DNA of 64,000 bases from Rhodopirellula bahusiensis (GTDB taxonomy: Bacteria > Planctomycetota > Planctomycetia > Pirellulales > Pirellulaceae), in assembly GCF_002727185.1 (NCBI RefSeq), contig NZ_NIZW01000010.1, forward strand, positions 62,001-126,000, in the 5' to 3' direction. The translations under genes and the position numbers were made by a program. Below the pieces are notes generated by a model that saw nothing but the letters and a program-made list of their open reading frames with translations, ran no database searches and was not told where the DNA came from. Of this stretch, positions 1-64,000 are shown piece after piece (position 1 is the first letter of the stretch; every line of letters starts with the position of its first letter).

Positions 1-2944
1 ACCCGATGGCGTAGGTGTTTGACTCGCGAGCGCCTTCGCCAGGGATCGCGGAGTATTGGTTGAAGAAGCCCGGCGTCGATGTGTCTGAACCGCGACTGAT
101 TGAGAATCCGGACCAGCTGTCAAAACCAAACGCGTTGCTGAATGAGTTGCCAAACGTAAGTTCACCATCGACGAACACGCCGGACGGTCCAGCGTTGTTG
201 TCAAACTCGTCCAGTGTCAATGCGCGTCCGAGCGATTCGAAGTCGCCAACGGATTTGGCGTCGGATTCCAGAAGTGGCTCTGTGGGGCCAGTCAGCGTGA
301 GGTTTGCCGAATCTGAATCCAACACGACCCTTTCCAGTCGTGCGGTTTCGAAGCCTGGAGTGCTGGCTTCGATAACCCAGTCCAGGCTGCCCGTGAGATT
401 CTGATCCGATACCACGGTCCAAGTCACCTCAGCGGACGAAGCGCCAGCTGGGATGATGACTTCCGTCGGTCCATCCACACGATCACCGAGCGACTGTCCG
501 AGTGTCACAGTGATTGAATCCTCCGAGTTCGCTGCTGGTCGACTGACAGACAATCGCACGGACTGCCCTTCGGTCACCGCGTCGAGCGAGTTGCCATCTG
601 AATCGAGCAACGCCAATTCAATGGCTGGTTCTTCGTCGTCGACCACCGCGACATCGAAATCGGTATTCACTGCGTTCACGCTGGATGCCACGATCGTGAA
701 TGTGCTGCCAACATTGATCAGTTCGTTGTCGATGACTCCAATTGTCACTTCGGAAGAATCAAATCCGGTCGCAATCGTGACTGACGATGGCATCGTCAAC
801 AATTCGGGATTTGGATTGGTTAGAGAGACGGTGAGTGGTTCGTCCAAAGATGCATCATTGCGACGAATGATTGCGGTCACCGTCTGAGCTGGAGTGGCCT
901 CGTTCAAAGCAGCTGATGGACCGGTCGCGGACAATGCTCGCAAGTCATCGTCGACAAGTTCCACAACGACAGTCGTTCCAGCGTGACCATCTGCCGTCGC
1001 CGTCAACTCAGTGGACTGAGTCGGAGAAAACTTCTCGTCGTTGGTGATTGATAACGCGACGGAGACCTCTCGTTGGCCCGCCGGAAAAGTCACCGATGTT
1101 GGGAAGTTCAGCCGCGAATCGGGAGTTGCGGAAATTGTGACCACAAGCGAGGCGGATACGTCGACATCGTTGCGGCGAAGCGTCAGCGTGGTGGCGGACT
1201 CGCCTTCCGTTTGCTGGATCGAATCACTGGAGAACGTGAGTCCCGTCGCATCGTCGTCGAGTATGTTCAACGGACGAATTCGAGGTGCTTGCAGGTCAGC
1301 AGTCGCGGTCAGGCTGACTTGTTCGTCCGGTCCGGCCAATTCATCGTTGAAGGTCGAGACCGTGAATTCGGCGTAGTCTGCGCCCGCCGCAATTGTGACT
1401 TGAGTCGGAAGGCTCACCAGCGAGCTGTCCGAATTCGCGATCGAAACGGTCATCGGCGAACTGTTGTTCAACGCCGGTCGAGAGACGCGGCCCGTCATTG
1501 ATTCGGGCTCGAGTAAATTCGCGTCTTCCAGATCAAAGGCGACCTGTGGACGACGCACGACCACATCATCGACCGCAAAGTAGGTCGGCGTGTTGATCCC
1601 AAAGTCGCCAATATCGGATGAGCGAACTTGGAACTGCAGGGCCTCAGCATCCTGCAGCGATGACAAGTCAACTCGGACCCATTCGTCCACGATGAAATCG
1701 TCAGCGGAGTTTTCGAATCGAAAGTCTGCCAGAGCAACAGTCACGATTCCAATCGAATCGCCTGCTGCGTCGAGCCCATGGATGTCGACTTCGAAGAAAT
1801 CAGGGTCGGTGCCGTTGTCACCGCCAAATTGTTTGGCGAATTGGTCACCGTCGGTCATCGAAAGAGCAGCGTAGGTCGTGTTGGTGATCCATAGCGAATC
1901 GAACTGGGAACCGACCTCGGGATCAAGTTTGATCGTCGGGCGGTCTTCGGGTTCGGCGTATTCGGAGTAGAAACCGACCGCGAAAGTGTCCGACCCTTCT
2001 CGGCCTTCTCCCGCGAAGGCACTGTACTGATTCGAGAATCCAGCGGTGGTGGTGTCAGTGGCTTGTGAAACGGACCAGCCCTGCCAGCTTCCATACAACG
2101 CGTTGTAATCGTTGTTCAGGGTGATTTCGTCTTCGCTGAAACCCTCGGGGGCTTGGTTGGAGAAGCTTGCGCCGCCCAATTCGGATCCTAGCGTTTCGAA
2201 GTCAATGATGGCCGCGCCCGTCTCTTTCGCGTGGAGCACGGCGACGCCATCGACATCCAATCCGGCACTGCCAACCGTGGGAGTTGGGTCATAGATCGGA
2301 TCGCCTTGTCCGTCGAGCGATGTGCCGTCACCGACAATATCGACCAGCCGAACGTGCGTGATGGCGGTGACATCCAGTCCGGCACTCCCGCGAAGTTCTT
2401 GCAGGTCGAACGGCGTGCCGAATCCGCCGCGATACTTGCCCGCGAGGTTGTCCAGATTGGTAGGGTCAACCGAACCAAAAGCGCCAACAGAAGAGTCCGT
2501 AAGAGAATCACTTTCAAAGCGGACGAAGTTCACACCGTCAGAAGAGACTTCGACGTAGCCCAGTTCGAGAAACATGTCCGAGAACGAATTTTCAAACACG
2601 GCAAAGTCGAATCCCAGTCCGTCTCGGATGGGTTCGTCGAAAGTCAGCGTCAGCGTCCCGGAACGACCTAGCGAAACGATGCTGCCCGATAGTCCTTCGG
2701 CGGGACCGAGGGCTTCGGAAGCGTCCTGCCAAGCAGCGTCGACTTCGGCGCCCGCATTGTATTCCGCCACGCCAGAGGCCCATCCCACGATGGCGGGCGA
2801 CTCCCGGTCAATCGCGGTCGAGCCCACTTCACCTGCCGCAGGAGCATAAGGTCCGGCAGCAAGGAGTTGACGCGATTCGAGATTCTCGATGGCCAAATGC
2901 AATTGGTGACGACGAGCGAAACGGCTTGATTTAAAAGGGTTCAC
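1..2944 (-). CDS. Large secreted surface protein, DUF4465 and Calx-beta-like domains (3' end outside window)
   Basis: An uninterrupted reading frame of 981 codons runs off the left edge. Start is GTG at 2944: an in-frame TAA lies 36 bases upstream and no ATG lies in between. The N-terminus (residues about 7-32) carries ESRQLLAAG preceded by basic residues, the motif of planctomycete extracellular proteins. Residues about 33-240 form a beta-rich domain (FDFAVFENSF, LDVDGVAVLHA). Residues about 245-460 match DUF4465 (WSVSQATDTTTAGFSNQYSA, ending YFAVDDVVV). Residues about 465-885 are repeated Calx-beta-like units (TLTLRRNDVDVSASL and TVTAIIRRNDA types). A second DUF4465 domain starts near 890 (WSGFSISRGSDTSTPGFFNQ) and is cut by the edge. 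It follows the DUF1559 gene by 33 bp and is probably cotranscribed with it under the cobalamin riboswitch. A role in cobalamin capture or adhesion is inference. Confidence 0.88.
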   Translation of the reverse strand, partial: MNPFKSSRFARRHQLHLAIENLESRQLLAAGPYAPAAGEVGSTAIDRESPAIVGWASGVAEYNAGAEVDAAWQDASEALGPAEGLSGSIVSLGRSGTLTLTFDEPIRDGLGFDFAVFENSFSDMFLELGYVEVSSDGVNFVRFESDSLTDSSVGAFGSVDPTNLDNLAGKYRGGFGTPFDLQELRGSAGLDVTAITHVRLVDIVGDGTSLDGQGDPIYDPTPTVGSAGLDVDGVAVLHAKETGAAIIDFETLGSELGGASFSNQAPEGFSEDEITLNNDYNALYGSWQGWSVSQATDTTTAGFSNQYSAFAGEGREGSDTFAVGFYSEYAEPEDRPTIKLDPEVGSQFDSLWITNTTYAALSMTDGDQFAKQFGGDNGTDPDFFEVDIHGLDAAGDSIGIVTVALADFRFENSADDFIVDEWVRVDLSSLQDAEALQFQVRSSDIGDFGINTPTYFAVDDVVVRRPQVAFDLEDANLLEPESMTGRVSRPALNNSSPMTVSIANSDSSLVSLPTQVTIAAGADYAEFTVSTFNDELAGPDEQVSLTATADLQAPRIRPLNILDDDATGLTFSSDSIQQTEGESATTLTLRRNDVDVSASLVVTISATPDSRLNFPTSVTFPAGQREVSVALSITNDEKFSPTQSTELTATADGHAGTTVVVELVDDDLRALSATGPSAALNEATPAQTVTAIIRRNDASLDEPLTVSLTNPNPELLTMPSSVTIATGFDSSEVTIGVIDNELINVGSTFTIVASSVNAVNTDFDVAVVDDEEPAIELALLDSDGNSLDAVTEGQSVRLSVSRPAANSEDSITVTLGQSLGDRVDGPTEVIIPAGASSAEVTWTVVSDQNLTGSLDWVIEASTPGFETARLERVVLDSDSANLTLTGPTEPLLESDAKSVGDFESLGRALTLDEFDNNAGPSGVFVDGELTFGNSFSNAFGFDSWSGFSISRGSDTSTPGFFNQYSAIPGEGARESNTYAIG

Positions 2945-2977
2945 GGCAGATCCGGTGAGATTTGATTCAAAGATGTA

Positions 2978-3793
2978 TTACAGGGTGGCGTCATCATGTC
3001 CGGCTCGCGTGCAAAGCGCCGCCAGGATTTGCAGATCGAGTTGCTCTGTCAGAAAAGAGACCGAACTGTCCGCGCGGAGGATCATCACGCCACCGACGTG
3101 AAAGCTACGCATGTCATTTTCAAAAGTGGGTGCTTGGTTGATCGGGAACGCCTGGTCGAACAAATTGCGTCCGTTGATCCATTGCCCATCGGGAAAGGCG
3201 GCGTCTTCCGAGACCATCACGGTGTGAGAGCTTCCGTCCAATACGTCTCGCATCGCGAGGGCTCGGTCGTGAAGCATCATTCCGTTCGGCGGATCGTTGC
3301 GGCCTGTGATGCGCTGACCGTAGATTCCGCCGTAGTCCGAGGCTCCTCGGCCCTGCATCAATCCGCCTGATCGAGGCGTGCTGGGACAGAGGTAGGCTGG
3401 CAACACGGTCGCCGCAGCCGGTTCGTTGTCCAACGCATCGAACGGCAGTCCAAAATCGATCTGTTCATTCAGCCCTGACTGTTCCATGAAAGGAAGCACA
3501 AAGGCGGACCATGCGAACTGCTTTCCGTTTGGAAACTGAGGCCGCACCTCAATGGCACCCGGTGGGAACTTGTTGTGGGCAGCATGGTAGTTGTGCAGGG
3601 CCAAACCAATTTGGTGCAAGTTGTTTTGGCAGCTTGCTCGACGCATCGCTTCACGAGCCGCTTGAACCGCGGGCAATAGCAAGCCAACCAAAACGCCGAT
3701 GACGGCGATCACAACCAGCAGTTCGACCAAGGTAAAGCCTTGGGTGGAAACGCAGCGATAGCGGCGGCGATGTGAACGAGCGGACGGGACCAT
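2978..3793 (-). CDS. DUF1559 pseudopilin-like protein
   Basis: This 271-residue protein has a type IV pilin-like N-terminus: basic leader, then GFTLVELLVVIAVIGVLVG (about residues 19-37), with prepilin cleavage expected after Gly19, then AVQAAREAMRRASCQNNLHQ. The rest is the DUF1559 globular domain (LHNYHAAHNKFPPGA, then FHVGGVMILRADSSVSFL near the C-terminus). The family is hugely expanded in planctomycetes and has no firm function; an exported, pilus- or pseudopilus-like role is assumed. I chose the ATG at 3793 because the leader then has normal length; the frame is open upstream to 3919, but that part is in the riboswitch leader. It is the first gene downstream of the cobalamin riboswitch, an unusual partner for this family. 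Confidence 0.9.
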   Translation of the reverse strand: MVPSARSHRRRYRCVSTQGFTLVELLVVIAVIGVLVGLLLPAVQAAREAMRRASCQNNLHQIGLALHNYHAAHNKFPPGAIEVRPQFPNGKQFAWSAFVLPFMEQSGLNEQIDFGLPFDALDNEPAAATVLPAYLCPSTPRSGGLMQGRGASDYGGIYGQRITGRNDPPNGMMLHDRALAMRDVLDGSSHTVMVSEDAAFPDGQWINGRNLFDQAFPINQAPTFENDMRSFHVGGVMILRADSSVSFLTEQLDLQILAALCTRAGHDDATL

Positions 3794-3954
3794 GTGAAGC
3801 AATCGTGTCGATTCGATGCAGACGCCAACGGTCGGGGAGTACCCGCGCGGGAATTGCCTGCAAGATTCGAACTGGGATTCTACGAAACAGCCAAACGAAA
3901 CAAAATTTCGCCTCGACACCGATCTCGCCCAAGAAGATCACATAGCGTCCGTTT

Positions 3955-4170
3955 CGTGGTAGGTCTTCTGACTCCCGATGCAATCTCGCAAGCATTCGCC
4001 TTCTCGTCCGTCACGGAAAATTCCGATCAATGACAATGGCACAAGAGGAATGTTTGCTTGGAAGTTGCTAAATCAACAACTTCGCATCGGATACAGCGGC
4101 CGGGCCGTCTCGGAATCTCACCGAAGTTCCCTGTTCCCAGCGACCCAAGCTTTGGATCACCGGCACCACG
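3955..4170 (-). promoter_or_regulatory. Cobalamin (vitamin B12) riboswitch
   Basis: Read on the minus strand the aptamer begins CGTGGTGCCGGTGATCC. It continues with GGGAACAGGGAA, then CGGTGAGATTCCGAGACGGC, a GCCATTG block, GAGAAGGCGAATGC, and finishes with the B12-box relative AGTCAGAAGACCTACC. The outer P1 stem closes perfectly: CGTGGT (4170-4165) pairs with ACCACG (3960-3955). Order, spacing and content match the known cobalamin aptamer family (RF00174 type). It sits 161 bp upstream of the DUF1559 start at 3793 and 121 bp downstream of the preceding gene's stop, so it should control the DUF1559 and DUF4465 genes. I see no obvious intrinsic terminator in the leader, so translational control is possible. 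Confidence 0.93.
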
Positions 4171-4291
4171 CAACGTTGCGGGTAGTATTCCTGCGTCTGT
4201 TTCGATTGTCAATCCAATTTGATCGGCCGGGGCCTGGCGAATCAAAATCACCCGGCGATTTGCGGGGAAAACGCTTCAGCGTGGCGTTTGT

Positions 4292-5434
4292 CTATCGCTG
4301 GTAGATCGGCAAATAGTGGTAGCGAACGCTGAGGCTGAGGATGGCCAATGAGGTCGCGTAGGCGACGCCCACGTTTCGTTCTTCGCCCTGATGGCTGACC
4401 CATGATCCGTTGTCGGCCTGCAATCTCAGCAACAGTTCTGGGACAATCTTTGCCGCCGTCGTCGCTGCCTCACCACCAACTTGGTGCATGCCCTGAGCGT
4501 AGTAGTACATGCCGTAAAAGAAGAATCGCTCGTTCGTTCGCGGAGGGTGTTCGAGCAACCACGCGGCGGATCCAGCCACCAAAGGCGAGTCGTACTGGCC
4601 GCAAGTTTGCATGGCCAGCAATCCTGCCGAGGTCATCGTAAAAGCGGGATGGTGCGTCCCTGGGGTGTAAGCAAAGCCACCAACCTGCTCACGAGGTTGC
4701 CCGTTTTCATCCAGGGGTGAAGTGTAAGATTCTTGCAAGTATTCCACCGCGAAATCGATGGCTTCTGCTGGAACGTCCAGGCCATCATTCTTTGCGGATC
4801 GCAACGCCATGACTTGCCAAACCGACACAGACAAATCCGAATCCCTGGAATCAGGTTTGTATCGCCATCCACCTTGTAGGCGTTGTGGCTTGCGAACGGA
4901 TTGCGACTTCAAGATGACTTGGATGGCCTGGACCAGCGCGCTGTGAATTCGAGTATTTTGGTCGATGGTCGCACCCATCCCCAGGATCTCGGTCAGCATC
5001 AACGTCGTGATGCCGTGCCCGTACATCCGCGATCCATCGTGATGTCCAAAGTAACCCTTGGTTTGGTTGCGAGGCTGCAGCACGAATTCAATCGCGCGAC
5101 TCATCGCTCGCCCTTCGGGAGTGCTCGGTTCCGGAATCGTTCCAACCGACGCCAATGCCATGATCACCAGCGATGTCATCGCGGTAGCGGTGCCGCGATC
5201 GGCGATCGAGCCATCGTCCTTCTGAAGTCGAAGCAGGAACTGGACGCCCTGGTTCACGGATCGATCAATGGAATCGTCAACATAGAGATCCGTCAGGTCT
5301 TCGTCGGCGAAAGCGAGTTGCCCGAATGGTCTCGGCGTTGAACCGAACAAGCTTGCAACAGCGATTCCTGTGCCAGCCATCGCGTGGTGGAGCCAGGTTC
5401 TTCGGTGGATCATATTTCGTTCGAAATCACTCAT
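4292..5434 (-). CDS. Secreted alpha/alpha-toroid protein (prenyltransferase/squalene cyclase-like repeats)
   Basis: 380 residues. The N-terminus has a twin-arginine-like export signal (MIHRRTWLHHAMAGTGIAVA). The body has repeated alpha/alpha-toroid units with QW-like motifs: LLRLQKDDGSIADRG, ILKSQSVRKPQRLQGGWRYK and LLRLQADNGSWVSHQG. The DXDD acid motif of squalene-hopene cyclases is not seen; the nearest sequence is DSDLSV. The protein is therefore probably a non-catalytic toroid scaffold or binding protein. The ATG at 5434 has an upstream AGGTGA at good spacing; a GTG at 5443 that overlaps the previous stop is an alternative. It is the last gene of the VWA operon, and homologous toroid proteins are known beside BatA/VWA genes in planctomycetes. 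Confidence 0.8.
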   Translation of the reverse strand: MSDFERNMIHRRTWLHHAMAGTGIAVASLFGSTPRPFGQLAFADEDLTDLYVDDSIDRSVNQGVQFLLRLQKDDGSIADRGTATAMTSLVIMALASVGTIPEPSTPEGRAMSRAIEFVLQPRNQTKGYFGHHDGSRMYGHGITTLMLTEILGMGATIDQNTRIHSALVQAIQVILKSQSVRKPQRLQGGWRYKPDSRDSDLSVSVWQVMALRSAKNDGLDVPAEAIDFAVEYLQESYTSPLDENGQPREQVGGFAYTPGTHHPAFTMTSAGLLAMQTCGQYDSPLVAGSAAWLLEHPPRTNERFFFYGMYYYAQGMHQVGGEAATTAAKIVPELLLRLQADNGSWVSHQGEERNVGVAYATSLAILSLSVRYHYLPIYQR

Positions 5435-5439
5435 GGAGT

Positions 5440-8400
5440 TCACCTGTCCGATCGTTGCTGGGATGAGGTGGACTTTGCCGCTTCGGCTGAGACAGCTTCA
5501 AAGTAAGCCTGGACCGCTTTGCGATACGTCATTGGGATACGAACTTTGCGGTCCTGAACGACTTCGTCGGTTTGCCGCTCACGAAGTGCTCCCCAGTCGC
5601 CGTCAGCGATGTTCCAATCGCTCGCGTCAATCAACGAATTTTCGCGGTTCTGCCCTTCGCCGTTTGCGGGGTTGTTTGCTTCAGAACTGCTCTGTTGTGC
5701 TGACTCTTGGTCGGATGGTTGGGATGGCTCACCCGCTTGAGCAATCTGTTGCAGTTGTCGCTGTCTTTGCTGTGCAAGATTGCGGATGGCTTGTTGAGCG
5801 GCCTCGGCCAATGTCGAAGAGGCTTGGCCGGACGTTTGTTGCTGGCTCGAACCATCCGGCGAACCCGATTGGTCGGAAGCTTGGCTCGGAGATCCGTCCG
5901 ATGGTGATTGCCCAGATGAACCTTCCGAGGACTGGTCCGATGGCTGGCTTTCGGAGTTTTGTTGTGATTGCGAAGATTCTGATTCGTCTGATTGAGCTTC
6001 GATGTCTTGCGATTCGGGAGGCGGCGAATGGAGCGCTCGGTCCAACTCATCGAGCGTTTTGGCGAGCTTTTCACTTTGCGGCGAAGATGGTCCGTCCTTG
6101 GAATCACTGCCCGTTTGGTTGTCGCCAGCAGAATCATTCGCACTCTGCTTCGCGAGTGCATCGGCATTTTCTTGCAGCTGAGCGGCTGCATCGGCGAGCC
6201 GTTGATTCGCCTGTTGGGTTTGACCAGATTGCAGTGATTCTTGGGCGGTGCTCATCGGTTGTTCGTTGACCGATTCAATGTCGTTTGCGATTTCGTCCAA
6301 GTTCGCGGCTGCCGTTTTGTTACCAAGTCGCTCTTCGTGTCGTGCCGCTCGTCGAAGCTCCTCCGATGCCATCGCGACGGATCGCTGCAAGCGACTCTGT
6401 TGGTTTGCGAATTGCTCATTGGACGATTCTGGTGACTTCAGCGAATCCTCGATCGCGAGCGATTTTTGATTGGCGTCGAGCGACTTGGACAGGTCTCGTA
6501 GTTCTTCGGTGGCCTGCTGAGTGACTCGCGAAAGCAGTTCAGCGGCGGGGTTGGCTGCGTCCAAGTTTGCGACCGCTCGATTGCGAGCGTCTTCGTATCT
6601 CTGGTTGGCCTGGGATTCAGATTTGCGTGCCAAGTCGCGAGTTTGCTTCGCAGCGTCGGCAGCCGATTGTGCTTCTTTGACTTGAGCTTGTTTGTTCGTC
6701 ACTTCCTTCGCAGCCCACTCTTCGCCCGGATGCTTTTTCTGCTGTTCCTGAGCTCGGTCCAAACTCTTTTGGGCGTTGCGTTCCTGGTTCTGAGCCTGCT
6801 GAATCCGGCGGCCCGCCTCGTCGACGTTGCGGCTCCATTGTTGGTTTTCTCGTTGCAGTGACTGTAGGTAGCTGTTCTTTCCGCGACGCTGCATCGATTC
6901 CAATTGCCGAGCCGCTTTGGTTCTCGACTGTTCGTTGTTGTGCAAAGCGTTCTTCTGAGATTCATTCGCTTTGTCATTGATGGCAGAAGTCTGGTTTGCC
7001 GCCTCTTTGACCGCTTCACGAAGTGACTCATTCGCCGCCTGCAGTTCATCCAACAGGGCATTGTCGTTCTGGACATCGTTGGTCTTTTGAGTTGCCTTTA
7101 GAAGCTGATCGCGAATTTGTTGGATTTCTCGCTGGGTCGAAGTTTCGTTGGACCAATTGCTGGCTTGATCCGCCATCGTCAGCAAGTGATCTCGTACCGC
7201 GTTGGCTCGAGCAGAAAGCGAACGCAATTCATTTCGAGCGACTCGTTTCCGTTCGGAAAACTCTGAATCAGATCGTTCCAAATTGCGACGCAATGCCGTT
7301 TCTTCATTGGCGGCTTCGCGAACCATCTGCTCGGCAGCGCGAACGGTTTGATCCGTGATCTCTTGCAAGGAATCTTGCATCGGCTCGTCAGTTGGCAACT
7401 TTTTTTCGAGCTGTTCGAGCAACTGCTCTGGAGTCATCTGGTTTGCTTTCGCGACCGACTCCGCAGCGCCAAACTGGTCGTCCGTCGGCGAGTTGGAATC
7501 GGAGTTGGGCGAAAACTCGTTCAGTGTTTCTCGAGTCTCGGACGCATCTTCGCCCGAGTCGACTGCATCAAAGTGATCGGCGATCGCTTCGAGGGTTTCT
7601 GAAAGATCGTCGAGTGATTGTGTTGCTTTTTCAGGCTCGTTTTCGCGAAGCTGGCTGGCGACTTGTTCGGTTTGTTTTTCGATGGCAGCGATGGCTCGGT
7701 CCGCATCGCGAGCAGCCTGCGCTTCGTCGGCGTCGGAGTAGTCGGCGTTGTTTGCTCGGTCTGCCAGTTGCTCGGCAATTTCGCCCACTTGGTCCTTCAA
7801 CGCCTCAAACTTCGATTCGGCATCATTCGCGACTTCCGCGGGTGAGTTTGGGCGTTTGGCCTGATCCTCTTCGATTGAATCGCTTTGTTGCTTCGCTTCC
7901 TCGGCTGCCTGACGAGCTTGGTCTGCCAAACTAGCTGTCAGGCCCCGAAGAAATTCGCGAGCCTCTTCCATTAGAGGATCAATCGCAGCCCAGCTCGATT
8001 GATAAGTTTTCAGGATCGTTTCGAGCGGGATCGCGGCAGAGACGATTGGCTCGTTGGACCAGAGTCGGTGATCCATTCGCTCGCGAGCTTGGTTGGCGTC
8101 GTGGTTCCAACGAGTTTCTTGGAGTTGTTGTCCAGTCTCTGAGTCCAAGCCGAGGTGCCGGATCTGTGCCATCGGGATTTCGTTGGCGACCTGAATGTAC
8201 TTCAGGCGAAGTGGTTGTTGGATGACTGAATCGGTCCAGTCGATTGGGTAGCGTTCGCGGTCAGCAACATACTGCAGTTGTCGAGCAGCGCGATGCAGCT
8301 TGTTGCCCGATTCCAGTGTCATGACTGCCTTTGATACTTTGTCGAAGAAAGCAACCGAATCGAGATCCGAATTCTCTGGCGAGATGAATCCTTCCGCCGT

Positions 8401-11229
8401 GATCGCATCCAGCGTGCGGACAATCAGATCGAGATCCGCGCTGGTGATCACCTGCGAATCCGTTCTTGCTTCTTCAACTTGTTCGATCCGCCCAAGTCGT
8501 CGCAGGATTGTTGCACGAAGCTCCAGAAAGTACTCGGCGTGAACTTGCTGAATCGCCTTTGATTCAGTCAAGTCGTTTGAATTGCCTCGTTCAGATAGCG
8601 ACACCGTCTTTCGTTGCTGATCGGTCCATTGTTTTCCGGTGCGGTTCAGCGTTCGCAATGGCCCGGACCAGCCGATGGGTTCGGCAGTGAACTCTTTGGT
8701 TGACGAAGCGATTTGATTGAAAACGTTCCCGCTGACCAGACTGTGCACACGCAGTGCCTGAATGTCTTTTGCGAATTGTTTGATGGTGTTTCGGAAAGGC
8801 CTTTCTGAATTGCCATCTTGAGAGGTGCGAAGCTTTTCGAGTGCATCGGAGATGCTTTGAGTTCGGTCATCAACGAATCGATGAATTCGCTCGTGAAGTT
8901 TGTTTACCTCCTGGGGGAGGTCCGAGTCCAATGACTTCAGCAACTGACTGATTTGAAGCAGTTGCTGTTTCAGGAGTTCGCTTTGGCCAGGCAGTCTGAC
9001 GATGGGGATATTCGAATTCGCGTCGCCAAGCATCGCGGCGCTTGTTTGGATGGTCTGCAAGTCCTTCGATAGTCCGCGAGCCAATTCAACTGCGAGAGTC
9101 GCTTGGGAGAAATCGATCGAGCGTGAAGTCAGTTGAGTGAGGGATCGCAGGTTGCCTACGTATGAGCCAGCGAGTCGTTTGCGCTGTGAGGCGAGTTCCT
9201 TGGTTGGTAGCTGTTCGCCGATTCGTTGCCAGGCTTGGTAGTGCAGCGTCGTTTGCTCGAGAGCATAGTTTGCCGCCGAATCCAATTGCGACCACTGGTC
9301 AACCATGACCGGGTCGCTCAGCAAGGAAAGTCGTTTATGAATTGAGATCTGTGATTCTTCATTCGGTGTGCCCGAGTCTTCCTCGCCGCCAAATCCGGAA
9401 ATCAACTCCCACTCGGAGCGAAGTCTTTGGAACTGATCCGCAAGTTCCGGCTCGAGCAGAAACGATTTGGTCTCCGGCGAATCGATCGCTTCTTTCATGC
9501 TGGTTTGAATGCCTTCACCAATCAGGTTCAGTTCTTCAAACCAGGTTGTGATTCGGCGAGTTAGCTCTCGGGTTTCAAAGAGGTCGTGGTGCCGGTCAGG
9601 ATCAAAGTCTGACTGTGCAATGAAGACGTCGATCCAGTTGGATTGACCGCGATGCCCGGATCGATCCACCGCGATCAGACGCGTCTTCAGTCGACTGCCA
9701 GATGGAAGCGTGACATCGGGTTTCTCGCGACCATCGAATCGTGCCAAATCCCACTTGAGATTCACCTCGGCGATTCGGCTAGGCGTGTCCAGTTCCGTTT
9801 TGATTTCAGTCACGCCTTCGCCTTCGAGCAAAATTTGCTGGATGACGTGGTCCATCGGGACATCGTCTTCGAGGTGTCCGGTCAACGACAAAACGGCGGC
9901 GGGGGACACGATTTGCCGACGTTGCGTTGACTCATCCCACATTGCAATCGGATTGCGGTCGATCACCGGATCAATGGTGTAACGTGGCGAAAACGGATTG
10001 TTCAGGCCGGTGCCCGATCCGATCGCGTCCAGGCGGTAACTCCCCGGAGTTGAGATCGGGACCGTGATTTCGAACTGGTGACTGTCGGTCGAAACAGCGG
10101 ACAATGCCAAACCGGAACCACGAGACGAGAACAACATCTCAGCATCGCGAACTGGTTGGTCGAACACCACTCTCATTGTGACTTTCGTTCCCACGAAAGC
10201 AGCGAGGTCACCGTGTTCGTCGGTGACCGTTTCGTTTGGCAATTTCAGATGCGTCGGGTACTGATACTCTTTGAGAAAAGAAGTCGCTCGCGGTCGCGGT
10301 TGGGGAGTCAACGTGTACCAAAGTGTCTCCGCATCTCCGGCCAAAATGCGATAGTCCATCGGAGTTTGCTGAACCGGCAAATTTGCGGAGTAGGTCGGAA
10401 GGCTGGCGTCGGCAGACACGCTAGGTTCAACGTCTTCGGCTGACCGTCGGACCATTCGCTGGCGTTCGGAACCAAGTTCATCGCGAATTTCTAGCCAGAC
10501 TTCCGATCGGCCCAATCGATCCACCTCAACCATCACTCCGACGAGATCCCCTTCGGCGACCATCCCTGATGGCGGATCGGGTTGGATCAAGTGGATTTTG
10601 GTCAGCGAGGCGCGTTGAATCGGTGCGATTGGGAGCAGAACGCGGGCGAATCGACGTGGCAATTCCAGTGTCGGGATCAAACCCAACGCCGCGATGATGA
10701 TTAACAAAGAAAACAGCACCAGCAATGTTTGTTGGATCAGTTTCCATGGCAGCAAACGACGGACTTCGATTCCGCCCATCTGATTGGCGACGTGCGTTTG
10801 TAGCTTCCGTCGAAAGTCAGGTGAACCGTTCAGATGTTCGACTTCGCTGAGTTCGACTGCCGAGAGAACTTGGCCCCGAAGTTTGGTTTGGGCCGTTTCG
10901 AAACTGCTCGCGACTTCCGACTGCGAACTTCGGAATGCGGACTTGATGCCGTTGCGATACGCCATCCATCCGGCGAAAGCGTACGCGAGGATGCTGAGGA
11001 CGATCCGTGGTAAGGTTGTTGGACGCATGAAATGGTCGATCAATGCCAGAAGAATCATCCCGGCGATCAACATGGTCACGCCTACCGCGATTCCGCGACA
11101 AAACTGTAGCGTGGCACGTCGCCTTGCGAACGCGCGTAGCGCACCGCGAGTAGCGGGCAGCAGTTCGCTGGGGGCATGGTGATTCGTTGAGGGCAGTTCG
11201 CTCGTCAATCCGTACGGCACTTCGCTCAT
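5440..11229 (-). CDS. Giant membrane-anchored coiled-coil protein (DUF4175-like)
   Basis: 1929 residues. Hydrophobic segments near residues 45-67 (GVTMLIAGMILLALIDHF), 78-95 and 165-185 (LLVLFSLLIIIAALGLI) suggest an N-terminal membrane anchor. Beta-rich, Ig-like periplasmic domains follow to about residue 530. Then comes a very long Gln/Glu/Ala-rich helical and coiled-coil region, and a low-complexity Ser/Gln/Asp tail near 1750-1870. The layout resembles DUF4175 proteins, an assignment from architecture only. The ATG at 11229 overlaps the stop of the upstream VWA gene by 4 bp, so translation is probably coupled. It may be the structural core of an envelope complex whose other parts are the VWA proteins encoded upstream. 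Function is unknown. Confidence 0.85.
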   Translation of the reverse strand: MSEVPYGLTSELPSTNHHAPSELLPATRGALRAFARRRATLQFCRGIAVGVTMLIAGMILLALIDHFMRPTTLPRIVLSILAYAFAGWMAYRNGIKSAFRSSQSEVASSFETAQTKLRGQVLSAVELSEVEHLNGSPDFRRKLQTHVANQMGGIEVRRLLPWKLIQQTLLVLFSLLIIIAALGLIPTLELPRRFARVLLPIAPIQRASLTKIHLIQPDPPSGMVAEGDLVGVMVEVDRLGRSEVWLEIRDELGSERQRMVRRSAEDVEPSVSADASLPTYSANLPVQQTPMDYRILAGDAETLWYTLTPQPRPRATSFLKEYQYPTHLKLPNETVTDEHGDLAAFVGTKVTMRVVFDQPVRDAEMLFSSRGSGLALSAVSTDSHQFEITVPISTPGSYRLDAIGSGTGLNNPFSPRYTIDPVIDRNPIAMWDESTQRRQIVSPAAVLSLTGHLEDDVPMDHVIQQILLEGEGVTEIKTELDTPSRIAEVNLKWDLARFDGREKPDVTLPSGSRLKTRLIAVDRSGHRGQSNWIDVFIAQSDFDPDRHHDLFETRELTRRITTWFEELNLIGEGIQTSMKEAIDSPETKSFLLEPELADQFQRLRSEWELISGFGGEEDSGTPNEESQISIHKRLSLLSDPVMVDQWSQLDSAANYALEQTTLHYQAWQRIGEQLPTKELASQRKRLAGSYVGNLRSLTQLTSRSIDFSQATLAVELARGLSKDLQTIQTSAAMLGDANSNIPIVRLPGQSELLKQQLLQISQLLKSLDSDLPQEVNKLHERIHRFVDDRTQSISDALEKLRTSQDGNSERPFRNTIKQFAKDIQALRVHSLVSGNVFNQIASSTKEFTAEPIGWSGPLRTLNRTGKQWTDQQRKTVSLSERGNSNDLTESKAIQQVHAEYFLELRATILRRLGRIEQVEEARTDSQVITSADLDLIVRTLDAITAEGFISPENSDLDSVAFFDKVSKAVMTLESGNKLHRAARQLQYVADRERYPIDWTDSVIQQPLRLKYIQVANEIPMAQIRHLGLDSETGQQLQETRWNHDANQARERMDHRLWSNEPIVSAAIPLETILKTYQSSWAAIDPLMEEAREFLRGLTASLADQARQAAEEAKQQSDSIEEDQAKRPNSPAEVANDAESKFEALKDQVGEIAEQLADRANNADYSDADEAQAARDADRAIAAIEKQTEQVASQLRENEPEKATQSLDDLSETLEAIADHFDAVDSGEDASETRETLNEFSPNSDSNSPTDDQFGAAESVAKANQMTPEQLLEQLEKKLPTDEPMQDSLQEITDQTVRAAEQMVREAANEETALRRNLERSDSEFSERKRVARNELRSLSARANAVRDHLLTMADQASNWSNETSTQREIQQIRDQLLKATQKTNDVQNDNALLDELQAANESLREAVKEAANQTSAINDKANESQKNALHNNEQSRTKAARQLESMQRRGKNSYLQSLQRENQQWSRNVDEAGRRIQQAQNQERNAQKSLDRAQEQQKKHPGEEWAAKEVTNKQAQVKEAQSAADAAKQTRDLARKSESQANQRYEDARNRAVANLDAANPAAELLSRVTQQATEELRDLSKSLDANQKSLAIEDSLKSPESSNEQFANQQSRLQRSVAMASEELRRAARHEERLGNKTAAANLDEIANDIESVNEQPMSTAQESLQSGQTQQANQRLADAAAQLQENADALAKQSANDSAGDNQTGSDSKDGPSSPQSEKLAKTLDELDRALHSPPPESQDIEAQSDESESSQSQQNSESQPSDQSSEGSSGQSPSDGSPSQASDQSGSPDGSSQQQTSGQASSTLAEAAQQAIRNLAQQRQRQLQQIAQAGEPSQPSDQESAQQSSSEANNPANGEGQNRENSLIDASDWNIADGDWGALRERQTDEVVQDRKVRIPMTYRKAVQAYFEAVSAEAAKSTSSQQRSDR

Positions 11230-13700
11230 ACCAACCCCACCTTTTTACGCATCCACCACTCCGTTGCCAGGAGTGCCAGAATGACCACAAATAGCCACCA
11301 CGATTCCCAGATCAAAGTGTCCGTTTCGATGATTTGGCCCCGTGATAGCGGGATCAACTTGTTCAGGACGTCATCCGAAGACGACTCGTGGAAATAGCTT
11401 CCGCCACCGGCGCTGGCGATTTCTCGCAGAGTCGTTTCGTCAACTGCGACACGATCCAATTCACCTTTGCGAGTCGATTCGACCCAAATGGGTGCGGTCG
11501 CCTTCAATGCCGACGCGTCATAGCCACTCGCCCGAATTCGAACGCGGTAAGAACCAGGCGATAGCGGTTCGGTTTGACTCAAGTAAGTCTGCCGAGATGC
11601 ATCGTCGAGTTTCATTGGGATGGTGGCGACGATTTGATCGTCTCGAATCAACAATGCATCGACGGTGGCGGATGTGGCGATACCCAGGTTGTCACCAGGT
11701 TGTCTTTCGTTGCTCAGCAGTCGAACACGGATCAACGCCGATTGTCCTGATTCGTAGTCGATTCTGTCGGTGCCAATCGCAACATAGTCATCTCGCACGG
11801 CGTAGGGAGGTTGCATGGCGGCAGTCAGCATTTGATTCCAAAATCGACCGTGCAGCTGGCTTTCGATTTTGTATCGCCAACGCCAAGTTTGGTCCGTCGC
11901 GAGGTAGAAAACTCGGCCGGCACCGAACAGTCTGGTGACCATCCAAGGCACTCGTGATTCCGTCGGCGTCGATGTGCCGGTTGTTTCCACGAATGCGTCT
12001 GCCCAAACTTCAGCGTCCGCGCGAGCTGTTGTCACCGGAATTGCGGAAGGGACTGGCATGCGTCGCCAAAGCTGCTCATTCGATTCGATGTCAGTGCTGA
12101 GCAACATGACCGGCTGAGAGCGTCCCGTCGCCGTTGGCCCGATGGATTGAACCGCGGGTTGTTGCCGCTGGTATTGAAGGAGGTCGTCGTTGTTGGACGT
12201 GACGGCGGGATCCACAAAGTCGACGGGCAAGAGTTCATTTAGCGATTCGATCCGCGAAAGGCGATTGTAACGCCCGTTGAGCATGATCAGCCCGCCTCCG
12301 CGTCGAACAAACTCACGCAAACCATCGGAATCCACATTCGTCCATTGTTCAGGTGGGACTTCGCCCAGCACGATGGCGTCGTAACGATTCCAATCTTCGG
12401 CGGTCGCCGGGACGTCACCGTCTTCGTTGCCTCGCCGGATCACGGGCGAATCCGTGCCGGGGCCGAACAAAACCGTGTCGACTTGCCACGCGGGATCTCG
12501 AGAGAGCAAGTTGCGAAGGTAGCGAGTTTCCCAACGTGACGACCCATCCAAAATCAGCAGTCGACGATCTCGGCTGGCCGCTGCGATTCGGAAATCCCAA
12601 CGGTCGTTACCGGGCTGACCCAAGGTTGTTTGCCCGGTCTGATCGGTGTTGCGGATGGATGCCGAGAATGGCAAGACGACACTGTCGCGATCGACTCCCC
12701 TCACTTCATTGTCGGCAAGTTGGTTGGTGAGAGGTTCCATCGGAAGGTCAAACTCAATTTCCGTTTGTCCATCCTGTGTGGCCACAAATGTTTCCGACCA
12801 GACGACTTTCTCACCCGAGCGAACGTTAATTTGCAGCGATTCATTGATCACTCCAAAGTGCTTCGCGACAATCGTACCGGTCAGCCGTCCGTCCGACGCG
12901 ATGCGTTCGGGATGCAAGACGTTGGTGATTCCGATGTCAGATGGTTCGTCGACGCTGCCAACGCCAATCGCATGGACTTGCCAGCCCGATTGGGAAAGTT
13001 GCCAGGCCAAGTCCGATGCGTCGTCGACTCCGGCCGAATCGCGACCGTCCGTCATCAAAACAACGGCCATAGGAGAGGCGGTTGCGTCGGATTCGTCGTT
13101 GGAGTTGGACGTCGATTCAGCCGAGGTAAGGTTGCCTGAAGAAGGCAAAATTGGACGAAGGGTCGCTGACAGATTGGTGGTGGTTCCGTTTGCTTCGATC
13201 AGCACGGTTTCAGAAGAAGGGTTCTGGGAATCATCGTCGAGGTCGTAAGACTTCCAACGCGACTGCGCTGCAGCGTCGAAACTCGTCACGTCAATCAAAT
13301 GAGTCGATTGAAGAGTTTCAACCCAACCGCCTTGCTTGCCTTTACCAAACAGCTTTTCGACCGAGCGTTGCAGCCGATCGGGCGATTGCTGATCGGACGA
13401 ATCGCGTTCGCTCATGCTCAACGATTGGTCAACCGCGAAGATCAGTCGAGCGGGTTGTCCGATGACTTGTCGGTGGTGCCAAATGGGGCCTGCCAGTAGC
13501 AGAATCGTGAGGATGATCGCGGTGGATCGGAGGGCAGGAAGAACCCAAGCGGCCGAACCGGTGAGTTGTCTTGTTTCTCGCAGGTACAACCAAGCGGCGG
13601 CGATTCCGGTGGCAATCGCAATCGCCAGAATTGCCCAGGCAGGCAGGTCCCACGAGAACCTTAGGCTGGCGAGCATCGGTGGAGTCCAACCGGGAATCAT
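11226..13700 (-). CDS. Membrane VWA protein with glutamine-amidotransferase-like domain
   Basis: 824 residues. Two N-terminal transmembrane helices (about residues 17-37, AWAILAIAIATGIAAAWLYL, and 50-72) precede a von Willebrand A domain with a MIDAS motif DQSLSMS. Further on is a class I glutamine-amidotransferase-like fold (DRRLLILDGSSRWETRYL, then YDAIVLGEVPPEQW and FVRRGGGLIMLNG). A C-terminal helix (WWLFVVILALLATEWWMRKK) completes the protein. I see no amidotransferase Cys-His pair, so that fold is probably not catalytic. The ATG at 13700 gives a 4-bp ATGA overlap with the upstream BatA/VWA gene; the longer frame to 13829 would bury that overlap. It is likely part of a MIDAS-metal-dependent envelope complex. 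Confidence 0.88.
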   Translation of the reverse strand: MIPGWTPPMLASLRFSWDLPAWAILAIAIATGIAAAWLYLRETRQLTGSAAWVLPALRSTAIILTILLLAGPIWHHRQVIGQPARLIFAVDQSLSMSERDSSDQQSPDRLQRSVEKLFGKGKQGGWVETLQSTHLIDVTSFDAAAQSRWKSYDLDDDSQNPSSETVLIEANGTTTNLSATLRPILPSSGNLTSAESTSNSNDESDATASPMAVVLMTDGRDSAGVDDASDLAWQLSQSGWQVHAIGVGSVDEPSDIGITNVLHPERIASDGRLTGTIVAKHFGVINESLQINVRSGEKVVWSETFVATQDGQTEIEFDLPMEPLTNQLADNEVRGVDRDSVVLPFSASIRNTDQTGQTTLGQPGNDRWDFRIAAASRDRRLLILDGSSRWETRYLRNLLSRDPAWQVDTVLFGPGTDSPVIRRGNEDGDVPATAEDWNRYDAIVLGEVPPEQWTNVDSDGLREFVRRGGGLIMLNGRYNRLSRIESLNELLPVDFVDPAVTSNNDDLLQYQRQQPAVQSIGPTATGRSQPVMLLSTDIESNEQLWRRMPVPSAIPVTTARADAEVWADAFVETTGTSTPTESRVPWMVTRLFGAGRVFYLATDQTWRWRYKIESQLHGRFWNQMLTAAMQPPYAVRDDYVAIGTDRIDYESGQSALIRVRLLSNERQPGDNLGIATSATVDALLIRDDQIVATIPMKLDDASRQTYLSQTEPLSPGSYRVRIRASGYDASALKATAPIWVESTRKGELDRVAVDETTLREIASAGGGSYFHESSSDDVLNKLIPLSRGQIIETDTLIWESWWLFVVILALLATEWWMRKKVGLV

Positions 13701-16012
13701 GGGCGACTCCCGGCGGAAGCGAAGGGAATCTTCCAAACGGTGGCAGCTGATTTTGGACGGCCGGCGAATTGTTGCCAAAGCAGTTCCGTGATCAGAACCA
13801 TCAGGACCAGGAACATCATTGGTCGCCAAATCTCTTGGCCAAATCGATCGGTCGCCGTTGCTTCGACCAAGTCTTCCGGTGTGTTGAACAAGCGAGCTTG
13901 CAGGCGATTCGCGAAAGTTTCGATTTGGCTGGATTCCAAGGGTCGCAGATCGGATTCGGATGCGGGGATTTCCGCGACACGAAGCAGAATTTCAGCTGAG
14001 TCGGTTTTGGATTCTGAGTCGTTTGGTGGAGCTGCTTCATCCGCTCGGAAACGGTAGATACCAACCGAGTGTGTGTTGCTGAACACGTTGCTTTTGTGTT
14101 CGGAAGCCACACCATCGGGTTCCGAGTCGGGTTTGGCTTCCAAGGTTGATGTCGATTCATCGGGCGATGTGACAATCCACGATAAAGCGGTTTTGGGGAC
14201 AAGCATCGGCTGTCCCGCGACCACGTTCATCGATTCTTGGTTGCTCACTAGATCCAAAATCAATTGCTGCATCATGGGCAAGTAGACGGAGCGCAGAGGC
14301 AATGTAGACCATTCAGAGTCGCAGCCGATCGCGAACTGAATCACACTGGACCGTCGAATCGCAATCGCCGCTTGGTCGGACGTTCGCAACAACACAGTGG
14401 TGGGATCGTCGCTCGAATCTTCCATCACCAGCCGACGGTATCTTCCAACTCTTACCTCTTCCCAGATTCCATCGCCAGCGTCCTGGAGCGATCCCCAAAC
14501 GGTTTGTCGGCCTCGAGGTGGTTCAATTGCGAAGCCGAGATTTTCTTGTTCTTCGGCTGAAACAGTATCCTCGCTTTCGATGACTGATTGGACGTCCGAT
14601 GAGGTGATCAGTCGATCGAGTTTCGCTGGCAACCAAGAAACGTCGTTCCATGATTCCGCATCCACCTGATCCCCGTCGAAGAAGACGATCCTTCCATTTT
14701 GGCCAAGGAACCGGTCGATGAGTTCGTCGTCTGTGTCGCTTCGAGAGCCGGCTTGTTTGACATTGGCAAAGACGATCACGTCCGGACGACGGTCGGTATT
14801 CATTGCTTGCCGGAGTTCGGTGGGCCATCGCGATCCAGTGAACACTCGGCTGCTGACCAGGTCCGAACGAGGATTCTCGCTTGCCCGTGAGTTCTCGTTC
14901 ACGCTCGCGAATGCGAAGGGGCTGAGTGCCAATCGCAAAAAATCGGTTTCGCTCTTCAAGGGTTCGCTCGACGGATCCCCATCGACCAACCAAACGCGGA
15001 TTTGCGGCGAGACATGAAACCCAAGCCGTCGGCGGTTGTCGGCGGCAATCGCGTCGCTGTGTTCGACGGCAAACGCCAATGTGTGATCGCCAGCAGAATC
15101 CGGCATGTGCGTGAATGAGATGCTCGACGTGCTTCGTGGCTCAATGTCGATGTTTGTTGTTTGCACCGTTTGCCCGTCGTGGATCCAGCGTCCAGTCAGT
15201 CTCGATATTGGACGGTCTGAATCGTTGCGAACTTTTGCGGTGAAGGTGACCGCTCGGTCTATCAGGACTGCGGGAGCGTTGGACTGCAACGATTCAACAA
15301 CGAGATTGTCGAGCACGTCGTCGGACTGCGAAACGTTGAGCAGGTCCACGCGTGGAGTCGGAGTCATTCGGTCGAGCCGAACTTGCGCGTCTTCGACGGC
15401 ATCGATCCAACGGTTTCCGCTCGTCAAACTGTTGGATTGAAAGTCGCCACAGATGACGATCCGTCGATTCGGATGCGAGGCTTCTTTGCAGGCATCCATG
15501 CAAGTCGCCAGTGCGCTCGTGTAGTCCGAAGGCGGCCCACCAAACCGAACTTCGAACAGCCCAGCCAACGCGTCACGCGGTGCAGATCGTTGAAAGGGCG
15601 CGGCGAGTTGGCTGGTCCGAAGAATGATGACTTCGTCGCCGCGCGATAAGTTTTCGATCAGCCCGTTGGCTGCTTTCAAGACTCGGTCGTGCCGGCCGGC
15701 TGCTTGCATCGAACGACTGTCATCGACACAAAGAATCAACGACAGAGGTTCGGACCCGGGCAGAGCCCGAGCGGAAGAGAGCAGAGGGCGAGCCATCGCG
15801 AGCGCCAGCAAAATTGGAATCGCACACCGAAGTGCCAGCAGAATCCACTGGTGCCACTGCATGCGGCGACGATTTTTCGTAACGACGTCCTGCAGTAAGA
15901 ACATCGCTCCCCAGTCCATGGATCGATATCGACTTCGAAACAGCAGATGGATTGCCAAGGGAACGACGAACGCGAGGGCGCCTGCGAGTAGTCCAAGGTT
16001 GAGGAAGTTCAT
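13697..16012 (-). CDS. BatA-domain VWA membrane protein
   Basis: 771 residues. The N-terminus is a classic BatA (aerotolerance regulator N-terminal) domain: FLNLGLLAGALAFVVPLAIH, then LLFRSRYRSMDWGAMFLLQD. A second helix (LALRCAIPILLALAMARPL) leads into a VWA domain with MIDAS sequence CVDDSRSMQ at about residues 93-101. A beta-rich middle region and a second amidotransferase-like segment follow, and a C-terminal transmembrane helix lies near residue 735 (MMFLVLMVLITELLWQQF). The 4-bp overlaps with both neighbours show a tightly coupled operon. BatA/VWA proteins usually act with MoxR ATPases and DUF58 proteins in envelope maintenance, but no MoxR gene is present here. Confidence 0.9.
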   Translation of the reverse strand: MNFLNLGLLAGALAFVVPLAIHLLFRSRYRSMDWGAMFLLQDVVTKNRRRMQWHQWILLALRCAIPILLALAMARPLLSSARALPGSEPLSLILCVDDSRSMQAAGRHDRVLKAANGLIENLSRGDEVIILRTSQLAAPFQRSAPRDALAGLFEVRFGGPPSDYTSALATCMDACKEASHPNRRIVICGDFQSNSLTSGNRWIDAVEDAQVRLDRMTPTPRVDLLNVSQSDDVLDNLVVESLQSNAPAVLIDRAVTFTAKVRNDSDRPISRLTGRWIHDGQTVQTTNIDIEPRSTSSISFTHMPDSAGDHTLAFAVEHSDAIAADNRRRLGFHVSPQIRVWLVDGDPSSEPLKSETDFLRLALSPFAFASVNENSRASENPRSDLVSSRVFTGSRWPTELRQAMNTDRRPDVIVFANVKQAGSRSDTDDELIDRFLGQNGRIVFFDGDQVDAESWNDVSWLPAKLDRLITSSDVQSVIESEDTVSAEEQENLGFAIEPPRGRQTVWGSLQDAGDGIWEEVRVGRYRRLVMEDSSDDPTTVLLRTSDQAAIAIRRSSVIQFAIGCDSEWSTLPLRSVYLPMMQQLILDLVSNQESMNVVAGQPMLVPKTALSWIVTSPDESTSTLEAKPDSEPDGVASEHKSNVFSNTHSVGIYRFRADEAAPPNDSESKTDSAEILLRVAEIPASESDLRPLESSQIETFANRLQARLFNTPEDLVEATATDRFGQEIWRPMMFLVLMVLITELLWQQFAGRPKSAATVWKIPFASAGSRP

Positions 16013-17049
16013 CGCGTGGGAACGTCCTCCGGCGATGGACTCGGTGTTGATTTAGCCGTTCTAGCTTCTTTGATTTTGGTCCCGTTGGCGGTGGATCTGG
16101 CAAGGTTCAGTGAGCCGCTGACACCACCTCCGCGTCGCAGCGTCACAAACCTTGCGAGCGCGTCGACGACGGGGACATCGGTTGTGATCATCGCATGGTC
16201 GACCCGGTTGCGACGGCAGGCTGCTTCCAGTGTCGCGTTGTGCCGCTGGAGCGATTCCATGTAGCGAGAACGAATCTGTCGCGAATCGATGATTTCGCGA
16301 TGGTCGGTGTTTTCCAAATCACGAAATTCGATGCGGTCATGAAATGGAAAATCAACTTCGTCTGGATCAAGTATCTGCAGGAACACCACTTCCTGTCGCT
16401 GGGAACGCAAAGACGCGAGTGCCTTGCCAAGTGATTCCGGGTCGCCGAGGCCATCAGAGATCAGCACGACGAGCGAACGTCGTGGCAGTTTCAGCATCGC
16501 TTGGCGGATGACGGTTCCGAGATCGGTTTCGCCACCGCCCGAATCGCCGGCCAAGATCGCGAGCAACGATTGCAGGTGCGACGGCGTTGTTCGTGGTGGC
16601 AGCGACTCGCCAATTCGATCGTCAAACGCCATCAAGCCAACCGCGTCTTGGCTGGACAGCATCATGTAGGCGATTGCGACGGCGACGGCGGTTGCGTAGT
16701 CCTGTTTGCGTTTGCCAATCGATGTGCTGGAGTCGGCCAGCTGCAACGCTCTGCTGCCCGCGTATTTCATGCTTCCGCTGCGGTCGACCAGAAGAGTGCA
16801 ACGGAGGTTGGTCTCCTCTTCGAATTCGCGAATGTAGAGGCGATCGCTTTTTCCAAAAGCACGCCAGTCGATGTTTCGCAGTTCATCGCCCGGCACGTAG
16901 GGGCGGTGTTCTTTGAACTCGACGCTGGAACCCTTGTGCGGCGATCGGTGCCGGCCCGCGGTCAATCCTTCCACCGCCTGTCTCGCAATCCACTGCAATG
17001 CGGCGGCGCGCGAAGCGTCTCTCGAAGAGAACAGATCGGGGAAACGCAT
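16009..17049 (-). CDS. DUF58 domain protein with VWA-like fold
   Basis: 346 residues. The DUF58 signature is plain: GRHRSPHKGSSVEFKEHRPY, VPGDELRNIDWRAFGKSDRL, then IREFEEETNLRCTLLVDRSG with the MIDAS-like DRSGSM. The C-terminal half is VWA-like (SLVVLISDGLGDPESLGKAL). No transmembrane helix is visible, so it is probably cytoplasmic. I chose the ATG at 17049; the frame stays open to 17244, but the extra residues do not look like protein and the family starts close to this Met. It is the first gene of the VWA operon. DUF58 proteins are usual partners of MoxR AAA ATPases and BatA-type proteins. Confidence 0.9.
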   Translation of the reverse strand: MRFPDLFSSRDASRAAALQWIARQAVEGLTAGRHRSPHKGSSVEFKEHRPYVPGDELRNIDWRAFGKSDRLYIREFEEETNLRCTLLVDRSGSMKYAGSRALQLADSSTSIGKRKQDYATAVAVAIAYMMLSSQDAVGLMAFDDRIGESLPPRTTPSHLQSLLAILAGDSGGGETDLGTVIRQAMLKLPRRSLVVLISDGLGDPESLGKALASLRSQRQEVVFLQILDPDEVDFPFHDRIEFRDLENTDHREIIDSRQIRSRYMESLQRHNATLEAACRRNRVDHAMITTDVPVVDALARFVTLRRGGGVSGSLNLARSTANGTKIKEARTAKSTPSPSPEDVPTR

Positions 17050-17325
17050 GGTGGGCTGAATCAGGCAGGCGGCAGGCGGGCGCGGAATCGCAGCCAATAT
17101 TCTAGTGCAATCGCTTCCGAAAGTCGCCGATGTAAAGCGAGCCCCAAGGCAAATCACTTTTTCAAATTCACCTACTACCCGATTGCCGTTCGGCCCGGTT
17201 GCGTCGTGGAAACCGGTGCGGACACACCCAAACCCTACCGGCAAGTTGTCCGGAGCTCACGCATTTGCAAATGCTACCGCGAGCTGAACCGATGCCAGCC
17301 CGCATTTTGCCGACACTCGAGGGGG
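17050..17325. promoter_or_regulatory. Leader of the DUF58/VWA operon, with a 14-bp perfect palindrome
   Basis: This 276-bp gap must hold the promoter of the minus-strand VWA operon. It includes the perfect palindrome GCATTTGCAAATGC at 17261-17274, 212 bp upstream of the DUF58 start. The palindrome is a possible operator for a dimeric regulator, but nothing in the window identifies one. No convincing -35/-10 pair was found. Confidence 0.35.
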
Positions 17326-18519
17326 TCAATTGATGGCCGAGAACGCCTGTTGCAGGTCCGATTCCAGATCGGAGGGGGATTCCAATCCGACCGAGAGGCG
17401 AATCAGCGAATCCTTGATTCCGTGCGCGGCGCGAGCCTCAGGTGCATAGGACGCATGAGACATCGTCGCGGGTTGCTCGATCAAAGATTCCACCGCACCA
17501 AGACTGACTGCCAAGTGGAACAGTTCGGTGGATTGGCAGACCTGGCGGACTTGGTCCAAAGTCGCGTCGAGTTCAAATGTGATCATCGCGCCGAAGTGGG
17601 TTTCTTCTGAGTCGCTTTGATGCAGTCCAAACAGTTGGCTGGCCAACTCATGTTGGTCGTGCGATGTCAGGCCGGGATAAAGTACCGATCGAACCATCGG
17701 ATGAGCTTCCAGCCACTTCGCCAATCGGAGGGCTGTTCGCGACTGTTCGCGAATTCGCAGGTCCAGGGTTTTCAGGCCTCGCGAAATCAGGAAGCTGCTC
17801 ATCGGATCGAGCACCGCTCCCGTCGCGTTCTGAACAAAATAAAGTTGGTCGTAAAGTTCAGGGTCTGAAACTGCGAGTGTTCCACCAAGGCAATCGCTGT
17901 GGCCGCCCAAGTACTTCGTCGCGGAGTGCATGACGATGTCGATGCCAAAATCCAACGGCCGCAACAGCGCTGGCGTGCCGAATGTGTTGTCGACTCCGGA
18001 CAGAATTCCCTTTGATTTGGCCAGGCGGGCGATCGCCGGCAAATCAGAGATTGTCATCCGCGGATTGCCAATCGACTCAGTCCAAATCAATTTGGTGCGG
18101 TCGGTGATGGCGTTCTCGATCGCCTTCAAGTCGGTCACGTCAACCAAAGTGACTTCGATGCCGCTGCGATTGCAAATCTGATGCAGCAGTCGGTAGGCAC
18201 CGCCATAGATGTCCGTTCCCGCGACGACGTGGTCGCCGGATTCCAACAGCATCGTGACCGCATGGATGGCGGCCATGCCGGACGAGAACGCCAGCGTGCC
18301 GCATCCGTTTTCAAGCGAGGCCAGCGTGGTTTGCAGGCCCGTTCGAGTCGGATTGCCACTTCGAGAGTAGTCGTATTGGCCCCACTCGCCCGCGCCAGGT
18401 TGCCGGAACGTGCTGGCAAAGTGAATCGGTGGAACAACGGCGCCGGTCGACGGATCGACTTCGTTACCAACGTGAATCGCGCGAGTTCGAAACTCGCCAT
18501 TAGATTTGGAGGTGCTCAT
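17326..18519 (-). CDS. Cystathionine gamma-synthase/lyase family PLP enzyme
   Basis: 397 residues, the family's full length. Family landmarks: FRTRAIHVGNEVDPSTGAVV at the N-terminus, the YDYSRSGNPTR block, FSSGMAAIHAV, and the PLP-lysine motif SATKYLGGHSD. The C-terminal block SLGAVESLIEQPATMSHAS is typical of cystathionine gamma-synthase/lyase and related homocysteine enzymes. The enzyme handles cystathionine or O-acylhomoserine chemistry in Met/Cys metabolism; the exact reaction cannot be read from sequence. It starts 1 bp after the stop of a paralogue encoded upstream, so the two are cotranscribed. The partners may split forward and reverse transsulfuration. Confidence 0.92.
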   Translation of the reverse strand: MSTSKSNGEFRTRAIHVGNEVDPSTGAVVPPIHFASTFRQPGAGEWGQYDYSRSGNPTRTGLQTTLASLENGCGTLAFSSGMAAIHAVTMLLESGDHVVAGTDIYGGAYRLLHQICNRSGIEVTLVDVTDLKAIENAITDRTKLIWTESIGNPRMTISDLPAIARLAKSKGILSGVDNTFGTPALLRPLDFGIDIVMHSATKYLGGHSDCLGGTLAVSDPELYDQLYFVQNATGAVLDPMSSFLISRGLKTLDLRIREQSRTALRLAKWLEAHPMVRSVLYPGLTSHDQHELASQLFGLHQSDSEETHFGAMITFELDATLDQVRQVCQSTELFHLAVSLGAVESLIEQPATMSHASYAPEARAAHGIKDSLIRLSVGLESPSDLESDLQQAFSAIN

Positions 18520-18520
18520 T

Positions 18521-19789
18521 TCAGATCGCCGCCAAAGCTTGGTCCAAATCTGCGATCAAGTCCGCTGAATCTTCGATCCCACACGAATAACGAATCATGT
18601 TGTCGGCAATTCCGAAACTGGCTCGTTCCTCGGGTGTGTACTTGAAATAGCTCATCACCAGCGGCTGTTCGATCAACGATTCGGTGCCGCCGAGGCTGGG
18701 AGCGATGCGAGCAATTTTCGCGGCATCGACCACCCGTGACGTGGTTTTCCAATCTGCGTCCTTGACCGTGAATGTGATCAAACCGCCGAAGCCAAGCATC
18801 TGTTCTTTCGCGATCGCGTGCGATGGATGGCTTGGAAGACCGGGGTAATACACCCGCTCGATTTTGGGATGCCGATGAAGAAACTCTGCGACCGCTTGGC
18901 CGTTTTCGTTGTGACGTTGCATCCGCAACGAGAACGTTTTTAAACCGCGTTCGAGCAAGTACATGCTGTGTGGCGACGTGACACTGCCCAAGCAACCGCG
19001 AAGAGCACGGACCGGATCGAGTAACTCTTTGCGGCCGGAAATGACTCCTGCGAGCAAGTCGTTGTGTCCGCCCAAGTATTTCGTCGCGGAGTGCCAAACG
19101 TAGTCCACGCCATGATCGAGCGGCCGAACGTTCATCGGAGTCGCCAGCGTCGCGTCGATCAGCGTTTCGATTTCGTGAGCTTTGCCGAGAGCGACAAACT
19201 GTTCGAGGTCGACGCAGGTCAGGTGTGGGTTGGTGGGCGATTCACTGACCAGCATTTTGGTTCGTGGCGTGATCGCGGCTTCCATCGCAGCGAAGTCACC
19301 GGTGGGGACTTGGCGGGTGACAACACCAAATTTGGCGAGGTGTTTGCCGCAGAATTCGCGACTTCGATGATAGCACTGGTCGAAGAAGATAATTTCGTCG
19401 CCGGAAGACAGACGGCTCATCAGCAGCCCGACGATTGCCGCCATGCCGCTGGAGTAGACCACCGCGTCTTCCGCGTTGTCGAGCGCCGCCAGCTTCTGCT
19501 CGACCAGTCGTTCGTTGGGATTGCCGTAACGCCCATACTCTTCACGCTGTTCGCGGCCTTCGACGAAATCCAGCAGTTTGTCGGTGGATTCAAAGGTGAA
19601 CGTCGAGGCCGAATAAATGGGGGCCGTGATGGCGCCTTCGGCGTGCTGACGAGAGGGGGCGTCCGGGTTGATGTTCCCATGGACGCACTGAGTCGACAGA
19701 CCTGAGGTCGGCAAGCTCGTGGAAGAAGGTCCCGCCGCGCGGGACGCATGATCGGTCATTTCGACCGGATCGATTGCGATCGGTTTCAT
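18521..19789 (-). CDS. Cystathionine gamma-synthase/lyase family PLP enzyme (paralogue)
   Basis: 422 residues. It has the same fold as its downstream neighbour but is clearly diverged. Motifs: TQCVHGNINPDAPS, YGRYGNPNE, YSSGMAAIVGLLMSRLSSGD, and the PLP-lysine motif SATKYLGGHNDLLAG, with a C-terminal SLGGTESLIEQPLVMSYFKY block. The AATG start at 19789 is my choice; the frame is open to 19840, and an ATG at 19759 is another possibility. An extra N-terminal stretch of about 35 residues precedes the conserved part. It is the first gene of a two-gene operon with the paralogue 1 bp downstream. Substrate preference (cystathionine, O-succinylhomoserine or methionine) is not decidable here. Confidence 0.9.
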   Translation of the reverse strand: MKPIAIDPVEMTDHASRAAGPSSTSLPTSGLSTQCVHGNINPDAPSRQHAEGAITAPIYSASTFTFESTDKLLDFVEGREQREEYGRYGNPNERLVEQKLAALDNAEDAVVYSSGMAAIVGLLMSRLSSGDEIIFFDQCYHRSREFCGKHLAKFGVVTRQVPTGDFAAMEAAITPRTKMLVSESPTNPHLTCVDLEQFVALGKAHEIETLIDATLATPMNVRPLDHGVDYVWHSATKYLGGHNDLLAGVISGRKELLDPVRALRGCLGSVTSPHSMYLLERGLKTFSLRMQRHNENGQAVAEFLHRHPKIERVYYPGLPSHPSHAIAKEQMLGFGGLITFTVKDADWKTTSRVVDAAKIARIAPSLGGTESLIEQPLVMSYFKYTPEERASFGIADNMIRYSCGIEDSADLIADLDQALAAI

Positions 19790-20134
19790 GTGTTGGCTTT
19801 TTAGCAGTGAGGCTGCAAGCGGCCGCAAATCCCTAAACAAACGTCACTGTGGAGGGGATGCGATTTCTCCACGACGTGCATTCAGCCTAGCCACGGGTTC
19901 GGTTTTGGGCAACCGATTTTTTTGCCTCGCTTTTCCTGCTTTTAAGACCGCCCATCCGGCGGCTTCCTTCCCGGGCCATTCACTGGCCCATTTGCCGTCT
20001 CGATGGCGGCTCGGCGGAACCCGTCGGCCCGTCGAGCAATCGCTGCTATCTGAGCGTTGTTCTTGGTACACTTCGGGGAAGCGGTCGCAGTCCAATTTTC
20101 ACGTTACGCAAACCTTTCCCGTTAGGCAGACGTT
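19790..20134. other. Divergent intergenic region, 345 bp
   Basis: This region separates the minus-strand PLP-enzyme operon from the plus-strand repeat protein. I looked for a SAM or SAH riboswitch on the minus strand, expected for methionine genes, and found no recognisable aptamer core. A weak minus-strand promoter-like pair TTGCCC-17 bp-TAGGCT lies near 19880-19910. Nothing else is recognised. Confidence 0.4.
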
Positions 20135-21556
20135 TTGTTTTCAACCCTTCCCACAACCGATTGGATTCGTTCGCTCGCGATGGTGGTTGCTGTGTTGATG
20201 CTGTCAGCCACGGTCGCATCGGGGCAAGCCAACGAGGACGATCTTGAAACTGATTCGAGCTCGCCAGCGGAATCTGGCGAGAGCGACCCTGGAACGGACC
20301 GCGTCTCGTTCAAGTCGTTTCGCAAAGCCCCGATGGACCCACTGAAAATCTCGGAAGTTTTCCGGGCTCAGGAAGTGTTGCCGAGTGACATTCCACCGAT
20401 TGAACCTGGGATTGGCGAAACCGATTTGGACGCCAGCGAATCGGAGGAGGAGTCAGATGACGAGAGGTCGCAGCAAATCAAGATCGCCGAACTGATTGCT
20501 CAGTTGGGTGCACCCGAGTTCGCCGTGCGTGAACAAGCCACCGCGGAACTGCGGGAGTTGGCCAACGACGCTCTTCCAGCATTGCGAACCGCCGTGATCG
20601 AACATGACGATTTGGAAGTGCGTCTGCGAGCTGAGAATGTTGCGGCGGGAATCGTCAACAGTGCGGTTGCGGGGCGGATCGATTCCTTCTTGGATGGGCA
20701 GCCCGGATCGTTTGAGGGTTGGGATGTCTTTCAACAAATTTTGGGCGATGGTCCGCGACTGCGAGAGGTCTTCGTCGAGATGATGCTGCGTCATCAAGAT
20801 TTGGCTGAGGCTCTCGAGGTCAGCACAGAAGCTCGGGCGGAATCGCTTCGGAACGTGATCGCGAGAATTCAACGTCGGCAGTTGATTGAGTCCCAATTGC
20901 CATCGGGGGCGGACGTGATTGCGATGTTGTTGTGCTTCAACGACCACGACCTGAAATTGTCGAACATTGATGAAGAAGCACTGCTACGGATGTTGCGAAT
21001 GAGCGTCACGGCCGAACTTCTTCGCGACGAACAGCTCGCCGAGCCTTTTCGCACTTTGTTGGCGGGATGGATCCAGCGTTGCGATCGTACGAGTTGGCCG
21101 GAGGTGTTCTGGTTGTCGCTGCAGGAGGACCTGGAGCGAACGTTGCCGCTAGCCGAACGAGTGTTGGAACAACAGGATTCCAGGATCGATGAAGTCGCCC
21201 TGTCGCTGCAATTGGTAAGTCGGTTCGGCAATGAGAGCAACATCGCCTCGCTTCGCAGGTTGCTGAAAGACGAGCGTGCGGTGACCGAAGTGGATTTCAT
21301 CGGCGGGAAACAAACCCAGGCTCAAGTTCGAGATTTAGCAGCCGCGACGATCATGATCTTGAAACAGCAGCCTCTGATTGAAGTCGGGTTGAACCCAAAT
21401 TCGCTGCACCCCAAGATCGCGTTCGTTCCTCGAGAGTTGGGGTTTCCGACCGATGATCCCGAGCCTCGCCAGAAGATGCTGGAGGCTTTGAATGAGCTGT
21501 TGGATTCGAATGACGATTCAGCTGCGGATGCCTCCGAGGGAAATGAATCCGAGTGA
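20135..21556 (+). CDS. Exported helical-repeat (HEAT-like) protein of unknown function
   Basis: 473 residues. Signal peptide with hydrophobic core MVVAVLMLSATVA and likely cleavage after ASG. A Ser/Glu/Asp-rich linker (about residues 35-110) follows, then a helical segment typical of HEAT-like repeats in planctomycete secreted proteins (LGAPEFAVREQATAELRELA, then LRTAVIEHDDLEVRLRAEN). The remainder is helical with no motif I recognise. TTG at 20135 is used because it supplies the basic residue of the signal peptide; an ATG at 20180 is the alternative. The gene stands alone, with its own promoter upstream. Function is unknown; a periplasmic scaffold is plausible. Confidence 0.75.
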   Translation: MFSTLPTTDWIRSLAMVVAVLMLSATVASGQANEDDLETDSSSPAESGESDPGTDRVSFKSFRKAPMDPLKISEVFRAQEVLPSDIPPIEPGIGETDLDASESEEESDDERSQQIKIAELIAQLGAPEFAVREQATAELRELANDALPALRTAVIEHDDLEVRLRAENVAAGIVNSAVAGRIDSFLDGQPGSFEGWDVFQQILGDGPRLREVFVEMMLRHQDLAEALEVSTEARAESLRNVIARIQRRQLIESQLPSGADVIAMLLCFNDHDLKLSNIDEEALLRMLRMSVTAELLRDEQLAEPFRTLLAGWIQRCDRTSWPEVFWLSLQEDLERTLPLAERVLEQQDSRIDEVALSLQLVSRFGNESNIASLRRLLKDERAVTEVDFIGGKQTQAQVRDLAAATIMILKQQPLIEVGLNPNSLHPKIAFVPRELGFPTDDPEPRQKMLEALNELLDSNDDSAADASEGNESE

Positions 21557-21777
21557 TGGCGGACGTGCGGCATTGGGCGGCGAACGCTCCGCCGTCATCG
21601 ACGGGTGCAAGCTGGATCCGGCGACGACCGACTTGAATCACCAGTCTTGGAATTGAATTTTTCGCCGGAGCCAATTCTTTGTCGGGGGGTGATCTCCCGA
21701 AGCCGCAAGATTTGGTTAAGTTGAGAGGTTCTAAGTTGCTTTCTTTGATCGAAAATTCTTCTTTGTTTGACTGACTT

Positions 21778-22740
21778 ATGCGCGTGCTTTCGGGAATCCA
21801 GCCAACCGGACGTCCCCACTGGGGAAACTACTTCGGTGCGATTCGCCAATACATTGATTTGCAAGAAGACAATGAGGGCTTCTACTTCATCGCCGACTTG
21901 CACGCCCTGACCACCGTTCGTGAACCGGAAGTGCTTCGCGAAAACGTGCTCAACGCCGCGCTGGATTTGTTGGCGCTGGGATTGGACCCGTCGAAAGCCA
22001 GTCTTTTTGTGCAGTCTGATATTCCTGAGGTGACCGAGCTGGCTTGGTTGCTGATGACGGGAACGCCGATGGGTCTGCTCGAGCGTTGCCACGCTTACAA
22101 AGAGAAGAAAGCGAAGGGAATGACCGCGGACGCTGGGTTGTTCACTTACCCGGTTTTGATGGCAGCCGACATTCTCGCGTACGACTCGCAGATCGTGCCG
22201 GTTGGAGTTGATCAGGTCCAGCACATCGAGGTCTGCCGTGACTTGGCCGGTTCATTCCATCATGCTTTCGGTGAAACGTTTGTGCTGCCAAAGGCAAAGA
22301 CGTTGGACGTTGGCGCAAAGGTCCCCGGGACCGACGGTCAAAAGATGAGCAAGAGTTACAACAACACGTTGCCGTTGTTCGGTGAAGTGAAAAAGATCCG
22401 CAAGCAAATCATGCGGATCGTGACGGACAGTCGTCCAATGGAAGATCCCAAGGACCCGACCGACGACCATCTGTTTCAGCTTTATCAGTTGTTTGCTGGA
22501 CCGGCGGAAGTCGATGCCATGGCGGGAAAGTATCGAGCCGGTGGTTTTGGTTACGGCGAGATCAAAAAGGCCGTCGCGGAAGTCAGCGAAGAGTACTTTG
22601 CCCCAGCTCGTGCGAAGCGAGAAGAGTTGGAATCCGACTTGGACACCGTGCGAGATATTTTGGCCGAAGGTGCCAAGCGGGCTCGTGAGGTTGCGGCCGG
22701 TGTGGTTGACCGTGCCCGACGCAATTGTGGGTTGCGGTAA
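21778..22740 (+). CDS. trpS: Tryptophan--tRNA ligase
   Basis: 320 residues, usual for bacterial TrpRS (class Ib). The N-terminus has [18 protein letters not shown], which contains the HIGH-equivalent signature. The ATP-binding KMSKS loop appears intact in [12 protein letters not shown]. Other family blocks are [24 protein letters not shown] and [20 protein letters not shown] followed by VDQVQHIE. It charges tRNA-Trp in the cytoplasm. The gene runs 3 bp ahead of acpS on the same strand, so the two probably share a transcript. The ATG at 21778 gives the canonical N-terminus. Confidence 0.97.
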
Positions 22741-22743
22741 TTC

Positions 22744-23121
22744 ATGGCAATCGTGGCAGTCGGGACGGAAATTGTTCAGTGTGCTCGGATCGCTCAAATG
22801 ATCCAGCAGCACGGGGAGCAGTTTCTAGAGCGAGTCTTCACGGCAGCCGAGATTGATCATTGTGCTCAGCGACCCGACGCGACGGGGCATTTCTCCCGTC
22901 GATGGGCGGCCAAACAAGCTGTCTTCAAGGCTCTGCGTTGTCACCGGCGTGGCATCAGTTGGACTGACATTGAAATCGCGACGCATCCCAGCGATGGGCC
23001 CTCGATTGAACTGCATGGCATGGCAGCCGAGCTGGCTGAAGAAGCCGAGATTGATGCGATCCACTTGAGTCTCGGTGGGTGCAGAACGCAAGCCATCGCA
23101 TACGTCGTGCTCTGCGACTGA
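22744..23121 (+). CDS. acpS: Holo-[acyl-carrier-protein] synthase
   Basis: 125 residues, the normal AcpS length. The start MAIVAVGTEIVQCARIAQMI is the family N-terminus, with the Mg-binding acid of GTEI in place of the usual GxDI. The second signature is HFSRRWAAKQAVFKAL, close to the FAxxWAAKEAxxKAL consensus with the catalytic Glu-Lys region as Gln-Ala. It transfers 4'-phosphopantetheine from CoA to acyl carrier protein. The start lies 3 bp after trpS. The unusual Gln in place of the E of the WAAKE motif is worth noting, but the remaining signature is convincing. Confidence 0.88.
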   Translation: MAIVAVGTEIVQCARIAQMIQQHGEQFLERVFTAAEIDHCAQRPDATGHFSRRWAAKQAVFKALRCHRRGISWTDIEIATHPSDGPSIELHGMAAELAEEAEIDAIHLSLGGCRTQAIAYVVLCD

Positions 23122-23359
23122 TTCGCTTCGCTCTGGGGCAGGCTCCAACGGTGTCGGCTGGAGTAGGTCTGCTGATGGACGCCCCCAAACGCGTTTTCGC
23201 TTCTTAGCCGACCAGTTTGAGTCGTGATGGACTGGTGGTGCGCACTATCAGCATGCTGCGTGATGGTGCGTTACATTAGGGCGTGGCGGACAATTCGAAT
23301 GCGTTGACTGACTGAAGCGATTGTTGGCCTTCCATCCATGTGACGAAGTGGAGCAATCA

Positions 23360-26020
23360 ATGGTGAATGAGCATCGAATCTCGAAGGGTTTCAGGCTTCG
23401 AGCCGCCCTGTCGTTTATCGGTGGTGTGCTGCTAATGTTGCCATTGCCACCAGCGTTCTCGGCTGATACGCCTCGTGTCAGCAATGGTCTTGCGGCGTTC
23501 TACACCTTTGAATCTGGTCATGGCGACACGATCAAGGATCGCAGCGGGAACGGACAGCCAGTGGATTTAAAGATCGAGCAATCTTCTGCGGTCGCATGGA
23601 AGAAGAGTGCACTCGAGGTGCGATCAGCAACCAAGATTGAGTCCATCGGTTCGGCGGACAAGATCGTGGATCAGGCGAAGCGATCCAACGCATTGACGAT
23701 CGAAGCGTGGATCAAACCTAATAACACTTCTCAAAAAGGGCCGGCTCGCATTGTTTCGATGTCGAAAGACTCAGTCCAGCGAAACTTCACGCTTGGTCAA
23801 GATGGGAACCGATATCAAATTCGTTTGAGGACGACTTTGACCAGCGACAATGGGATTCCCGAGACGTCCGGTGGCAGTGGCAATGCCGAGCCAAAGCTCA
23901 CGCACGTTGTCTTCACTCGAGACGGCGGCGGAAACGTTCGAGTTTACGAAAATGGCAAACAAACGGTTTCCAAGAAGGTGGCCGGGAAACTGTCGAACTG
24001 GGAGGACGGCTTTCTGCTGATTCTGGCGAACGAACGATCGTCAGAACGCCCGTGGCTGGGAGAGTTCTATCTTGTCGCGATCTATTCGCGCGCCCTCGAT
24101 CACGCAGAGGTTTCGCAGAACTTTGACGCTGGTCCAAAAGCCGGTGTCGATCCGCGTGAGGCCGAGCGACTTGCGATGGCAAAGGCGGAACAAACCTTCG
24201 CGACAAAGATTGCTCCGTTGTTTGCTCGCCATTGCTTGGAGTGTCACGATTCGGCATCGAAAAAAGGCGAGCTCGATCTGTCACGTAAAGTTGCCGCATT
24301 GGCGGGCGGTGAAAGCGGAAGTGTGATCGTTCCTGGGAACGCGGAGGAGAGCTTGTTGTGGGAGCAGATCGCTTCGGGCGACATGCCTCCGCAGGGACCA
24401 GGATTGTCGACTTCCGATCAGATGGTGATGAAAGGATGGATTGATGGCGGGGCGGTTTGGTCGATCGACATGATCGATCCCGCCGTTTACGCCTCCAAGC
24501 CGGGGGCGAGCGATCATTGGATCCAGCGACTCACCGTCCTGGAGTACATCGAAACCGTGCGCAGTGCGGTTGGCGTGAATATCTCAGCGGAAGCGACGCA
24601 AATGTTGCCACCGGATCTGCGTGCCGATGGGTTCAGCAACACGGCTTACAACCTGAACGTGGATCTGAAGCACGTCGAAGCGTATTCGCAATTGGCGGAA
24701 TTGATCGTTCAGCAGATGGATATTCTGAAATTCGCAAAACGCTTTTCTAAGTCGCGGAGTCTGAACACGGATGCGACCGCGCGAGACTTTGTCGCGAAAG
24801 TGGGCGAGTGGCTGTTTCGTGGTCCGTTGGATGAACGGGAGGTGTCCAACTACAGCGGCGTCCTGACCGCCGTGGCCAGTGCTGGCGGCAGTTTTGAGCA
24901 AGGCGTTGGTCTGATGGTCGAAGCAATGTTGCAATCGCCTCGGTTCATCTATCGCATTGAGAAACATCCGCACGGAGGCGGCAGCCATCGCGTGAGTGAT
25001 TTCGAATTGGCGTCGCGAATGAGCTATATCCTGTGGGGTGGGCCACCAGATGCGGAGCTGTTGAAAGCAGCTCGAGAAGGTCAGTTGACTGACGAAGAGC
25101 GATGTCGTGCTGAAGTCGAGCGGATGTTGAACGATCGTCGAGCGGTCGAGCGGTCCAAGCAATTCGCAAGTGATTGGTTGAACCTCGACCGGCTGACCAA
25201 CATGCAGCCGAACCAGAAGCGGTATCCCGGCTGGAAGCCTGAGCTGGGACGGGACATGCGGGATGAAACCCTGGCGTACTTTGAAGAAGTTGTTTGGAAG
25301 CAGGGGCGGCCGCTGAACGAATTGTTCGACGCCCAGTTCACGTTCGCCACACCTCAGTTGGCCAAGCATTACGGCTTGGAACCAAAGGGCGATGGCCTTC
25401 GTCGCTACGATCTATCGAACGAAGCGGCCCGCGGAGGATTGCTGACACAAGGCAGTGTGCTGACGATCGGAGGCGATGACGCTTCCATGGTCACTCGCGG
25501 GTTGTTTGTGATGAGAGATTTGCTCCGAGGCGTGATCGGTGCGCCTCCTCCCGGAGTCGATACAACCCCGGTTCCGCCCAAGCCTGGAATGACTCACCGC
25601 GATGTCGCAGAAGATCGGATCCGCAACGAATCGTGTGGAGGATGTCACATCAAGTTTGATCCGCTGGCATTTGGCTTGGAGCAGTTCGATGGGCTGGGAG
25701 GATTTCATCGCAAGGATGAATTCGGCAATGCTCTCCGCTCGGACGGACAACTTGTCATTCCCGGCGAGGCGAAAGTACAGAAATACAAGACTCCCGCCGA
25801 GTTGATGAAGCTGTTGTCCGGAAGCGACCGCGTTCGTGAAACATTGACCTGGAAGGTGACACAGTTCGCTCTTGGTCGTCCATTGGGTGCCCGTGATGCG
25901 ACCGAGGTCCAGCGGATTCATCAGACCGCCACGAACGCAGGTGGACGCTACGCCGATTTGATCACCGCGATCGTAATGAGCGATTTGGTTCAAGAGACAC
26001 GATCGGAAGAAGCCCCGTAG
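23360..26020 (+). CDS. Secreted LamG / planctomycete cytochrome (DUF1587-1592-1588-1585) protein
   Basis: 886 residues. Signal peptide (FIGGVLLMLPLPPAFSA), then a LamG/concanavalin-like domain about residues 35-260 (LAAFYTFESGHGDTIKDRSG). A cytochrome-like PSCyt1 segment follows with the heme motif CLECH. After it come DUF1587 (YIETVRSAVGVNISAEATQM), DUF1595, DUF1592 (FELASRMSYILWGGPPDAEL), DUF1588 (LTIGGDDASMVTRGLFVMRD) and DUF1585 with a second heme-type motif CGGCHIKFDPLAFGLEQFDG. Such proteins are common in planctomycetes and always occur with a DUF1552 protein, as here. They are presumed periplasmic heme proteins of unknown substrate. The ATG at 23360 gives a normal signal peptide; the frame is open to 23321. 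Confidence 0.9.
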   Translation: MVNEHRISKGFRLRAALSFIGGVLLMLPLPPAFSADTPRVSNGLAAFYTFESGHGDTIKDRSGNGQPVDLKIEQSSAVAWKKSALEVRSATKIESIGSADKIVDQAKRSNALTIEAWIKPNNTSQKGPARIVSMSKDSVQRNFTLGQDGNRYQIRLRTTLTSDNGIPETSGGSGNAEPKLTHVVFTRDGGGNVRVYENGKQTVSKKVAGKLSNWEDGFLLILANERSSERPWLGEFYLVAIYSRALDHAEVSQNFDAGPKAGVDPREAERLAMAKAEQTFATKIAPLFARHCLECHDSASKKGELDLSRKVAALAGGESGSVIVPGNAEESLLWEQIASGDMPPQGPGLSTSDQMVMKGWIDGGAVWSIDMIDPAVYASKPGASDHWIQRLTVLEYIETVRSAVGVNISAEATQMLPPDLRADGFSNTAYNLNVDLKHVEAYSQLAELIVQQMDILKFAKRFSKSRSLNTDATARDFVAKVGEWLFRGPLDEREVSNYSGVLTAVASAGGSFEQGVGLMVEAMLQSPRFIYRIEKHPHGGGSHRVSDFELASRMSYILWGGPPDAELLKAAREGQLTDEERCRAEVERMLNDRRAVERSKQFASDWLNLDRLTNMQPNQKRYPGWKPELGRDMRDETLAYFEEVVWKQGRPLNELFDAQFTFATPQLAKHYGLEPKGDGLRRYDLSNEAARGGLLTQGSVLTIGGDDASMVTRGLFVMRDLLRGVIGAPPPGVDTTPVPPKPGMTHRDVAEDRIRNESCGGCHIKFDPLAFGLEQFDGLGGFHRKDEFGNALRSDGQLVIPGEAKVQKYKTPAELMKLLSGSDRVRETLTWKVTQFALGRPLGARDATEVQRIHQTATNAGGRYADLITAIVMSDLVQETRSEEAP

Positions 26021-26111
26021 CCAACGCCGTCCAAGGGATTCGCTCTGCGAACGTATGGATCGACGTGGCTGCCGCACTCAGCCTTTCACATTCACTTCAA
26101 TAGGAACCGTC

Positions 26112-27533
26112 ATGGCCAACAAGCTCGTTCATCGCCGCACGTTGCTTCGAAGCGTTGGGGCTGCCACGGTTGGGTTGCCGTTGCTCGAAGAGATGCTCAC
26201 TTCAACCGCGGTGGCTGCTACTTCGACGCCGGACGTTCCGGTTCGAGCGTTCAATGTGTTTTTCGGTCTTGGGATTCCAGCACCACTGCAAAAGGAAGGG
26301 TTCAAGGGAGTTCTCGAGCCGCTGCAACCGCTGAGCAAGAAATTGCTGATCATGCGCAACGTCGATCAGGTTCGTTGCGATGAGAAGGGCATCAATGCTC
26401 ACTACGACGGTGCCACTGCCGCCTTCACCGCCGAACCGCCAGACGGCGAAGCGAAGTCTGGTGGACCGTCGATCGATCAGGTGATTCGCCGCACCCACTA
26501 TCCCGATGGGTTGCCGAAGGGCATGGTGCCGACGCTTGTCGGAGGAACCTTCTTTCGCAGATCCCGCGTCGGACGCTACGTCCACAGTTACAACATGGAT
26601 GGAACGGTCGCAGCGACGATTCAGGAAAAGCCCCGTGAGCTGTTTGACCGTGTGTTCGGAGGAGTTGAGTTGGCCGGTGGCGATCGAAGCGAAAGACTGA
26701 AACGGAGCGTCCTGGACACGGTCGTTGAAGATTATCGGCACTACACCGGTGCGAACTCGCCGTTGGGATCTTCGTCGCGTGCGCGCGTGGCTGACCACTT
26801 GGACCGCATTCGCGAATTTGAACAGCGTGCTTTCGCGATGAAGCATCGCTCGGAGAATGGTCCGCAGGTTCCACCTCGTTCGGTCATCCCTCATGGCGGC
26901 CCGGCCGATCCAGGTGGGCAAGGCATCGACATCACCCTTGATCAATTGTCGACAGAATGGCGTTTGCTTTCCGACGTCTATGCCTTGGCAGTGCAAATGG
27001 ATCGTGTTCGCTTCGGGGCCCTGACATTCCTCGCCGCTGGTGAACGCATTCGGCTCACAGGCGACTACACGTATCGGGGCAAGAAGCTCTGGGAGTTTGA
27101 CGACGCGGGGCAGCAGAAGGCGAGCGGCGACAAAGGTTGCAGCCACGAGTGGTGGCACAAGTTCAATGAGAAAAAGGAGAATGAGGCCCTTCGTGCTCAC
27201 GCCCATATGAAGATGCAAGAGGTCGCCTACTTCCTCAACGCACTGGACAGTGAGGATTGCAGAGAACCTAACGGACGCACGATTTTGGAGAACTCGCTGA
27301 TCACCATTTCAACTGAATCGGGCGATGGCCGTCACAACGATGTGAAGCGAGAGCTTTCAGGTGTCTTCCACTGCATCACCGGAGCCAATGGTCGGTTCAA
27401 GACCGGCCAGATCATGGACGTCGGGGCGGAAGGCATTGACGTTTACAACACAATGCTTGATGCATTTGGCACCAAAGACCGGCTTGGTCCGATGAAGCGA
27501 GATGCCCAGCAAGTCGATCGAATACGTGCTTAG
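26112..27533 (+). CDS. DUF1552 protein, exported (TAT-type)
   Basis: 473 residues. The N-terminus HRRTLLRSVGAATVGLPLL is a twin-arginine-type leader. The body is DUF1552: RAFNVFFGLGIPAPLQKEGF, then LSKKLLIMRNVDQVRCDEKG, INAHYDGATAAFTAEPP, and a C-terminal sulfatase-like segment. It lies 91 bp after the LamG/cytochrome gene, the invariable partner of this family, and the pair ends at a strong terminator (27552-27587). The role is unknown; it is probably the catalytic or binding partner of the heme protein. The ATG at 26112 follows usual family starts; the frame is open upstream to 26055. Confidence 0.9.
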   Translation: MANKLVHRRTLLRSVGAATVGLPLLEEMLTSTAVAATSTPDVPVRAFNVFFGLGIPAPLQKEGFKGVLEPLQPLSKKLLIMRNVDQVRCDEKGINAHYDGATAAFTAEPPDGEAKSGGPSIDQVIRRTHYPDGLPKGMVPTLVGGTFFRRSRVGRYVHSYNMDGTVAATIQEKPRELFDRVFGGVELAGGDRSERLKRSVLDTVVEDYRHYTGANSPLGSSSRARVADHLDRIREFEQRAFAMKHRSENGPQVPPRSVIPHGGPADPGGQGIDITLDQLSTEWRLLSDVYALAVQMDRVRFGALTFLAAGERIRLTGDYTYRGKKLWEFDDAGQQKASGDKGCSHEWWHKFNEKKENEALRAHAHMKMQEVAYFLNALDSEDCREPNGRTILENSLITISTESGDGRHNDVKRELSGVFHCITGANGRFKTGQIMDVGAEGIDVYNTMLDAFGTKDRLGPMKRDAQQVDRIRA

Positions 27534-27551
27534 TTAATGCGTTGGGATACG

Positions 27552-27587
27552 AAACAAGCCGCATGTGAAAACACATGCGGCTTGTTT
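27552..27587. terminator. Strong bidirectional intrinsic terminator
   Basis: A perfect 16-bp stem with an AAAA loop: the arm at 27552-27567 (AAACAAGCCGCATGTG) pairs with 27572-27587. T-runs on both sides let it end the DUF1552 transcript and the convergent minus-strand Gly-rich gene. Confidence 0.93.
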
Positions 27588-27670
27588 TGAAAGTTACTTC
27601 GCAACGTTCGCGGTCATGATTCAGTTATGAATAAGACGTCGGGCGAATGAGTGAGTAGCCGGAGGCTGAA

Positions 27671-28558
27671 TCACTCGCCACCGCGATCACCACCGCGGCC
27701 GCCACGTCCACCGCGACCACCACGTTCGCCGCCGCCTTCTCCACCGCGACCGCCACGTGCACCTCGTTCACCACCAGGTCCGCCACGTCCACCGCCACGC
27801 AGGGCTTCCAGGTCGAACGGTTTGCCCTTCATTTCCTCGAACTTGGTTTTTTGCTCGGAGGTCAAAACAGCCATCACTTCTTTTTCCATGTCTTCACGCA
27901 TGGATTCCATCGCAGTTCGCATTTTTTCGCGATCGCGGCTTTGCATGATCTCGCTCATTTCTTCACGCATCTTGGTTTCCATTCCCGAGCGGATTTCGGT
28001 GAGCTTGGTCTTCTGCTCTTCGGTCATCGTCAGTTCCTTTTGAACTTCTGGCGATGAGAGTGCCATCAGCCCTTGAGCCTGGATTCCGATTTCGTCGAGG
28101 CGTTCCATTTGCTCCAGGGTCAGAACGGTCTCGAGTTGCATGCGGGTTTCTTTTGCTTGCTCTTCGCGTTGAGCCTGCATCTTTTCGAAGAACTTGCTGC
28201 GATCTTCTTCGGAAGCATTGCGGAAGTCGAAGTCAGGGCGTTCTTGGTTGCGAGATTGTTCTTCCAGCTTTTTCAAAGCTTCGGCTTGTTGTTCGTCGAC
28301 GCCGAGTTCTTCACGAACTTTTTCGGCACGAAGCAGGCCCATGACGGATCCGCCACCGCCACCGCGACCGCCGAACATGGCTCCTCCTCCACCGGGGCCA
28401 CCGCGGCCAGCACCGCCGCCTCCTGGACCACCACCTCGGCCGCCACGGCCTTGGGCATTCGCAATGGAGATCGACTGGAGCGTCAGGCCAACGACCATCG
28501 CCAGCATGGCAAAGAAACGCAAATTAGAAGCGAATTGGACTCGGGACAAACGGCTCAT
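27671..28558 (-). CDS. Exported Gly/Arg-rich CpxP/Spy-like protein
   Basis: 295 residues. Signal peptide (FFAMLAMVVGLTLQSISIAN, cleavage near ANA). Then a Gly-rich stretch (RGGRGGGPGGGGAGRGG) at about residues 35-80, a helical LTxxQ-type middle (residues about 90-270, for example LTLEQMERLDEIGIQAQ and LTMTEEQKTKLTEIRSG), and a second Gly/Arg-rich tail (GRGGPGGERGARGGRGGE). LTxxQ repeats are characteristic of CpxP/Spy-type periplasmic proteins. The ATG at 28558 is chosen; the frame is open upstream to 28648. High Gly/Arg content explains the long ORFs seen on the opposite strand. Confidence 0.82.
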   Translation of the reverse strand: MSRLSRVQFASNLRFFAMLAMVVGLTLQSISIANAQGRGGRGGGPGGGGAGRGGPGGGGAMFGGRGGGGGSVMGLLRAEKVREELGVDEQQAEALKKLEEQSRNQERPDFDFRNASEEDRSKFFEKMQAQREEQAKETRMQLETVLTLEQMERLDEIGIQAQGLMALSSPEVQKELTMTEEQKTKLTEIRSGMETKMREEMSEIMQSRDREKMRTAMESMREDMEKEVMAVLTSEQKTKFEEMKGKPFDLEALRGGGRGGPGGERGARGGRGGEGGGERGGRGGRGGRGGDRGGE

Positions 28559-28897
28559 TGTTAGGCAACCCTTCGAAGTGGTTAGATGAGGAGCGGGTAT
28601 TCGGTTGACGCCACGGCGAAATTGCCGATGCGTACAAACTGAAACCAAAGTTGATTCAGAAGTTCTAACCCGTCATTTCCGTCGAAGTTTCGCGACAAAG
28701 GCAATTTGGTTTCAAAGTTGAGATTGCCCCTCCGAACGTGATCTTCGAAATTTTCGTTCGGCGCCGCTTGTCCCAGATGTACAGTTCAGCGATTCGAGAA
28801 TCAGCCAACCGAGTGAGGCAGTCCGGCACCGGCCGTTGCTGTGCCGCCTCTTGAAAGCTCGGGTACTTACCCCATGCTCAAGACTTAGGATTCAACG
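28559..28897. other. Divergent intergenic region, 339 bp
   Basis: It lies between the minus-strand Gly-rich gene and the plus-strand fasciclin gene and must hold both promoters. No tRNA, riboswitch or strong hairpin was recognised. Confidence 0.4.
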
Positions 28898-29392
28898 ATG
28901 AAGAAGATCATTTTGGCTGCATTGGCACTGTTCGTTACGCCCGCCGCTGTTCAAGCAGATCACCACAACGAAACGGCGAAAAAGAACATTGTCGAGACCG
29001 CAATTGCGGCAAAGTTCAACACCTTGGTGGCTGCTGTGAAGGCTGGCGGATTGGTCGAAACATTGAGCGGTGAAGGTCCGTTCACTGTCTTCGCTCCCAC
29101 TGATGAGGCGTTCGAAAAATTGCCAGCTGGCACCTTGAAGAGCCTGCTGAAACCAGAGAACAAGGATCAGTTGGTCGCGATTTTGAAGTATCACGTTGTC
29201 GCTGGAAAGGTTCCCGCCAAGACCGTTGTCACGCTGGAGTCAGCGAAGACTTTGGGCGGCGAAGTCAGCATCAAAGTGAACGACGGAACCGTGATGCTGA
29301 ACGACAAGGTCAAGGTGGTGAAGACCGATGTGATGACCAGCAACGGCATCATCCACGTCATCGACTCCGTGCTCTTGCCACCAAGCAAGTAA
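28898..29392 (+). CDS. Secreted fasciclin (FAS1) domain protein
   Basis: 164 residues: a signal peptide ([15 protein letters not shown]) then a single FAS1 domain. Landmarks: [52 protein letters not shown], and the C-terminal [13 protein letters not shown], all standard for the family. FAS1 domains mediate adhesion or extracellular matrix contacts; the substrate is unknown. It stands alone and ends at a hairpin (29436-29467) before the convergent minus-strand gene. The ATG at 28898 is the obvious start. Confidence 0.95.
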
Positions 29393-29435
29393 GCAAAAGC
29401 TGATCGTCGCAGCCGACTGCTGCACTCTGAACTTA

Positions 29436-29467
29436 AAAATAGCTCGTCGGAAACGGCGGGCTATTTT
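29436..29467. terminator. Terminator hairpin shared by two convergent genes
   Basis: AAAATAGCTCGTCG (29436-29449) pairs with CGGCGGGCTATTTT (29454-29467) around a GAAA loop, with two G-U pairs. The 3' arm covers the stop codon of the minus-strand gene, so it can serve both directions. Confidence 0.8.
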
Positions 29468-30777
29468 AGTTTCTTGATACCGGCGGAAGGGTTGATCGTC
29501 CGGATCGCTCGCTTAACCGTTTCTTTCATCGGGACTCGTCTGAGAGCTTGGACCAGAGTCGCTTCTGCCGCAAATGCCATGCGGTGCCATCGAGAATGGG
29601 TGATGGTTCCGTGGACGACTTGGGTGGTCGTGCCAGTTTGCTTTTTCTTGTACGGCTGCTCGCCATAGCCCATGTCCACACAGTGAATCCCATGTGGCGT
29701 CGCCGCCCGTAGGATCTCCGTGAACAAGGCAGTGCCCGGTGAATACCGAGCGAATGCCAGATCGTACGTCGGGAACCAATAGTGCAGGCGACCGTGTTCG
29801 ATCATTCCAATGTGAGTGGCAACCGGGGTGTCGCCAGCCCAGAGAACCGAGCAGATTCCACGCAGCGAATCGTTTGAGAAATTGTCGCTTGCGACAGTCG
29901 AATCTGGTTGCAGTCCAGGTTGTCCAAGTGAGTTTTCGTGAAGCAGCGTGATCAGATCTCGAGTCCAATCGGGAAGGAACAGATCCAATATGTGGGTGCG
30001 TTGATATTGAGCCCGCTTCCAAGCGATGGTTTGCTTCAGGATTTCCGGGCAGCGGCAATCCAGTTCCAGTCGGACCGGGCCGATCTCTCGACCGAGCTTG
30101 CGAGTCTTTTGGCCCTGCTTTCCGATCGTTCGATGTTCCTTCTCGAGTCGCTTGAGGTAGTCGCCGGAGTCGTCGCCGAGGTCAGCGCGAAACGCGTTGA
30201 CAGATTTGAGCTGATAGCGTTCGATCCAGTCTGCTTCGCTTCCAACGATCGCATGTAGGTTGAACGCGCGGACCCTGGCCGCTCGCGCGAGTTCGGCCCA
30301 GTCGACTTGAAGACCGGGAATCGCGATCACGTTTTGTGCGTCGTTGAGAAATCGTCCTGCCGGAACGCCAACGCCACCGACGCGGTGGAAGGGAAGGTAT
30401 CCCAAAGGTTCGTTGTTGCTGGAACGAATGACCGCCGTCAGGACATCGCCGCGAACGGAGTTGACCGCCGCCGCAAATCGAGCCGCAAAGAAAGGCGGCT
30501 CGAAATCTTTTCTCATCGCTCGGATCTGCTCCCAGCGGATTAGATCGCTGGGTGCCAGTTCGGCGAATTCGCAGACGTCAATCTTTTGCACGTCTTGCGG
30601 GATTGCCGGCGATGTGGCGAATGTTTCTTTCGCCTCAGGTCGATCCGGTTTTTTCAGTGCTGATTCGCAACAGCTGGCCGAATCGCAATCTCCTTGAGTG
30701 ACTTCACCCGGACCGTTTGCCAGTGAATCACTGGGCATTGAAGGTTGGGGAGTCATGGAAGATGTGGGGGTGACCAT
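29461..30777 (-). CDS. GNAT/FemAB-like acyltransferase (CelD-BcsL type)
   Basis: 438 residues. The central region has the acetyltransferase-6/FemAB-like layout: RWEQIRAMRKDFEPPFFAAR, then YLPFHRVGGVGVPAGRFLND, LDLFLPDWTRDLITLLHENS, and a C-terminal LHYWFPTYDLAFARYSPGTA block typical of this family. Substrate is unknown; members are often tied to polysaccharide or envelope modification. The N-terminal 60 residues are low complexity. I placed the start at the ATG at 30777; a GTG at 30813 and an ATG at 30756 are alternatives. rpmJ lies just upstream on the same strand. Confidence 0.75.
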   Translation of the reverse strand: MVTPTSSMTPQPSMPSDSLANGPGEVTQGDCDSASCCESALKKPDRPEAKETFATSPAIPQDVQKIDVCEFAELAPSDLIRWEQIRAMRKDFEPPFFAARFAAAVNSVRGDVLTAVIRSSNNEPLGYLPFHRVGGVGVPAGRFLNDAQNVIAIPGLQVDWAELARAARVRAFNLHAIVGSEADWIERYQLKSVNAFRADLGDDSGDYLKRLEKEHRTIGKQGQKTRKLGREIGPVRLELDCRCPEILKQTIAWKRAQYQRTHILDLFLPDWTRDLITLLHENSLGQPGLQPDSTVASDNFSNDSLRGICSVLWAGDTPVATHIGMIEHGRLHYWFPTYDLAFARYSPGTALFTEILRAATPHGIHCVDMGYGEQPYKKKQTGTTTQVVHGTITHSRWHRMAFAAEATLVQALRRVPMKETVKRAIRTINPSAGIKKLK

Positions 30778-30837
30778 GCCGGTCTCAACGAAAAAGGTGC
30801 CGAAACGAGGCACCCGGTCTTCGACGAGACGGATTGC

Positions 30838-30990
30838 TTAGCGTCGGGCTTTCTTGCTCTTCGCACCGCCCTGACGGACCTTGAACTTTGGATTGCTCTT
30901 GCAAATCACGTAAATACGGCCGCGTCGCTTGACCACCTGGCAGTCCGGGTGGCGGTACTTCAACGCTCCAATGCTACTAACGACCTTCAT
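30838..30990 (-). CDS. rpmJ: 50S ribosomal protein L36, type B (zinc-free)
   Basis: A 50-residue frame too short for many gene finders: [20 protein letters not shown] then [12 protein letters not shown] and a basic tail. It matches the YkgO-type L36, in which the CxxC zinc ligands are replaced; here HPDC and SNPKF stand where the zinc form has CDKC and NPKH. The protein is a small component of the large ribosomal subunit. The ATG is at 30990 and the stop at 30838. It lies 60 bp upstream of the GNAT gene and 107 bp downstream of the BshC-reminiscent gene. Confidence 0.9.
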
Positions 30991-31097
30991 CCGATGCTAC
31001 TCGCGGGTTAAATGTTGATGCCAAAAACCAACTTTGTTCGTCGGCAAACGGCAGAGAATAGCGAAAAATTAGCGCTCGACAACTCCAATCGTCACGC

Positions 31098-32804
31098 TCA
31101 TGCCATTTTGGCAAAGGATTCTTGAAGGAAATCCAAGGGAAACAAACAAAACGAAAGTTCCCGGCTGCAGAGAATCCTTTCAGTCGCTGCTTCGTGATCC
31201 AAGCGGGCCAGTTGACCACGCGTTTCCCGACGCTGCTCACTGAGTTGAAGCGTGATCTGAGAGTTCAGTCGCGAAACGGAGTGATGCCATGTTCGCCGGC
31301 TTCCGGAGGTGGGCATTTGGTCGAGCAATTCGAGCTTCTGGTCGCGAAGAGCTTTTTGCTCCGCGTTTCCGGCGTCGAGCCATTTCTCGCCCTGGAACTG
31401 CAGTTCTCGTTCTTTTCGAAGCAGCTCGCGTCGCAGTTCGTCGCGATTGGCATCCGGTTCTTGCCCGGGCAAGCGGATCGTGCCTGAGACGACCTGCAGC
31501 GAGGGCGGAGTGATTCCGAAGAACTGGGCGATGATCCGGTCAGCCAGCTGATCGTATTTTCCACCGCCGATACCGTGAAGAAACAAGTCGCTGAGGACCA
31601 ATCGAGCAAACATCGTCGTCATCAAGGCTCGCGGGCGAAGCTTGAATTCGGGAGAGGCGGCTTCTGCTAACTGAGTCGCGGCGAGCTCTCGGTTGGTGGC
31701 CGAAACGGTGAGCGATACCGAGCCGTTCGCTGCTGAGCGGTTCTTTGCTGAGCTAGGGTTTAGCTGCGTCGACGGTGCATCGCTGATGTGCCACTGATCC
31801 CCTTCGCGACGAACCCATACGCCGCGGCGCTGAGGTTGGCTGTTGCCGTAGACCCAAAGTGGGACTTCATACCAACCGTCTTGCACGCCCAAGTTGGGGA
31901 CGGGGTGAGCGGAGCTGCGGATGCCGTGCCAGGCTCGATAGTGATCCGCCGAGTCGTTGTAGACGGTTTGGAAGCGTTCGATCTCGTCAATGATTTCCAT
32001 GACGAACGTTGCGAACGGCAAACCTCGAACGGCCACGCCGAGAGGGATTTCCAGCGTTTGCCAGTTCATGTCGGCTTCGAGAGCGTGGCGGGCTTGGGCC
32101 AACGCACACCCGGCAATGCCACAGCGAGCAATTGCCTCGCGAGCATGTTTCCAAAGGGCGGTCACGCAAGGATCGTCGACCAACGGGGCGATCAGCCGCC
32201 GAACGCCCGAATCAAAATGGTTGAACAGGTCGGTATCACGAATCTGTGCTTGTTCAAATGGGAGTGTCTCGCCACCCTGATCGTAAGGAACGGACTGCCA
32301 AGACCCTCGCAGGGGTGCGTCGGAGTCATCGCCGGCAAGGTTCGCCGGTGGTTTCAGTTGGGGGACGCGGATCGAGCGAGCGGATGCGACGTCATTGTCG
32401 ATCACGAGGTTGATCGGCAGCGCACAGCAATCGCCGGCGACCTTTTGCAGCGTGTGGTTTTTGAACCAAACACCGGGATGGAAAAGTGTCGGTTGGTGAC
32501 CGGCCATCACGATGGGACGGCTGTTGTTCTCACCCGTCTCGGTGGTTTGGTCAGCGCAGAAGGAAGCGACATCGCGGTAAGAAGAGGTGTAGCGACGAGC
32601 GTCACTGACCAGTTGTTGTCGAGCAACGTTCCGCAAGTTCGCCCAGAAAGATCCGGCGAGCATCTCGGCTTGGGCAGTCGCGAGATTGTTCTTCAGCAAC
32701 AGTTCCGCGTCGCAGAGCGATGGTTCAATTAGCGTTCCCAGTGTTTTCGTGGGCGCACGCAATTCGCGGTATTCATTCACGGGCGATTGTCCGGCATCCG
32801 ACAT
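31098..32804 (-). CDS. Unrecognised protein with a BshC-reminiscent GHQ motif
   Basis: 568 residues, with no assignment I would defend. The most distinctive stretch is VMAGHQPTLFHPGVWFKN (about residue 100), followed by LPINLVIDNDVASARSIRVP. Its position and shape recall the GQQ/GHQ...GP.Y..K block of BshC (bacillithiol cysteine-adding enzyme), but the rest does not obviously match. The C-terminus is helical (RRELLRKERELQFQGEKWLD). The ATG at 32804 is used; the frame is open to a TTG at 32873, with no clear ribosome site at either. Probably cytoplasmic, as no signal or membrane segment is seen. It lies downstream of the FHA gene on the same strand. Confidence 0.55.
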   Translation of the reverse strand: MSDAGQSPVNEYRELRAPTKTLGTLIEPSLCDAELLLKNNLATAQAEMLAGSFWANLRNVARQQLVSDARRYTSSYRDVASFCADQTTETGENNSRPIVMAGHQPTLFHPGVWFKNHTLQKVAGDCCALPINLVIDNDVASARSIRVPQLKPPANLAGDDSDAPLRGSWQSVPYDQGGETLPFEQAQIRDTDLFNHFDSGVRRLIAPLVDDPCVTALWKHAREAIARCGIAGCALAQARHALEADMNWQTLEIPLGVAVRGLPFATFVMEIIDEIERFQTVYNDSADHYRAWHGIRSSAHPVPNLGVQDGWYEVPLWVYGNSQPQRRGVWVRREGDQWHISDAPSTQLNPSSAKNRSAANGSVSLTVSATNRELAATQLAEAASPEFKLRPRALMTTMFARLVLSDLFLHGIGGGKYDQLADRIIAQFFGITPPSLQVVSGTIRLPGQEPDANRDELRRELLRKERELQFQGEKWLDAGNAEQKALRDQKLELLDQMPTSGSRRTWHHSVSRLNSQITLQLSEQRRETRGQLARLDHEAATERILCSRELSFCLFPLDFLQESFAKMA

Positions 32805-32938
32805 GTGCGAATTCGCGATCGGCGAAGTGGCGTTTTGAGCGGTCTTCGCGGGGTTGGGTTGAGAGGAGCTCAAAGTGTTCTTTCGTGGGTCAATGACTCG
32901 GAAGCGAATCCGTCATTCAGCCCAAGAGAACAAGATGC

Positions 32939-33601
32939 TCAGGGCCACTGCGGATCGGTGATTTTTCGATTGAGTGTCGCCAGTCGTGATTGGACATCGA
33001 GCAGACGCTGCCAAGCTGCTTGCTGTAGCACGACCTGTTCCGAATCCTCTTGCGTGGTCGCCGATTCGATCAATCTTTCCAGTCGTGATTGTAGGTAATC
33101 CAGAATTTCGCACAGTTGTGCTTTTTGGCCGGGAGTCAAATCGTCCGGAATCGCCGGCAGATCTTCCACATGCAACGCATCGACGGGAACGGGTGACTTT
33201 GGGTCCTGGCGAAGATCAACCGCCATCGATTCGTCGGATGATTTCACGTCTCGCTGAATCGCACCCTTGCTGCCGCCGCCGATGGCCTGCAATCGAGCCG
33301 CGATTTGCTCCTCCGATCCCAGCAGTAACAGGCTGCGTCCGACCGCAACCAAGTCGCCATGCCGGAGGATCTTCAGTTGGCATTCGGATCCGTTGACCTT
33401 GGTACCGTTGGTACTATCCAAATCGGTCAACACCAACCGTTCGTTGTCCCGTTGAATCTTGAGATGGCAACGACTGACTCGCTCATCATTGAGCTGAATG
33501 TCGTTTCCTTCCTCTCGCCCAATGGTCAGGGGAGGCTCGATCCCCTCGAAGACCTTTCCACGGTCGGCGCCGTGCAGGACTTTGATCGTTACGCTGGACA
33601 C
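32939..33601 (-). CDS. FHA domain protein
   Basis: 220 residues. The N-terminal FHA domain is clear: IKVLHGADRGKVFEGIEPPL, TIGREEGNDIQLNDERVSR, CHLKIQRDNERLVLTDLDST and NGTKVNGSECQL, including the GR, SRxH-like and NGT binding-site residues. FHA domains bind phosphothreonine peptides. The C-terminal part is a helical segment (LCEILDYLQSRLERLIESAT). GTG at 33601 places the start just before the domain; the frame is open to a TTG at 33688. A partner kinase is not encoded nearby. It is on the same strand as, and 134 bp before, the BshC-reminiscent gene. Confidence 0.9.
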   Translation of the reverse strand: MSSVTIKVLHGADRGKVFEGIEPPLTIGREEGNDIQLNDERVSRCHLKIQRDNERLVLTDLDSTNGTKVNGSECQLKILRHGDLVAVGRSLLLLGSEEQIAARLQAIGGGSKGAIQRDVKSSDESMAVDLRQDPKSPVPVDALHVEDLPAIPDDLTPGQKAQLCEILDYLQSRLERLIESATTQEDSEQVVLQQAAWQRLLDVQSRLATLNRKITDPQWP

Positions 33602-33797
33602 CGCGGGCCTCGATCTGGAGTGATGCTTACGATTATTAGGCGTCGAAGCAAAGCAAGGCAAACGCCGATTGATGTAGCTGACTTCCAAGCCGTCACAAGT
33701 ACAGGTCCGTTATAGTTGAAATGCGCGATCCGCGATCCTACCCCGCAGCAAAAATCATCAAGATTCCGAAAGGAATCATTACGAATTCACGATCGTG

Positions 33798-35144
33798 TCA
33801 GATCACCTGGACAACGATGCACTTCAAGTAGTCGCTCTCAGGGCACGAAACAGCGAACACGTGATCGGGTGACGGACCACGACTTTCGAGAACGATGAGG
33901 TCGCGTCCTCGCTTCCTGCCAACGTCGACCAGCATGTTCAAAAAGTCCGCACGAGAAACTCGGCCGGAGCAGCTGCAGGTGACCAAAATGCCGCCGGGTG
34001 GCAGCAAATCGACCGCGGAAGCGTTCAGCCGCGTGTAGGCTCGCAGCGCGGCGTTGGTTTGATTGCGTGAACCCGCGAATCGTGGCGGGTCGAGCACGAT
34101 CGCATCGAACTGTTCGCCGCGTTCACGCCGTTCTTTCAGGTCATCAAAGCAGTCGCCTTGATCGAATCGGACATTGGTGAGTTGATTGCGTTCGGCGTTT
34201 CGCTTTGCAATCTCAAGCGCCCGCTCGCTGCTATCGACCGCCACAACTTCTTTCGCACCAGCACGTGCGGCTGCGAGTGCGAACCCACCCGTGTAGGTGC
34301 AGATGTCGAGTACTCGGCGGTCGGCCATGTAGCTCGCTGCGGCGGCATGGTTGAGTTGTTGATCGAGGTAGCCGCCGGTCTTCTGCCCGTCTTGCAAATC
34401 GATCGCCATTTCCAAACCGTTGTGTTGGTACCAAACGGTCGAATCCGCTTCGCTGTCCAAAGTCGTGAAAGATCGCAACTGGGCCAGTGTTTCTTCCGAG
34501 ACGCCTTCATGTTTAACGGTTGCGTCATCCATGCGAACCAAGATCCGCTGACAAGGCGTTTGATGACGAGCCGCCGCGGCGCTGACTTCGCGAATCAGCA
34601 TCTCCACTCGGGGAATCAACGCACCGCCGGTGATTTGAATGCTCAGGCAATCAGCGTAGCGATCGACAATCAGCCCGCTCATCCGATCGGATTCGCTGAA
34701 GATCAGACGTTCGCCGCCTTGCGGGTTGGCCGGTCCGGTCAATCGTCGACGCGCGACGGCCTGCTCGATTCGGTCCGCCCACATCGTTTCGTCGATTTGT
34801 TCTTCGGCCGAGAAAGCGTAGAGCCGGATGCGAAGGCGGCTGGCCGGGTTGATCAACCCGCGGGCGATCCAGTTTCCGTCGTAATCGAGCAAATCGATGA
34901 TTTCGCCACAGGCCGGAAGTTGACGTTCCGTCGGATCCGAATCGGCTGTCTCGTCGTCGGATTCGTTGGCGGTTTGCGACTTGGCTGATTGCGGTTCGCT
35001 AGCGTCAGAACCGTCTTCCGGAATCACTTCGCGAAGCGTCGCGTGTGCCAACGCATTGGCCATGACCCAGGGGTGTCGCGAAAGAAATGGGTAGTGGCGA
35101 TTGGGGCGGGTGCGAATTTGCCAGCGAGCGGAAGATGATTGCAT
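33798..35144 (-). CDS. RlmI-family 23S rRNA (cytosine-C5) methyltransferase
   Basis: 448 residues. The N-terminus holds a PUA-like RNA-binding region (SRHPWVMANALAHATLREVI and GEIIDLLDYDGNWIARGLIN). The SAM-dependent domain shows RVLDICTYTGGFALAAARAG (motif I), VVAVDSSERALEIAKRNAER and the catalytic-type DAIVLDPPRFAGS. A Cys-containing ILVTCSCSGRVSRADFLNML lies near the end. The family methylates C1962-type positions of 23S rRNA; the exact target here is inferred. A ~25-residue acidic insert (residues about 47-70, TANESDDETADSDP) is unusual. The ATG at 35144 is used; the frame extends to a TTG at 35162. It reads away from the divergent ferredoxin gene. Confidence 0.9.
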   Translation of the reverse strand: MQSSSARWQIRTRPNRHYPFLSRHPWVMANALAHATLREVIPEDGSDASEPQSAKSQTANESDDETADSDPTERQLPACGEIIDLLDYDGNWIARGLINPASRLRIRLYAFSAEEQIDETMWADRIEQAVARRRLTGPANPQGGERLIFSESDRMSGLIVDRYADCLSIQITGGALIPRVEMLIREVSAAAARHQTPCQRILVRMDDATVKHEGVSEETLAQLRSFTTLDSEADSTVWYQHNGLEMAIDLQDGQKTGGYLDQQLNHAAAASYMADRRVLDICTYTGGFALAAARAGAKEVVAVDSSERALEIAKRNAERNQLTNVRFDQGDCFDDLKERRERGEQFDAIVLDPPRFAGSRNQTNAALRAYTRLNASAVDLLPPGGILVTCSCSGRVSRADFLNMLVDVGRKRGRDLIVLESRGPSPDHVFAVSCPESDYLKCIVVQVI

Positions 35145-35341
35145 CAGGTTGAAAGTGACCAAATTGTCGATGGAGGTGGGTTTGCCGGGGACGGCGGAAA
35201 TGGCAAAATAGGCGAACTGCGAGGATAGTCGCTCGAAGCACCTTTGTTTTGATCGAAGTTACGGCCTTGCTTGAACCGATATAGTGCGAGAACGATTCAG
35301 TTGGGTCGTTCCATTTCTCAATCAAACTGGAAGGTTAGACC

Positions 35342-35617
35342 ATGCACGTCGTTGCTGAACCCTGCTCGGGATGCAAGTACACCGATTGCGTCGTCGTTTG
35401 CCCTGTGGAGTGTTTCTACGAAGGCGAACAGATGTTGTATATCCACCCGGAAGAGTGCATCGACTGCGAAGCCTGTGTGCCGGAATGTCCCGTGGAAGCC
35501 ATTTTCCACGAAGACAATCTGCCGGAAGAGTGGCAAAGTTACATCGAACTGAACGCTGAGATGTCTGAAAAGACCGAAGTGATCACCGAGAAAAAAGAAC
35601 CTCTCGCGGATAACTGA
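35342..35617 (+). CDS. fdxA: Ferredoxin, 7Fe (3Fe-4S/4Fe-4S) type
   Basis: 91 residues with the motifs [18 protein letters not shown] and [17 protein letters not shown]. The pattern of Cys spacing, with Tyr-Thr-Asp between the second and third Cys of the first motif, is that of FdxA-type ferredoxins carrying a 3Fe-4S and a 4Fe-4S cluster. It is a soluble electron carrier. A short acidic tail follows. The gene lies just ahead of the flippase-like gene, with 36 bp between them, but nothing shows they act together. Confidence 0.93.
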
Positions 35618-35653
35618 GCCATCTGATGGCACAACGATCCGAGCCAACGATCT

Positions 35654-36856
35654 GTGGTTGATTCAGTCGAAACCGAATCGCGGGAGCCTGCTCCCGCGCG
35701 GCGGAAGCTCGGATGGATGCGCTGGGCCAAACGAATCATCGCCGTCTTGGTGGTGGTCGGATTGGTCTTGGCCGCGAAGGACGCGGTCCAACGTTGGCGA
35801 GCCGAAGTCACCACCGTTCAGGTTCGTGTCGAAGACATCGATCAACAACTCGACTCGGTTTCGCAAGGTTCCGGTGAAGCTGCCTCACGCGAGGTCTCGA
35901 CCGGCGAGCGACAACGTCTGATCGACGAACGAACTCGATTGCTCGGGTCGCTGCCGACTTGGCAAAACGTTTCTTTCGGATCAATCATCCTCGCGGCAAT
36001 GTTCTACGCAGTTGGTTTGTTGCCGCCCGCTTGCGTGTTGCACGGAGCCCTGCGCGGATTCCATGTTCCATGTTCACTGGCGAGAGCCACAGCCGCGCAG
36101 TTGCTCGGGCATGCGGGAAAATATGTTCCCGGCAAAGCGATGGTGGTGGTGCTTCGTGTGTCGGCGATCGTGTCGACGTCTCGCACCGACAGCTTGCCTG
36201 CGGTGATGCCGGATGTCCCCTCGAGGCAACCGATGATCGGTCGCGCGACCACGTGCGTTTTCTTTGAAACGTTGCTGATGATGTCGGTTGGCGGAGCCTT
36301 GGCCGGATGCTTGATGTGGTCGACGCCACTTCCTCAGTGGGTCAAGTGGGCCGCGTCGTTGATGGCTGTTGCAGCTTGCATTCCGACTTTACCACCCGTG
36401 ATGCGCCGCGTGATCGAGCTGGTGAGCAAGCGGCGGGCTCGATCACAATCGAATGATTCAACGAAGCCGGACGCCAAGTTGCCGGATGTTTCCTCCGCGA
36501 TCACTTGGCCGCGATTGGTGTCGGGTTGGGGATGGTCTTTGTTGTCTTGGTGTTTGATTGGGCTGTCGTTTGCCTGCGTGATGAAAGCCATTCCGGCTTA
36601 CGATGGATTGCCCGTCGGACACGAATTGCTGACGGTCGCCACCGCCGCGATCAGCCTCGGCATGGTGCTGGGGTTTGCATCTTTGCTGCCGGGCGGGGCC
36701 GGAGTTCGCGAATGGGTGACCTTGGTGGTTTTGGGAACGGTCACCGATCCGACCCACGCTTTGTTGTGCGTGATCACCGCACGAATTTTATTCATCGTTG
36801 TCGAAAGCGTTCTCGCTCTGGTAAGTCATCTCTACCTGCGTACGGTCTCGGTTTGA
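35654..36856 (+). CDS. Lysylphosphatidylglycerol synthase/flippase-like membrane protein
   Basis: 400 residues with a basic N-terminus, a first helix (IIAVLVVVGLVLAAKDAV), a loop with the sequence VQVRVEDIDQQLDSVSQGSG, and five or more further membrane segments (SIILAAMFYAVGLLPPACVL; AASLMAVAACIPTLPPVM; LLSWCLIGLSFACVMKAI; AAISLGMVLGFASLLPGGAG; IITARILFIVVESVLALVSH). The pattern and the LLGHAGKYVPGKAMVVVLR and LPGGAGVREW blocks fit the UPF0104/COG0392 family of predicted lipid flippases. GTG at 35654 is used. Substrate is unknown. Confidence 0.8.
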   Translation: MVDSVETESREPAPARRKLGWMRWAKRIIAVLVVVGLVLAAKDAVQRWRAEVTTVQVRVEDIDQQLDSVSQGSGEAASREVSTGERQRLIDERTRLLGSLPTWQNVSFGSIILAAMFYAVGLLPPACVLHGALRGFHVPCSLARATAAQLLGHAGKYVPGKAMVVVLRVSAIVSTSRTDSLPAVMPDVPSRQPMIGRATTCVFFETLLMMSVGGALAGCLMWSTPLPQWVKWAASLMAVAACIPTLPPVMRRVIELVSKRRARSQSNDSTKPDAKLPDVSSAITWPRLVSGWGWSLLSWCLIGLSFACVMKAIPAYDGLPVGHELLTVATAAISLGMVLGFASLLPGGAGVREWVTLVVLGTVTDPTHALLCVITARILFIVVESVLALVSHLYLRTVSV

Positions 36857-36983
36857 TTCGAGTGACCGACTCGTTCAAATGGTTCTTGTCGATGGCTGAA
36901 GTTCCCCTGTTCGCATTTGCCCAACCCATTCATCTGCGATTCCATACACCTACCCATTCCATTCTTCGAGTTGACGTTTTTCC

Positions 36984-38030
36984 ATGGACCCCAACGGCGA
37001 ACATTCCCCGCTAGGTTTTTTGCCTTGCTACAAACCGCCGGGCGCAACATCACGCGATATCGTGAATCGGGCTCAGCGAAGATTGCGTGGTGAGTTTGGA
37101 CTTCGCAAGTTGAAGGTGGGCCACACCGGAACGCTCGACCCACTCGCGGAAGGGCTGGTGTTGCTGGCGATCGGTTCAGCGACGCGTCTGACGCCGTGGG
37201 TGTTGCAACACGGCAAGCGGTACCTTGCGGATTTTCAGCTGGGTGTGTCCAGCGAGTCGGGCGACTTGGAATCTGAACTGGTGATTCAGAAAGACGCCAA
37301 GCTTCCGACGGCTGCCGAAATCGAACAGGTGTTGGAGGATTTCCACGGCGTGGTGGAGCAGACTCCGCCGGCTCACTCAGCAATCAAAGTCGACGGGCAA
37401 CGGGCACACATACGCGCTCGTCGCGGGGAAGACTTCGAGATGCCCAAACGCCGGATCCTCATCGATTCGGTGAAGCTGATCTCTTATGAGCCGCCGATGA
37501 TGCGGTTGGATGTTCGCTGCGGATCGGGGACTTATCTGCGGACCTTGGGAATGGATGTGGCCGCCGCGTGCGGATGTGCCGCTGTGATGACGAAATTGGT
37601 TCGCAACGAAGTAGGGCGATTCACTCTGGATGACACGCTCGATTGCGAGTTCATGTTCGACGACGAAGATCGCGAAAAGATGCCCGCGATTCCGATGACC
37701 CAATTTCTGCGGCCTCCGGTCGAAGGGCTGACGCACATGCCGGCGATCGAATTGGACCAGCAGCAGATCGGGATGCTTCATGCAGGAATCCGAATTGCGG
37801 GAACGCCGCAGCGAGCCGCCGAACCCCTGCCCGAGGAATGGATCGGCTGCATCGACCATGTCGACACGTTTGATCGCAACACCAACGTATTGGATTGCAT
37901 CGGAGTCGACCGTTCGTCCGATTCTTCGGGGCCTTGGGGCGAATTGGTTGCGATTCTTCGGCCCCATCGAAAATTGTGGCACCCGCTGAGAGTGTTTCCG
38001 ACGGCGGAATCAATTACTCTACGGGATTGA
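36984..38030 (+). CDS. truB: tRNA pseudouridine(55) synthase
   Basis: 348 residues. Motif II, with the catalytic aspartate, is present in KLKVGHTGTLDPLAEGLVLL. Other blocks: FLPCYKPPGATSRDIVNRAQ and RRLRGEFG near the start, YLADFQLGVSSESGDLESEL, and RVDVRCGSGTYLRTLGMDVA-like RLDVRCGSGTYLRTLGMD. TruB makes pseudouridine 55 in the TpsiC loop of tRNA. The ATG at 36984 is the natural start. The sequence is a little longer than E. coli TruB, mainly at the C-terminus. The gene is followed by a hairpin (38056-38080) and the DUF3500 gene. Confidence 0.95.
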   Translation: MDPNGEHSPLGFLPCYKPPGATSRDIVNRAQRRLRGEFGLRKLKVGHTGTLDPLAEGLVLLAIGSATRLTPWVLQHGKRYLADFQLGVSSESGDLESELVIQKDAKLPTAAEIEQVLEDFHGVVEQTPPAHSAIKVDGQRAHIRARRGEDFEMPKRRILIDSVKLISYEPPMMRLDVRCGSGTYLRTLGMDVAAACGCAAVMTKLVRNEVGRFTLDDTLDCEFMFDDEDREKMPAIPMTQFLRPPVEGLTHMPAIELDQQQIGMLHAGIRIAGTPQRAAEPLPEEWIGCIDHVDTFDRNTNVLDCIGVDRSSDSSGPWGELVAILRPHRKLWHPLRVFPTAESITLRD

Positions 38031-38055
38031 ACTCCCGACTCGCCGGGATCCCGCC

Positions 38056-38080
38056 TCTCCGAGCGGCTGATGCTCGGAGA
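38056..38080. repeat. Short perfect hairpin between truB and the DUF3500 gene
   Basis: TCTCCGAGC (38056-38064) pairs with GCTCGGAGA (38072-38080) around GGCTGAT. It is not followed by a T-run, so it is more likely an RNA stem or spacer element than an intrinsic terminator. Confidence 0.5.
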
Positions 38081-38108
38081 CTCCCTTCCCCCCGTTTACC
38101 GACCCGCC

Positions 38109-39155
38109 ATGAATAAATTTCGTTTTGCCACGCTCTCCCTCTTCTCCGTCGCGGTCCTCGGACTGGCGGGTTGGAAACTGGCTGCTTCTCCCGCCGAACA
38201 AATGCAAACCTTCGCCGTCGCGTTCTTGGATACGTTGACGCCGGACCAGAAAGCGGATGCCGTGATGGCGTTCGATTCGCCAAAGCGAGTTGGCTGGCAC
38301 TTCATTCCAAAGAAGGAACGCAAAGGCTTGATGCTCGAGCAGATGAACGATGCTCAGCGAACGGCTGCTCTGCGTCTTCTTCGTTCCGCACTCAGCGAAG
38401 CCGGTTACAGCAAGGCCAACCGGATCATGTTGCTGGAAGAAGTGCTCAACGAAATGGAAGCCGGCAAGGGAACTTGGGAACGCAACCCGCAGCGTTACTA
38501 CGTGACTTTGTTTGGTGATGTGAAGGCCGCCGACGAGGACGCGAGCTGGGGCTTGTCATTCGAAGGGCACCACCTGTCTTTGAACTTCGTTTGCCGAGGC
38601 GGCAAGGTGGTTGATTCGACGCCTCAGTTCATGGCAACCAACCCCGCCGTTGTGAAGAACGAAACCAGCGTGACTTTGGGCAAAGGCACCGCGGTGTTGA
38701 ATCAAGAAGAACAGCTCGCATTCAAGCTTGTGAACTCACTCGATGCGAAGCAGATCAAAGTCGCACGCATCGCCGAAGAAGCCCTCGGGGAAATCCGATT
38801 CGCTGGCGAGCCTCAGCCGGAAGTTGGCGAACCAGAAGGGATTGCCTATTCCAGCTTGAACCCAGATCAACAAGAGCTGCTTCGCGACGTGGTCGACTTG
38901 TACGTGCAAGTCGCTCCGGAAGAAGTCGCCGCCGAACGCGCAGAGCAGATCGAGTCGGACGGTTGGGGCAAGGTCCACTTTGCTTGGGCGGGTGCCCTCG
39001 AGCCAGGCATTGGTCACTACTACCGAGTGCAAGGCAAGCGATTCTTGATCGAGTTCGTGAACACGCAAGCCGACCCGGCCGGCAACCCAGCCAACCACAT
39101 CCACTGCGTTTACCGCGATTTGTCCGGCGACTTTGATTTGCCAGTCGCTCCCTGA
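38109..39155 (+). CDS. DUF3500 protein, exported
   Basis: 348 residues. Signal-like N-terminus (LSLFSVAVLGLAGWKLAASP). The family blocks are FLDTLTPDQKADAVMAFDSP, GWHFIPKKERKGLMLEQMND, YYVTLFGDVKAADEDASWGL and the C-terminal GHYYRVQGKRFLIEFVNTQ. DUF3500 proteins have unknown function and often sit in secreted or peptidase-associated loci. The ATG at 38109 gives a normal signal peptide; the frame is open to 38070. A T-rich hairpin follows at 39214-39262. Confidence 0.88.
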   Translation: MNKFRFATLSLFSVAVLGLAGWKLAASPAEQMQTFAVAFLDTLTPDQKADAVMAFDSPKRVGWHFIPKKERKGLMLEQMNDAQRTAALRLLRSALSEAGYSKANRIMLLEEVLNEMEAGKGTWERNPQRYYVTLFGDVKAADEDASWGLSFEGHHLSLNFVCRGGKVVDSTPQFMATNPAVVKNETSVTLGKGTAVLNQEEQLAFKLVNSLDAKQIKVARIAEEALGEIRFAGEPQPEVGEPEGIAYSSLNPDQQELLRDVVDLYVQVAPEEVAAERAEQIESDGWGKVHFAWAGALEPGIGHYYRVQGKRFLIEFVNTQADPAGNPANHIHCVYRDLSGDFDLPVAP

Positions 39156-39213
39156 TCGACGACTCGTTCATTGCAGACTCGCTCGTCATCCGATCGAGTC
39201 TCGCGAACCATCC

Positions 39214-39262
39214 AAGCCGTTTCTGCGCCAGCGATCACCGCTCACGCCGAAGCGGCTTTTTT
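39214..39262 (+). terminator. Intrinsic terminator after the DUF3500 gene
   Basis: AAGCCGTTTC (39214-39223) pairs with GAAGCGGCTT (39249-39258), with one G-U pair and a structured loop. A run of T follows at 39257-39262. It ends the ferredoxin-to-DUF3500 stretch. Confidence 0.8.
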
Positions 39263-39561
39263 ATTGGCCGACACTGACGGAACTGTTTTAACTGTTCCGG
39301 TAGCCTGAGACGAAATCTGAAAACCGAATTCGCTTCGGTGGATAGATTGCGGCCGTAGGCTTTCTTGAAGGTCCCGCCAAACTGGGCGAGAATCCCCCTG
39401 GTGCGGGTTTGGTCGCCCGCCGATTTCGTCGTCGCTTGACCCGCGATGACCTTCGAGGGTAGGCCGTTCGCTACGGCCGCACGATTCGACCAGCTGTCTG
39501 CGATCCCTTTCCCGCAACGGCCGATCGAATCGGCCCAATTGGGATTGGGAGCAGAGAGCCG
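39263..39561. other. Non-coding junction before an accessory strip
   Basis: About 300 bp without a convincing gene. A minus-strand ORF spans it but also overlaps the start of the next gene and shows no recognisable protein. I see no repeat copy, tRNA or riboswitch here. It marks the change from conserved host genes to unrecognised ones. Confidence 0.4.
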
Positions 39562-41139
39562 ATGCAAAGTACGCCGAAGTTTGGAAGTGATTTGAGGATG
39601 AGATCCGTCACGACCATCCGCGATTTTCGTGCGTTCCTGGAGCCCGACAAAAGCGAACCAGCGGAGTATGAGCAGGAGATCCGAAGACCGATCGCAATGA
39701 TGTTGGATTGCTATCGCCGCGAACTTGGCGGCGAACCCGCCAATGGCTTGGCTCTGGCGGGTTGGGTGGCAAGGCAATTGAAGCTGGACCTAGAGGAACT
39801 GGAGTGTTGGACGATCGGAATGGTGTCCGGTGCAATCGACAACCTGTTCAATGATGCCCCAGATGAATACGGCAATGTTCCCGAGCACCCAAACGGTTGG
39901 CCCGACTGGCTCCCGAAAATCATCGACCCAACGCCGCTGGAACTTCTGGACCTGCGAAAGCGATTGCAGAGGTTAGCCGAAGCAGTCCTGCACTACGAAA
40001 GCGAGTTAGTGGGGCAAACGTTCCGCCAGCTATTTGCGTCCGCTGAATGCCAAGCCTGCGTGAATGAATTACTCGATGCGTTACTGTCATTGGGCGACTG
40101 GAAATTTATCGAGGACCCGCTTTATGAGGCCCCGAGCCATCTCGCAGCGCAAGGTTGGCCAGATCCCCTGGATTGGATTGAGCATGTGAGCGAGCTTTTC
40201 TTTTCGGGAAGTGAATCCATTTGCCGGAATGGGATGCCTTTTAACGACATTGATCGTGCATTCACGATTTACTCTACCGACAGTCCCAAGAGTCAATTCA
40301 AGTGGAACCACGACAGTTGGGTGCAAGAGGATTCCGACCTGAGTTTGATTCCGCCGATTGCAGGCGTGAATCCCGAAGCCACTTTGTTGCCGATGGAGCA
40401 ACCGTTCGAATCCGATGGAGGCTATGGAGTGCATGAGAAGACGCTGTCTACATTTGTTTCTCAACTTTTGGTCTACGCCGACGAGGTCAAGGTAACGATT
40501 TGGTCACTCGACAACTTCCATTGCCCCGCCCACCGCTCGCTTCGTTTTGATGTCACGAAAATTCGCGGGCTGCATGGATACGCGAAGCCTCCCAAAGGTC
40601 ATTTGTTCTACTCGTCCAAAGCCGTTGCGAAGTCGCCGTGGCACCAGTTGGAGATGATCGAACATGAGTTTCGCATTCGATTGAGAAAGGGTGGTGATCC
40701 AATATGGCTTGTGGAGCAATACCTTCAATGCAAAGAAAGCGATCGTGATGGATTTGCCGAGCGTCTCTTGTCGGAACATCCTGATTTGGTCAAGCGACCG
40801 AAACAGCCAGCACCGGAAACATTGCCAGATTGGCTTGGTGAATCATCGGATTCCGAGGCATTAGTTGGGCGGAGCGATACTCGCCAATGCGTAACAATCG
40901 CCGCTGCGAACGATGACGCGATGGAAGACTTGCTGCAAGGACTTTCTTTAAAGCTTTTCAAGCGACTCAGGATGAGCAAGCACAAAGTATCGTTTGAGTC
41001 ACTGCTCGATGACGTATGGGAAAAGCGAGTCACGGACCGAGCTATCACGTCAATTATTGAAAAAGCGAATACCGCACTCGGAGATACCCATCTGCGGATC
41101 GCGTACAGCGATCGCAGAGCCTACATCGAGGAAATCTAG
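39562..41139 (+). CDS. Unrecognised 525-residue protein
   Basis: I do not recognise the family. The N-terminal third is helical (DFRAFLEPDKSEPAEYEQEI, then GLALAGWVARQLKLDLEELE), the middle is mixed, and the C-terminal segment (SIIEKANTALGDTHLRIAYS) has a winged-helix feel that I cannot confirm. No signal peptide, membrane segment or catalytic motif was found. It opens a short strip of accessory genes that ends at the tRNA-Leu gene, so it may belong to an older island left of the integrated element. The ATG at 39562 is used; no clear ribosome site helps. Confidence 0.6.
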   Translation: MQSTPKFGSDLRMRSVTTIRDFRAFLEPDKSEPAEYEQEIRRPIAMMLDCYRRELGGEPANGLALAGWVARQLKLDLEELECWTIGMVSGAIDNLFNDAPDEYGNVPEHPNGWPDWLPKIIDPTPLELLDLRKRLQRLAEAVLHYESELVGQTFRQLFASAECQACVNELLDALLSLGDWKFIEDPLYEAPSHLAAQGWPDPLDWIEHVSELFFSGSESICRNGMPFNDIDRAFTIYSTDSPKSQFKWNHDSWVQEDSDLSLIPPIAGVNPEATLLPMEQPFESDGGYGVHEKTLSTFVSQLLVYADEVKVTIWSLDNFHCPAHRSLRFDVTKIRGLHGYAKPPKGHLFYSSKAVAKSPWHQLEMIEHEFRIRLRKGGDPIWLVEQYLQCKESDRDGFAERLLSEHPDLVKRPKQPAPETLPDWLGESSDSEALVGRSDTRQCVTIAAANDDAMEDLLQGLSLKLFKRLRMSKHKVSFESLLDDVWEKRVTDRAITSIIEKANTALGDTHLRIAYSDRRAYIEEI

Positions 41140-41246
41140 GAATTAGAGATGTCCCCGCGAATAACCCCGTGCAGATGCGGGGTGATTCGTGCGAGGGTTG
41201 GTGAATGATTCTCGAAGTTGTTAGTTCACTTCCGAGGACCATTTCG

Positions 41247-41444
41247 ATGACCGAAAACCCATTGCCTGACGATCTGACCGTTCGCCAAACAATCGTCGAG
41301 CGAACCCGCGAACTGCGGCTGCTGAAATCAGTAGTGCGTGCATTGGCAAAGCACCGCCGCGAACACGCAAAGGCCGAAGCCGTTCGCAACTCTTATTCGT
41401 CGCCCAAAATCGCTGTTTGGCAGCAGGGAGGCGACGATGCTTGA
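41247..41444 (+). CDS. Small unrecognised protein of an accessory pair
   Basis: 65 residues from the ATG at 41247 (TENPLPDDLTVRQTIVERTR, then ELRLLKSVVRALAKHRREHA). It overlaps the next gene by 8 bp, which suggests translational coupling. The peptide is basic and helical, with no recognised domain. Together with the next gene it forms a two-gene cassette just left of tRNA-Leu. An alternative start at 41205 would add 14 residues. A regulator is possible but only a guess. Confidence 0.6.
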   Translation: MTENPLPDDLTVRQTIVERTRELRLLKSVVRALAKHRREHAKAEAVRNSYSSPKIAVWQQGGDDA

Positions 41445-42021
41445 CCTGATCTTGCGGGATACGGATCCCGAGGAGTTGCGGGCGGCGATTGTGCGGGACG
41501 TAGTGGAATCGCTGCGATCCGTTTTGAGTCGCGAATCGGAATCCACCAAGGTGATCGCGACCCGCGAGGAGATGGCGGCGATCTTGAAGTGGTCGTTGTC
41601 CAAGCTGGATCAACGGACCCGCGACAAGACGATCCCGTCGTTAATGGATGGTGATCGGCGGTCGTATGTGATTGCCGAAGTGATCGATGCCTTGCGGGCG
41701 AACACGGCCGAGGAGGAAGACAGAACTGCCGGGCGGCAGTCATGCAAAGAGGCAAGCCGCGGCCAACGGTCGGAGGCAGTGAAGTTGTGCGACTACTGCC
41801 ACACTCGCGAAGCAGTGATTCACCAATTTCGGAATCACGATGGATTCGCCTCGGTTTGCGAACCTTGCATGCAGGCAACCATCCCGCCGCTGTGTTTCAG
41901 TGAATCCACAGCTGATTTTTGCTGCGTGACTGAAGTGAAAGAAAACAATCCGCTCGCATCAAAATCGGTCGATGTCGGGGAAAATGATACGCGAACGGAA
42001 GTGGAAACCAGCGATGAATGA
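41437..42021 (+). CDS. Unrecognised protein with possible HTH and Cys-rich C-terminal region
   Basis: 194 residues from the ATG at 41437. Residues about 40-80 (ATREEMAAILKWSLSKLDQR then TRDKTIPSLMDGDRRSYVIA) resemble the small HTH used by excisionase-like proteins. The C-terminal half has several Cys and His (CDYCHTREAVIHQFRNHDGF then ASVCEPCMQ), consistent with a zinc-binding knuckle. It overlaps the upstream small gene. It lies 175 bp from the end of tRNA-Leu, on the left side of the tRNA, which suggests an older insertion at the same site. The assignment is tentative. Confidence 0.55.
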   Translation: MLDLILRDTDPEELRAAIVRDVVESLRSVLSRESESTKVIATREEMAAILKWSLSKLDQRTRDKTIPSLMDGDRRSYVIAEVIDALRANTAEEEDRTAGRQSCKEASRGQRSEAVKLCDYCHTREAVIHQFRNHDGFASVCEPCMQATIPPLCFSESTADFCCVTEVKENNPLASKSVDVGENDTRTEVETSDE

Positions 42022-42195
42022 TCCGAACCACAAGAACGCGTCATGCGCCGGTAGAGAGTCTCCCACCCCAAAATCCACTCCGCTTCGTGACCGCAAGTTG
42101 CGAAAGCGAGCACTGGAATGAGATGGGGGCTTTCGCAAAGACCAGTTAAAACCGGTGTTTCATTCGAATCGCTAATGTGCGATCGCCTTCTCTAG

Positions 42196-42280
42196 TACCC
42201 AGGGCGGGACTCGAACCCGCAAGGACTAAACGTCCGGGGGATTTTAAGTCCCCTGTGTCTGCCAATTCCACCACCTGGGC
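42196..42280 (-). tRNA. tRNA-Leu (anticodon UAA), intact copy
   Basis: 85 nt on the minus strand, starting GCCCAGGTGGTGGAATTGGC and ending CCTGGGTA with discriminator A73. The anticodon stem is GGGGA/TCCCC around the loop CTTAAAA, giving anticodon TAA. The long variable arm and TTCGAGTC T-loop fit tRNA-Leu. CCA is not encoded. Its 5' half (42240-42280) is repeated at 59528-59568. The 5' end lies 11 bp after the integrase stop on the same strand. The acceptor stem has a G1-U72 wobble. Confidence 0.95.
42240..42280 (-). repeat. attL: 41-bp direct repeat, tRNA-Leu 5' half
   Basis: Identical over 41 bp to 59528-59568. It covers tRNA-Leu nucleotides 1 to 41, that is the 5' acceptor strand, D arm and anticodon stem plus loop. 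Identity stops exactly at the tRNA 5' end and in the anticodon stem. This is the left boundary of the integrated element. Confidence 0.93.
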
Positions 42281-42291
42281 GAAGCCGTTTT

Positions 42292-43773
42292 CTACAGCTT
42301 TTTTCGCGTTTTTTCCGGTTTGTTGCTCTGCTTCGCCCCGTGAATGGGACTCGTGTGGGTCACTTTTGCAGGGCAACTGCCGGCCATCATCGCGGCGATT
42401 GTAGCCGGGGCACCCTCGCACTGACCAGGGAACAGATGCCCGTAAGTGTTGAGAGTGAGAACCGGGGTCGAATGCCTCATCACCTCTTGGATCACCTTGA
42501 TCGAAACTCCCGCCATCGCGAGCCACGCCCCGGTTGAATGTCGGAGCGAATGGAAAACGAGATGCTTTCCCTCGTCGTTGATCTTGGCCAAAAAGTCCGA
42601 CTCGGCCGCGGCAACCCTGGGTTGATCGGCCAGCGATGCCAGCCACGCCAGCCGGGCGTCGTAAAGATCATGTTCTATCGTTCGTGCCAGTTCGTCCTTG
42701 GCCGCGATTCCAAACACGGGGGCTTGGGGCGTCTTCCGGCGAATGTGGCTGGCCAGATCGCCTGCCAACGCGGGATCGATGAATTGTTTCGCGGGCTTTC
42801 GGTTCTTCGTGCCGGAGGCTTTGCAGGTGATGTGCGGGGTGTCAGCTTCCAGCTTCAGGTTGCCTCGGGTCAGACCGAACAGTTCGCCTGATCGCAGTCC
42901 GGTTTGTATCGCGGTTCGGTACAGCAAAAGACGTTCGGCGGCGTCCATTCCATTGCGGTTCACATCGTTGTCCGCGGTTGTGCTGGCGAGCCATTCCCAT
43001 TCGTCCTGCAAAAGCATTCGGCGTTCATGCTTCCGGTCTGCCTCTGGGTCCGGCTTCTTGATCGAAACCAGTGGATCCCGCTTGATGCGTTGCTGTTCGA
43101 AAAGCCACTTGGTGAAGCTTTTGATTGACTGCAGCCGCGCTTGGATCGTCCGCGATGACTTGCCATTGGTTCGCAGGGATTGAACGTGGCGGGTCACGTC
43201 GTCGGGGTTGATGGCCTGAACCGCTTTCCACTTGCCAACGCTGGCGAATTCCTCGATGTGCTTCTTGGTGCGCTCGCGGTGTTCCTCGGTCCCGCCCTTG
43301 GTCCCCATGAACGCAATGAAGGCGTCGGCATGTTCCGCAAACGGCATCGTCCGGTACTTCGCGGCCAAACCCCCGTCGTCGTCGATGTGGCCCTCGGCTA
43401 CCAAGTGGTCATCGTTCTCCCACTGATTCGCGATCCGCTGGGCAACCGCCTTGTCAGTCACCTTCGTTGACTTGCGGACCCGGCGGGCTCCCACGCTGTA
43501 CGCGGCATAGTAGTTGCCGGTCACAACCAGGATGGCTTCGCCTGTGTGGTCGATCGGAGCCGATTTGGCTCCCTTGCTATCTCGCCACTCGGCACGCTGC
43601 AAAACTACCTGCTTGCGTGCGACGGCGGCAGTCCTCTGGCACCCGTCCCGGTCCGTCCAGTTGGCAATTCCGTCTTCTACGGTCGCGCCATTTGGGATCG
43701 CTTTCCGGTTCTCGGTGATCGTCGCGCCGGCGGGGATCGGTTTCCGTTCGGTTCGTTTGTAGACAGTTGCCAA
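42292..43773 (-). CDS. int: Tyrosine recombinase (site-specific integrase)
   Basis: 493 residues. The catalytic residues are visible in order: Arg in GLRSGELFGLTRGN, a Lys-containing TKNRKPAKQF region, HSLRHSTGAWLAMAGVS (His-x-x-Arg), MRHSTPVLTLNTYGHL (His and nucleophile Tyr). The N-terminal half is a SAM-like/arm-binding region (HIEEFASVGKWKAVQAI, then RTIQARLQSIKSFTKWLFEQ). The start is TTG at 43773, chosen because GGAGG lies 7 bases upstream with ideal spacing. It catalyses integration and excision at tRNA-Leu. Its stop is 11 bp before the tRNA 5' end on the same strand, so read-through could transcribe the tRNA. Confidence 0.95.
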   Translation of the reverse strand: MATVYKRTERKPIPAGATITENRKAIPNGATVEDGIANWTDRDGCQRTAAVARKQVVLQRAEWRDSKGAKSAPIDHTGEAILVVTGNYYAAYSVGARRVRKSTKVTDKAVAQRIANQWENDDHLVAEGHIDDDGGLAAKYRTMPFAEHADAFIAFMGTKGGTEEHRERTKKHIEEFASVGKWKAVQAINPDDVTRHVQSLRTNGKSSRTIQARLQSIKSFTKWLFEQQRIKRDPLVSIKKPDPEADRKHERRMLLQDEWEWLASTTADNDVNRNGMDAAERLLLYRTAIQTGLRSGELFGLTRGNLKLEADTPHITCKASGTKNRKPAKQFIDPALAGDLASHIRRKTPQAPVFGIAAKDELARTIEHDLYDARLAWLASLADQPRVAAAESDFLAKINDEGKHLVFHSLRHSTGAWLAMAGVSIKVIQEVMRHSTPVLTLNTYGHLFPGQCEGAPATIAAMMAGSCPAKVTHTSPIHGAKQSNKPEKTRKKL

Positions 43774-43910
43774 ATGTCACCCTCCCGATGTGACTCCCCC
43801 GGTGCGATAGATCGAGGAAACCGGCCGGGAGGACCGGTGTTTCGGCCGCTAAGCCTATCCCCGGCGGCAGTTTAGCGAGTTTGAGCGATGGAACACTACA
43901 CCAGGACGGA

Positions 43911-43976
43911 CTATCTCTGTGCTTTCCGGGCCTGCGAACCGCAAGGGTCAGCCTCAAAAGCTTCAGGAGGACCCAA
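43911..43976. repeat. Repeat A: 66-bp two-block motif 138 bp upstream of int
   Basis: It shares a 23-bp block (43921-43943, beginning GCTTTCCGGGCCTGCGAACC) and a 13-bp block (43964-43976, CAGGAGGACCCAA) with Repeat B at 53857-53922, both with the same 20-bp spacing. The spacer differs. The flanks CTATCTCTGT and CTTTCTCTAT also match partly. Confidence 0.8.
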
Positions 43977-44027
43977 GCGGAGACCCACTGAACGCACTGA
44001 CCAAATCTGCACGCCTCCGATCAAACG

Positions 44028-44252
44028 CTATGCGTCGGGATCTGCTTCGTGTGGTCGTGTGAAATCGTAAGCCTGCTTTCTCGCTCGCTGCATCAAGCGG
44101 ATGCTCTCGAAACCCTTCTGAATCAGGAAATTCGCTTTCGCGGGATGGTTGATGTCTGACGGATTTTTGATCTCGGGGTGCAACGCCCAGAACTCTTCGT
44201 AGAGCTCTCTCGCTCGCTGCTCGTCTTCAGAGCTTAGTGACTGGCTTCCCAT
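44028..44252 (-). CDS. Small unrecognised helical protein
   Basis: 74 residues, mostly helical (SSEDEQRARELYEEFWALHP then AKANFLIQKGFESIRLMQRA), no signal peptide and no recognised domain. It lies between the integrase and the plus-strand duplicated-domain gene, in the integrated element. The start at 44252 is an ATG. Function is unknown. Confidence 0.5.
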   Translation of the reverse strand: MGSQSLSSEDEQRARELYEEFWALHPEIKNPSDINHPAKANFLIQKGFESIRLMQRARKQAYDFTRPHEADPDA

Positions 44253-44382
44253 TTTCGATCCTGTCGTGTGTATGGACGGTCGTTCCCTGGCACATCAGAG
44301 CCCTGGAAAGTCTTAGAATGCATGCTCGGTTTGAGCAAGAGGGGGGCGTTCACTGCCCCGAGACGCAAGGTCTATTTACGCA

Positions 44383-44898
44383 ATGAAAATGTATTTGGCA
44401 AACGAATTGAAGGCAGTCGGCTGCAAGGACGACCGCTCAACTTTCAACGACCGGCTGATTCAATTGCTGGCGAGCTCGTTCCCTGGAATGACGATCGACG
44501 ATCTCGTTTGCACACCAGACAAATCACGAGTGTTTTGCAATGCGATTCGTGACGCGTCGGAAAGTCCCAAACTCACAAACAAGGTCATTTTAAAAGCACT
44601 GATGAACCTTCGTCGTGCCAAAAAATCCCCGACCGGATTGAAGACAAAAACGAGCAGGCAGTCGATTACCAAGCGTCTGAATCAAGTTGGTAGCGATTTG
44701 ACACGGGAGCAGTTCATAACACTTGCCAATGACCTATTTGCGTCGATGTACAAAGACAGGACGTTTGATGAAGTCGCCTGCCATCCGAACGAGGCCAGTG
44801 ATTTGGCAAACGTGGTTCGTCGAAAAGTGGGAATTGCTGAGCTAGACGACCACTTCATTCTTCGAGTGATAATGAACGTCCGTAAGGATGGTCCCTAG
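44383..44898 (+). CDS. Unrecognised protein with an internal duplication
   Basis: 171 residues on the plus strand, unlike most of the element. Two repeats align: residues about 22-80 (LIQLLASSFPGMTIDDLVCT, then VILKALMNLRRA) and about 107-168 (ITLANDLFASMYKDRTFDEV, then ILRVIMNVRKDG). Shared positions include ASxxxxxTxDxxxCxP and IL..MN.R. No known domain is recognised. It converges on the Dam-type methylase, with the two stops overlapping by 4 bp, so a functional link such as a restriction or anti-restriction partner is possible but unproven. Confidence 0.65.
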   Translation: MKMYLANELKAVGCKDDRSTFNDRLIQLLASSFPGMTIDDLVCTPDKSRVFCNAIRDASESPKLTNKVILKALMNLRRAKKSPTGLKTKTSRQSITKRLNQVGSDLTREQFITLANDLFASMYKDRTFDEVACHPNEASDLANVVRRKVGIAELDDHFILRVIMNVRKDGP

Positions 44899-45746
44899 AA
44901 GTTCGTCCAAAGAGATTCCACCTTTATTGGTTTCGTCTTTTGTCCGCTGGCCTTGTTGTCGATTGCGATGTCCTCACGCCGCCAGCCATGCTGCTTCATT
45001 GCCGAATCGTAGATTGGGTCGTTGTAGCCGCTGAGGATGAACTTTCCCGAAGCGCTTCCCAACGAACAAAGCAAGGCCTCATGTTCGGCCTCTGACATTT
45101 CGCAAGCGTATGCATTGCCAACAACTCGGGTGCGTTGAACATAGGGCGGATCAACGTAAAACAGAGTGTGCACGCTGTCCTCTCGCTTGATCAACTTGGA
45201 TGCGTCATCGTTCACAATGACGACCGATCGCAAACGTTGATGCGCGTCGCCTAGCCCGTCAACTGCTGACCACCACGATGACGCCTGCTCATTCATTCCG
45301 CGGCGGGTGCGGCTTCGCGACATAGTTGCGAAGTCCTTCCCGAGCCCCTGTCGAGACTGCCGGTAGCGGACGAAGAAAGCCACCGCTCGCTCAATCGGGC
45401 ATTCCGACTGACAAGCCATCGCCGACTCCCATTCAACTTTTGAAAATGGGATCGCACTCACTTTTCGGCTGAATGTTGTAAACGACTCGTCGTCTTGCAG
45501 AGCTTTCCAGAAGTTTGTGAGCTCTCCATCGATGTCGTTGACAACTTCGCTATGTCCGTCGATTAGCTGAACCGGCTTTTGAAGCAAAACGGCTCCCCCA
45601 CCAAAGTGCGTTTCGACGTAGTGTGTGTGTTTGGGGAATTTCGCAATAATCTTGCTTGCTAAGTAGTGCTTGCCACCGTGCCATTTGATAGGTGCGGAAA
45701 CCCGATGACTTCGGGCCCGCGACTTCGTTTTCAGTTTCACGATCAT
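44895..45746 (-). CDS. DNA adenine-N6 methyltransferase, Dam/D12 class
   Basis: 283 residues. The SAM-binding N-terminus is PIKWHGGKHYLASKIIAKFP, followed by YVETHFGGGAVLLQKP and the NDIDGELTNFWKALQ block. Catalytic motif IV is DPPY in LFYVDPPYVQRTRVVG. C-terminal FILSGYNDPIYDS is typical of the family. It probably methylates adenine in a short specific site; the target cannot be read. ATG at 45746 has a strong AGGAGA ribosome site; the frame is open to 45839. In a phage-like element it may protect DNA from host restriction or regulate replication. It ends opposite the duplicated-domain gene. Confidence 0.9.
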   Translation of the reverse strand: MIVKLKTKSRARSHRVSAPIKWHGGKHYLASKIIAKFPKHTHYVETHFGGGAVLLQKPVQLIDGHSEVVNDIDGELTNFWKALQDDESFTTFSRKVSAIPFSKVEWESAMACQSECPIERAVAFFVRYRQSRQGLGKDFATMSRSRTRRGMNEQASSWWSAVDGLGDAHQRLRSVVIVNDDASKLIKREDSVHTLFYVDPPYVQRTRVVGNAYACEMSEAEHEALLCSLGSASGKFILSGYNDPIYDSAMKQHGWRREDIAIDNKASGQKTKPIKVESLWTNF

Positions 45747-45918
45747 GGTTTTCTCCTGAAAACAATCTTCGTCGATCGATCTTAATCGCGCAATGACCTG
45801 CCACGCTTTCCGCCACGACTTTTTACCGTTCATCGGCAAAGTAGACTTTGACGCTTAAAGAGAGTTTGCGACCAGGGAAAATTACTCGGCTGCCCGCGAG
45901 CGATCAGTCTCATTGATG

Positions 45919-46122
45919 CTAATTATTGGGGTCACTCATCCGCTCGATTGCTTCCCGGAACAATCGGCCGCTCACCGCAAGCAAACCATTTCCAAGGTCT
46001 GCGAAAGCGACGTTGGCACGAATGAACTCTTTTGCCCATCGCTCGCTCCGGTCCATGGCCTGGGCAATCTGTTTTTGAGTGTAAACGCTGTTGTCGTTGA
46101 TCGGTGGAAGTGCCTTCGCCAT
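45919..46122 (-). CDS. Small predicted HTH protein
   Basis: 67 residues: VYTQKQIAQAMDRSERWAKE is a plausible helix-turn-helix of the kind found in excisionase-like or regulator proteins. It is one of three adjacent small DNA-binding-type proteins encoded before the Dam gene. Function is inferred only from this motif and its setting. Confidence 0.6.
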   Translation of the reverse strand: MAKALPPINDNSVYTQKQIAQAMDRSERWAKEFIRANVAFADLGNGLLAVSGRLFREAIERMSDPNN

Positions 46123-46123
46123 C

Positions 46124-46531
46124 TCATGCGTCCCCTTTGCCGGTGTCTGCGTTTGAATCTTCGATCAAGTGCCGAACAACCGAGACCGTACAGTAGCGGC
46201 GGTGTCCTGCCCCAGTGCGTCGAACCTCGAGCGTCCCATCGTTTGCCATCCGTTTGAGCTTTGATTCTGAAACAGCCAAGTAGTCGGCCGTCTCTTTGCC
46301 CCCGCGGTGCTTCTCCGAGAGGAACTCCAAGTCGTCGGCTTCCAGCTTGCCCCGGTGCTCGGCAATGAATCGATCGGTCATCGACTTGGGCAGCGTCATG
46401 GAGGCCCTCACATTCAATTCGTTTTCCTTCTCGACCATTGCCACTTCAACGCGGCAATCGATCAAAGCCTTTTCAGCCGCGGCTTGTTGCTCCAATGCTT
46501 CGCGGTAGCGGGCGAGAAATTCACGGCTCAT
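46124..46531 (-). CDS. Small predicted HTH/coiled-coil protein
   Basis: 135 residues from the ATG at 46531. A helical N-terminus (LARYREALEQQAAAEKALID) precedes a C-terminal MerR-like or HTH-17-like segment (KETADYLAVSESKLKRMAND then GTLEVRRTGAGHRRYCTVS), a common DNA-binding form in mobile elements. It lies 1 bp before the next small HTH gene and overlaps the one encoded upstream. A regulator role is likely but not shown. Confidence 0.62.
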   Translation of the reverse strand: MSREFLARYREALEQQAAAEKALIDCRVEVAMVEKENELNVRASMTLPKSMTDRFIAEHRGKLEADDLEFLSEKHRGGKETADYLAVSESKLKRMANDGTLEVRRTGAGHRRYCTVSVVRHLIEDSNADTGKGDA

Positions 46532-46736
46532 CGGTTCCGTCCCACGCTTCGAGTGCGAGGCGGAATTCGTAACCGGAAACAAGCGATTTCGCGCCGATCC
46601 GCTTCACGTTGCAACCGATCTTCTCACATGCGTTCTCACATGATCTCGCTTGCTTGTATCCGAGAATGACCGCCAGTGCCTTGGTGGTGTAAACCCGGTT
46701 GTCGTCGATGATGCCATCATGGTTGGTCGATGTCAT
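46521..46736 (-). CDS. Small predicted DNA-binding protein
   Basis: 71 residues from the ATG at 46736, with a nearby AAGGACC ribosome site. The frame extends to a TTG at 46769 that overlaps the upstream gene's stop. VYTTKALAVILGYKQARSCE is a plausible HTH, and the region resembles its two neighbours. It probably acts in element regulation. Confidence 0.58.
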   Translation of the reverse strand: MTSTNHDGIIDDNRVYTTKALAVILGYKQARSCENACEKIGCNVKRIGAKSLVSGYEFRLALEAWDGTDEP

Positions 46737-46765
46737 GTCATTGGTCCTTTGGTTTGTGGTTGTGA

Positions 46766-47929
46766 TCAATCGGCCAACACGTCGAACAGTTCGGCACGCT
46801 TTCGATCAAACGCTCGGGTGCCACGGTTGCCCGGTGGGATTCTTTGGAACACCGAGCTGGTTGGGGTGCGGACTCGGGGCTGATTTCCCGCGTCTTGTGT
46901 TTGGCGTCCTGTGTGCCCCGCTGTCGCACGTTCCCGGTTCTGTGGCTCATCAATCGCGGTCGGTGCTGAATCGCTGCGAGCGTTGACGGTGTGAGACGTA
47001 TTTTTGCTCCGCTCCCGATCCAGTTCATCGAGACGCACCGCGGCGGCTTGTTCGGCGTCGGTTGCGAAGCGATCCAGGCCAGCGGCGGCCAACTTGCGGA
47101 ACGTCAGCCCCTCGATAATGAACTCGGGCACGCCACGAGACTGCCCATCGCGCCGGACAGATTCGCGAACCTCGCTCGCTTCACGCTTGGCGGGTCCATC
47201 GATCCGATTGGCGGCACGCTGGGCGGCTTCGTGCTCTCCGAAGGGCGGCGGGGTTTTGCCTGTCAACCAGTTTGCAAGCTGGCCTGGCTCCCATCGCTGG
47301 GGCTCCCGATTGCCTCCTGCTTCGATGAACAACTCACGAACGAGCTCGATCGACCAACCAGACTGCCGAGCGGCATCGACTGCGACCGCTGCGGATTTCA
47401 ATCCCCATCGAAACATCTCGGCCACCACCTCCGCCCATTCATCGGGGCGATTGGTGGGGGCGTTTGAAGTTGCGATTGATGGGGCGTTTCCCATGGCTTC
47501 TGGCCAAGACGATCTTGGCTCTGTGCCAAGTGCATCTTGGCTTGGTGCCAAGTCAGGATTGGCCTCGGGCCAAATTTGTGTTGGCTTGGTGCCATCATCG
47601 TCTTGGCATGCTGCAACACACTGAAAAACGGCGGTCCAGTTGATGTGGTGGTGATTCGGTGAATAGGGGTTCGGTCGCTCAATGGTGATTAGGTCCATCG
47701 ACGTGAGCACCGACACCGCGCGGGATACGGTCGCCACGCTGCAGCCCACCTCCTCGGCAATGGTCGCTTGGCTGGCAAAGCACCCTTGATGCCCTGCCCG
47801 GTCGTCGATGATCCGCAGAACCATTTTGCACATGGAACCCGATACAGTTCGCCCGCGATGTTTGGCGGATGGAATCTTGATCTTCCGCAATGCTGCGAGC
47901 TGTTCGCCTCTGGTTTGCTGTTCGATCAT
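46766..47929 (-). CDS. Winged-helix replication- or partition-type protein
   Basis: 387 residues. A winged-helix segment is evident near residues 50-90 (CFASQATIAEEVGCSVATVS then RAVSVLTSMDLITIERPNPY), the form seen in plasmid and phage replication initiators. A second helical segment (VVAEMFRWGLKSAAVAVDAA then RQSGWSIELVRELFIEAGGN) follows. The C-terminal 130 residues are low complexity and basic. Its start overlaps the HEPN-like gene's stop by 4 bp. A replication-initiator-like role is inference. Confidence 0.65.
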   Translation of the reverse strand: MIEQQTRGEQLAALRKIKIPSAKHRGRTVSGSMCKMVLRIIDDRAGHQGCFASQATIAEEVGCSVATVSRAVSVLTSMDLITIERPNPYSPNHHHINWTAVFQCVAACQDDDGTKPTQIWPEANPDLAPSQDALGTEPRSSWPEAMGNAPSIATSNAPTNRPDEWAEVVAEMFRWGLKSAAVAVDAARQSGWSIELVRELFIEAGGNREPQRWEPGQLANWLTGKTPPPFGEHEAAQRAANRIDGPAKREASEVRESVRRDGQSRGVPEFIIEGLTFRKLAAAGLDRFATDAEQAAAVRLDELDRERSKNTSHTVNARSDSAPTAIDEPQNRERATAGHTGRQTQDAGNQPRVRTPTSSVFQRIPPGNRGTRAFDRKRAELFDVLAD

Positions 47930-48843
47930 TCTTCCACCTTCGCAATCACGGGGCGGTCAAACACGTAGTCGCGGACCAACTCGAAAGACTTGGTGCGGAC
48001 GTTTTCAGCGTCATCGAAGAACGTCAGTTCAAACGCCAGCACGCCCGAAAGCATCGCGGCATAGATTCGCCTGCTGAATCGTCGTTGCGGTTCCATCGGT
48101 TCACACGGACCCCACACGGGAACCCCCGCGGACAACTGGCAAAGCTGCTCCGTCTGGCGAGCCAATCGGCCCGATACCATGCAATCCTGCCGGGTGTCCG
48201 CATGCACAATCTGGTTTCGGAGCGTTCGCAGCTTGGACGCAAACGAAAGCAGTCGATCATCAATCAGGGCTTCCCGGTGTGCCGCTTTGGTTCGCGTCAT
48301 GAACTTGGCCGGCATCCGCTTCAAGTCGCGGCCATACAGTTCCACCATCTCCATCAATGCCTTGTCGATGCGAGCGGCGGCCACAACAACGGTCAATCGT
48401 GAATCGCATTCTTCGAGCTCTGACAATGACTCGATGGCGTTCAATGTCGTCGCGTCGTTTTGGTTGATGTTGCCGCGGTCAATCCCATCGGCAATGCAAC
48501 CGAAGTGCGATAGCGGTGTGTAGACCTCGGACCAAACACGCCTGGCGATTTCTTCGATGGCGTATTGCTCTCGGGTGCCGAGCTCCGCTTCGATCGTGGC
48601 GAACGAAAGGTAGTCCGATTCCGATGACGCGATGAACGCCTCGTCAAGAATCGGTCCGCAAAGCTGGAAGTGAGCCCCCGAGTTGGAATCCCTCACGAAC
48701 ACAAACGTTTGCGTAAAAAGTGACTTGGCGAACGCGTCAACTGACTCGTGCGGGATGTTGTGAACGCAATCCAACAGCGTGCGAATCGGCCAAACCTTCT
48801 GACGACTCAACCAGTCGTTTAGGTGCGGGCTGACTGGGATCAT
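47926..48843 (-). CDS. Unrecognised protein with an RxxxxH HEPN-like motif
   Basis: 305 residues. The C-terminal half has LLSFASKLRTLRNQIVHAD, in which RNQIVH gives the R-x4-H motif of HEPN nucleases and also recalls MltR-type proteins. The N-terminus is unrecognised (HLNDWLSRQKVWPIRTLLDC). HEPN proteins are often ribonucleases of defence and toxin systems, but the motif alone is weak evidence. Overlapping starts and stops tie it to the recombinase encoded upstream and the winged-helix gene encoded downstream. A MltR-like regulatory role is equally possible. Confidence 0.5.
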   Translation of the reverse strand: MIPVSPHLNDWLSRQKVWPIRTLLDCVHNIPHESVDAFAKSLFTQTFVFVRDSNSGAHFQLCGPILDEAFIASSESDYLSFATIEAELGTREQYAIEEIARRVWSEVYTPLSHFGCIADGIDRGNINQNDATTLNAIESLSELEECDSRLTVVVAAARIDKALMEMVELYGRDLKRMPAKFMTRTKAAHREALIDDRLLSFASKLRTLRNQIVHADTRQDCMVSGRLARQTEQLCQLSAGVPVWGPCEPMEPQRRFSRRIYAAMLSGVLAFELTFFDDAENVRTKSFELVRDYVFDRPVIAKVEE

Positions 48844-50321
48844 GATGCACCCCCTTTGCCTTGTTGCTCCAAGAACGCACGGAATTGATCGACCATCGAG
48901 TCGGTCGCGTTCTTCTCGGCTGCGTCCGACTTCTGGCCATTTTGACCAGAAGCCCGAGGCGTTCCCTCCGTCGTTTTCGGGGCATCACTTTGATGGCCCG
49001 AAACATCGCGATCCGCACCCTTCTGGCCAATCCCCGGCACGATGTCCGCCGGATGAATTTCTTTGATCACCCTGGGGTCCAAGTAAGCCTCGGTGGTTCG
49101 TCGGTCGGAGTGCCCTAACAATGCGGTGGCGTTCCCTCCGGCAGCTTCGAAGTCACTGGCAGCCGAACGCCGGATCTTATGAAACTTGGTCCGCCGATTG
49201 GATGGCAAGCCAGCGTCTTCAATGCACTCCCCGAACTTTTTCCAGATGAATGTCTTGGCGTACGGCCATTCAAAAATGCGGCCAGTCGGTTGATACTGTC
49301 GGATCGCTTCGATTCGCTTTACGGTCTCGGGACGAAGCTTAAAACCCTTGTCGGCTTTTCCACCCTTTCGGTGTTCGCCGCGTACGATCAACCATCCGCT
49401 TTTGTCGATGTCGTCAAACGTGAGCTCCAGCACGGCTCCGATACGTTCTCCGGTGTCGTAGATGATGCTCACAAGGGCTGGCCAGAACTTTGACGCAGGC
49501 ACTTTGCCGATGTCGCCGCGGTCGGATTCGCAAGCCTTCATCAACGCAACAAGCTGTTCGTCGCTCCACGCATCGGGAACACGCTTCGGGCAATTGATCG
49601 CGGGAATGTCCGGGAAGTCAGGTAACCAACCGCGGCGGGCTGCGAAGTTCCAGAACGCGGTCAGCTCGGTGCGCTCCTTCTCGATGGTGTGCGGGCTCAA
49701 CTGGGTGTGCTCAAGCATCCATTGCAGGTAGCCGGCAACGGTCTTCGTGTTCAAGTCGCCAACCACCGGGGCCCTTCCGAGCCACTTGGTGAATGACCGG
49801 ATCGTGTTCCGATAAAGCCGGATGGTGTTCGGACTCTTGCCGACCAGTCGTGCTGGAATGTATTCGCCATCCAGAAACGCCGTCAGTGTGAGGCTTTGTT
49901 CTGTGGAGCGGTCGCACTTCTTGACCGCCACCGCCTCGGGCATTGCGAGGTTCTGCCGGTTCTGAGTCCAATCAGTTTTTGTACCGGCGCGAACTTGTGA
50001 AAAGTCGTGCTGCTCTGCCCACCCGAGCGTGAACGCGACAAGGTTCCTGTCCTTGAACCATTCAAACCAAAGCCCGAGGGTATGGCCTCGAGCGTTTTGC
50101 CGCTTCAACCGCATGATGATCATCACAGCAACCTCGGGAGAGATGTCGGCCAGCTTCATGGGCCTCTGAACGATCTCGAAGAACATCTCCTCAATCATCA
50201 CGCCAAGACGCTTGTTCCCACCGCCTCGCTTCTTGCGGTAGCTCAACTGGCCTTGGTCATCCATGCTGAAACTGTCGAGATTCCGGAGCGTCGGCTCGAT
50301 CGTTTTGGGGTCGATGTTCAT
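48840..50321 (-). CDS. Second tyrosine recombinase
   Basis: 493 residues. Catalytic residues: Arg in YDTGERIGAVLELTFDDI, HKIRRSAASDFEAAGG (His-x-x-Arg), LGHSDRRTTEAYLD (His and nucleophile Tyr). The middle lacks an obvious canonical Lys block. The N-terminal half is an arm-binding-type helical region (TIEPTLRNLDSFSMDDQGQL). The C-terminal tail is basic and low complexity (SGHQSDAPKTTEGTPRASGQ). Start is the ATG at 50321, overlapping the small upstream HTH gene by 4 bp. It is separate from the integrase at the tRNA end, so the element may be composite or nested. Confidence 0.88.
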   Translation of the reverse strand: MNIDPKTIEPTLRNLDSFSMDDQGQLSYRKKRGGGNKRLGVMIEEMFFEIVQRPMKLADISPEVAVMIIMRLKRQNARGHTLGLWFEWFKDRNLVAFTLGWAEQHDFSQVRAGTKTDWTQNRQNLAMPEAVAVKKCDRSTEQSLTLTAFLDGEYIPARLVGKSPNTIRLYRNTIRSFTKWLGRAPVVGDLNTKTVAGYLQWMLEHTQLSPHTIEKERTELTAFWNFAARRGWLPDFPDIPAINCPKRVPDAWSDEQLVALMKACESDRGDIGKVPASKFWPALVSIIYDTGERIGAVLELTFDDIDKSGWLIVRGEHRKGGKADKGFKLRPETVKRIEAIRQYQPTGRIFEWPYAKTFIWKKFGECIEDAGLPSNRRTKFHKIRRSAASDFEAAGGNATALLGHSDRRTTEAYLDPRVIKEIHPADIVPGIGQKGADRDVSGHQSDAPKTTEGTPRASGQNGQKSDAAEKNATDSMVDQFRAFLEQQGKGGAS

Positions 50322-50554
50322 TCCGTCACCTCGCTGCCCGTCTTGGTGTTGTCCTTGAACCACTGAACCAAGTCGTCGCGATGAAACCACCGACCGCTTG
50401 GGAACGTTCGCCCTGGGATCTTGGTGCGATAGTCGCGTTCCCATGTGGACCACGCAAAGCCAAACGTTTTGCACACTTCGGCTTCATGGATGAAACCGGC
50501 CAAGCTCATCGGGTGATCTGGTCCGATGCTTGGGCTTTGTTGTTGCTTCGCCAT
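50318..50554 (-). CDS. Small excisionase-like HTH protein
   Basis: 78 residues: FIHEAEVCKTFGFAWSTWER then RDDLVQWFKDNTKTGSEV suggest an AlpA/excisionase-type winged helix. It directly precedes and overlaps the second recombinase gene, the usual place for an excisionase or directionality factor. ATG at 50554. Confidence 0.68.
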   Translation of the reverse strand: MAKQQQSPSIGPDHPMSLAGFIHEAEVCKTFGFAWSTWERDYRTKIPGRTFPSGRWFHRDDLVQWFKDNTKTGSEVTE

Positions 50555-50907
50555 TGGAAAGCCTTTCGCACACCGGGTTCGGTGCGCGCATGTCTCGGCC
50601 TAGACGCGATCGTTATCACAACTAGAAATGGGTCCGCTAGGTCCCACTTGCAAGCCAGCACCATCACCTAGCTTCCACCAATCAGGTCGCATCAAAAGTG
50701 AGGGTCTGCCCCGCGTCCAGGCCGAGAGATTCCTAGGGTTTGAAGTGAGCGGCATTCTCAGGCAACTAGGATCCTGAAAACGTTGTGGCCTACGTGAGGG
50801 TGATAATCCTCGGCCTACTGAGCCAACACTTTGCCGAATCTGGTTTGCCGTGTCAAGTTCGTTCCGCTCGGATTCCAGCTCACACGCACGCACGAGGTGC
50901 GACTCCA
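50555..50907. other. Non-coding interval, 353 bp
   Basis: No convincing gene on either strand; a minus-strand ORF spanning part of it is low complexity. It includes the probable promoter of the excisionase-recombinase module. No tRNA or obvious hairpin was recognised. Confidence 0.4.
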
Positions 50908-51186
50908 TCACCCCAACGCCAACGGTTCCAACTCCAACGGAACCGCATCGCCGCGGCGTGATGTGTCCTCGACCACCACGGTCCCTTCGTACTTCGTCAG
51001 CCGCAACTCGAGCTTCGCCTCGGCATCGCGGCGAATCTGTTCGGGATTGCACTCGAATACTTTCGGCCGGCATCGTCGGCGTTTGATGTGATCGTCATCG
51101 GACCAAGTCGCTCGAATCATCGCGGTTTGCTCTGCGATCTCTTCGGGGCTTGGGAGGTAGATGGCCGTCTCGTCAGAATCGATCAA
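50908..51186 (-). CDS. Small unrecognised acidic/helical protein
   Basis: 92 residues: an acidic start (DSDETAIYLPSPEEIAEQTA), a basic middle (RRRCRPKVFECNPEQIRRD) and a beta-like C-terminus (TKYEGTVVVEDTSRRGDAV). The start is TTG at 51186, supported by AGGAG eight bases upstream. No domain is recognised. It lies between the excisionase-recombinase module and the capsid-side genes, and the start of a 14-bp repeat (51085-51098) falls within it. Confidence 0.55.
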   Translation of the reverse strand: MIDSDETAIYLPSPEEIAEQTAMIRATWSDDDHIKRRRCRPKVFECNPEQIRRDAEAKLELRLTKYEGTVVVEDTSRRGDAVPLELEPLALG

Positions 51187-51239
51187 CCCGCGTTCTCCTC
51201 TTTGTCCATGCGATCATGCAACTGCTGTGAGTGGAACTC

Positions 51240-51274
51240 GATGTGATCGTCATAGCAATCGAGACGATCACATC
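51240..51274. repeat. 12-bp perfect inverted repeat, possible operator
   Basis: GATGTGATCGTC (51240-51251) and GACGATCACATC (51263-51274) are perfect reverse complements with an 11-bp spacer. The 14-bp sequence GATGTGATCGTCAT at 51240-51253 also occurs in the same orientation at 51085-51098. It is 54 bp upstream of the small protein that starts at 51186, so it may be that gene's operator. Confidence 0.65.
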
Positions 51275-51353
51275 ATTGTTCGGGTTTGCTTGATGGCTTC
51301 GCATTTGTCGGAAAGACGTTGCCGGATCATTCTCATAGAAGGATTCAAAAATA

Positions 51354-51382
51354 GCCCGCCGGGGCAGTTTCACCCGGCGGGC
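51354..51382 (-). terminator. Intrinsic terminator of the capsid-side genes
   Basis: On the minus strand GCCCGCCGGG (51382-51373) pairs with CCCGGCGGGC (51363-51354), and TATTTTT follows. It ends the capsid and coiled-coil transcript, whose last gene stops at 51476. Confidence 0.85.
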
Positions 51383-51475
51383 CACGCCGCCTCTGGGAAC
51401 CGACCGAGGATTCAGTTCCCATCGACAACGCCCATCTGTTGCCCCGATGCCGGATAGCGGGGGCGATGGCGACGA

Positions 51476-52372
51476 TTAAACGTTTGTGAGTTGTTTCAGC
51501 CGCTCGGCTGCGAGTTGATCGCGTTCATTGCTCAGTTCTGTGATTCGCAGGCGAACTTCCGCGACTCGAGCACCGAGGGCGTAGAGGCGTTTCTCGTTGG
51601 CCAAGTCACGCTGCAGTTCGGTTCGTTTGGGATAGAGCTTTCGAAGTGCAAAGACTTCGCGGGATCCGTCGTGAGTGCCTTTGCCCTCGAGTGCTTCGAT
51701 CTGTGAAGTCACTTGGGCAAGTTCTTTGAACGTCTTGCCGTCCTCGATTGACGCACCGATGTATCGGTCTGGCAGAGTATTTCGACCGGCCTGAACTCGA
51801 ACGTCGGCTTCTTGGCGAACGAGTTTGCGAATCTGATCTCGGATCTCTCGCTCACGTTGCGATGGGCCACCAGCCGCGGCAGATGCGATGCTGCGGTGCT
51901 TCTGGATTGTCCGCCGACGGTCTTCCGCTTCTCGCAACTCGGCTTGCAGCTGATCGCCCTTTGACCGCATGTCAGCGATCATCGATTGAAAGTCGGCTTC
52001 GTGTTGCTTGATGGCTTCGTTGATGTCTGCGATTGCCTGATTTGCTTCGGACTCGCCCGCCAACACTTCACGCGATTTCAAAAACTCGACTTTGCGGGCG
52101 ACGTCGGCTTCAAGCTGTTCCATCGAGTAGCCCACTGCATCGCAAACGCTGCGAACGTTCGATGCGGTTGGCTGCTTCGCTTCGGGATTCACTTCGGCAT
52201 CGGCCAAGGCATCGATCAACCCATCGAGTGAGTCGATTCGCTGGGCGTCTTCGGTGGCTTGCGATTCTCCAACCTTGCCAATGAGCTTTGCGAATCGACT
52301 CGACAACGTCGGCTTGGGTGTTGTTGGGGCGTGCTGGGTTTGTCCGTGATAGGTCTTTGTGGCAAGTGCCAT
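51476..52372 (-). CDS. Coiled-coil protein downstream of the capsid gene
   Basis: 298 residues from the ATG at 52372. Nearly all of it is predicted helix and coiled coil (QLEADVARKVEFLKSREVLA, DIRNDLANEKRLYALGARVA-type RLYALGARVAEVRLRITELS, with many Arg and Glu). It resembles a scaffold or an accessory phage protein in shape only. It is the last gene before a strong terminator and lies 122 bp after the capsid gene. A scaffolding role would fit but cannot be read from the sequence. Confidence 0.65.
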   Translation of the reverse strand: MALATKTYHGQTQHAPTTPKPTLSSRFAKLIGKVGESQATEDAQRIDSLDGLIDALADAEVNPEAKQPTASNVRSVCDAVGYSMEQLEADVARKVEFLKSREVLAGESEANQAIADINEAIKQHEADFQSMIADMRSKGDQLQAELREAEDRRRTIQKHRSIASAAAGGPSQREREIRDQIRKLVRQEADVRVQAGRNTLPDRYIGASIEDGKTFKELAQVTSQIEALEGKGTHDGSREVFALRKLYPKRTELQRDLANEKRLYALGARVAEVRLRITELSNERDQLAAERLKQLTNV

Positions 52373-52494
52373 GGCGTCATTCCTCGAGCGTGTAAATGGG
52401 CGTCTGTCACTGCCGCAAGCCCGCACCGACGAATCGGGAACGGGCTGCGGAGCTTCGAAGGCGGGAGGTAAAGCACCTTCAAAGTGGAGGGCGG

Positions 52495-53727
52495 CTAGGC
52501 GACTTGGTTTTTCACTGCGTATCGCCAGTTCTTGACGGCGGCCGCGATGCGTCCCTCGATCGAGACGTAGATCGTTTTGTTGCCTGGGTCATACCAACGT
52601 TCGCGGCGACCCTGAGTGCCGTAGCCCTTGAAGTAGCCTCGAACCACCGTTGCGGTGCGGAGACGGGTTGGGCTTCGCATGCCGTACCACGTCGATGCAC
52701 TGACGCTGCGAAGTTCACTCTCAGGAACCACCGCCACTTCACCGCGGTACAAGCCAACTTCTGCCGTCGTCGATGCGACTTTGTTTTCGAGCCCATCGCG
52801 ATTGAGCGGGAAGAAAGTGCGACGCGCGGCTTGGGCGGGTGCTCCGGTTGGTGTCAGGATCGTGTTGAGCGAGCCACGAACACGTTGCTGCGTCCCGATT
52901 CCGCCGATGTCGCTGTATAGCGTTTCCATCTCGCCCCACTCCGAATCCGATGGGACCGCACCACCGCTGCGGATGTTGTTGTTGGTCGCGGTGCCAACGT
53001 CGGGACGATCGGCGAACAAAGGGGAACCATCGAGCAAGTTCTCGTTCGACGTGAACCGATCCAGGACAAGCCGGTTTTGGGTGGTCTGCCAAGCTTCCTG
53101 CAGCCCCAGCATCCCTTCGGAGAAGGCGTTCATGTCGTCATCGGCGATCATCTTCGGCGTCCACCCGAATTTGTTCCCGAAGCGTCGGACGAACACGTAG
53201 GACAGAACTTCTTCTTCGAGCCCGATCTCTTTGAATTGCTCGGCGTCTTGCAGTTCGTCCAGCTCGTCAACCGTCCCGCGGTTGATCAGTGGCATGGGCT
53301 TGAAGTCAGTCAAAGCGTTCGGCATCAGGGCGGAGACTTGATCGAACGAGTAGTCCTCATCAAGCTCGACCGTATCCAGAAACTTGTTGGCCAGTCCGGA
53401 CAAGATGTTTGGAAAGTCGCCGGGGGTGGCGTTTGGCGATCCACTGGCACCGATGTACCGTCGATCCTCGGTGGCTGCAAAGCTCGTAACGCGATCCAAT
53501 CCCCCAAGTTGCATTGCACGTTCCGCGATCAACTCGGGGTTGCCGTAGATGTCAACTTGATGGCCGGCATGTTGCAGGCATTCGGCCGCGATCGCCCACA
53601 ACGGTTTGTTGGCCATCGCCTCGGCACCCTTGGACAGCTCGAAAGTCGGCTTGTCGGTGGATCGATAAGCCAACGCGTCGATGGCATCGATTGCGAATTG
53701 TTCTTTCGGCTGAGTGGTTCCGAACAT
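52495..53727 (-). CDS. Major capsid protein, Mu-like or prohead-protease-MCP type
   Basis: 410 residues. Features typical of HK97-fold capsid proteins of this subfamily: IAAECLQHAGHQVDIYGNPE, the FVRRFGNKFGWTPKMIADDD block, VRGSLNTILTPTGAPAQAAR, and the C-terminal TVVRGYFKGYGTQGRRERWY then ISIEGRIAAAVKNWRYAVKN-type VSIEGRIAAAVKNWRYAVKN. The assignment rests on the overall pattern rather than on one signature. No prohead protease, terminase, portal or tail gene is seen nearby, which is unusual for a phage. Repeat B lies 130 bp upstream. Confidence 0.75.
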   Translation of the reverse strand: MFGTTQPKEQFAIDAIDALAYRSTDKPTFELSKGAEAMANKPLWAIAAECLQHAGHQVDIYGNPELIAERAMQLGGLDRVTSFAATEDRRYIGASGSPNATPGDFPNILSGLANKFLDTVELDEDYSFDQVSALMPNALTDFKPMPLINRGTVDELDELQDAEQFKEIGLEEEVLSYVFVRRFGNKFGWTPKMIADDDMNAFSEGMLGLQEAWQTTQNRLVLDRFTSNENLLDGSPLFADRPDVGTATNNNIRSGGAVPSDSEWGEMETLYSDIGGIGTQQRVRGSLNTILTPTGAPAQAARRTFFPLNRDGLENKVASTTAEVGLYRGEVAVVPESELRSVSASTWYGMRSPTRLRTATVVRGYFKGYGTQGRRERWYDPGNKTIYVSIEGRIAAAVKNWRYAVKNQVA

Positions 53728-53856
53728 GCTTCTGGTCTCTTTCGTGGTGGAGTGAATGCGGGCCGTCAGACCGCTGTGAATCGTGTTTGTGAACGTCTTT
53801 GGCTTCGGTCAGTGCGTACCGGCCCCCCAGCCCCCCAAGCCCCAGATCCGAACGAA

Positions 53857-53922
53857 CTTTCTCTATGCTTTCCGGGCCTGCGAACCGCAGAGAGAAGGCA
53901 AGAAAGTTCCAGGAGGACCCAA
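53857..53922. repeat. Repeat B: 66-bp two-block motif 130 bp upstream of the capsid gene
   Basis: Blocks at 53867-53889 and 53910-53922 match Repeat A (43911-43976) at the same spacing. Around the core, GAACTTTCT (53854-53862) can pair with AGAAAGTTC (53901-53909), so a stem can form. Function is unknown. Confidence 0.8.
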
Positions 53923-53945
53923 AGGGGGTGGGGGTGTCGCATCAT

Positions 53946-54200
53946 TCAACCAACGGGCTCCAAGATGACTCGGCCGGCAGGCTGCCCAACCTCGATGTGA
54001 TTGACATGAAACTTTGAGTCGCCGATCTGAATCGCGTCACCGACATAGTGAGCCACTTCATCGGCGTCACCGATCTCGATGAACGCGGCGGCGCGTTGCG
54101 ATGGATACGAACCTTGCTTGTGCATTGCGGTTCGCACCACTCGGACGCTTTGAGATTCGATGTCGGCAGGTTGGCCGATGGTCAGTTCGATGGAGGACAT
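53946..54200 (-). CDS. Small unrecognised protein of the capsid region
   Basis: 84 residues from the ATG at 54200 (SSIELTIGQPADIESQSVRV, then HVNHIEVGQPAGRVILEPVG), mostly beta and mixed. No motif is recognised. It lies 219 bp upstream of the capsid gene on the same strand and could be a structural accessory protein, which is only inferred from position. Confidence 0.5.
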   Translation of the reverse strand: MSSIELTIGQPADIESQSVRVVRTAMHKQGSYPSQRAAAFIEIGDADEVAHYVGDAIQIGDSKFHVNHIEVGQPAGRVILEPVG

Positions 54201-54246
54201 TGCAAGTTCTTGGGTTGAAATGAAGGGGGTGGGTGTGACCGTTTCC

Positions 54247-54459
54247 TTATAGGTCGCGGCTGACGTCGCCTTGCGGCTTTTCGTGCTTTTGCCATCGGCC
54301 GCCCCGGAAGACTTCGAAAACTAAGCCTTGCTTTCCCGGTCGACCGATCGCATCGGGGCATTGACGAACATGGTCCACGCTGACCCCATAGGCCCTGGCT
54401 AAGTGTGGAGCGATGATGTCGACCGCCCGTTTCTGCATTTGTCGGTGCAAGTAATTCAT
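54247..54459 (-). CDS. Small unrecognised protein
   Basis: 70 residues from the ATG at 54459 (NYLHRQMQKRAVDIIAPHLA, then CPDAIGRPGKQGLVFEVFRG). A longer frame to 54546 exists but overlaps the next gene. No domain is recognised. It lies 10 bp after the stop of the next gene. Confidence 0.5.
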   Translation of the reverse strand: MNYLHRQMQKRAVDIIAPHLARAYGVSVDHVRQCPDAIGRPGKQGLVFEVFRGGRWQKHEKPQGDVSRDL

Positions 54460-54469
54460 TGGGTCGAAC

Positions 54470-54694
54470 TCACTGGATCCCTTGGCGGTCCATTGTTGGG
54501 ATGGTGTTCCCACTGCGTTCCCGCAACACGGCGGCAATGCGTTCAACGTCGTTGGGGTGGTAGTAGCCCACGCCGTTGAGTCGTTGCTGAGGGACGATGT
54601 TCAGTTGTTCGATGATGCTCATCAAACGAGTGACAGGCGTTTGGAATTGGCCGGCAATCCGGCCGACCGATGTCAGATCGATGTCATGCGGCAT
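54470..54694 (-). CDS. Small predicted HTH protein
   Basis: 74 residues: VTRLMSIIEQLNIVPQQRLN then YYHPNDVERIAAVLRERSG has a MerR-like or HTH-17 flavour with a wing. It is one of several DNA-binding-type proteins of the element. ATG at 54694. Confidence 0.55.
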   Translation of the reverse strand: MPHDIDLTSVGRIAGQFQTPVTRLMSIIEQLNIVPQQRLNGVGYYHPNDVERIAAVLRERSGNTIPTMDRQGIQ

Positions 54695-54773
54695 GTCATG
54701 GCCTTATGGTTCTTGGGTTGGATGCTTGAAGGATAGCGGCCTTCAAAATGTCCATTCCATTCTGTGGACTTCA

Positions 54774-54995
54774 CTATGCGTATTCTCTTGAAGGTTCGAT
54801 CACCACCAAGAAACAGTAGCCGCAAACCTTGCATTTGCTTTGCCTCTGATAGGTGTTGTCGCCCACTAGCCTCGCTCCTTGCATGGACTTGATCTTTGCC
54901 TCGCCACACGATGGGCAGGTTGGCTTTGTGACGAACACATAGCGGGGCTTCGGTTTCTTAGGCTTCATGCTTTGGCTCTCCGATGGATTGTTCAT
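54774..54995 (-). CDS. Small zinc-ribbon protein
   Basis: 73 residues with CPSCGEAKIKSMQGARLVG and CKVCGYCFLVVIE, the CxxC...CxxC pattern of a zinc ribbon. Similar small proteins are common beside phage replication genes. ATG at 54995, 2 bp after the helicase stop, so it is probably translated from the same transcript. Confidence 0.75.
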   Translation of the reverse strand: MNNPSESQSMKPKKPKPRYVFVTKPTCPSCGEAKIKSMQGARLVGDNTYQRQSKCKVCGYCFLVVIEPSREYA

Positions 54996-54997
54996 GG

Positions 54998-56338
54998 CTA
55001 TGCATACCCCGCAAATTCTTGGTGGAAGTTCCCTGGCTCGAATTTGGTGAACTCGCCCACCAAACGCAGGTCAAAGAGCCCTGGTGAATCGTTCCGCCAT
55101 TTCGGAACGACAAGTTCGTAGTCATCCACGGTTTCATTTGGTTGGTGCAAGAACAGCACCCCATCGGCATCCTGTTCAATGCTGCCGGAATCACGCAGAT
55201 CAGATAGCCGCGGACGCCGGGCGGTCTTCTGCTGCTTCTCGTTGTCGCGATTCAACTGGGAAAGCAATAAGACGACGATTCCCAGTTCCCGAGCAAGCTG
55301 TTTGCATGCCTTGGAACATTCCGTCACTGTTTCGTAGTCCGATTGGCGGCGGTCGCTCTTGTGGATCAATTGGAGGTAGTCGATGGCAACCGCTTTGATG
55401 TCATGCTTTGCCTTCATCAGCCGAGCGATGGCCGCAATTCCTTCCATCGTGGCATGCCTACCTTTGGGGGCTTGGATGTTCATCAGTGAATGCTTGCAGT
55501 CATCAACCGCGTCTCGCAGGTCTGGCATTCGCTCGCCAGGGATTTGGCAAACACCCTGCTCATCAACTTCAAATAGCTTGCCGTCGATCCCGAGACGCTC
55601 TGATAGGATCCGTGCCGCGATCTCGTGCTCTTCCATCTCGAGACTGATCAAGAGCGTTGCCCGCCCTCGCAGATCCAAGGCATTGGCGATCTGCTTCATC
55701 AATGCCGACTTGCCTTTGCCGGGTCTCGCGGCAATGACATAGGATCCACCGGACCGGAACCCACCATAGGTGTCATCAATGCAATCGATTCCGCTTGGAA
55801 GCAATGGCCCCAGGCTGCTTCGCTCTGGGTGATCCAGAAGCTCGAGACGCATCTGGGCGGCTTCGTGCAACGTCATGCAGCCCCCGCCCTCGGATGCATC
55901 GGCGGCAACCTGGTCGATCTTCGCCCTCATCGTGCCGGCGAGCGTCATCGGGTCATTTTGCGGGCTCATCGCCTCATCAATCGCGGCGTTGGCAATCTCA
56001 ATGATTCGCCTCGACTTGGCGCGGTCGGCGACAATCTGGGCATAGGCTCGCGCGTTTGCAACGCTTCCAACGGCGTTGCGAAGCTTTGCAAGATGGGCAG
56101 CACCACCAATCCGCTCGAATTCACCAACTTCACGAAGGTGAGAAACCAACAGAGTGATGTCGATAGGTCGCTGGTCGGCTCGCAAAAGCGCCATGGCATT
56201 GAAAAGGATCTGGTGAGCCTCAACGTAGAAGTCTTGGGCTCGCACGACTGGCGCGATCTCATCAATTACCGCAGGGCTCAAAACCATCGCCCCAAGCAAT
56301 CCCATCTCGGCTTCGATGTCGTTGGGTAATTCGTTCAT
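54998..56338 (-). CDS. Replicative DnaB-like helicase
   Basis: 446 residues. N-terminal DnaB domain (EMGLLGAMVLSPAVIDEIAP), then RecA-like ATPase: Walker A AARPGKGKSALMKQIANA, Walker B AVAIDYLQLIH, the sensor-type VVLLLSQLNRDNEKQQK, and the C-terminal Arg finger-type RDSGSIEQDADGVLFLHQP. It unwinds DNA for replication of the element. Start is the ATG at 56338, which overlaps the upstream gene's stop by 4 bp; the frame is open to 56491. It lies next to a winged-helix replication-type protein. Confidence 0.92.
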   Translation of the reverse strand: MNELPNDIEAEMGLLGAMVLSPAVIDEIAPVVRAQDFYVEAHQILFNAMALLRADQRPIDITLLVSHLREVGEFERIGGAAHLAKLRNAVGSVANARAYAQIVADRAKSRRIIEIANAAIDEAMSPQNDPMTLAGTMRAKIDQVAADASEGGGCMTLHEAAQMRLELLDHPERSSLGPLLPSGIDCIDDTYGGFRSGGSYVIAARPGKGKSALMKQIANALDLRGRATLLISLEMEEHEIAARILSERLGIDGKLFEVDEQGVCQIPGERMPDLRDAVDDCKHSLMNIQAPKGRHATMEGIAAIARLMKAKHDIKAVAIDYLQLIHKSDRRQSDYETVTECSKACKQLARELGIVVLLLSQLNRDNEKQQKTARRPRLSDLRDSGSIEQDADGVLFLHQPNETVDDYELVVPKWRNDSPGLFDLRLVGEFTKFEPGNFHQEFAGYA

Positions 56339-57117
56339 GCCGGCACCCTCAATCGCCGCTTGGGTTGCTTGCTTGGCCCCGTTGTCACCACGTGGGCTTT
56401 CATCGCGTTTGCGTGGAGCGTTGCGAACTGCTTCCGGAGCTTGTCCGGGCACCTCACGTTGATGCTCCAAAAGTCGTCTTGGTTGGCCCACTGAAACACG
56501 GACTTGATCTCCGCCGGGGAATGCCCCTCCTCTTCACGCATCAGACGAATTGTGTTTGCCCACTTGCTGAGATTCGGTTGTTTTGTCTTCGGAGCCACCG
56601 CCTTCACCAGCCCGAGCATCCACTCAGCCAATTCAAGATCAATCGCGTCGGCACGAAGTGCTGACTTCTTAGGGTTAGGGATAGGGTTAGAAGGCTTTCC
56701 GCTATGTGTTCCGCAATGCGTTCCGCTTCGTGTTCCAGATTCGGAATGCTTTCCGTTATCGGAATGCGTCGGCTCGATTGGAGCATCATCGAATTGAGAA
56801 ACCGAATCCGGAATTGTCGTCCAATAGTGCCCCACGCTACGATCGTTCGTGCGGTCGTAAACCAACCAACCAGCCTTGATCGCGGCGTCTCGAGCGTTGT
56901 TGAGCTGCTTCGGACTTTTGAACCCGAGCACTTCCATCAACTGCGAATTCCAGAACCGCACCGGGCCCTGATACCTGGCCGCATCTTCGGTGTGGGCGAT
57001 GTGAATCACCAGACAAACCGCCTGGTGCCCGATGGATTGGGCGGCGCACCCTTTGAACAGTAAACGGGTGATCCTGTGGGCGTGGTGTGATTGCCGCGGA
57101 GGGTAGTTCAGAGTCAT
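56335..57117 (-). CDS. Winged-helix replication-type protein
   Basis: 260 residues from the ATG at 57117, with a 4-bp overlap with the upstream small gene. Residues about 1-90 form a helical/winged segment (ALITRLLFKGCAAQSIGHQA-type HRITRLLFKGCAAQSIGHQA, then FWNSQLMEVLGFKSPKQLNN), a form often seen in phage replication initiators next to DnaB. Middle residues are low complexity with His and Ser. The C-terminus is helical (LSKWANTIRLMREEEGHSPA). Role in replication is inferred from context. Confidence 0.65.
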   Translation of the reverse strand: MTLNYPPRQSHHAHRITRLLFKGCAAQSIGHQAVCLVIHIAHTEDAARYQGPVRFWNSQLMEVLGFKSPKQLNNARDAAIKAGWLVYDRTNDRSVGHYWTTIPDSVSQFDDAPIEPTHSDNGKHSESGTRSGTHCGTHSGKPSNPIPNPKKSALRADAIDLELAEWMLGLVKAVAPKTKQPNLSKWANTIRLMREEEGHSPAEIKSVFQWANQDDFWSINVRCPDKLRKQFATLHANAMKAHVVTTGPSKQPKRRLRVPA

Positions 57118-57356
57118 TCTGGTCCCCCACCTTCCGCGTCGATCTTCTCCACGCCGAACAGCCAGTCCAGCCACTCGCCAATCATGTCCCACGCATCGAG
57201 CCAATCGCTTCGGCTCTGGAATTCGTTTGCCTTCGCTATGCGATTCACTTCGTCTTGGGATCGACCGCGAACGAAAAAGCAGTAGTTGAACCATCTCGCA
57301 AAATGTTCTTCTGACAATGATTCGGCGACCGAATCGGAAATGTCTTCGTATTTCAC
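57114..57356 (-). CDS. Small unrecognised protein of the replication module
   Basis: 80 residues from a GTG at 57356, which overlaps the next gene's stop by 4 bp; a longer frame to 57410 is less likely. Helical and acidic (VAESLSEEHFARWFNYCFFV, then DWLDAWDMIGEWLDWLFGVE). No domain is recognised. Confidence 0.55.
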   Translation of the reverse strand: MKYEDISDSVAESLSEEHFARWFNYCFFVRGRSQDEVNRIAKANEFQSRSDWLDAWDMIGEWLDWLFGVEKIDAEGGGPE

Positions 57357-57586
57357 TTGCAGAGCCCTCCCGATGCATGCGGGATGACCAAGCGTCGGGC
57401 GTCGTCCCACACTTCGGCGGCGGTCAGGCCACGACGTTCAGCGAGGTACAGTGAGACCGAAATCGCGGCCAATTGTTGGCCGAGCGTTCCAGGCTGATTT
57501 GGGGATGGTGTTGCTCTGCCAGTTTCTGCTTCGGACTGGGGGACAACAAATTGGTTTTGTCTTGAAAAGCGCCGATGGTTCGGCAT
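57353..57586 (-). CDS. Small unrecognised protein of the replication module
   Basis: 77 residues, basic N-terminus and helical C-terminus (LAAISVSLYLAERRGLTAAE). No domain is recognised. It heads the coupled chain of the helicase region on the minus strand. ATG at 57586. Confidence 0.5.
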   Translation of the reverse strand: MPNHRRFSRQNQFVVPQSEAETGRATPSPNQPGTLGQQLAAISVSLYLAERRGLTAAEVWDDARRLVIPHASGGLCK

Positions 57587-57693
57587 AATCAGATTACCTC
57601 TGTGTTGGTCTCGCCGGTTCGCTGGTCACGAATCTCCGGCTTGGTCGAAAACATCCTCTCGTCGTCACACAATGGCGGCGGGAGGCTTTTGTT

Positions 57694-57915
57694 TCATTCC
57701 GATGGTCGATTGCCCTTACCGGTCGGGAATTTCTCGGACGCTGCGTCCAAGTCCGCTTTCGAATAGCGGATCATTCGCGGGCCAATCTTTCGGCCGCTGA
57801 TAATTCCGGCGGCAACCAGTGACGCGAAGGTTCGCTCACTCATCGACCAGTAGGCCGCGGCTTGTGGTCGATTCATCAGGCCGGGCCACGCAGCGGTTGG
57901 GTTGGTGTCGCTCAC
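57694..57915 (-). CDS. Small HTH (excisionase-like) protein
   Basis: 73 residues: MNRPQAAAYWSMSERTFASL then VAAGIISGRKIGPRMIRYSK is a helix-turn-helix-17/excisionase domain, with the DLDAA ending usual for the family. ATG at 57915 overlaps the previous HTH gene's stop. Probably a regulator or excisionase. Confidence 0.75.
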   Translation of the reverse strand: MSDTNPTAAWPGLMNRPQAAAYWSMSERTFASLVAAGIISGRKIGPRMIRYSKADLDAASEKFPTGKGNRPSE

Positions 57916-58115
57916 GATGCAACCGCCTCATTCTCGAGCCACCTATCGAGAACCCGCCGATTGATTCGCCGGGTGTTGCTCGTTGATGTTGGTTTGGTGG
58001 AAGGCAGCCCCGCATTCAGCCATCTGCCGACAGTGCGGGCCGAGACATCGGAATACTTCGCGGCGGTTGGAATCGACATCCACTCTGGCCAAGCCGCTTT
58101 TTGCTTCGTTTCCAT
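57912..58115 (-). CDS. Small HTH protein
   Basis: 67 residues from the ATG at 58115: WMSIPTAAKYSDVSARTVGR then WLNAGLPSTKPTSTSNTRRI is an excisionase-like HTH ending with RRVLDRWLE. The frame is open to 58259. It overlaps the next gene by 4 bp. Confidence 0.7.
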   Translation of the reverse strand: METKQKAAWPEWMSIPTAAKYSDVSARTVGRWLNAGLPSTKPTSTSNTRRINRRVLDRWLENEAVAS

Positions 58116-58301
58116 TTGGGTGAACTCCGGCGTTTGATCTAACAAAGCCCATTGCTTTGACGTGCCGGAATTCTTGGCGACGGTCGGACAACTTCGAAAT
58201 TGTCCAACCGTTTTGTGGTGGCTTTTCTTGTCTGCCCCTGTCGCCCGCTGCTCGTTCACTCCGGGCTTTGCGGTATGAACGGATCCAGGGGGCGCATGAA
58301 A

Positions 58302-58323
58302 AAAGCGGGAGAAAACCCGCTTT
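58302..58323 (-). terminator. Intrinsic terminator of the right-end gene
   Basis: On the minus strand AAAGCGGG (58323-58316) pairs with CCCGCTTT (58309-58302), and a T-run follows. It ends the transcript of the gene that stops at 58366. Confidence 0.8.
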
Positions 58324-58365
58324 CCTGCGTTTCGGACAATTATTCGGTTTTGTCCGAGTGGGTTT

Positions 58366-59202
58366 TTACCGCTTCCCGTGGCGGTTGTACGTGACGTTGC
58401 ATGTGTTGTGATAGGTTTCGTCCACGCCTTCGTCCCTCATAAAGGTTGACAGCGTGATGCGTGCCTCCTTCGCAACAAGCCATCGTTTCCAGTAATCGAT
58501 ACGATCCTGCCTTTCCACTTTTGGCAGGGGCCCTCTCGATTTCTTCTCCCCAAGCAGTTTCGCTATTTGAGCCGCAACTAGCTGGGCGATCTCTTCGCTA
58601 TTTGCGTGACCGTCAACAATGCCACATGCTCCGGTCGCCTCATTCTCGAGACGTGCAACCAACTGTTCAAAGACCGCGTTGCCTGAAACAACCGCCTCTT
58701 GGTCAATCTGGCTCAGGTTGTTTAGCGCTGGAGCAATCAGGTCTGGCCAGTCGTGTGGCCATTGCCAGTTTTGGGTTGCGTAGGTTGCATGACCAAGAAT
58801 TGCCGCACGCACGATGTGCCGAGATTTCATCATGTCGGATGACTCGATACCGCGACTCTCGGCCTGTCGCATCAGCCACCGCACAGCGGATTCATAGGCC
58901 CAGAACAAGGCTTGGCGAAGCCCGTGTTCACTGATGCGATAGTCGCAATCGTGTGAATGCTCGGTTCGCTTGTAGTCTTGGATGAATGCGTTTGTACTTC
59001 CAAGAAATTCCGGCCACCGTTTCCAGTAGGCCCACGCCCACACTGCGACATCCTCGGATGGCTTGTCAGTGTCGAACTGTGATTTGTGCCCTTCAAAGAA
59101 ATCAGCGATCCCGGTCAGCCTTTCTTCGATTGTTCGCCGGGAATTGTCGCAGGGAGGCTGTGATAACGGAGTGACTCCATTGCCAGCGCTAGCTTCATTC
59201 AT
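58366..59202 (-). CDS. Unrecognised protein at the right end of the element
   Basis: 278 residues from the ATG at 59202, with a GGAAGGA-type ribosome site; the frame is open to 59298. Helical overall (FWAYESAVRWLMRQAESRGI; IAQLVAAQIAKLLGEKKSRG). No motif recognised. It is the last gene before attR and is ended by a terminator at 58302-58323. Confidence 0.55.
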   Translation of the reverse strand: MNEASAGNGVTPLSQPPCDNSRRTIEERLTGIADFFEGHKSQFDTDKPSEDVAVWAWAYWKRWPEFLGSTNAFIQDYKRTEHSHDCDYRISEHGLRQALFWAYESAVRWLMRQAESRGIESSDMMKSRHIVRAAILGHATYATQNWQWPHDWPDLIAPALNNLSQIDQEAVVSGNAVFEQLVARLENEATGACGIVDGHANSEEIAQLVAAQIAKLLGEKKSRGPLPKVERQDRIDYWKRWLVAKEARITLSTFMRDEGVDETYHNTCNVTYNRHGKR

Positions 59203-59527
59203 CGGTTGTTCCTTCCGACTGTTCATTGTGCGAAAAGAGCCGGCGAGACGATGAACGATCGTCGATTCGGGAGCTACCCTAGCCGGTCTGAACGTCAATC
59301 GTACAGCTTCCGACTCAAATGCAAACCTCGGAAAAAGGATTGGCCAATTTTAGAATGGGACAACTGTGGGACACATCTGCAGCCTAGCGTTGCACTGGCA
59401 CTGCCCTGTAAACAGCATTTCGGGGCGGTTGTGGGAATCGTTTCGTCCCGTGATTTGCGGGTTAAATGCCGGTCCGCTCACTGTCGTCTCACTGTTGGCA
59501 ACACCGTCCCAAAATGGGACTGAATTA
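59203..59527. other. Right-end non-coding region with repeated TGGGAC sequences
   Basis: 325 bp between the last element gene and attR. TGGGAC occurs at 59357, 59369 and 59515; the last forms the palindrome GTCCCA-AAA-TGGGAC at 59506-59520. Such repeats beside an att site could be arm-type binding sites of the integrase. No gene was recognised. Confidence 0.5.
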
Positions 59528-59568
59528 GATTTTAAGTCCCCTGTGTCTGCCAATTCCACCACCTGGGC
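59528..59568 (-). repeat. attR: truncated tRNA-Leu copy (5' half)
   Basis: Exact 41-bp copy of 42240-42280: tRNA nucleotides 1-41 only. On the minus strand it is followed by element sequence, not by the 3' half, so it is not a working tRNA. Upstream of it is the putative native promoter (59589-59617). Confidence 0.93.
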
Positions 59569-59588
59569 ATCAGTTGGTTGATGGCAGA

Positions 59589-59617
59589 AGTGTATCGCCT
59601 GAATTGGCATCCGTGAA
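59589..59617 (-). promoter_or_regulatory. Putative native promoter of tRNA-Leu, stranded at attR
   Basis: On the minus strand TTCACG (59617-59612), a 17-bp spacer and TACACT (59594-59589) give a plausible sigma-70 -35/-10 pair. The mature tRNA 5' end lies 20 bp further downstream at 59568. The host gene at 59651 ends just beyond it. Confidence 0.6.
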
Positions 59618-59650
59618 CTTGGGGACGTAAAAGTCTGTGAGTCGTTTCGA

Positions 59651-60346
59651 TCAGGCGGATGATGAGGGGACTTCGACGTTGACAGGCAACAAGTCCGGCG
59701 TGCACTGGTGAGGTTTCGGGACGGCGTTGAAACGTTGCAGTGGCAAGTGCTCGGGGGTCAAACCGGCTTGCGCCACCAGACGCGTCAACTGGGCGATCGA
59801 AGAGACTCCAAGTTTGTGTCCGATTTCGGTTTTGTGTCGTTCGATTGTTCGTGGACTTCGATACAGAAGCCGCGAAACTTCGGGAACACTGTTGCCTTGT
59901 CCGAGCAAGACGAGCACTTCCAATTCGCGAGGGCTGAGCACCGAGAGCGGGCCCAGGTCGATGTACTGGCTTTGCGTGTCCTTTATATCGCCATCTGGCA
60001 GAATCCCGTCCAAGCGAGTCATCACGATGGCAAAGTTTCGATCGCCGTCCATGTGTGGGTAGAACGAGGAGACCAACATGCGACCGCAATAAATGTGCGT
60101 CGCTCGAAGTGCCTTTTTCGTTTCAACAACTTCCTTTACCCAAGCCATCCGTTCTTGCACGTACTCCTCGGCAAAGACGTCATGGAGACTCTTGCCGAGC
60201 AGGTCATCGTCTTCGATGCCGAACAGACGCAATGCAGCGCGATTGAAGTGGATGATTTGGCCATTGTCCTCGACGACCGTTAGACCGACGTCCGGTTCTT
60301 GGTCGAATACGTTCAACCAGTCGATGTTCTTCAATTCTTCGCGCAT
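59651..60346 (-). CDS. PAS-LuxR family transcription regulator
   Basis: 231 residues from the ATG at 60346, with a GAGGGAG ribosome site; the frame extends to a TTG at 60421. PAS domain (VGLTVVEDNGQIIHFNRAAL, then RLFGIEDDDLLGKSLHDVFA) followed by a LuxR-type HTH: LSPRELEVLVLLGQGNSVPE, VSRLLYRSPRTIERHKTEIG, HKLGVSSIAQLTRLVAQAG. It senses an unknown cue through the PAS domain and binds DNA. The gene lies just outside the right att site, in the host chromosome. Confidence 0.92.
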   Translation of the reverse strand: MREELKNIDWLNVFDQEPDVGLTVVEDNGQIIHFNRAALRLFGIEDDDLLGKSLHDVFAEEYVQERMAWVKEVVETKKALRATHIYCGRMLVSSFYPHMDGDRNFAIVMTRLDGILPDGDIKDTQSQYIDLGPLSVLSPRELEVLVLLGQGNSVPEVSRLLYRSPRTIERHKTEIGHKLGVSSIAQLTRLVAQAGLTPEHLPLQRFNAVPKPHQCTPDLLPVNVEVPSSSA

Positions 60347-60499
60347 GGCTCCCTCTGCTGGATTCAGACTGTTGGGAACGACAAACGCGAACGTTCGCGG
60401 TGCCGCCTCAGGGAGACTCAATAGGCAACTGCTGTGCCAATTGGGCGAATTCGCTCATGGAGTGCGGGCTTTGTGACGTCGATAAGACAACTGGGGCGA

Positions 60500-60551
60500 G
60501 GCCGCTCCCGGCGACCTGTAGCATTTTTGATCCCAGGTCGCCGGAGCGGCC
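60500..60551. repeat. Long GC-rich hairpin, REP/MITE-like
   Basis: GGCCGCTCCCGGCGACCTG (60500-60518) pairs with CAGGTCGCCGGAGCGGCC (60534-60551), one bulged C, 15-nt loop. It lies between the regulator and the PQQ gene. The T-run needed for a simple terminator is absent on both sides. Confidence 0.75.
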
Positions 60552-60579
60552 GAGTTTAAATGGTCAATTCAAAGCGACC

Positions 60580-61866
60580 TCATTCGGCGGTTGTTCTTGA
60601 CTCCGCGACCGTCGAATGAGCGAGCTTGATGAGCGATCGATCGCTACGAAGAAACACGGAACCATCCGAGACGGCGGGTGTGGCGAGCATCGGACCGGTG
60701 AACTCGGCGGTACCAAGCACTTCGACTTCGCCGGAGTCTGACGCATCGCCGTTCACACCATTCCGTTCTTCACCGACCACCGTGATGGTTCCGGATTGGT
60801 CAACGACGTAGATCCCCGAAGCGGTGGCGATGGGCGTTGCCCAAACCGATTTGACTTTCCGCATGCGTGTTTTCCAGGTCGACTCTCCAGTCGCGAAATC
60901 GGCGGAGGCGATCACTGATCCCTGGTTCACGATGACTTGCCCGTTGTGGACAACCGGTGAAACGGATCTGCAATTCAGTCGAGTGTTCTCCCAGGCGATC
61001 GGGAATTCAGGTTCGCGAAGATTGAAAGCGGTGATGCCGTTTCCGGGGACCAGCAACAATGGTGGCGCCCACGTCGGTGAAGAGGTCGTGCTACCGGAGA
61101 TGTCGAGTGTCGCGATGAGTTCGCCGGAGCGTGCAGCCACGATCTCAATGCCATCGGAATTTTGGAAAACAAAAGCTGGGTCGGGCAAACGAACGGCGAT
61201 TGGAGTGGCCCAGCCGGAGCGGCGTGGGCGAGGACGAGTCCAAAGCGTTTCACCGGTTTCCAGATCGATGCCGCTGCCGAATGAGTCGCCTTGGTTTTCC
61301 AATTGGACGGCGACCACATCGTCCAGGATCACCGGCGAGCTGCTCATCGAAACATCATTGCCCGTCCGAGGGTGATCCACCGCAAGGGCTCGGTACCAAA
61401 GCGGTGTGCCGTCGGTCCGTAAGCAAACCAAGTCGCACGAACTGAACAGGGCGATAATCTTTTCACCGTCGCTGGCGGGTGACGGCGATGCGTTGGCGCT
61501 GGTCGGGTGTGTGTAAGGGCGACCGAGGGCGTGGAGCGTTCTCTGCCATTGGCGTGTTCCGTCCGCTGCGGAAAATGATTCCACATACAGATCGCGTTCG
61601 TCTTCTCCACCGCTGCTGGTCACCACGACGGAGTCGCCGATCACGATGGGACTGCTGATCCCGCGGCCCGAAGTGGGAACCTCCCAGGCTGGTTCGATCG
61701 AATCGTTGACCGGGATTGGAGTGACTTCACTGGACGATGAAGTTGTGTCCGATCCGCGAAATTGCAACCAATCCAAGGCGAAGGCACTTGGTGCCGCGAG
61801 GCTGGATGTCAATCCGATACCCGCTGCGATCAATCCAATTTGAATGGAGCGTCGTGAGAGATGCAT
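60580..61866 (-). CDS. Exported PQQ-like beta-propeller protein
   Basis: 428 residues. Signal peptide (LIAAGIGLTSSLAAPSAFAL). The rest is a beta-propeller of the quinoprotein/BamB-like type: LDWLQFRGSDTTSSSS, GETLWTRPRPRRSGWATPIA, and repeated DLETG/FNLREP-type blades. Such proteins are abundant in planctomycetes; some bind quinone cofactors, others are scaffolds. No cofactor residues can be confirmed. The ATG at 61866 is standard. It stands alone on the minus strand. Confidence 0.85.
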   Translation of the reverse strand: MHLSRRSIQIGLIAAGIGLTSSLAAPSAFALDWLQFRGSDTTSSSSEVTPIPVNDSIEPAWEVPTSGRGISSPIVIGDSVVVTSSGGEDERDLYVESFSAADGTRQWQRTLHALGRPYTHPTSANASPSPASDGEKIIALFSSCDLVCLRTDGTPLWYRALAVDHPRTGNDVSMSSSPVILDDVVAVQLENQGDSFGSGIDLETGETLWTRPRPRRSGWATPIAVRLPDPAFVFQNSDGIEIVAARSGELIATLDISGSTTSSPTWAPPLLLVPGNGITAFNLREPEFPIAWENTRLNCRSVSPVVHNGQVIVNQGSVIASADFATGESTWKTRMRKVKSVWATPIATASGIYVVDQSGTITVVGEERNGVNGDASDSGEVEVLGTAEFTGPMLATPAVSDGSVFLRSDRSLIKLAHSTVAESRTTAE

Positions 61867-61903
61867 GACGGTCAGGTCCTGAGGAAGTCGTGGTGAAAGA
61901 GTT

Positions 61904-63199
61904 TCAGGGAGCGACGTTGACCACGGTCACGGGGATGCCGCGGCCGGTTGAATCCGTCAAACGAAATTGGAAGTGCCAGTCTTGTGCCCAAGGTTGGGTT
62001 TGGTTGTTCTGGCAGATTTTTAAAAGTACCGAGTTCAGTCCCGGACGCAGTTGGCAATTCGAAACGTACTGATCGATGCTCGAACCCGAGTGATAGACTT
62101 CGTTGCTCAGGATGGGCTTTCCGTTGACCCAAGCTTTGTTGGCGTTGATGCAACCCAGCCTCGCTTGGACGTCGGTTGTTTCTCCTTCGGGCAGTTCGAA
62201 GAAGCAAACCGCGTACGCGATTGCGTCCTTGGCATTGTCATAGGTGGGATTCAGATCCACCATTCCCGCGTTGTCCTCCGTGGCAAGTGATTGCCAATCA
62301 AGCATGTCGCCGGATGGTTCGGCGGCGCCGGTCTCGCCCGCATTCGCGGAGGCTGACTTCGCCGCGAAAGATTGATTTGTCAGTTCGGTATCGAGCGGAG
62401 AATCCGTGTACTTGGTTTCGACCTCGTAGACCTGATCGAATCCCTCGCTGTCTTTGTTGCCGAAGGGAGCGATGACTTGCCACTGCATGATCATCGCGAG
62501 TTGTTTGGCAAGCTGAACGGGACGGTCGAGTTGCTTGAGCGATGCGGTGATGTCCCGAAGATGGTCCGGGTGACGAGCGAGCGGCAGCAACCGAAGGTAG
62601 GCCTCGATTGCGTCTTCACCTTCGAGCTCCTCGGCCAAATCCAATTCACGCTGGATTGCCAAGTACCGAAGCGGAATGAACGGATCATCAACGGCTTGTT
62701 CGAGCAATGGTTCGCGTCGCTGGGGAGCTCGGTCGACGAGGTGGCGATAGATCAGATATCGAGCATCGCCGTCGTGAGCGCGTTCATTGAAGAACGAGAG
62801 CAAGTCTTCGTTGAGCGCACGCGTGTCTGCCTCTGTTGTTGCGTTGGATTCGGCCGCTTCGATTTGCTGAGAGGCCAACAAACGCAACCAATTTTTGGCA
62901 CGTGGTTTCGCGTCACTCATCGAATTCAGCGTCGCGAAAAGTTGAGACGTCGAGACATCCGTCGACTTTGGTTGAGCCGACATCGTCTTCATCGCCTCGG
63001 TGTGTCCGACCCCTTCCGCTTCCACACGGTTGAGGACCTCGACCAACGAATCGTCGGTGGCGGTGTCAGCAGGCTGATCCGCCGTGGCGATGCCGCCCAA
63101 AAAGATCGCGGCCAGCAACGAGATTGCTGCTGGCCATTGGAGCTTCGAATTCGCGTTTGGTCGCGAAAACGTCCATCGCGAGGATCGAGACAGAGGCAT
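61904..63199 (-). CDS. Exported planctomycete protein of unknown function
   Basis: 431 residues from the ATG at 63199; the frame is open to 63256. Signal peptide (PAAISLLAAIFLGGIATADQ). A helical, TPR/HEAT-like middle (LLSFFNERAHDGDARYLIYR, LEQAVDDPFIPLRYLAIQRE) precedes a beta-rich C-terminal domain (ARLGCINANKAWVNGKPILS, then NCQLRPGLNSVLLKICQNNQ), which resembles a carbohydrate- or ligand-binding sandwich. No named family recognised. It precedes the PQQ gene by 37 bp and follows the TPR gene, so the three may form an operon. Confidence 0.7.
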   Translation of the reverse strand: MPLSRSSRWTFSRPNANSKLQWPAAISLLAAIFLGGIATADQPADTATDDSLVEVLNRVEAEGVGHTEAMKTMSAQPKSTDVSTSQLFATLNSMSDAKPRAKNWLRLLASQQIEAAESNATTEADTRALNEDLLSFFNERAHDGDARYLIYRHLVDRAPQRREPLLEQAVDDPFIPLRYLAIQRELDLAEELEGEDAIEAYLRLLPLARHPDHLRDITASLKQLDRPVQLAKQLAMIMQWQVIAPFGNKDSEGFDQVYEVETKYTDSPLDTELTNQSFAAKSASANAGETGAAEPSGDMLDWQSLATEDNAGMVDLNPTYDNAKDAIAYAVCFFELPEGETTDVQARLGCINANKAWVNGKPILSNEVYHSGSSIDQYVSNCQLRPGLNSVLLKICQNNQTQPWAQDWHFQFRLTDSTGRGIPVTVVNVAP

Positions 63200-63321
63200 G
63201 ACTTGGGTCCCGGAAGGGAGGCGGGACGGATCCCGCCGAGAAATGGGCGAAGGCAACTTCGCATCATCCTACAACACTTCCAGGCACGCCGTTGTCGGCG
63301 GCTCAATCGAAACGGCTGTGA

Positions 63322-64000
63322 TCAAGTGTCGATCAAATCGTCGGGTGAGAGCAACGGAATCTGATTTTCCTCCGTGTCTTGCTTCTCACGCCAAGGTTCG
63401 TTGCCGCGATAGGATTCCAGCTCTTCCTGCAGTTGTTTGAGCTGAACCGATTCCTCGCTGGCTCCTTCTTCGAGTTCCTTTTGGGCGGCTTCGACCGCTT
63501 TTTCGCTCCACTTCTTGGCGTTTTCGAAGTCACCTGTTTCCGCGTAACCGGCGGCCAGGGTGCTCAGGATGTGGCCCTCGGCTTCTTCGGTCATCTCGAC
63601 AGCACGCAGACCGAGTTCGAGCGAACGGGCGCCATTTCGAACTTCGTCTTTCGGCGAAGTTGCGAGGACCCATGCCAAGTTATTCAGCACGCTGGGGAGG
63701 ATGATTGCGTCGGCTTCGTCATCGGCATCGAGGTTGGTCAACGCTTTTTCGTAGTCCGCGATGGCTTCGGCGTGATCGCCAACGGCGAGGTAAGCGTCGC
63801 CGCGAGATCGCAAGACGGATGCATTCTTGGGATCACGATCCAGCACACCACTGAGCATGTCGATGGCTTGGCGAGGTCGATCGTCTTGTAGATAGAGGTT
63901 GGCCAGTTGCAATTGGCGATACACATCATCGGGACTGCGGTCGATCAAGATTTTCATGTCGTTGATCGCGTCCGCCATTCGTCCTTCTTCCACCGCGATG
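63322..64000 (-). CDS. TPR protein, cut by the right edge (5' end outside window)
   Basis: 226 codons are visible; the frame continues beyond 64000. TPR units are clear: MADAINDMKILIDRSPDDVY, RQLQLANLYLQDDRPRQAID, MLSGVLDRDPKNASVLRSRG and DAYLAVGDHAEAIADYEKAL. A tail of Glu- and Gln-rich helix follows (AVEAAQKELEEGASEESVQL). A GTG at 63993 could be read as a start, but the frame and the TPR array continue upstream, so it is probably internal. The function of the full protein is unknown. Confidence 0.85.
   Translation of the reverse strand, partial: IAVEEGRMADAINDMKILIDRSPDDVYRQLQLANLYLQDDRPRQAIDMLSGVLDRDPKNASVLRSRGDAYLAVGDHAEAIADYEKALTNLDADDEADAIILPSVLNNLAWVLATSPKDEVRNGARSLELGLRAVEMTEEAEGHILSTLAAGYAETGDFENAKKWSEKAVEAAQKELEEGASEESVQLKQLQEELESYRGNEPWREKQDTEENQIPLLSPDDLIDT

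Follow-up and report, generated by a model that had tools for sequence, protein, structure and literature searches.

A reversed insertion at tRNA-Leu(UAA) in Rhodopirellula bahusiensis and a putative tRNA promoter inside the integrase gene

Genomic islands in tRNA genes are usually thought harmless, as the tRNA product is restored, and the usual kind, which rebuilds the 3' part of the gene, leaves the promoter untouched. How, then, is a tRNA expressed when an element rebuilds the 5' part? The question is raised by a 17.3 kb element of the planctomycete Rhodopirellula bahusiensis, located in the window analysed here, a stretch of 64,000 nucleotides (contig NZ_NIZW01000010.1, positions 62,001 to 126,000). 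The rebuilt, intact tRNA-Leu(UAA) occupies positions 42195..42280 on the minus strand according to ARAGORN (anticodon taa), which calls no other tRNA in the whole window, and 42196-42280 in an Rfam scan of 41500-60500. Its nucleotides 1-41 (42240..42280, minus strand), the element-borne copy on the attL side, recur as a direct repeat at 59528..59568 (minus strand), identical at 41/41 bases; the second copy is the attR scar, the displaced host copy, judging from the repeat itself and from the continuity of the host flank in relatives with an empty site. Since the copies at the two ends of the element are 100% identical across all 41 bases, a chance repeat is ruled out, and a third candidate copy at 53228, matching at 61% only, was discarded as chance. 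The stop codon of the integrase gene int (42292-42294) is separated by 11 bases from the intact tRNA on the same strand. The reversed layout described in the initial annotation, with a repeat of tRNA nucleotides 1-41 and the intact gene 11 bp behind the int stop, is confirmed.

Two genomes of the same genus, G004 and G011, carry an uninterrupted site that lacks the element. In G004 (contig C1) the right flank of the window leads directly into an intact tRNA, matching at 83% over 953 bp, and in G011 (contig C29) it does so in two pieces of 73% and 85%. These sites rule out a non-native right-hand flank, and their gene order is the undisturbed one to be expected, not the opposite arrangement that the initial annotation had considered. 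The native upstream neighbour of the tRNA is a host PAS/LuxR-type regulator (59651..60421, minus strand; Pfam GerE and PAS), whose orthologue adjoins the tRNA in both relatives. The native promoter is TTCACG-17-TACACT (59589..59617, minus strand); its -10 element begins 26 nt before the displaced tRNA nucleotide 1, and the same site directly precedes the tRNA in G004 and, in a diverged form, in G011. Since the LuxR-like neighbour and the TACACT -10 element precede the tRNA in the empty sites, the element has displaced the promoter, which is now 17.3 kb from the intact tRNA, at the far end, where the initial annotation had placed it.

Insertions that rebuild the 5' part of a tRNA gene are known but rare, Islander listing 159 such 5'-fragment islands among 3919 (PMC4383910), and PMC6563490 citing Zhao and Williams 2002. 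The earlier statement that most tRNA integrations rebuild the 3' part is right, but the reverse kind had already been published. As in the 5'-fragment islands that PMC4383910 describes, a tyrosine integrase targets a tRNA gene and rebuilds it, and the 5' tDNA fragment is displaced upstream of the intact tDNA in the same orientation; a PF00589 integrase gene is present inside the repeat-bounded interval, and related genomes have the uninterrupted site. Archaeal elements including CalSub-E1 likewise recombine in the 5'-distal part of a tRNA gene according to PMC6563490, their hosts being archaea, unlike here. Our literature searches found nothing relevant on planctomycete tRNA islands, on anticodon-loop symmetry in relation to integration orientation, or on split target genes and integration into an upstream half.

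The element is a phage-like integrative element of this rare reversed class. Besides int (42292..43773, minus strand; 493 aa; PF00589, PF02899, phrog_1), and all on the minus strand, it encodes a D12-class DNA adenine methyltransferase (44895..45839), an HTH_36 replication-initiator-like protein (46766..47929), a second tyrosine recombinase (48840..50474) and a DnaB-like replicative helicase (54998..56491), all recognised by both Pfam and PHROGs, and an O-like or DnaD-like replication protein (56335..57378; PHROGs). Near the attR end an excisionase-like HTH_17 protein (57912..58259, minus strand; Pfam/PHROGs) has one weak match to a terminase small subunit (E 0.001). A complete temperate phage was rejected, as no terminase, portal or tail gene was called in the scanned element ORFs (18 with PHROGs, 16 with Pfam). 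A capsid-bearing phage satellite, which would depend on a helper for its other structural genes, was also considered, given that the element has its own capsid-domain gene: the product of 52495..53727 (minus strand; Pfam, PHROGs) has a phage major-capsid domain (Phage_capsid_4) but lacks the protease part, and it matches the capsid part of the phage contig L166 at 69% and no annotated phage. The integrase has three weak matches among plasmids and one among viral contigs.

Whether the displacement matters depends on the number of tRNA-Leu(UAA) genes. In the whole genome 65 places fit the Rfam tRNA model (150 of 256 first-look candidates were scored); ARAGORN with default settings called a tRNA at 62 of them, with the anticodon TAA in the window alone, and the UAA-type loop motif TTAA[AG] is absent from the other three. 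A DNA search of the genome with the tRNA returned a single full match, which rules out the intact tRNA as an extra copy; the search otherwise returned the 41-bp scar, a partial match of 34 nt and tRNA-Leu(CAA) at 72%. The census and the DNA search found no second gene, and the proviso of the initial annotation, that this might be the only tRNA-Leu(UAA), is borne out: the gene appears to be the only one of its kind in the genome.

On top of what is directly observed (the att repeat, the empty sites, the displaced promoter and a tRNA that the census finds only once), the best explanation of the whole, to which we give a probability of roughly 0.7, is that an element promoter inside the 3' end of int replaces the native one for the rebuilt tRNA. 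The attP site would carry tRNA-Leu(UAA) nucleotides 1-41, and the tyrosine integrase would recombine in the anticodon arm, so that integration would rebuild the 5' half and leave the host 5' half with its promoter at the far end. The candidate replacement, TGGTCA (42427-42422)-18-TACAAT (42403-42398), lies at 42398..42427 on the minus strand and overlaps the last int codons, its -10 element starting 123 nt before the tRNA; transcription from it would yield a precursor with a leader of about 110 nt, to be processed to the tRNA. It is the single promoter-like match on both strands of 42100-44000 (1.9 kb), compared with a mean of 0.5 in shuffles, and the stretch from there to the tRNA is free of terminator-like sites on the same strand. 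With E. coli hexamer frequencies, which weakens the comparison, it scores 8.27. The native promoter reaches 8.59, the median of 68 regions upstream of tRNAs in convergent loci is 8.16, and 2.5% of 2000 random 150-mers of the element score as high as the candidate.

Conservation points the same way. Two relatives, G002 and G009, have lost the native promoter and retain only a 3' remnant of int. There the two hexamers match those of the window exactly and the spacer keeps its length of 18 nt throughout, its letters agreeing at 9 of 18 positions only. The two share the int remnant and a neighbouring gene, and so probably record one event and not two. As hexamers and spacing have outlasted both the intact int and the native promoter, TGGTCA-18-TACAAT probably drives the rebuilt tRNA. 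With a tRNA that seems to be unique, selection would keep the promoter after the element itself has decayed, as in these relatives. Against the proposal, strong sites are absent from the int ends of Roseiconus (best score 5.49 over 300 nt), R. europaea (5.53) and locus L211 (4.5), and the scores of reversed int ends as a group are not clearly above those of convergent ends (8 vs 68, one-sided Mann-Whitney p = 0.06).

The initial annotation had left the choice between an element promoter and read-through from int. In the latter case int's own promoter would produce a single transcript and tie tRNA supply to int expression, as might be expected of two genes that share a strand and are separated by 11 bp with no terminator-like site in between. 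A unique tRNA, however, needs a steady supply, while int expression is usually low in integrated elements, and the promoter-like blocks persist in G002 and G009 though int is a mere 3' remnant there; we hold read-through to be unlikely. Part of the earlier claim, that the element controls an essential gene, survives as a proposal about the expression signal, drawn from sequence comparison. The idea that tRNA supply depends on int is weakened by the putative promoter in the int 3' end, a feature that the initial annotation had itself named as telling against its view.

A little less probable again is the notion that the blocks at the int 3' end are conserved as protein-coding sequence or as an attP arm bound by integrase or excisionase, and not as a promoter. 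Most aligned relatives conserve HLFPG as a C-terminal motif of the integrase, and arm sites would fall between int and the core. Against this, G002 and G009 keep the remnant with a fragmentary int and with no 41-bp scar found in either, so that it should no longer be required for the protein or for an att site; the letters between the hexamers diverge while the length stays at 18; and Stieleria has the same residues (QCEGAP) and not the hexamers. That the native promoter still acts from the far end, or that the tRNA depends on some other promoter of the element, is very improbable. Nothing was found in favour of either; the native promoter, at a distance of 17.3 kb, is directed into the scar and from there into the element, and the other sites are weak, the best score among them in the last 250 nt being 4.4.

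The int product has the R, H-x-x-R, H and Y of a tyrosine recombinase; R294, H408, R411, H434 and Y444, which we take to be these catalytic residues, are invariant in the eight rows of the integrase alignment A1. A survey of related integrases covered 106 loci including the window. Six of 80 contig-search loci (L242-L247), weak matches in other bacteria, had been left out before counting, and 31 genome-search loci (L072-L101, L103) were taken in, to the exclusion of L102 and the weaker genus matches L104-L129; L193, L169 and L170 are the same places as L073, L101 and L102, respectively. In 29 loci the 900 bp that follow int contain no tRNA; without these and L193, 76 were left, 68 of which face the tRNA (convergent) and eight of which are reversed. 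Unlike in the Islander class, most integrases of this family with a nearby tRNA have the usual orientation; reversed loci form a nested minority that involves several tRNAs. Leu(UAA) and Lys(CUU) have copies of the 5' half, and Ser(UGA) has a candidate copy at 91%; at L240, with a tRNA-Met on the same strand, int is a fragment and the 5' copy unconfirmed. The layout of the window recurs in R. europaea 6C (G006), where contig C94 has int upstream of the intact tRNA and C44 the 1-41 copy with the native flank, and in Roseiconus nitratireducens, where int, 73 bp and the tRNA follow one another and a 5' copy of nucleotides 1-39 lies at 20.5 kb.

Leu(UAA) accounts for five of the eight reversed and five of the 68 convergent loci (Fisher p = 6e-4, the loci not being phylogenetically independent). 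A tree of 65 integrases contains six reversed ones, three of which (Leu UAA) form part of one clade, and the clustering of the reversed label in it is not beyond that of shuffles (75 of 500 as low). The anticodon arm of the window tRNA-Leu(UAA) scores 7/8 as a palindrome, and this near-palindrome may permit the flip in orientation; by this score alone it is not the most palindromic arm among 67 tRNA genes at 36 loci, Gly GCC and Ala GGC reaching 8/8. A broader joint reading, which we put forward tentatively and at somewhat less than even odds, is that throughout the family the coding sequence at the 3' end of int also serves the rebuilt tRNA as its promoter. Each reversed insertion, eased by the near-palindromic arm, would then give a unique and essential tRNA a new promoter, dead elements would leave only a scrap of int kept by selection on the tRNA, and the tRNA-Leu(UAA) promoters of the genus would be a record of serial replacement by mobile elements.

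Related regulatory arrangements have been described. The tRNA-dependent lysogeny of mycobacteriophages (PMC10865867) also involves integration at a tRNA gene, a phage-encoded tRNA that is required and a phage-borne tRNA promoter demonstrated by reporter; in that account complementation comes from a complete tRNA gene of the phage, separate from that of the host, whereas the present element rebuilds the host's own gene. ICEKp1-type elements, as presented in PMC13023037, likewise join a tRNA locus to int transcription and are the mirror image, the tRNA promoter driving int and the terminator being displaced. The 5'-rebuilding class itself is already known; what is added here are the putative int-internal promoter, which relatives indicate as a replacement and which sets this case apart from the Islander class, the orientation survey and the near-palindromic arm. 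The element would exchange the promoter of the apparently sole tRNA for UUA codons, and the relatives suggest that such an exchange can become permanent, a concrete route by which mobile DNA could take over the control of an essential host gene and survive as a fossil. In a further genome, G001, a related integrase targets the same tRNA-Leu(UAA) in the usual orientation, which makes the integrase's choice of orientation testable.

The intact tRNA-Leu(UAA) identified by ARAGORN (42195-42280, minus strand) stands directly behind the integrase gene (int; 42292-43773, minus strand), which ends 11 bases ahead of the tRNA on the same strand, and an exact repeat of tRNA nucleotides 1-41 lies at 59528-59568 (minus strand). 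ARAGORN, the repeat and the ORF coordinates thus confirm the layout proposed in the initial annotation, in which the 5' part of the tRNA is rebuilt at the integrase end. The condition set there, that this be the only UAA copy, is borne out by a census of the source genome (7.78 Mb, 99.96% complete), where 65 places match the Rfam tRNA model (scoring covered 150 of 256 first-look candidates) and ARAGORN calls a tRNA at 62 of them; the leucine anticodons are CAA, CAG, TAG, GAG and a single TAA, and the TTAA[AG] loop motif is absent from the three places without an ARAGORN call. UUA codons are read by tRNA-Leu(UAA) alone.

The element belongs to the known but rare class of 5'-rebuilding islands. 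The Islander database counts 3760 islands with a 3' tDNA fragment and 159 with a 5' fragment (PMC4383910), and 5'-side recombination is described as considerably less frequent in a second source, which cites Zhao and Williams 2002 (PMC6563490).

Empty sites were sought by using the right flank of the window as a DNA query against 13 genomes of the genus (genomes carry G-numbers, the source genome being G000; C denotes contigs, the window being G000:C10:62001-126000, and L loci found in searches). The flank is continuous with an intact tRNA in G004 (83% over 953 bp) and likewise meets one in G011, in a match of two pieces. At both empty sites a TACACT -10 hexamer lies 26-27 nt ahead of the tRNA, and the promoter at 59589-59617 is therefore native and displaced, as had been suspected for the far end of the element. 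Five of 12 relatives carry a close orthologue (79-91%) of the host PAS/LuxR-type regulator gene (59651..60421, minus strand); the gene adjoins the tRNA in G004 and G011, is separated from it with the 1-41 scar present in G000 and in Rhodopirellula europaea 6C (G006, within the genus), and is separated by 3.6 kb in G002 and 21 kb in G009, where neither the scar nor the native promoter was found. In the remaining seven genus genomes the native flank was not recognised beside the tRNA.

The idea that an element promoter serves the rebuilt tRNA is refined rather than simply borne out: the predicted site lies inside the coding end of int itself, and its hexamers are kept in G002 and G009. This TGGTCA-18-TACAAT (42427-42398, minus strand) is the single promoter-like site on both strands of 42100-44000, where shuffled sequences give a mean of 0.5. 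It scores 8.27 versus 8.59 for the native promoter, close to the median of 8.16 for the stretches ahead of 68 tRNAs at related loci, and 2.5% of 2000 150-mers from the element reach this value. In G002 and G009 a decayed int 3' end precedes the tRNA, with HLFPGQ..PATIAA still readable. A 46-base block, located via a pair of identical ends that MAFFT likewise aligns, has 37 columns identical across G000, G002 and G009; the hexamers are fully identical, the spacer is 18 in all, and 9 of its 18 letters agree. Without gaps, only 12 columns agree in the 60 nt upstream and 11 in the next 90 nt, the leader aligning better once gaps are allowed. Beyond the block, the alignment of G002 with G009 is poor as far upstream as the stop codon of the neighbouring gene; because the two genomes share this gene, their remnants are probably one event. 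We read the putative promoter as having been kept there after its int gene died. A tRNA promoter inside int is the probable new twist on the class, judged from sequence; no report of one serving a rebuilt tRNA was found in those parts of the literature that were searched.

A second upstream block type, with a TAT(C/T)(T/C)T -10 and a conserved TGCC(G/A)AAT(C/T)TGTCACC stretch, is common to G001, G005, G006, G010, G012 and the 1-41 copy on contig C150 of Aporhodopirellula aestuarii (G008, also within the genus), and is present in part in G007. The best-scoring -10 lies 121-124 nt ahead of the tRNA in five of these (G001, G005, G008:C150, G010, G012) and elsewhere in G006 and G007; scores are modest, about 5-6.5. 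An int remnant, stop codon included, precedes the block in G010 and G008:C150, and we infer that the block may also be element-derived. Unrelated further upstream sequences occur in G003, at the intact tRNA of G008 and in G023, of another genus. Insertions are stacked at a single tRNA in G008:C150:21822-24380 (L151), where the 1-41 copy is accompanied both by an int remnant bearing a stop codon and the promoter-like block and by a second int in convergent orientation. In G012 tRNA-Leu(UAA) is the site of a different element: a distant integrase (27%; C306:1332-2894) lies downstream of the gene, on the same strand, and a 3' copy of nt 31-85 is found on another contig (C224:3201-3256).

Orientation was surveyed at 74 of 80 named loci, 31 genome-search loci and the window, with one duplicate removed. 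A tRNA lies within 900 bp of int at 76 loci and at none of the other 29; 68 of the 76 are convergent, the usual geometry, and 8 are same-strand. Among the latter, 5' half-copies occur in the window, Roseiconus nitratireducens (nt 1-39), R. europaea (1-41), L211 (1-45, 100%) and L200, at tRNA-Lys(CUU) (1-42, 100%); L095, at tRNA-Ser(UGA), has a candidate 1-43 piece (91%) on another contig, none was found in a search at the Stieleria locus (L224), and the search at L240 used other tRNAs as queries only. On a quick-search tree of 65 integrases, built without bootstrap, the reversed state requires at least four changes, and the window, Roseiconus, R. europaea and A. aestuarii integrases form one clade (SH-aLRT 100) nested in convergent relatives. 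A. aestuarii shows a third geometry: a convergent int lies at the nt-41 side of a 1-41 copy, and a separate contig carries the intact tRNA. In R. europaea 6C the int frame is fused to an SLFN_AlbA_2/RecG-C-like protein that replaces the int N-terminus (G006:C94:4863-7040, L148). In G433 two related int 3' ends (C196:11212-11253, L272; C85, L200) each precede a tRNA-Lys 5' half and retain GGTACAATGGTT, the -10 lying 22 nt before that half; one lacks the tyrosine of the YGH motif, and the arrangement suggests a tandem insertion.

In G001 a 43%-identical integrase occupies the same tRNA-Leu(UAA) in the usual orientation, with nt 28-85 repeated 16.8 kb downstream; the part shared with the reversed-type copy, nt 28-41, is the anticodon arm. 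In the window, 14 of the 17 positions of the arm core read identically on both strands, and in G001 16 do, a near-palindrome that may make a flip of orientation easy. Anticodon bases 34 and 36 can pair in 6 of 8 reversed versus 12 of 68 convergent cases (p = 0.0017, the cases not being independent); the reversed tRNA-Lys case does not fit, and equally or more palindromic tRNAs also exist in the genome.

The element's genes include those for a D12 methyltransferase, a DnaB helicase and two proteins resembling replication initiators. An excisionase-like HTH protein is also encoded, as is a second tyrosine recombinase (48840-50474), which together with the second initiator-like gene points to a possible composite or nested structure. 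Neither PHROGs (18 ORFs compared) nor Pfam (16) revealed a large terminase, portal or tail gene. A lone capsid-domain gene without a protease part (52495-53727) shares 69% identity with the capsid half of a protease-capsid fusion found on an IMG/VR phage contig (L166) that also carries a portal gene; the element is phage-derived and possibly a satellite. Of 14 element proteins compared, only the integrase and DnaB (38%) are shared with the Roseiconus element. A 71-nt repeat, 80% identical, lies upstream of int (43906-43976) and of the capsid gene (53852-53922). Elsewhere in the genome, ARAGORN finds an array of 27 tRNA genes in about 4.5 kb (G000:C6:78902-83380, L001), many with low Rfam scores and with leucine tRNAs of just 73-75 nt, and in several genus members the 3' part of the tRNA is also matched by short stretches of 22-33 nt at 88-100% identity.
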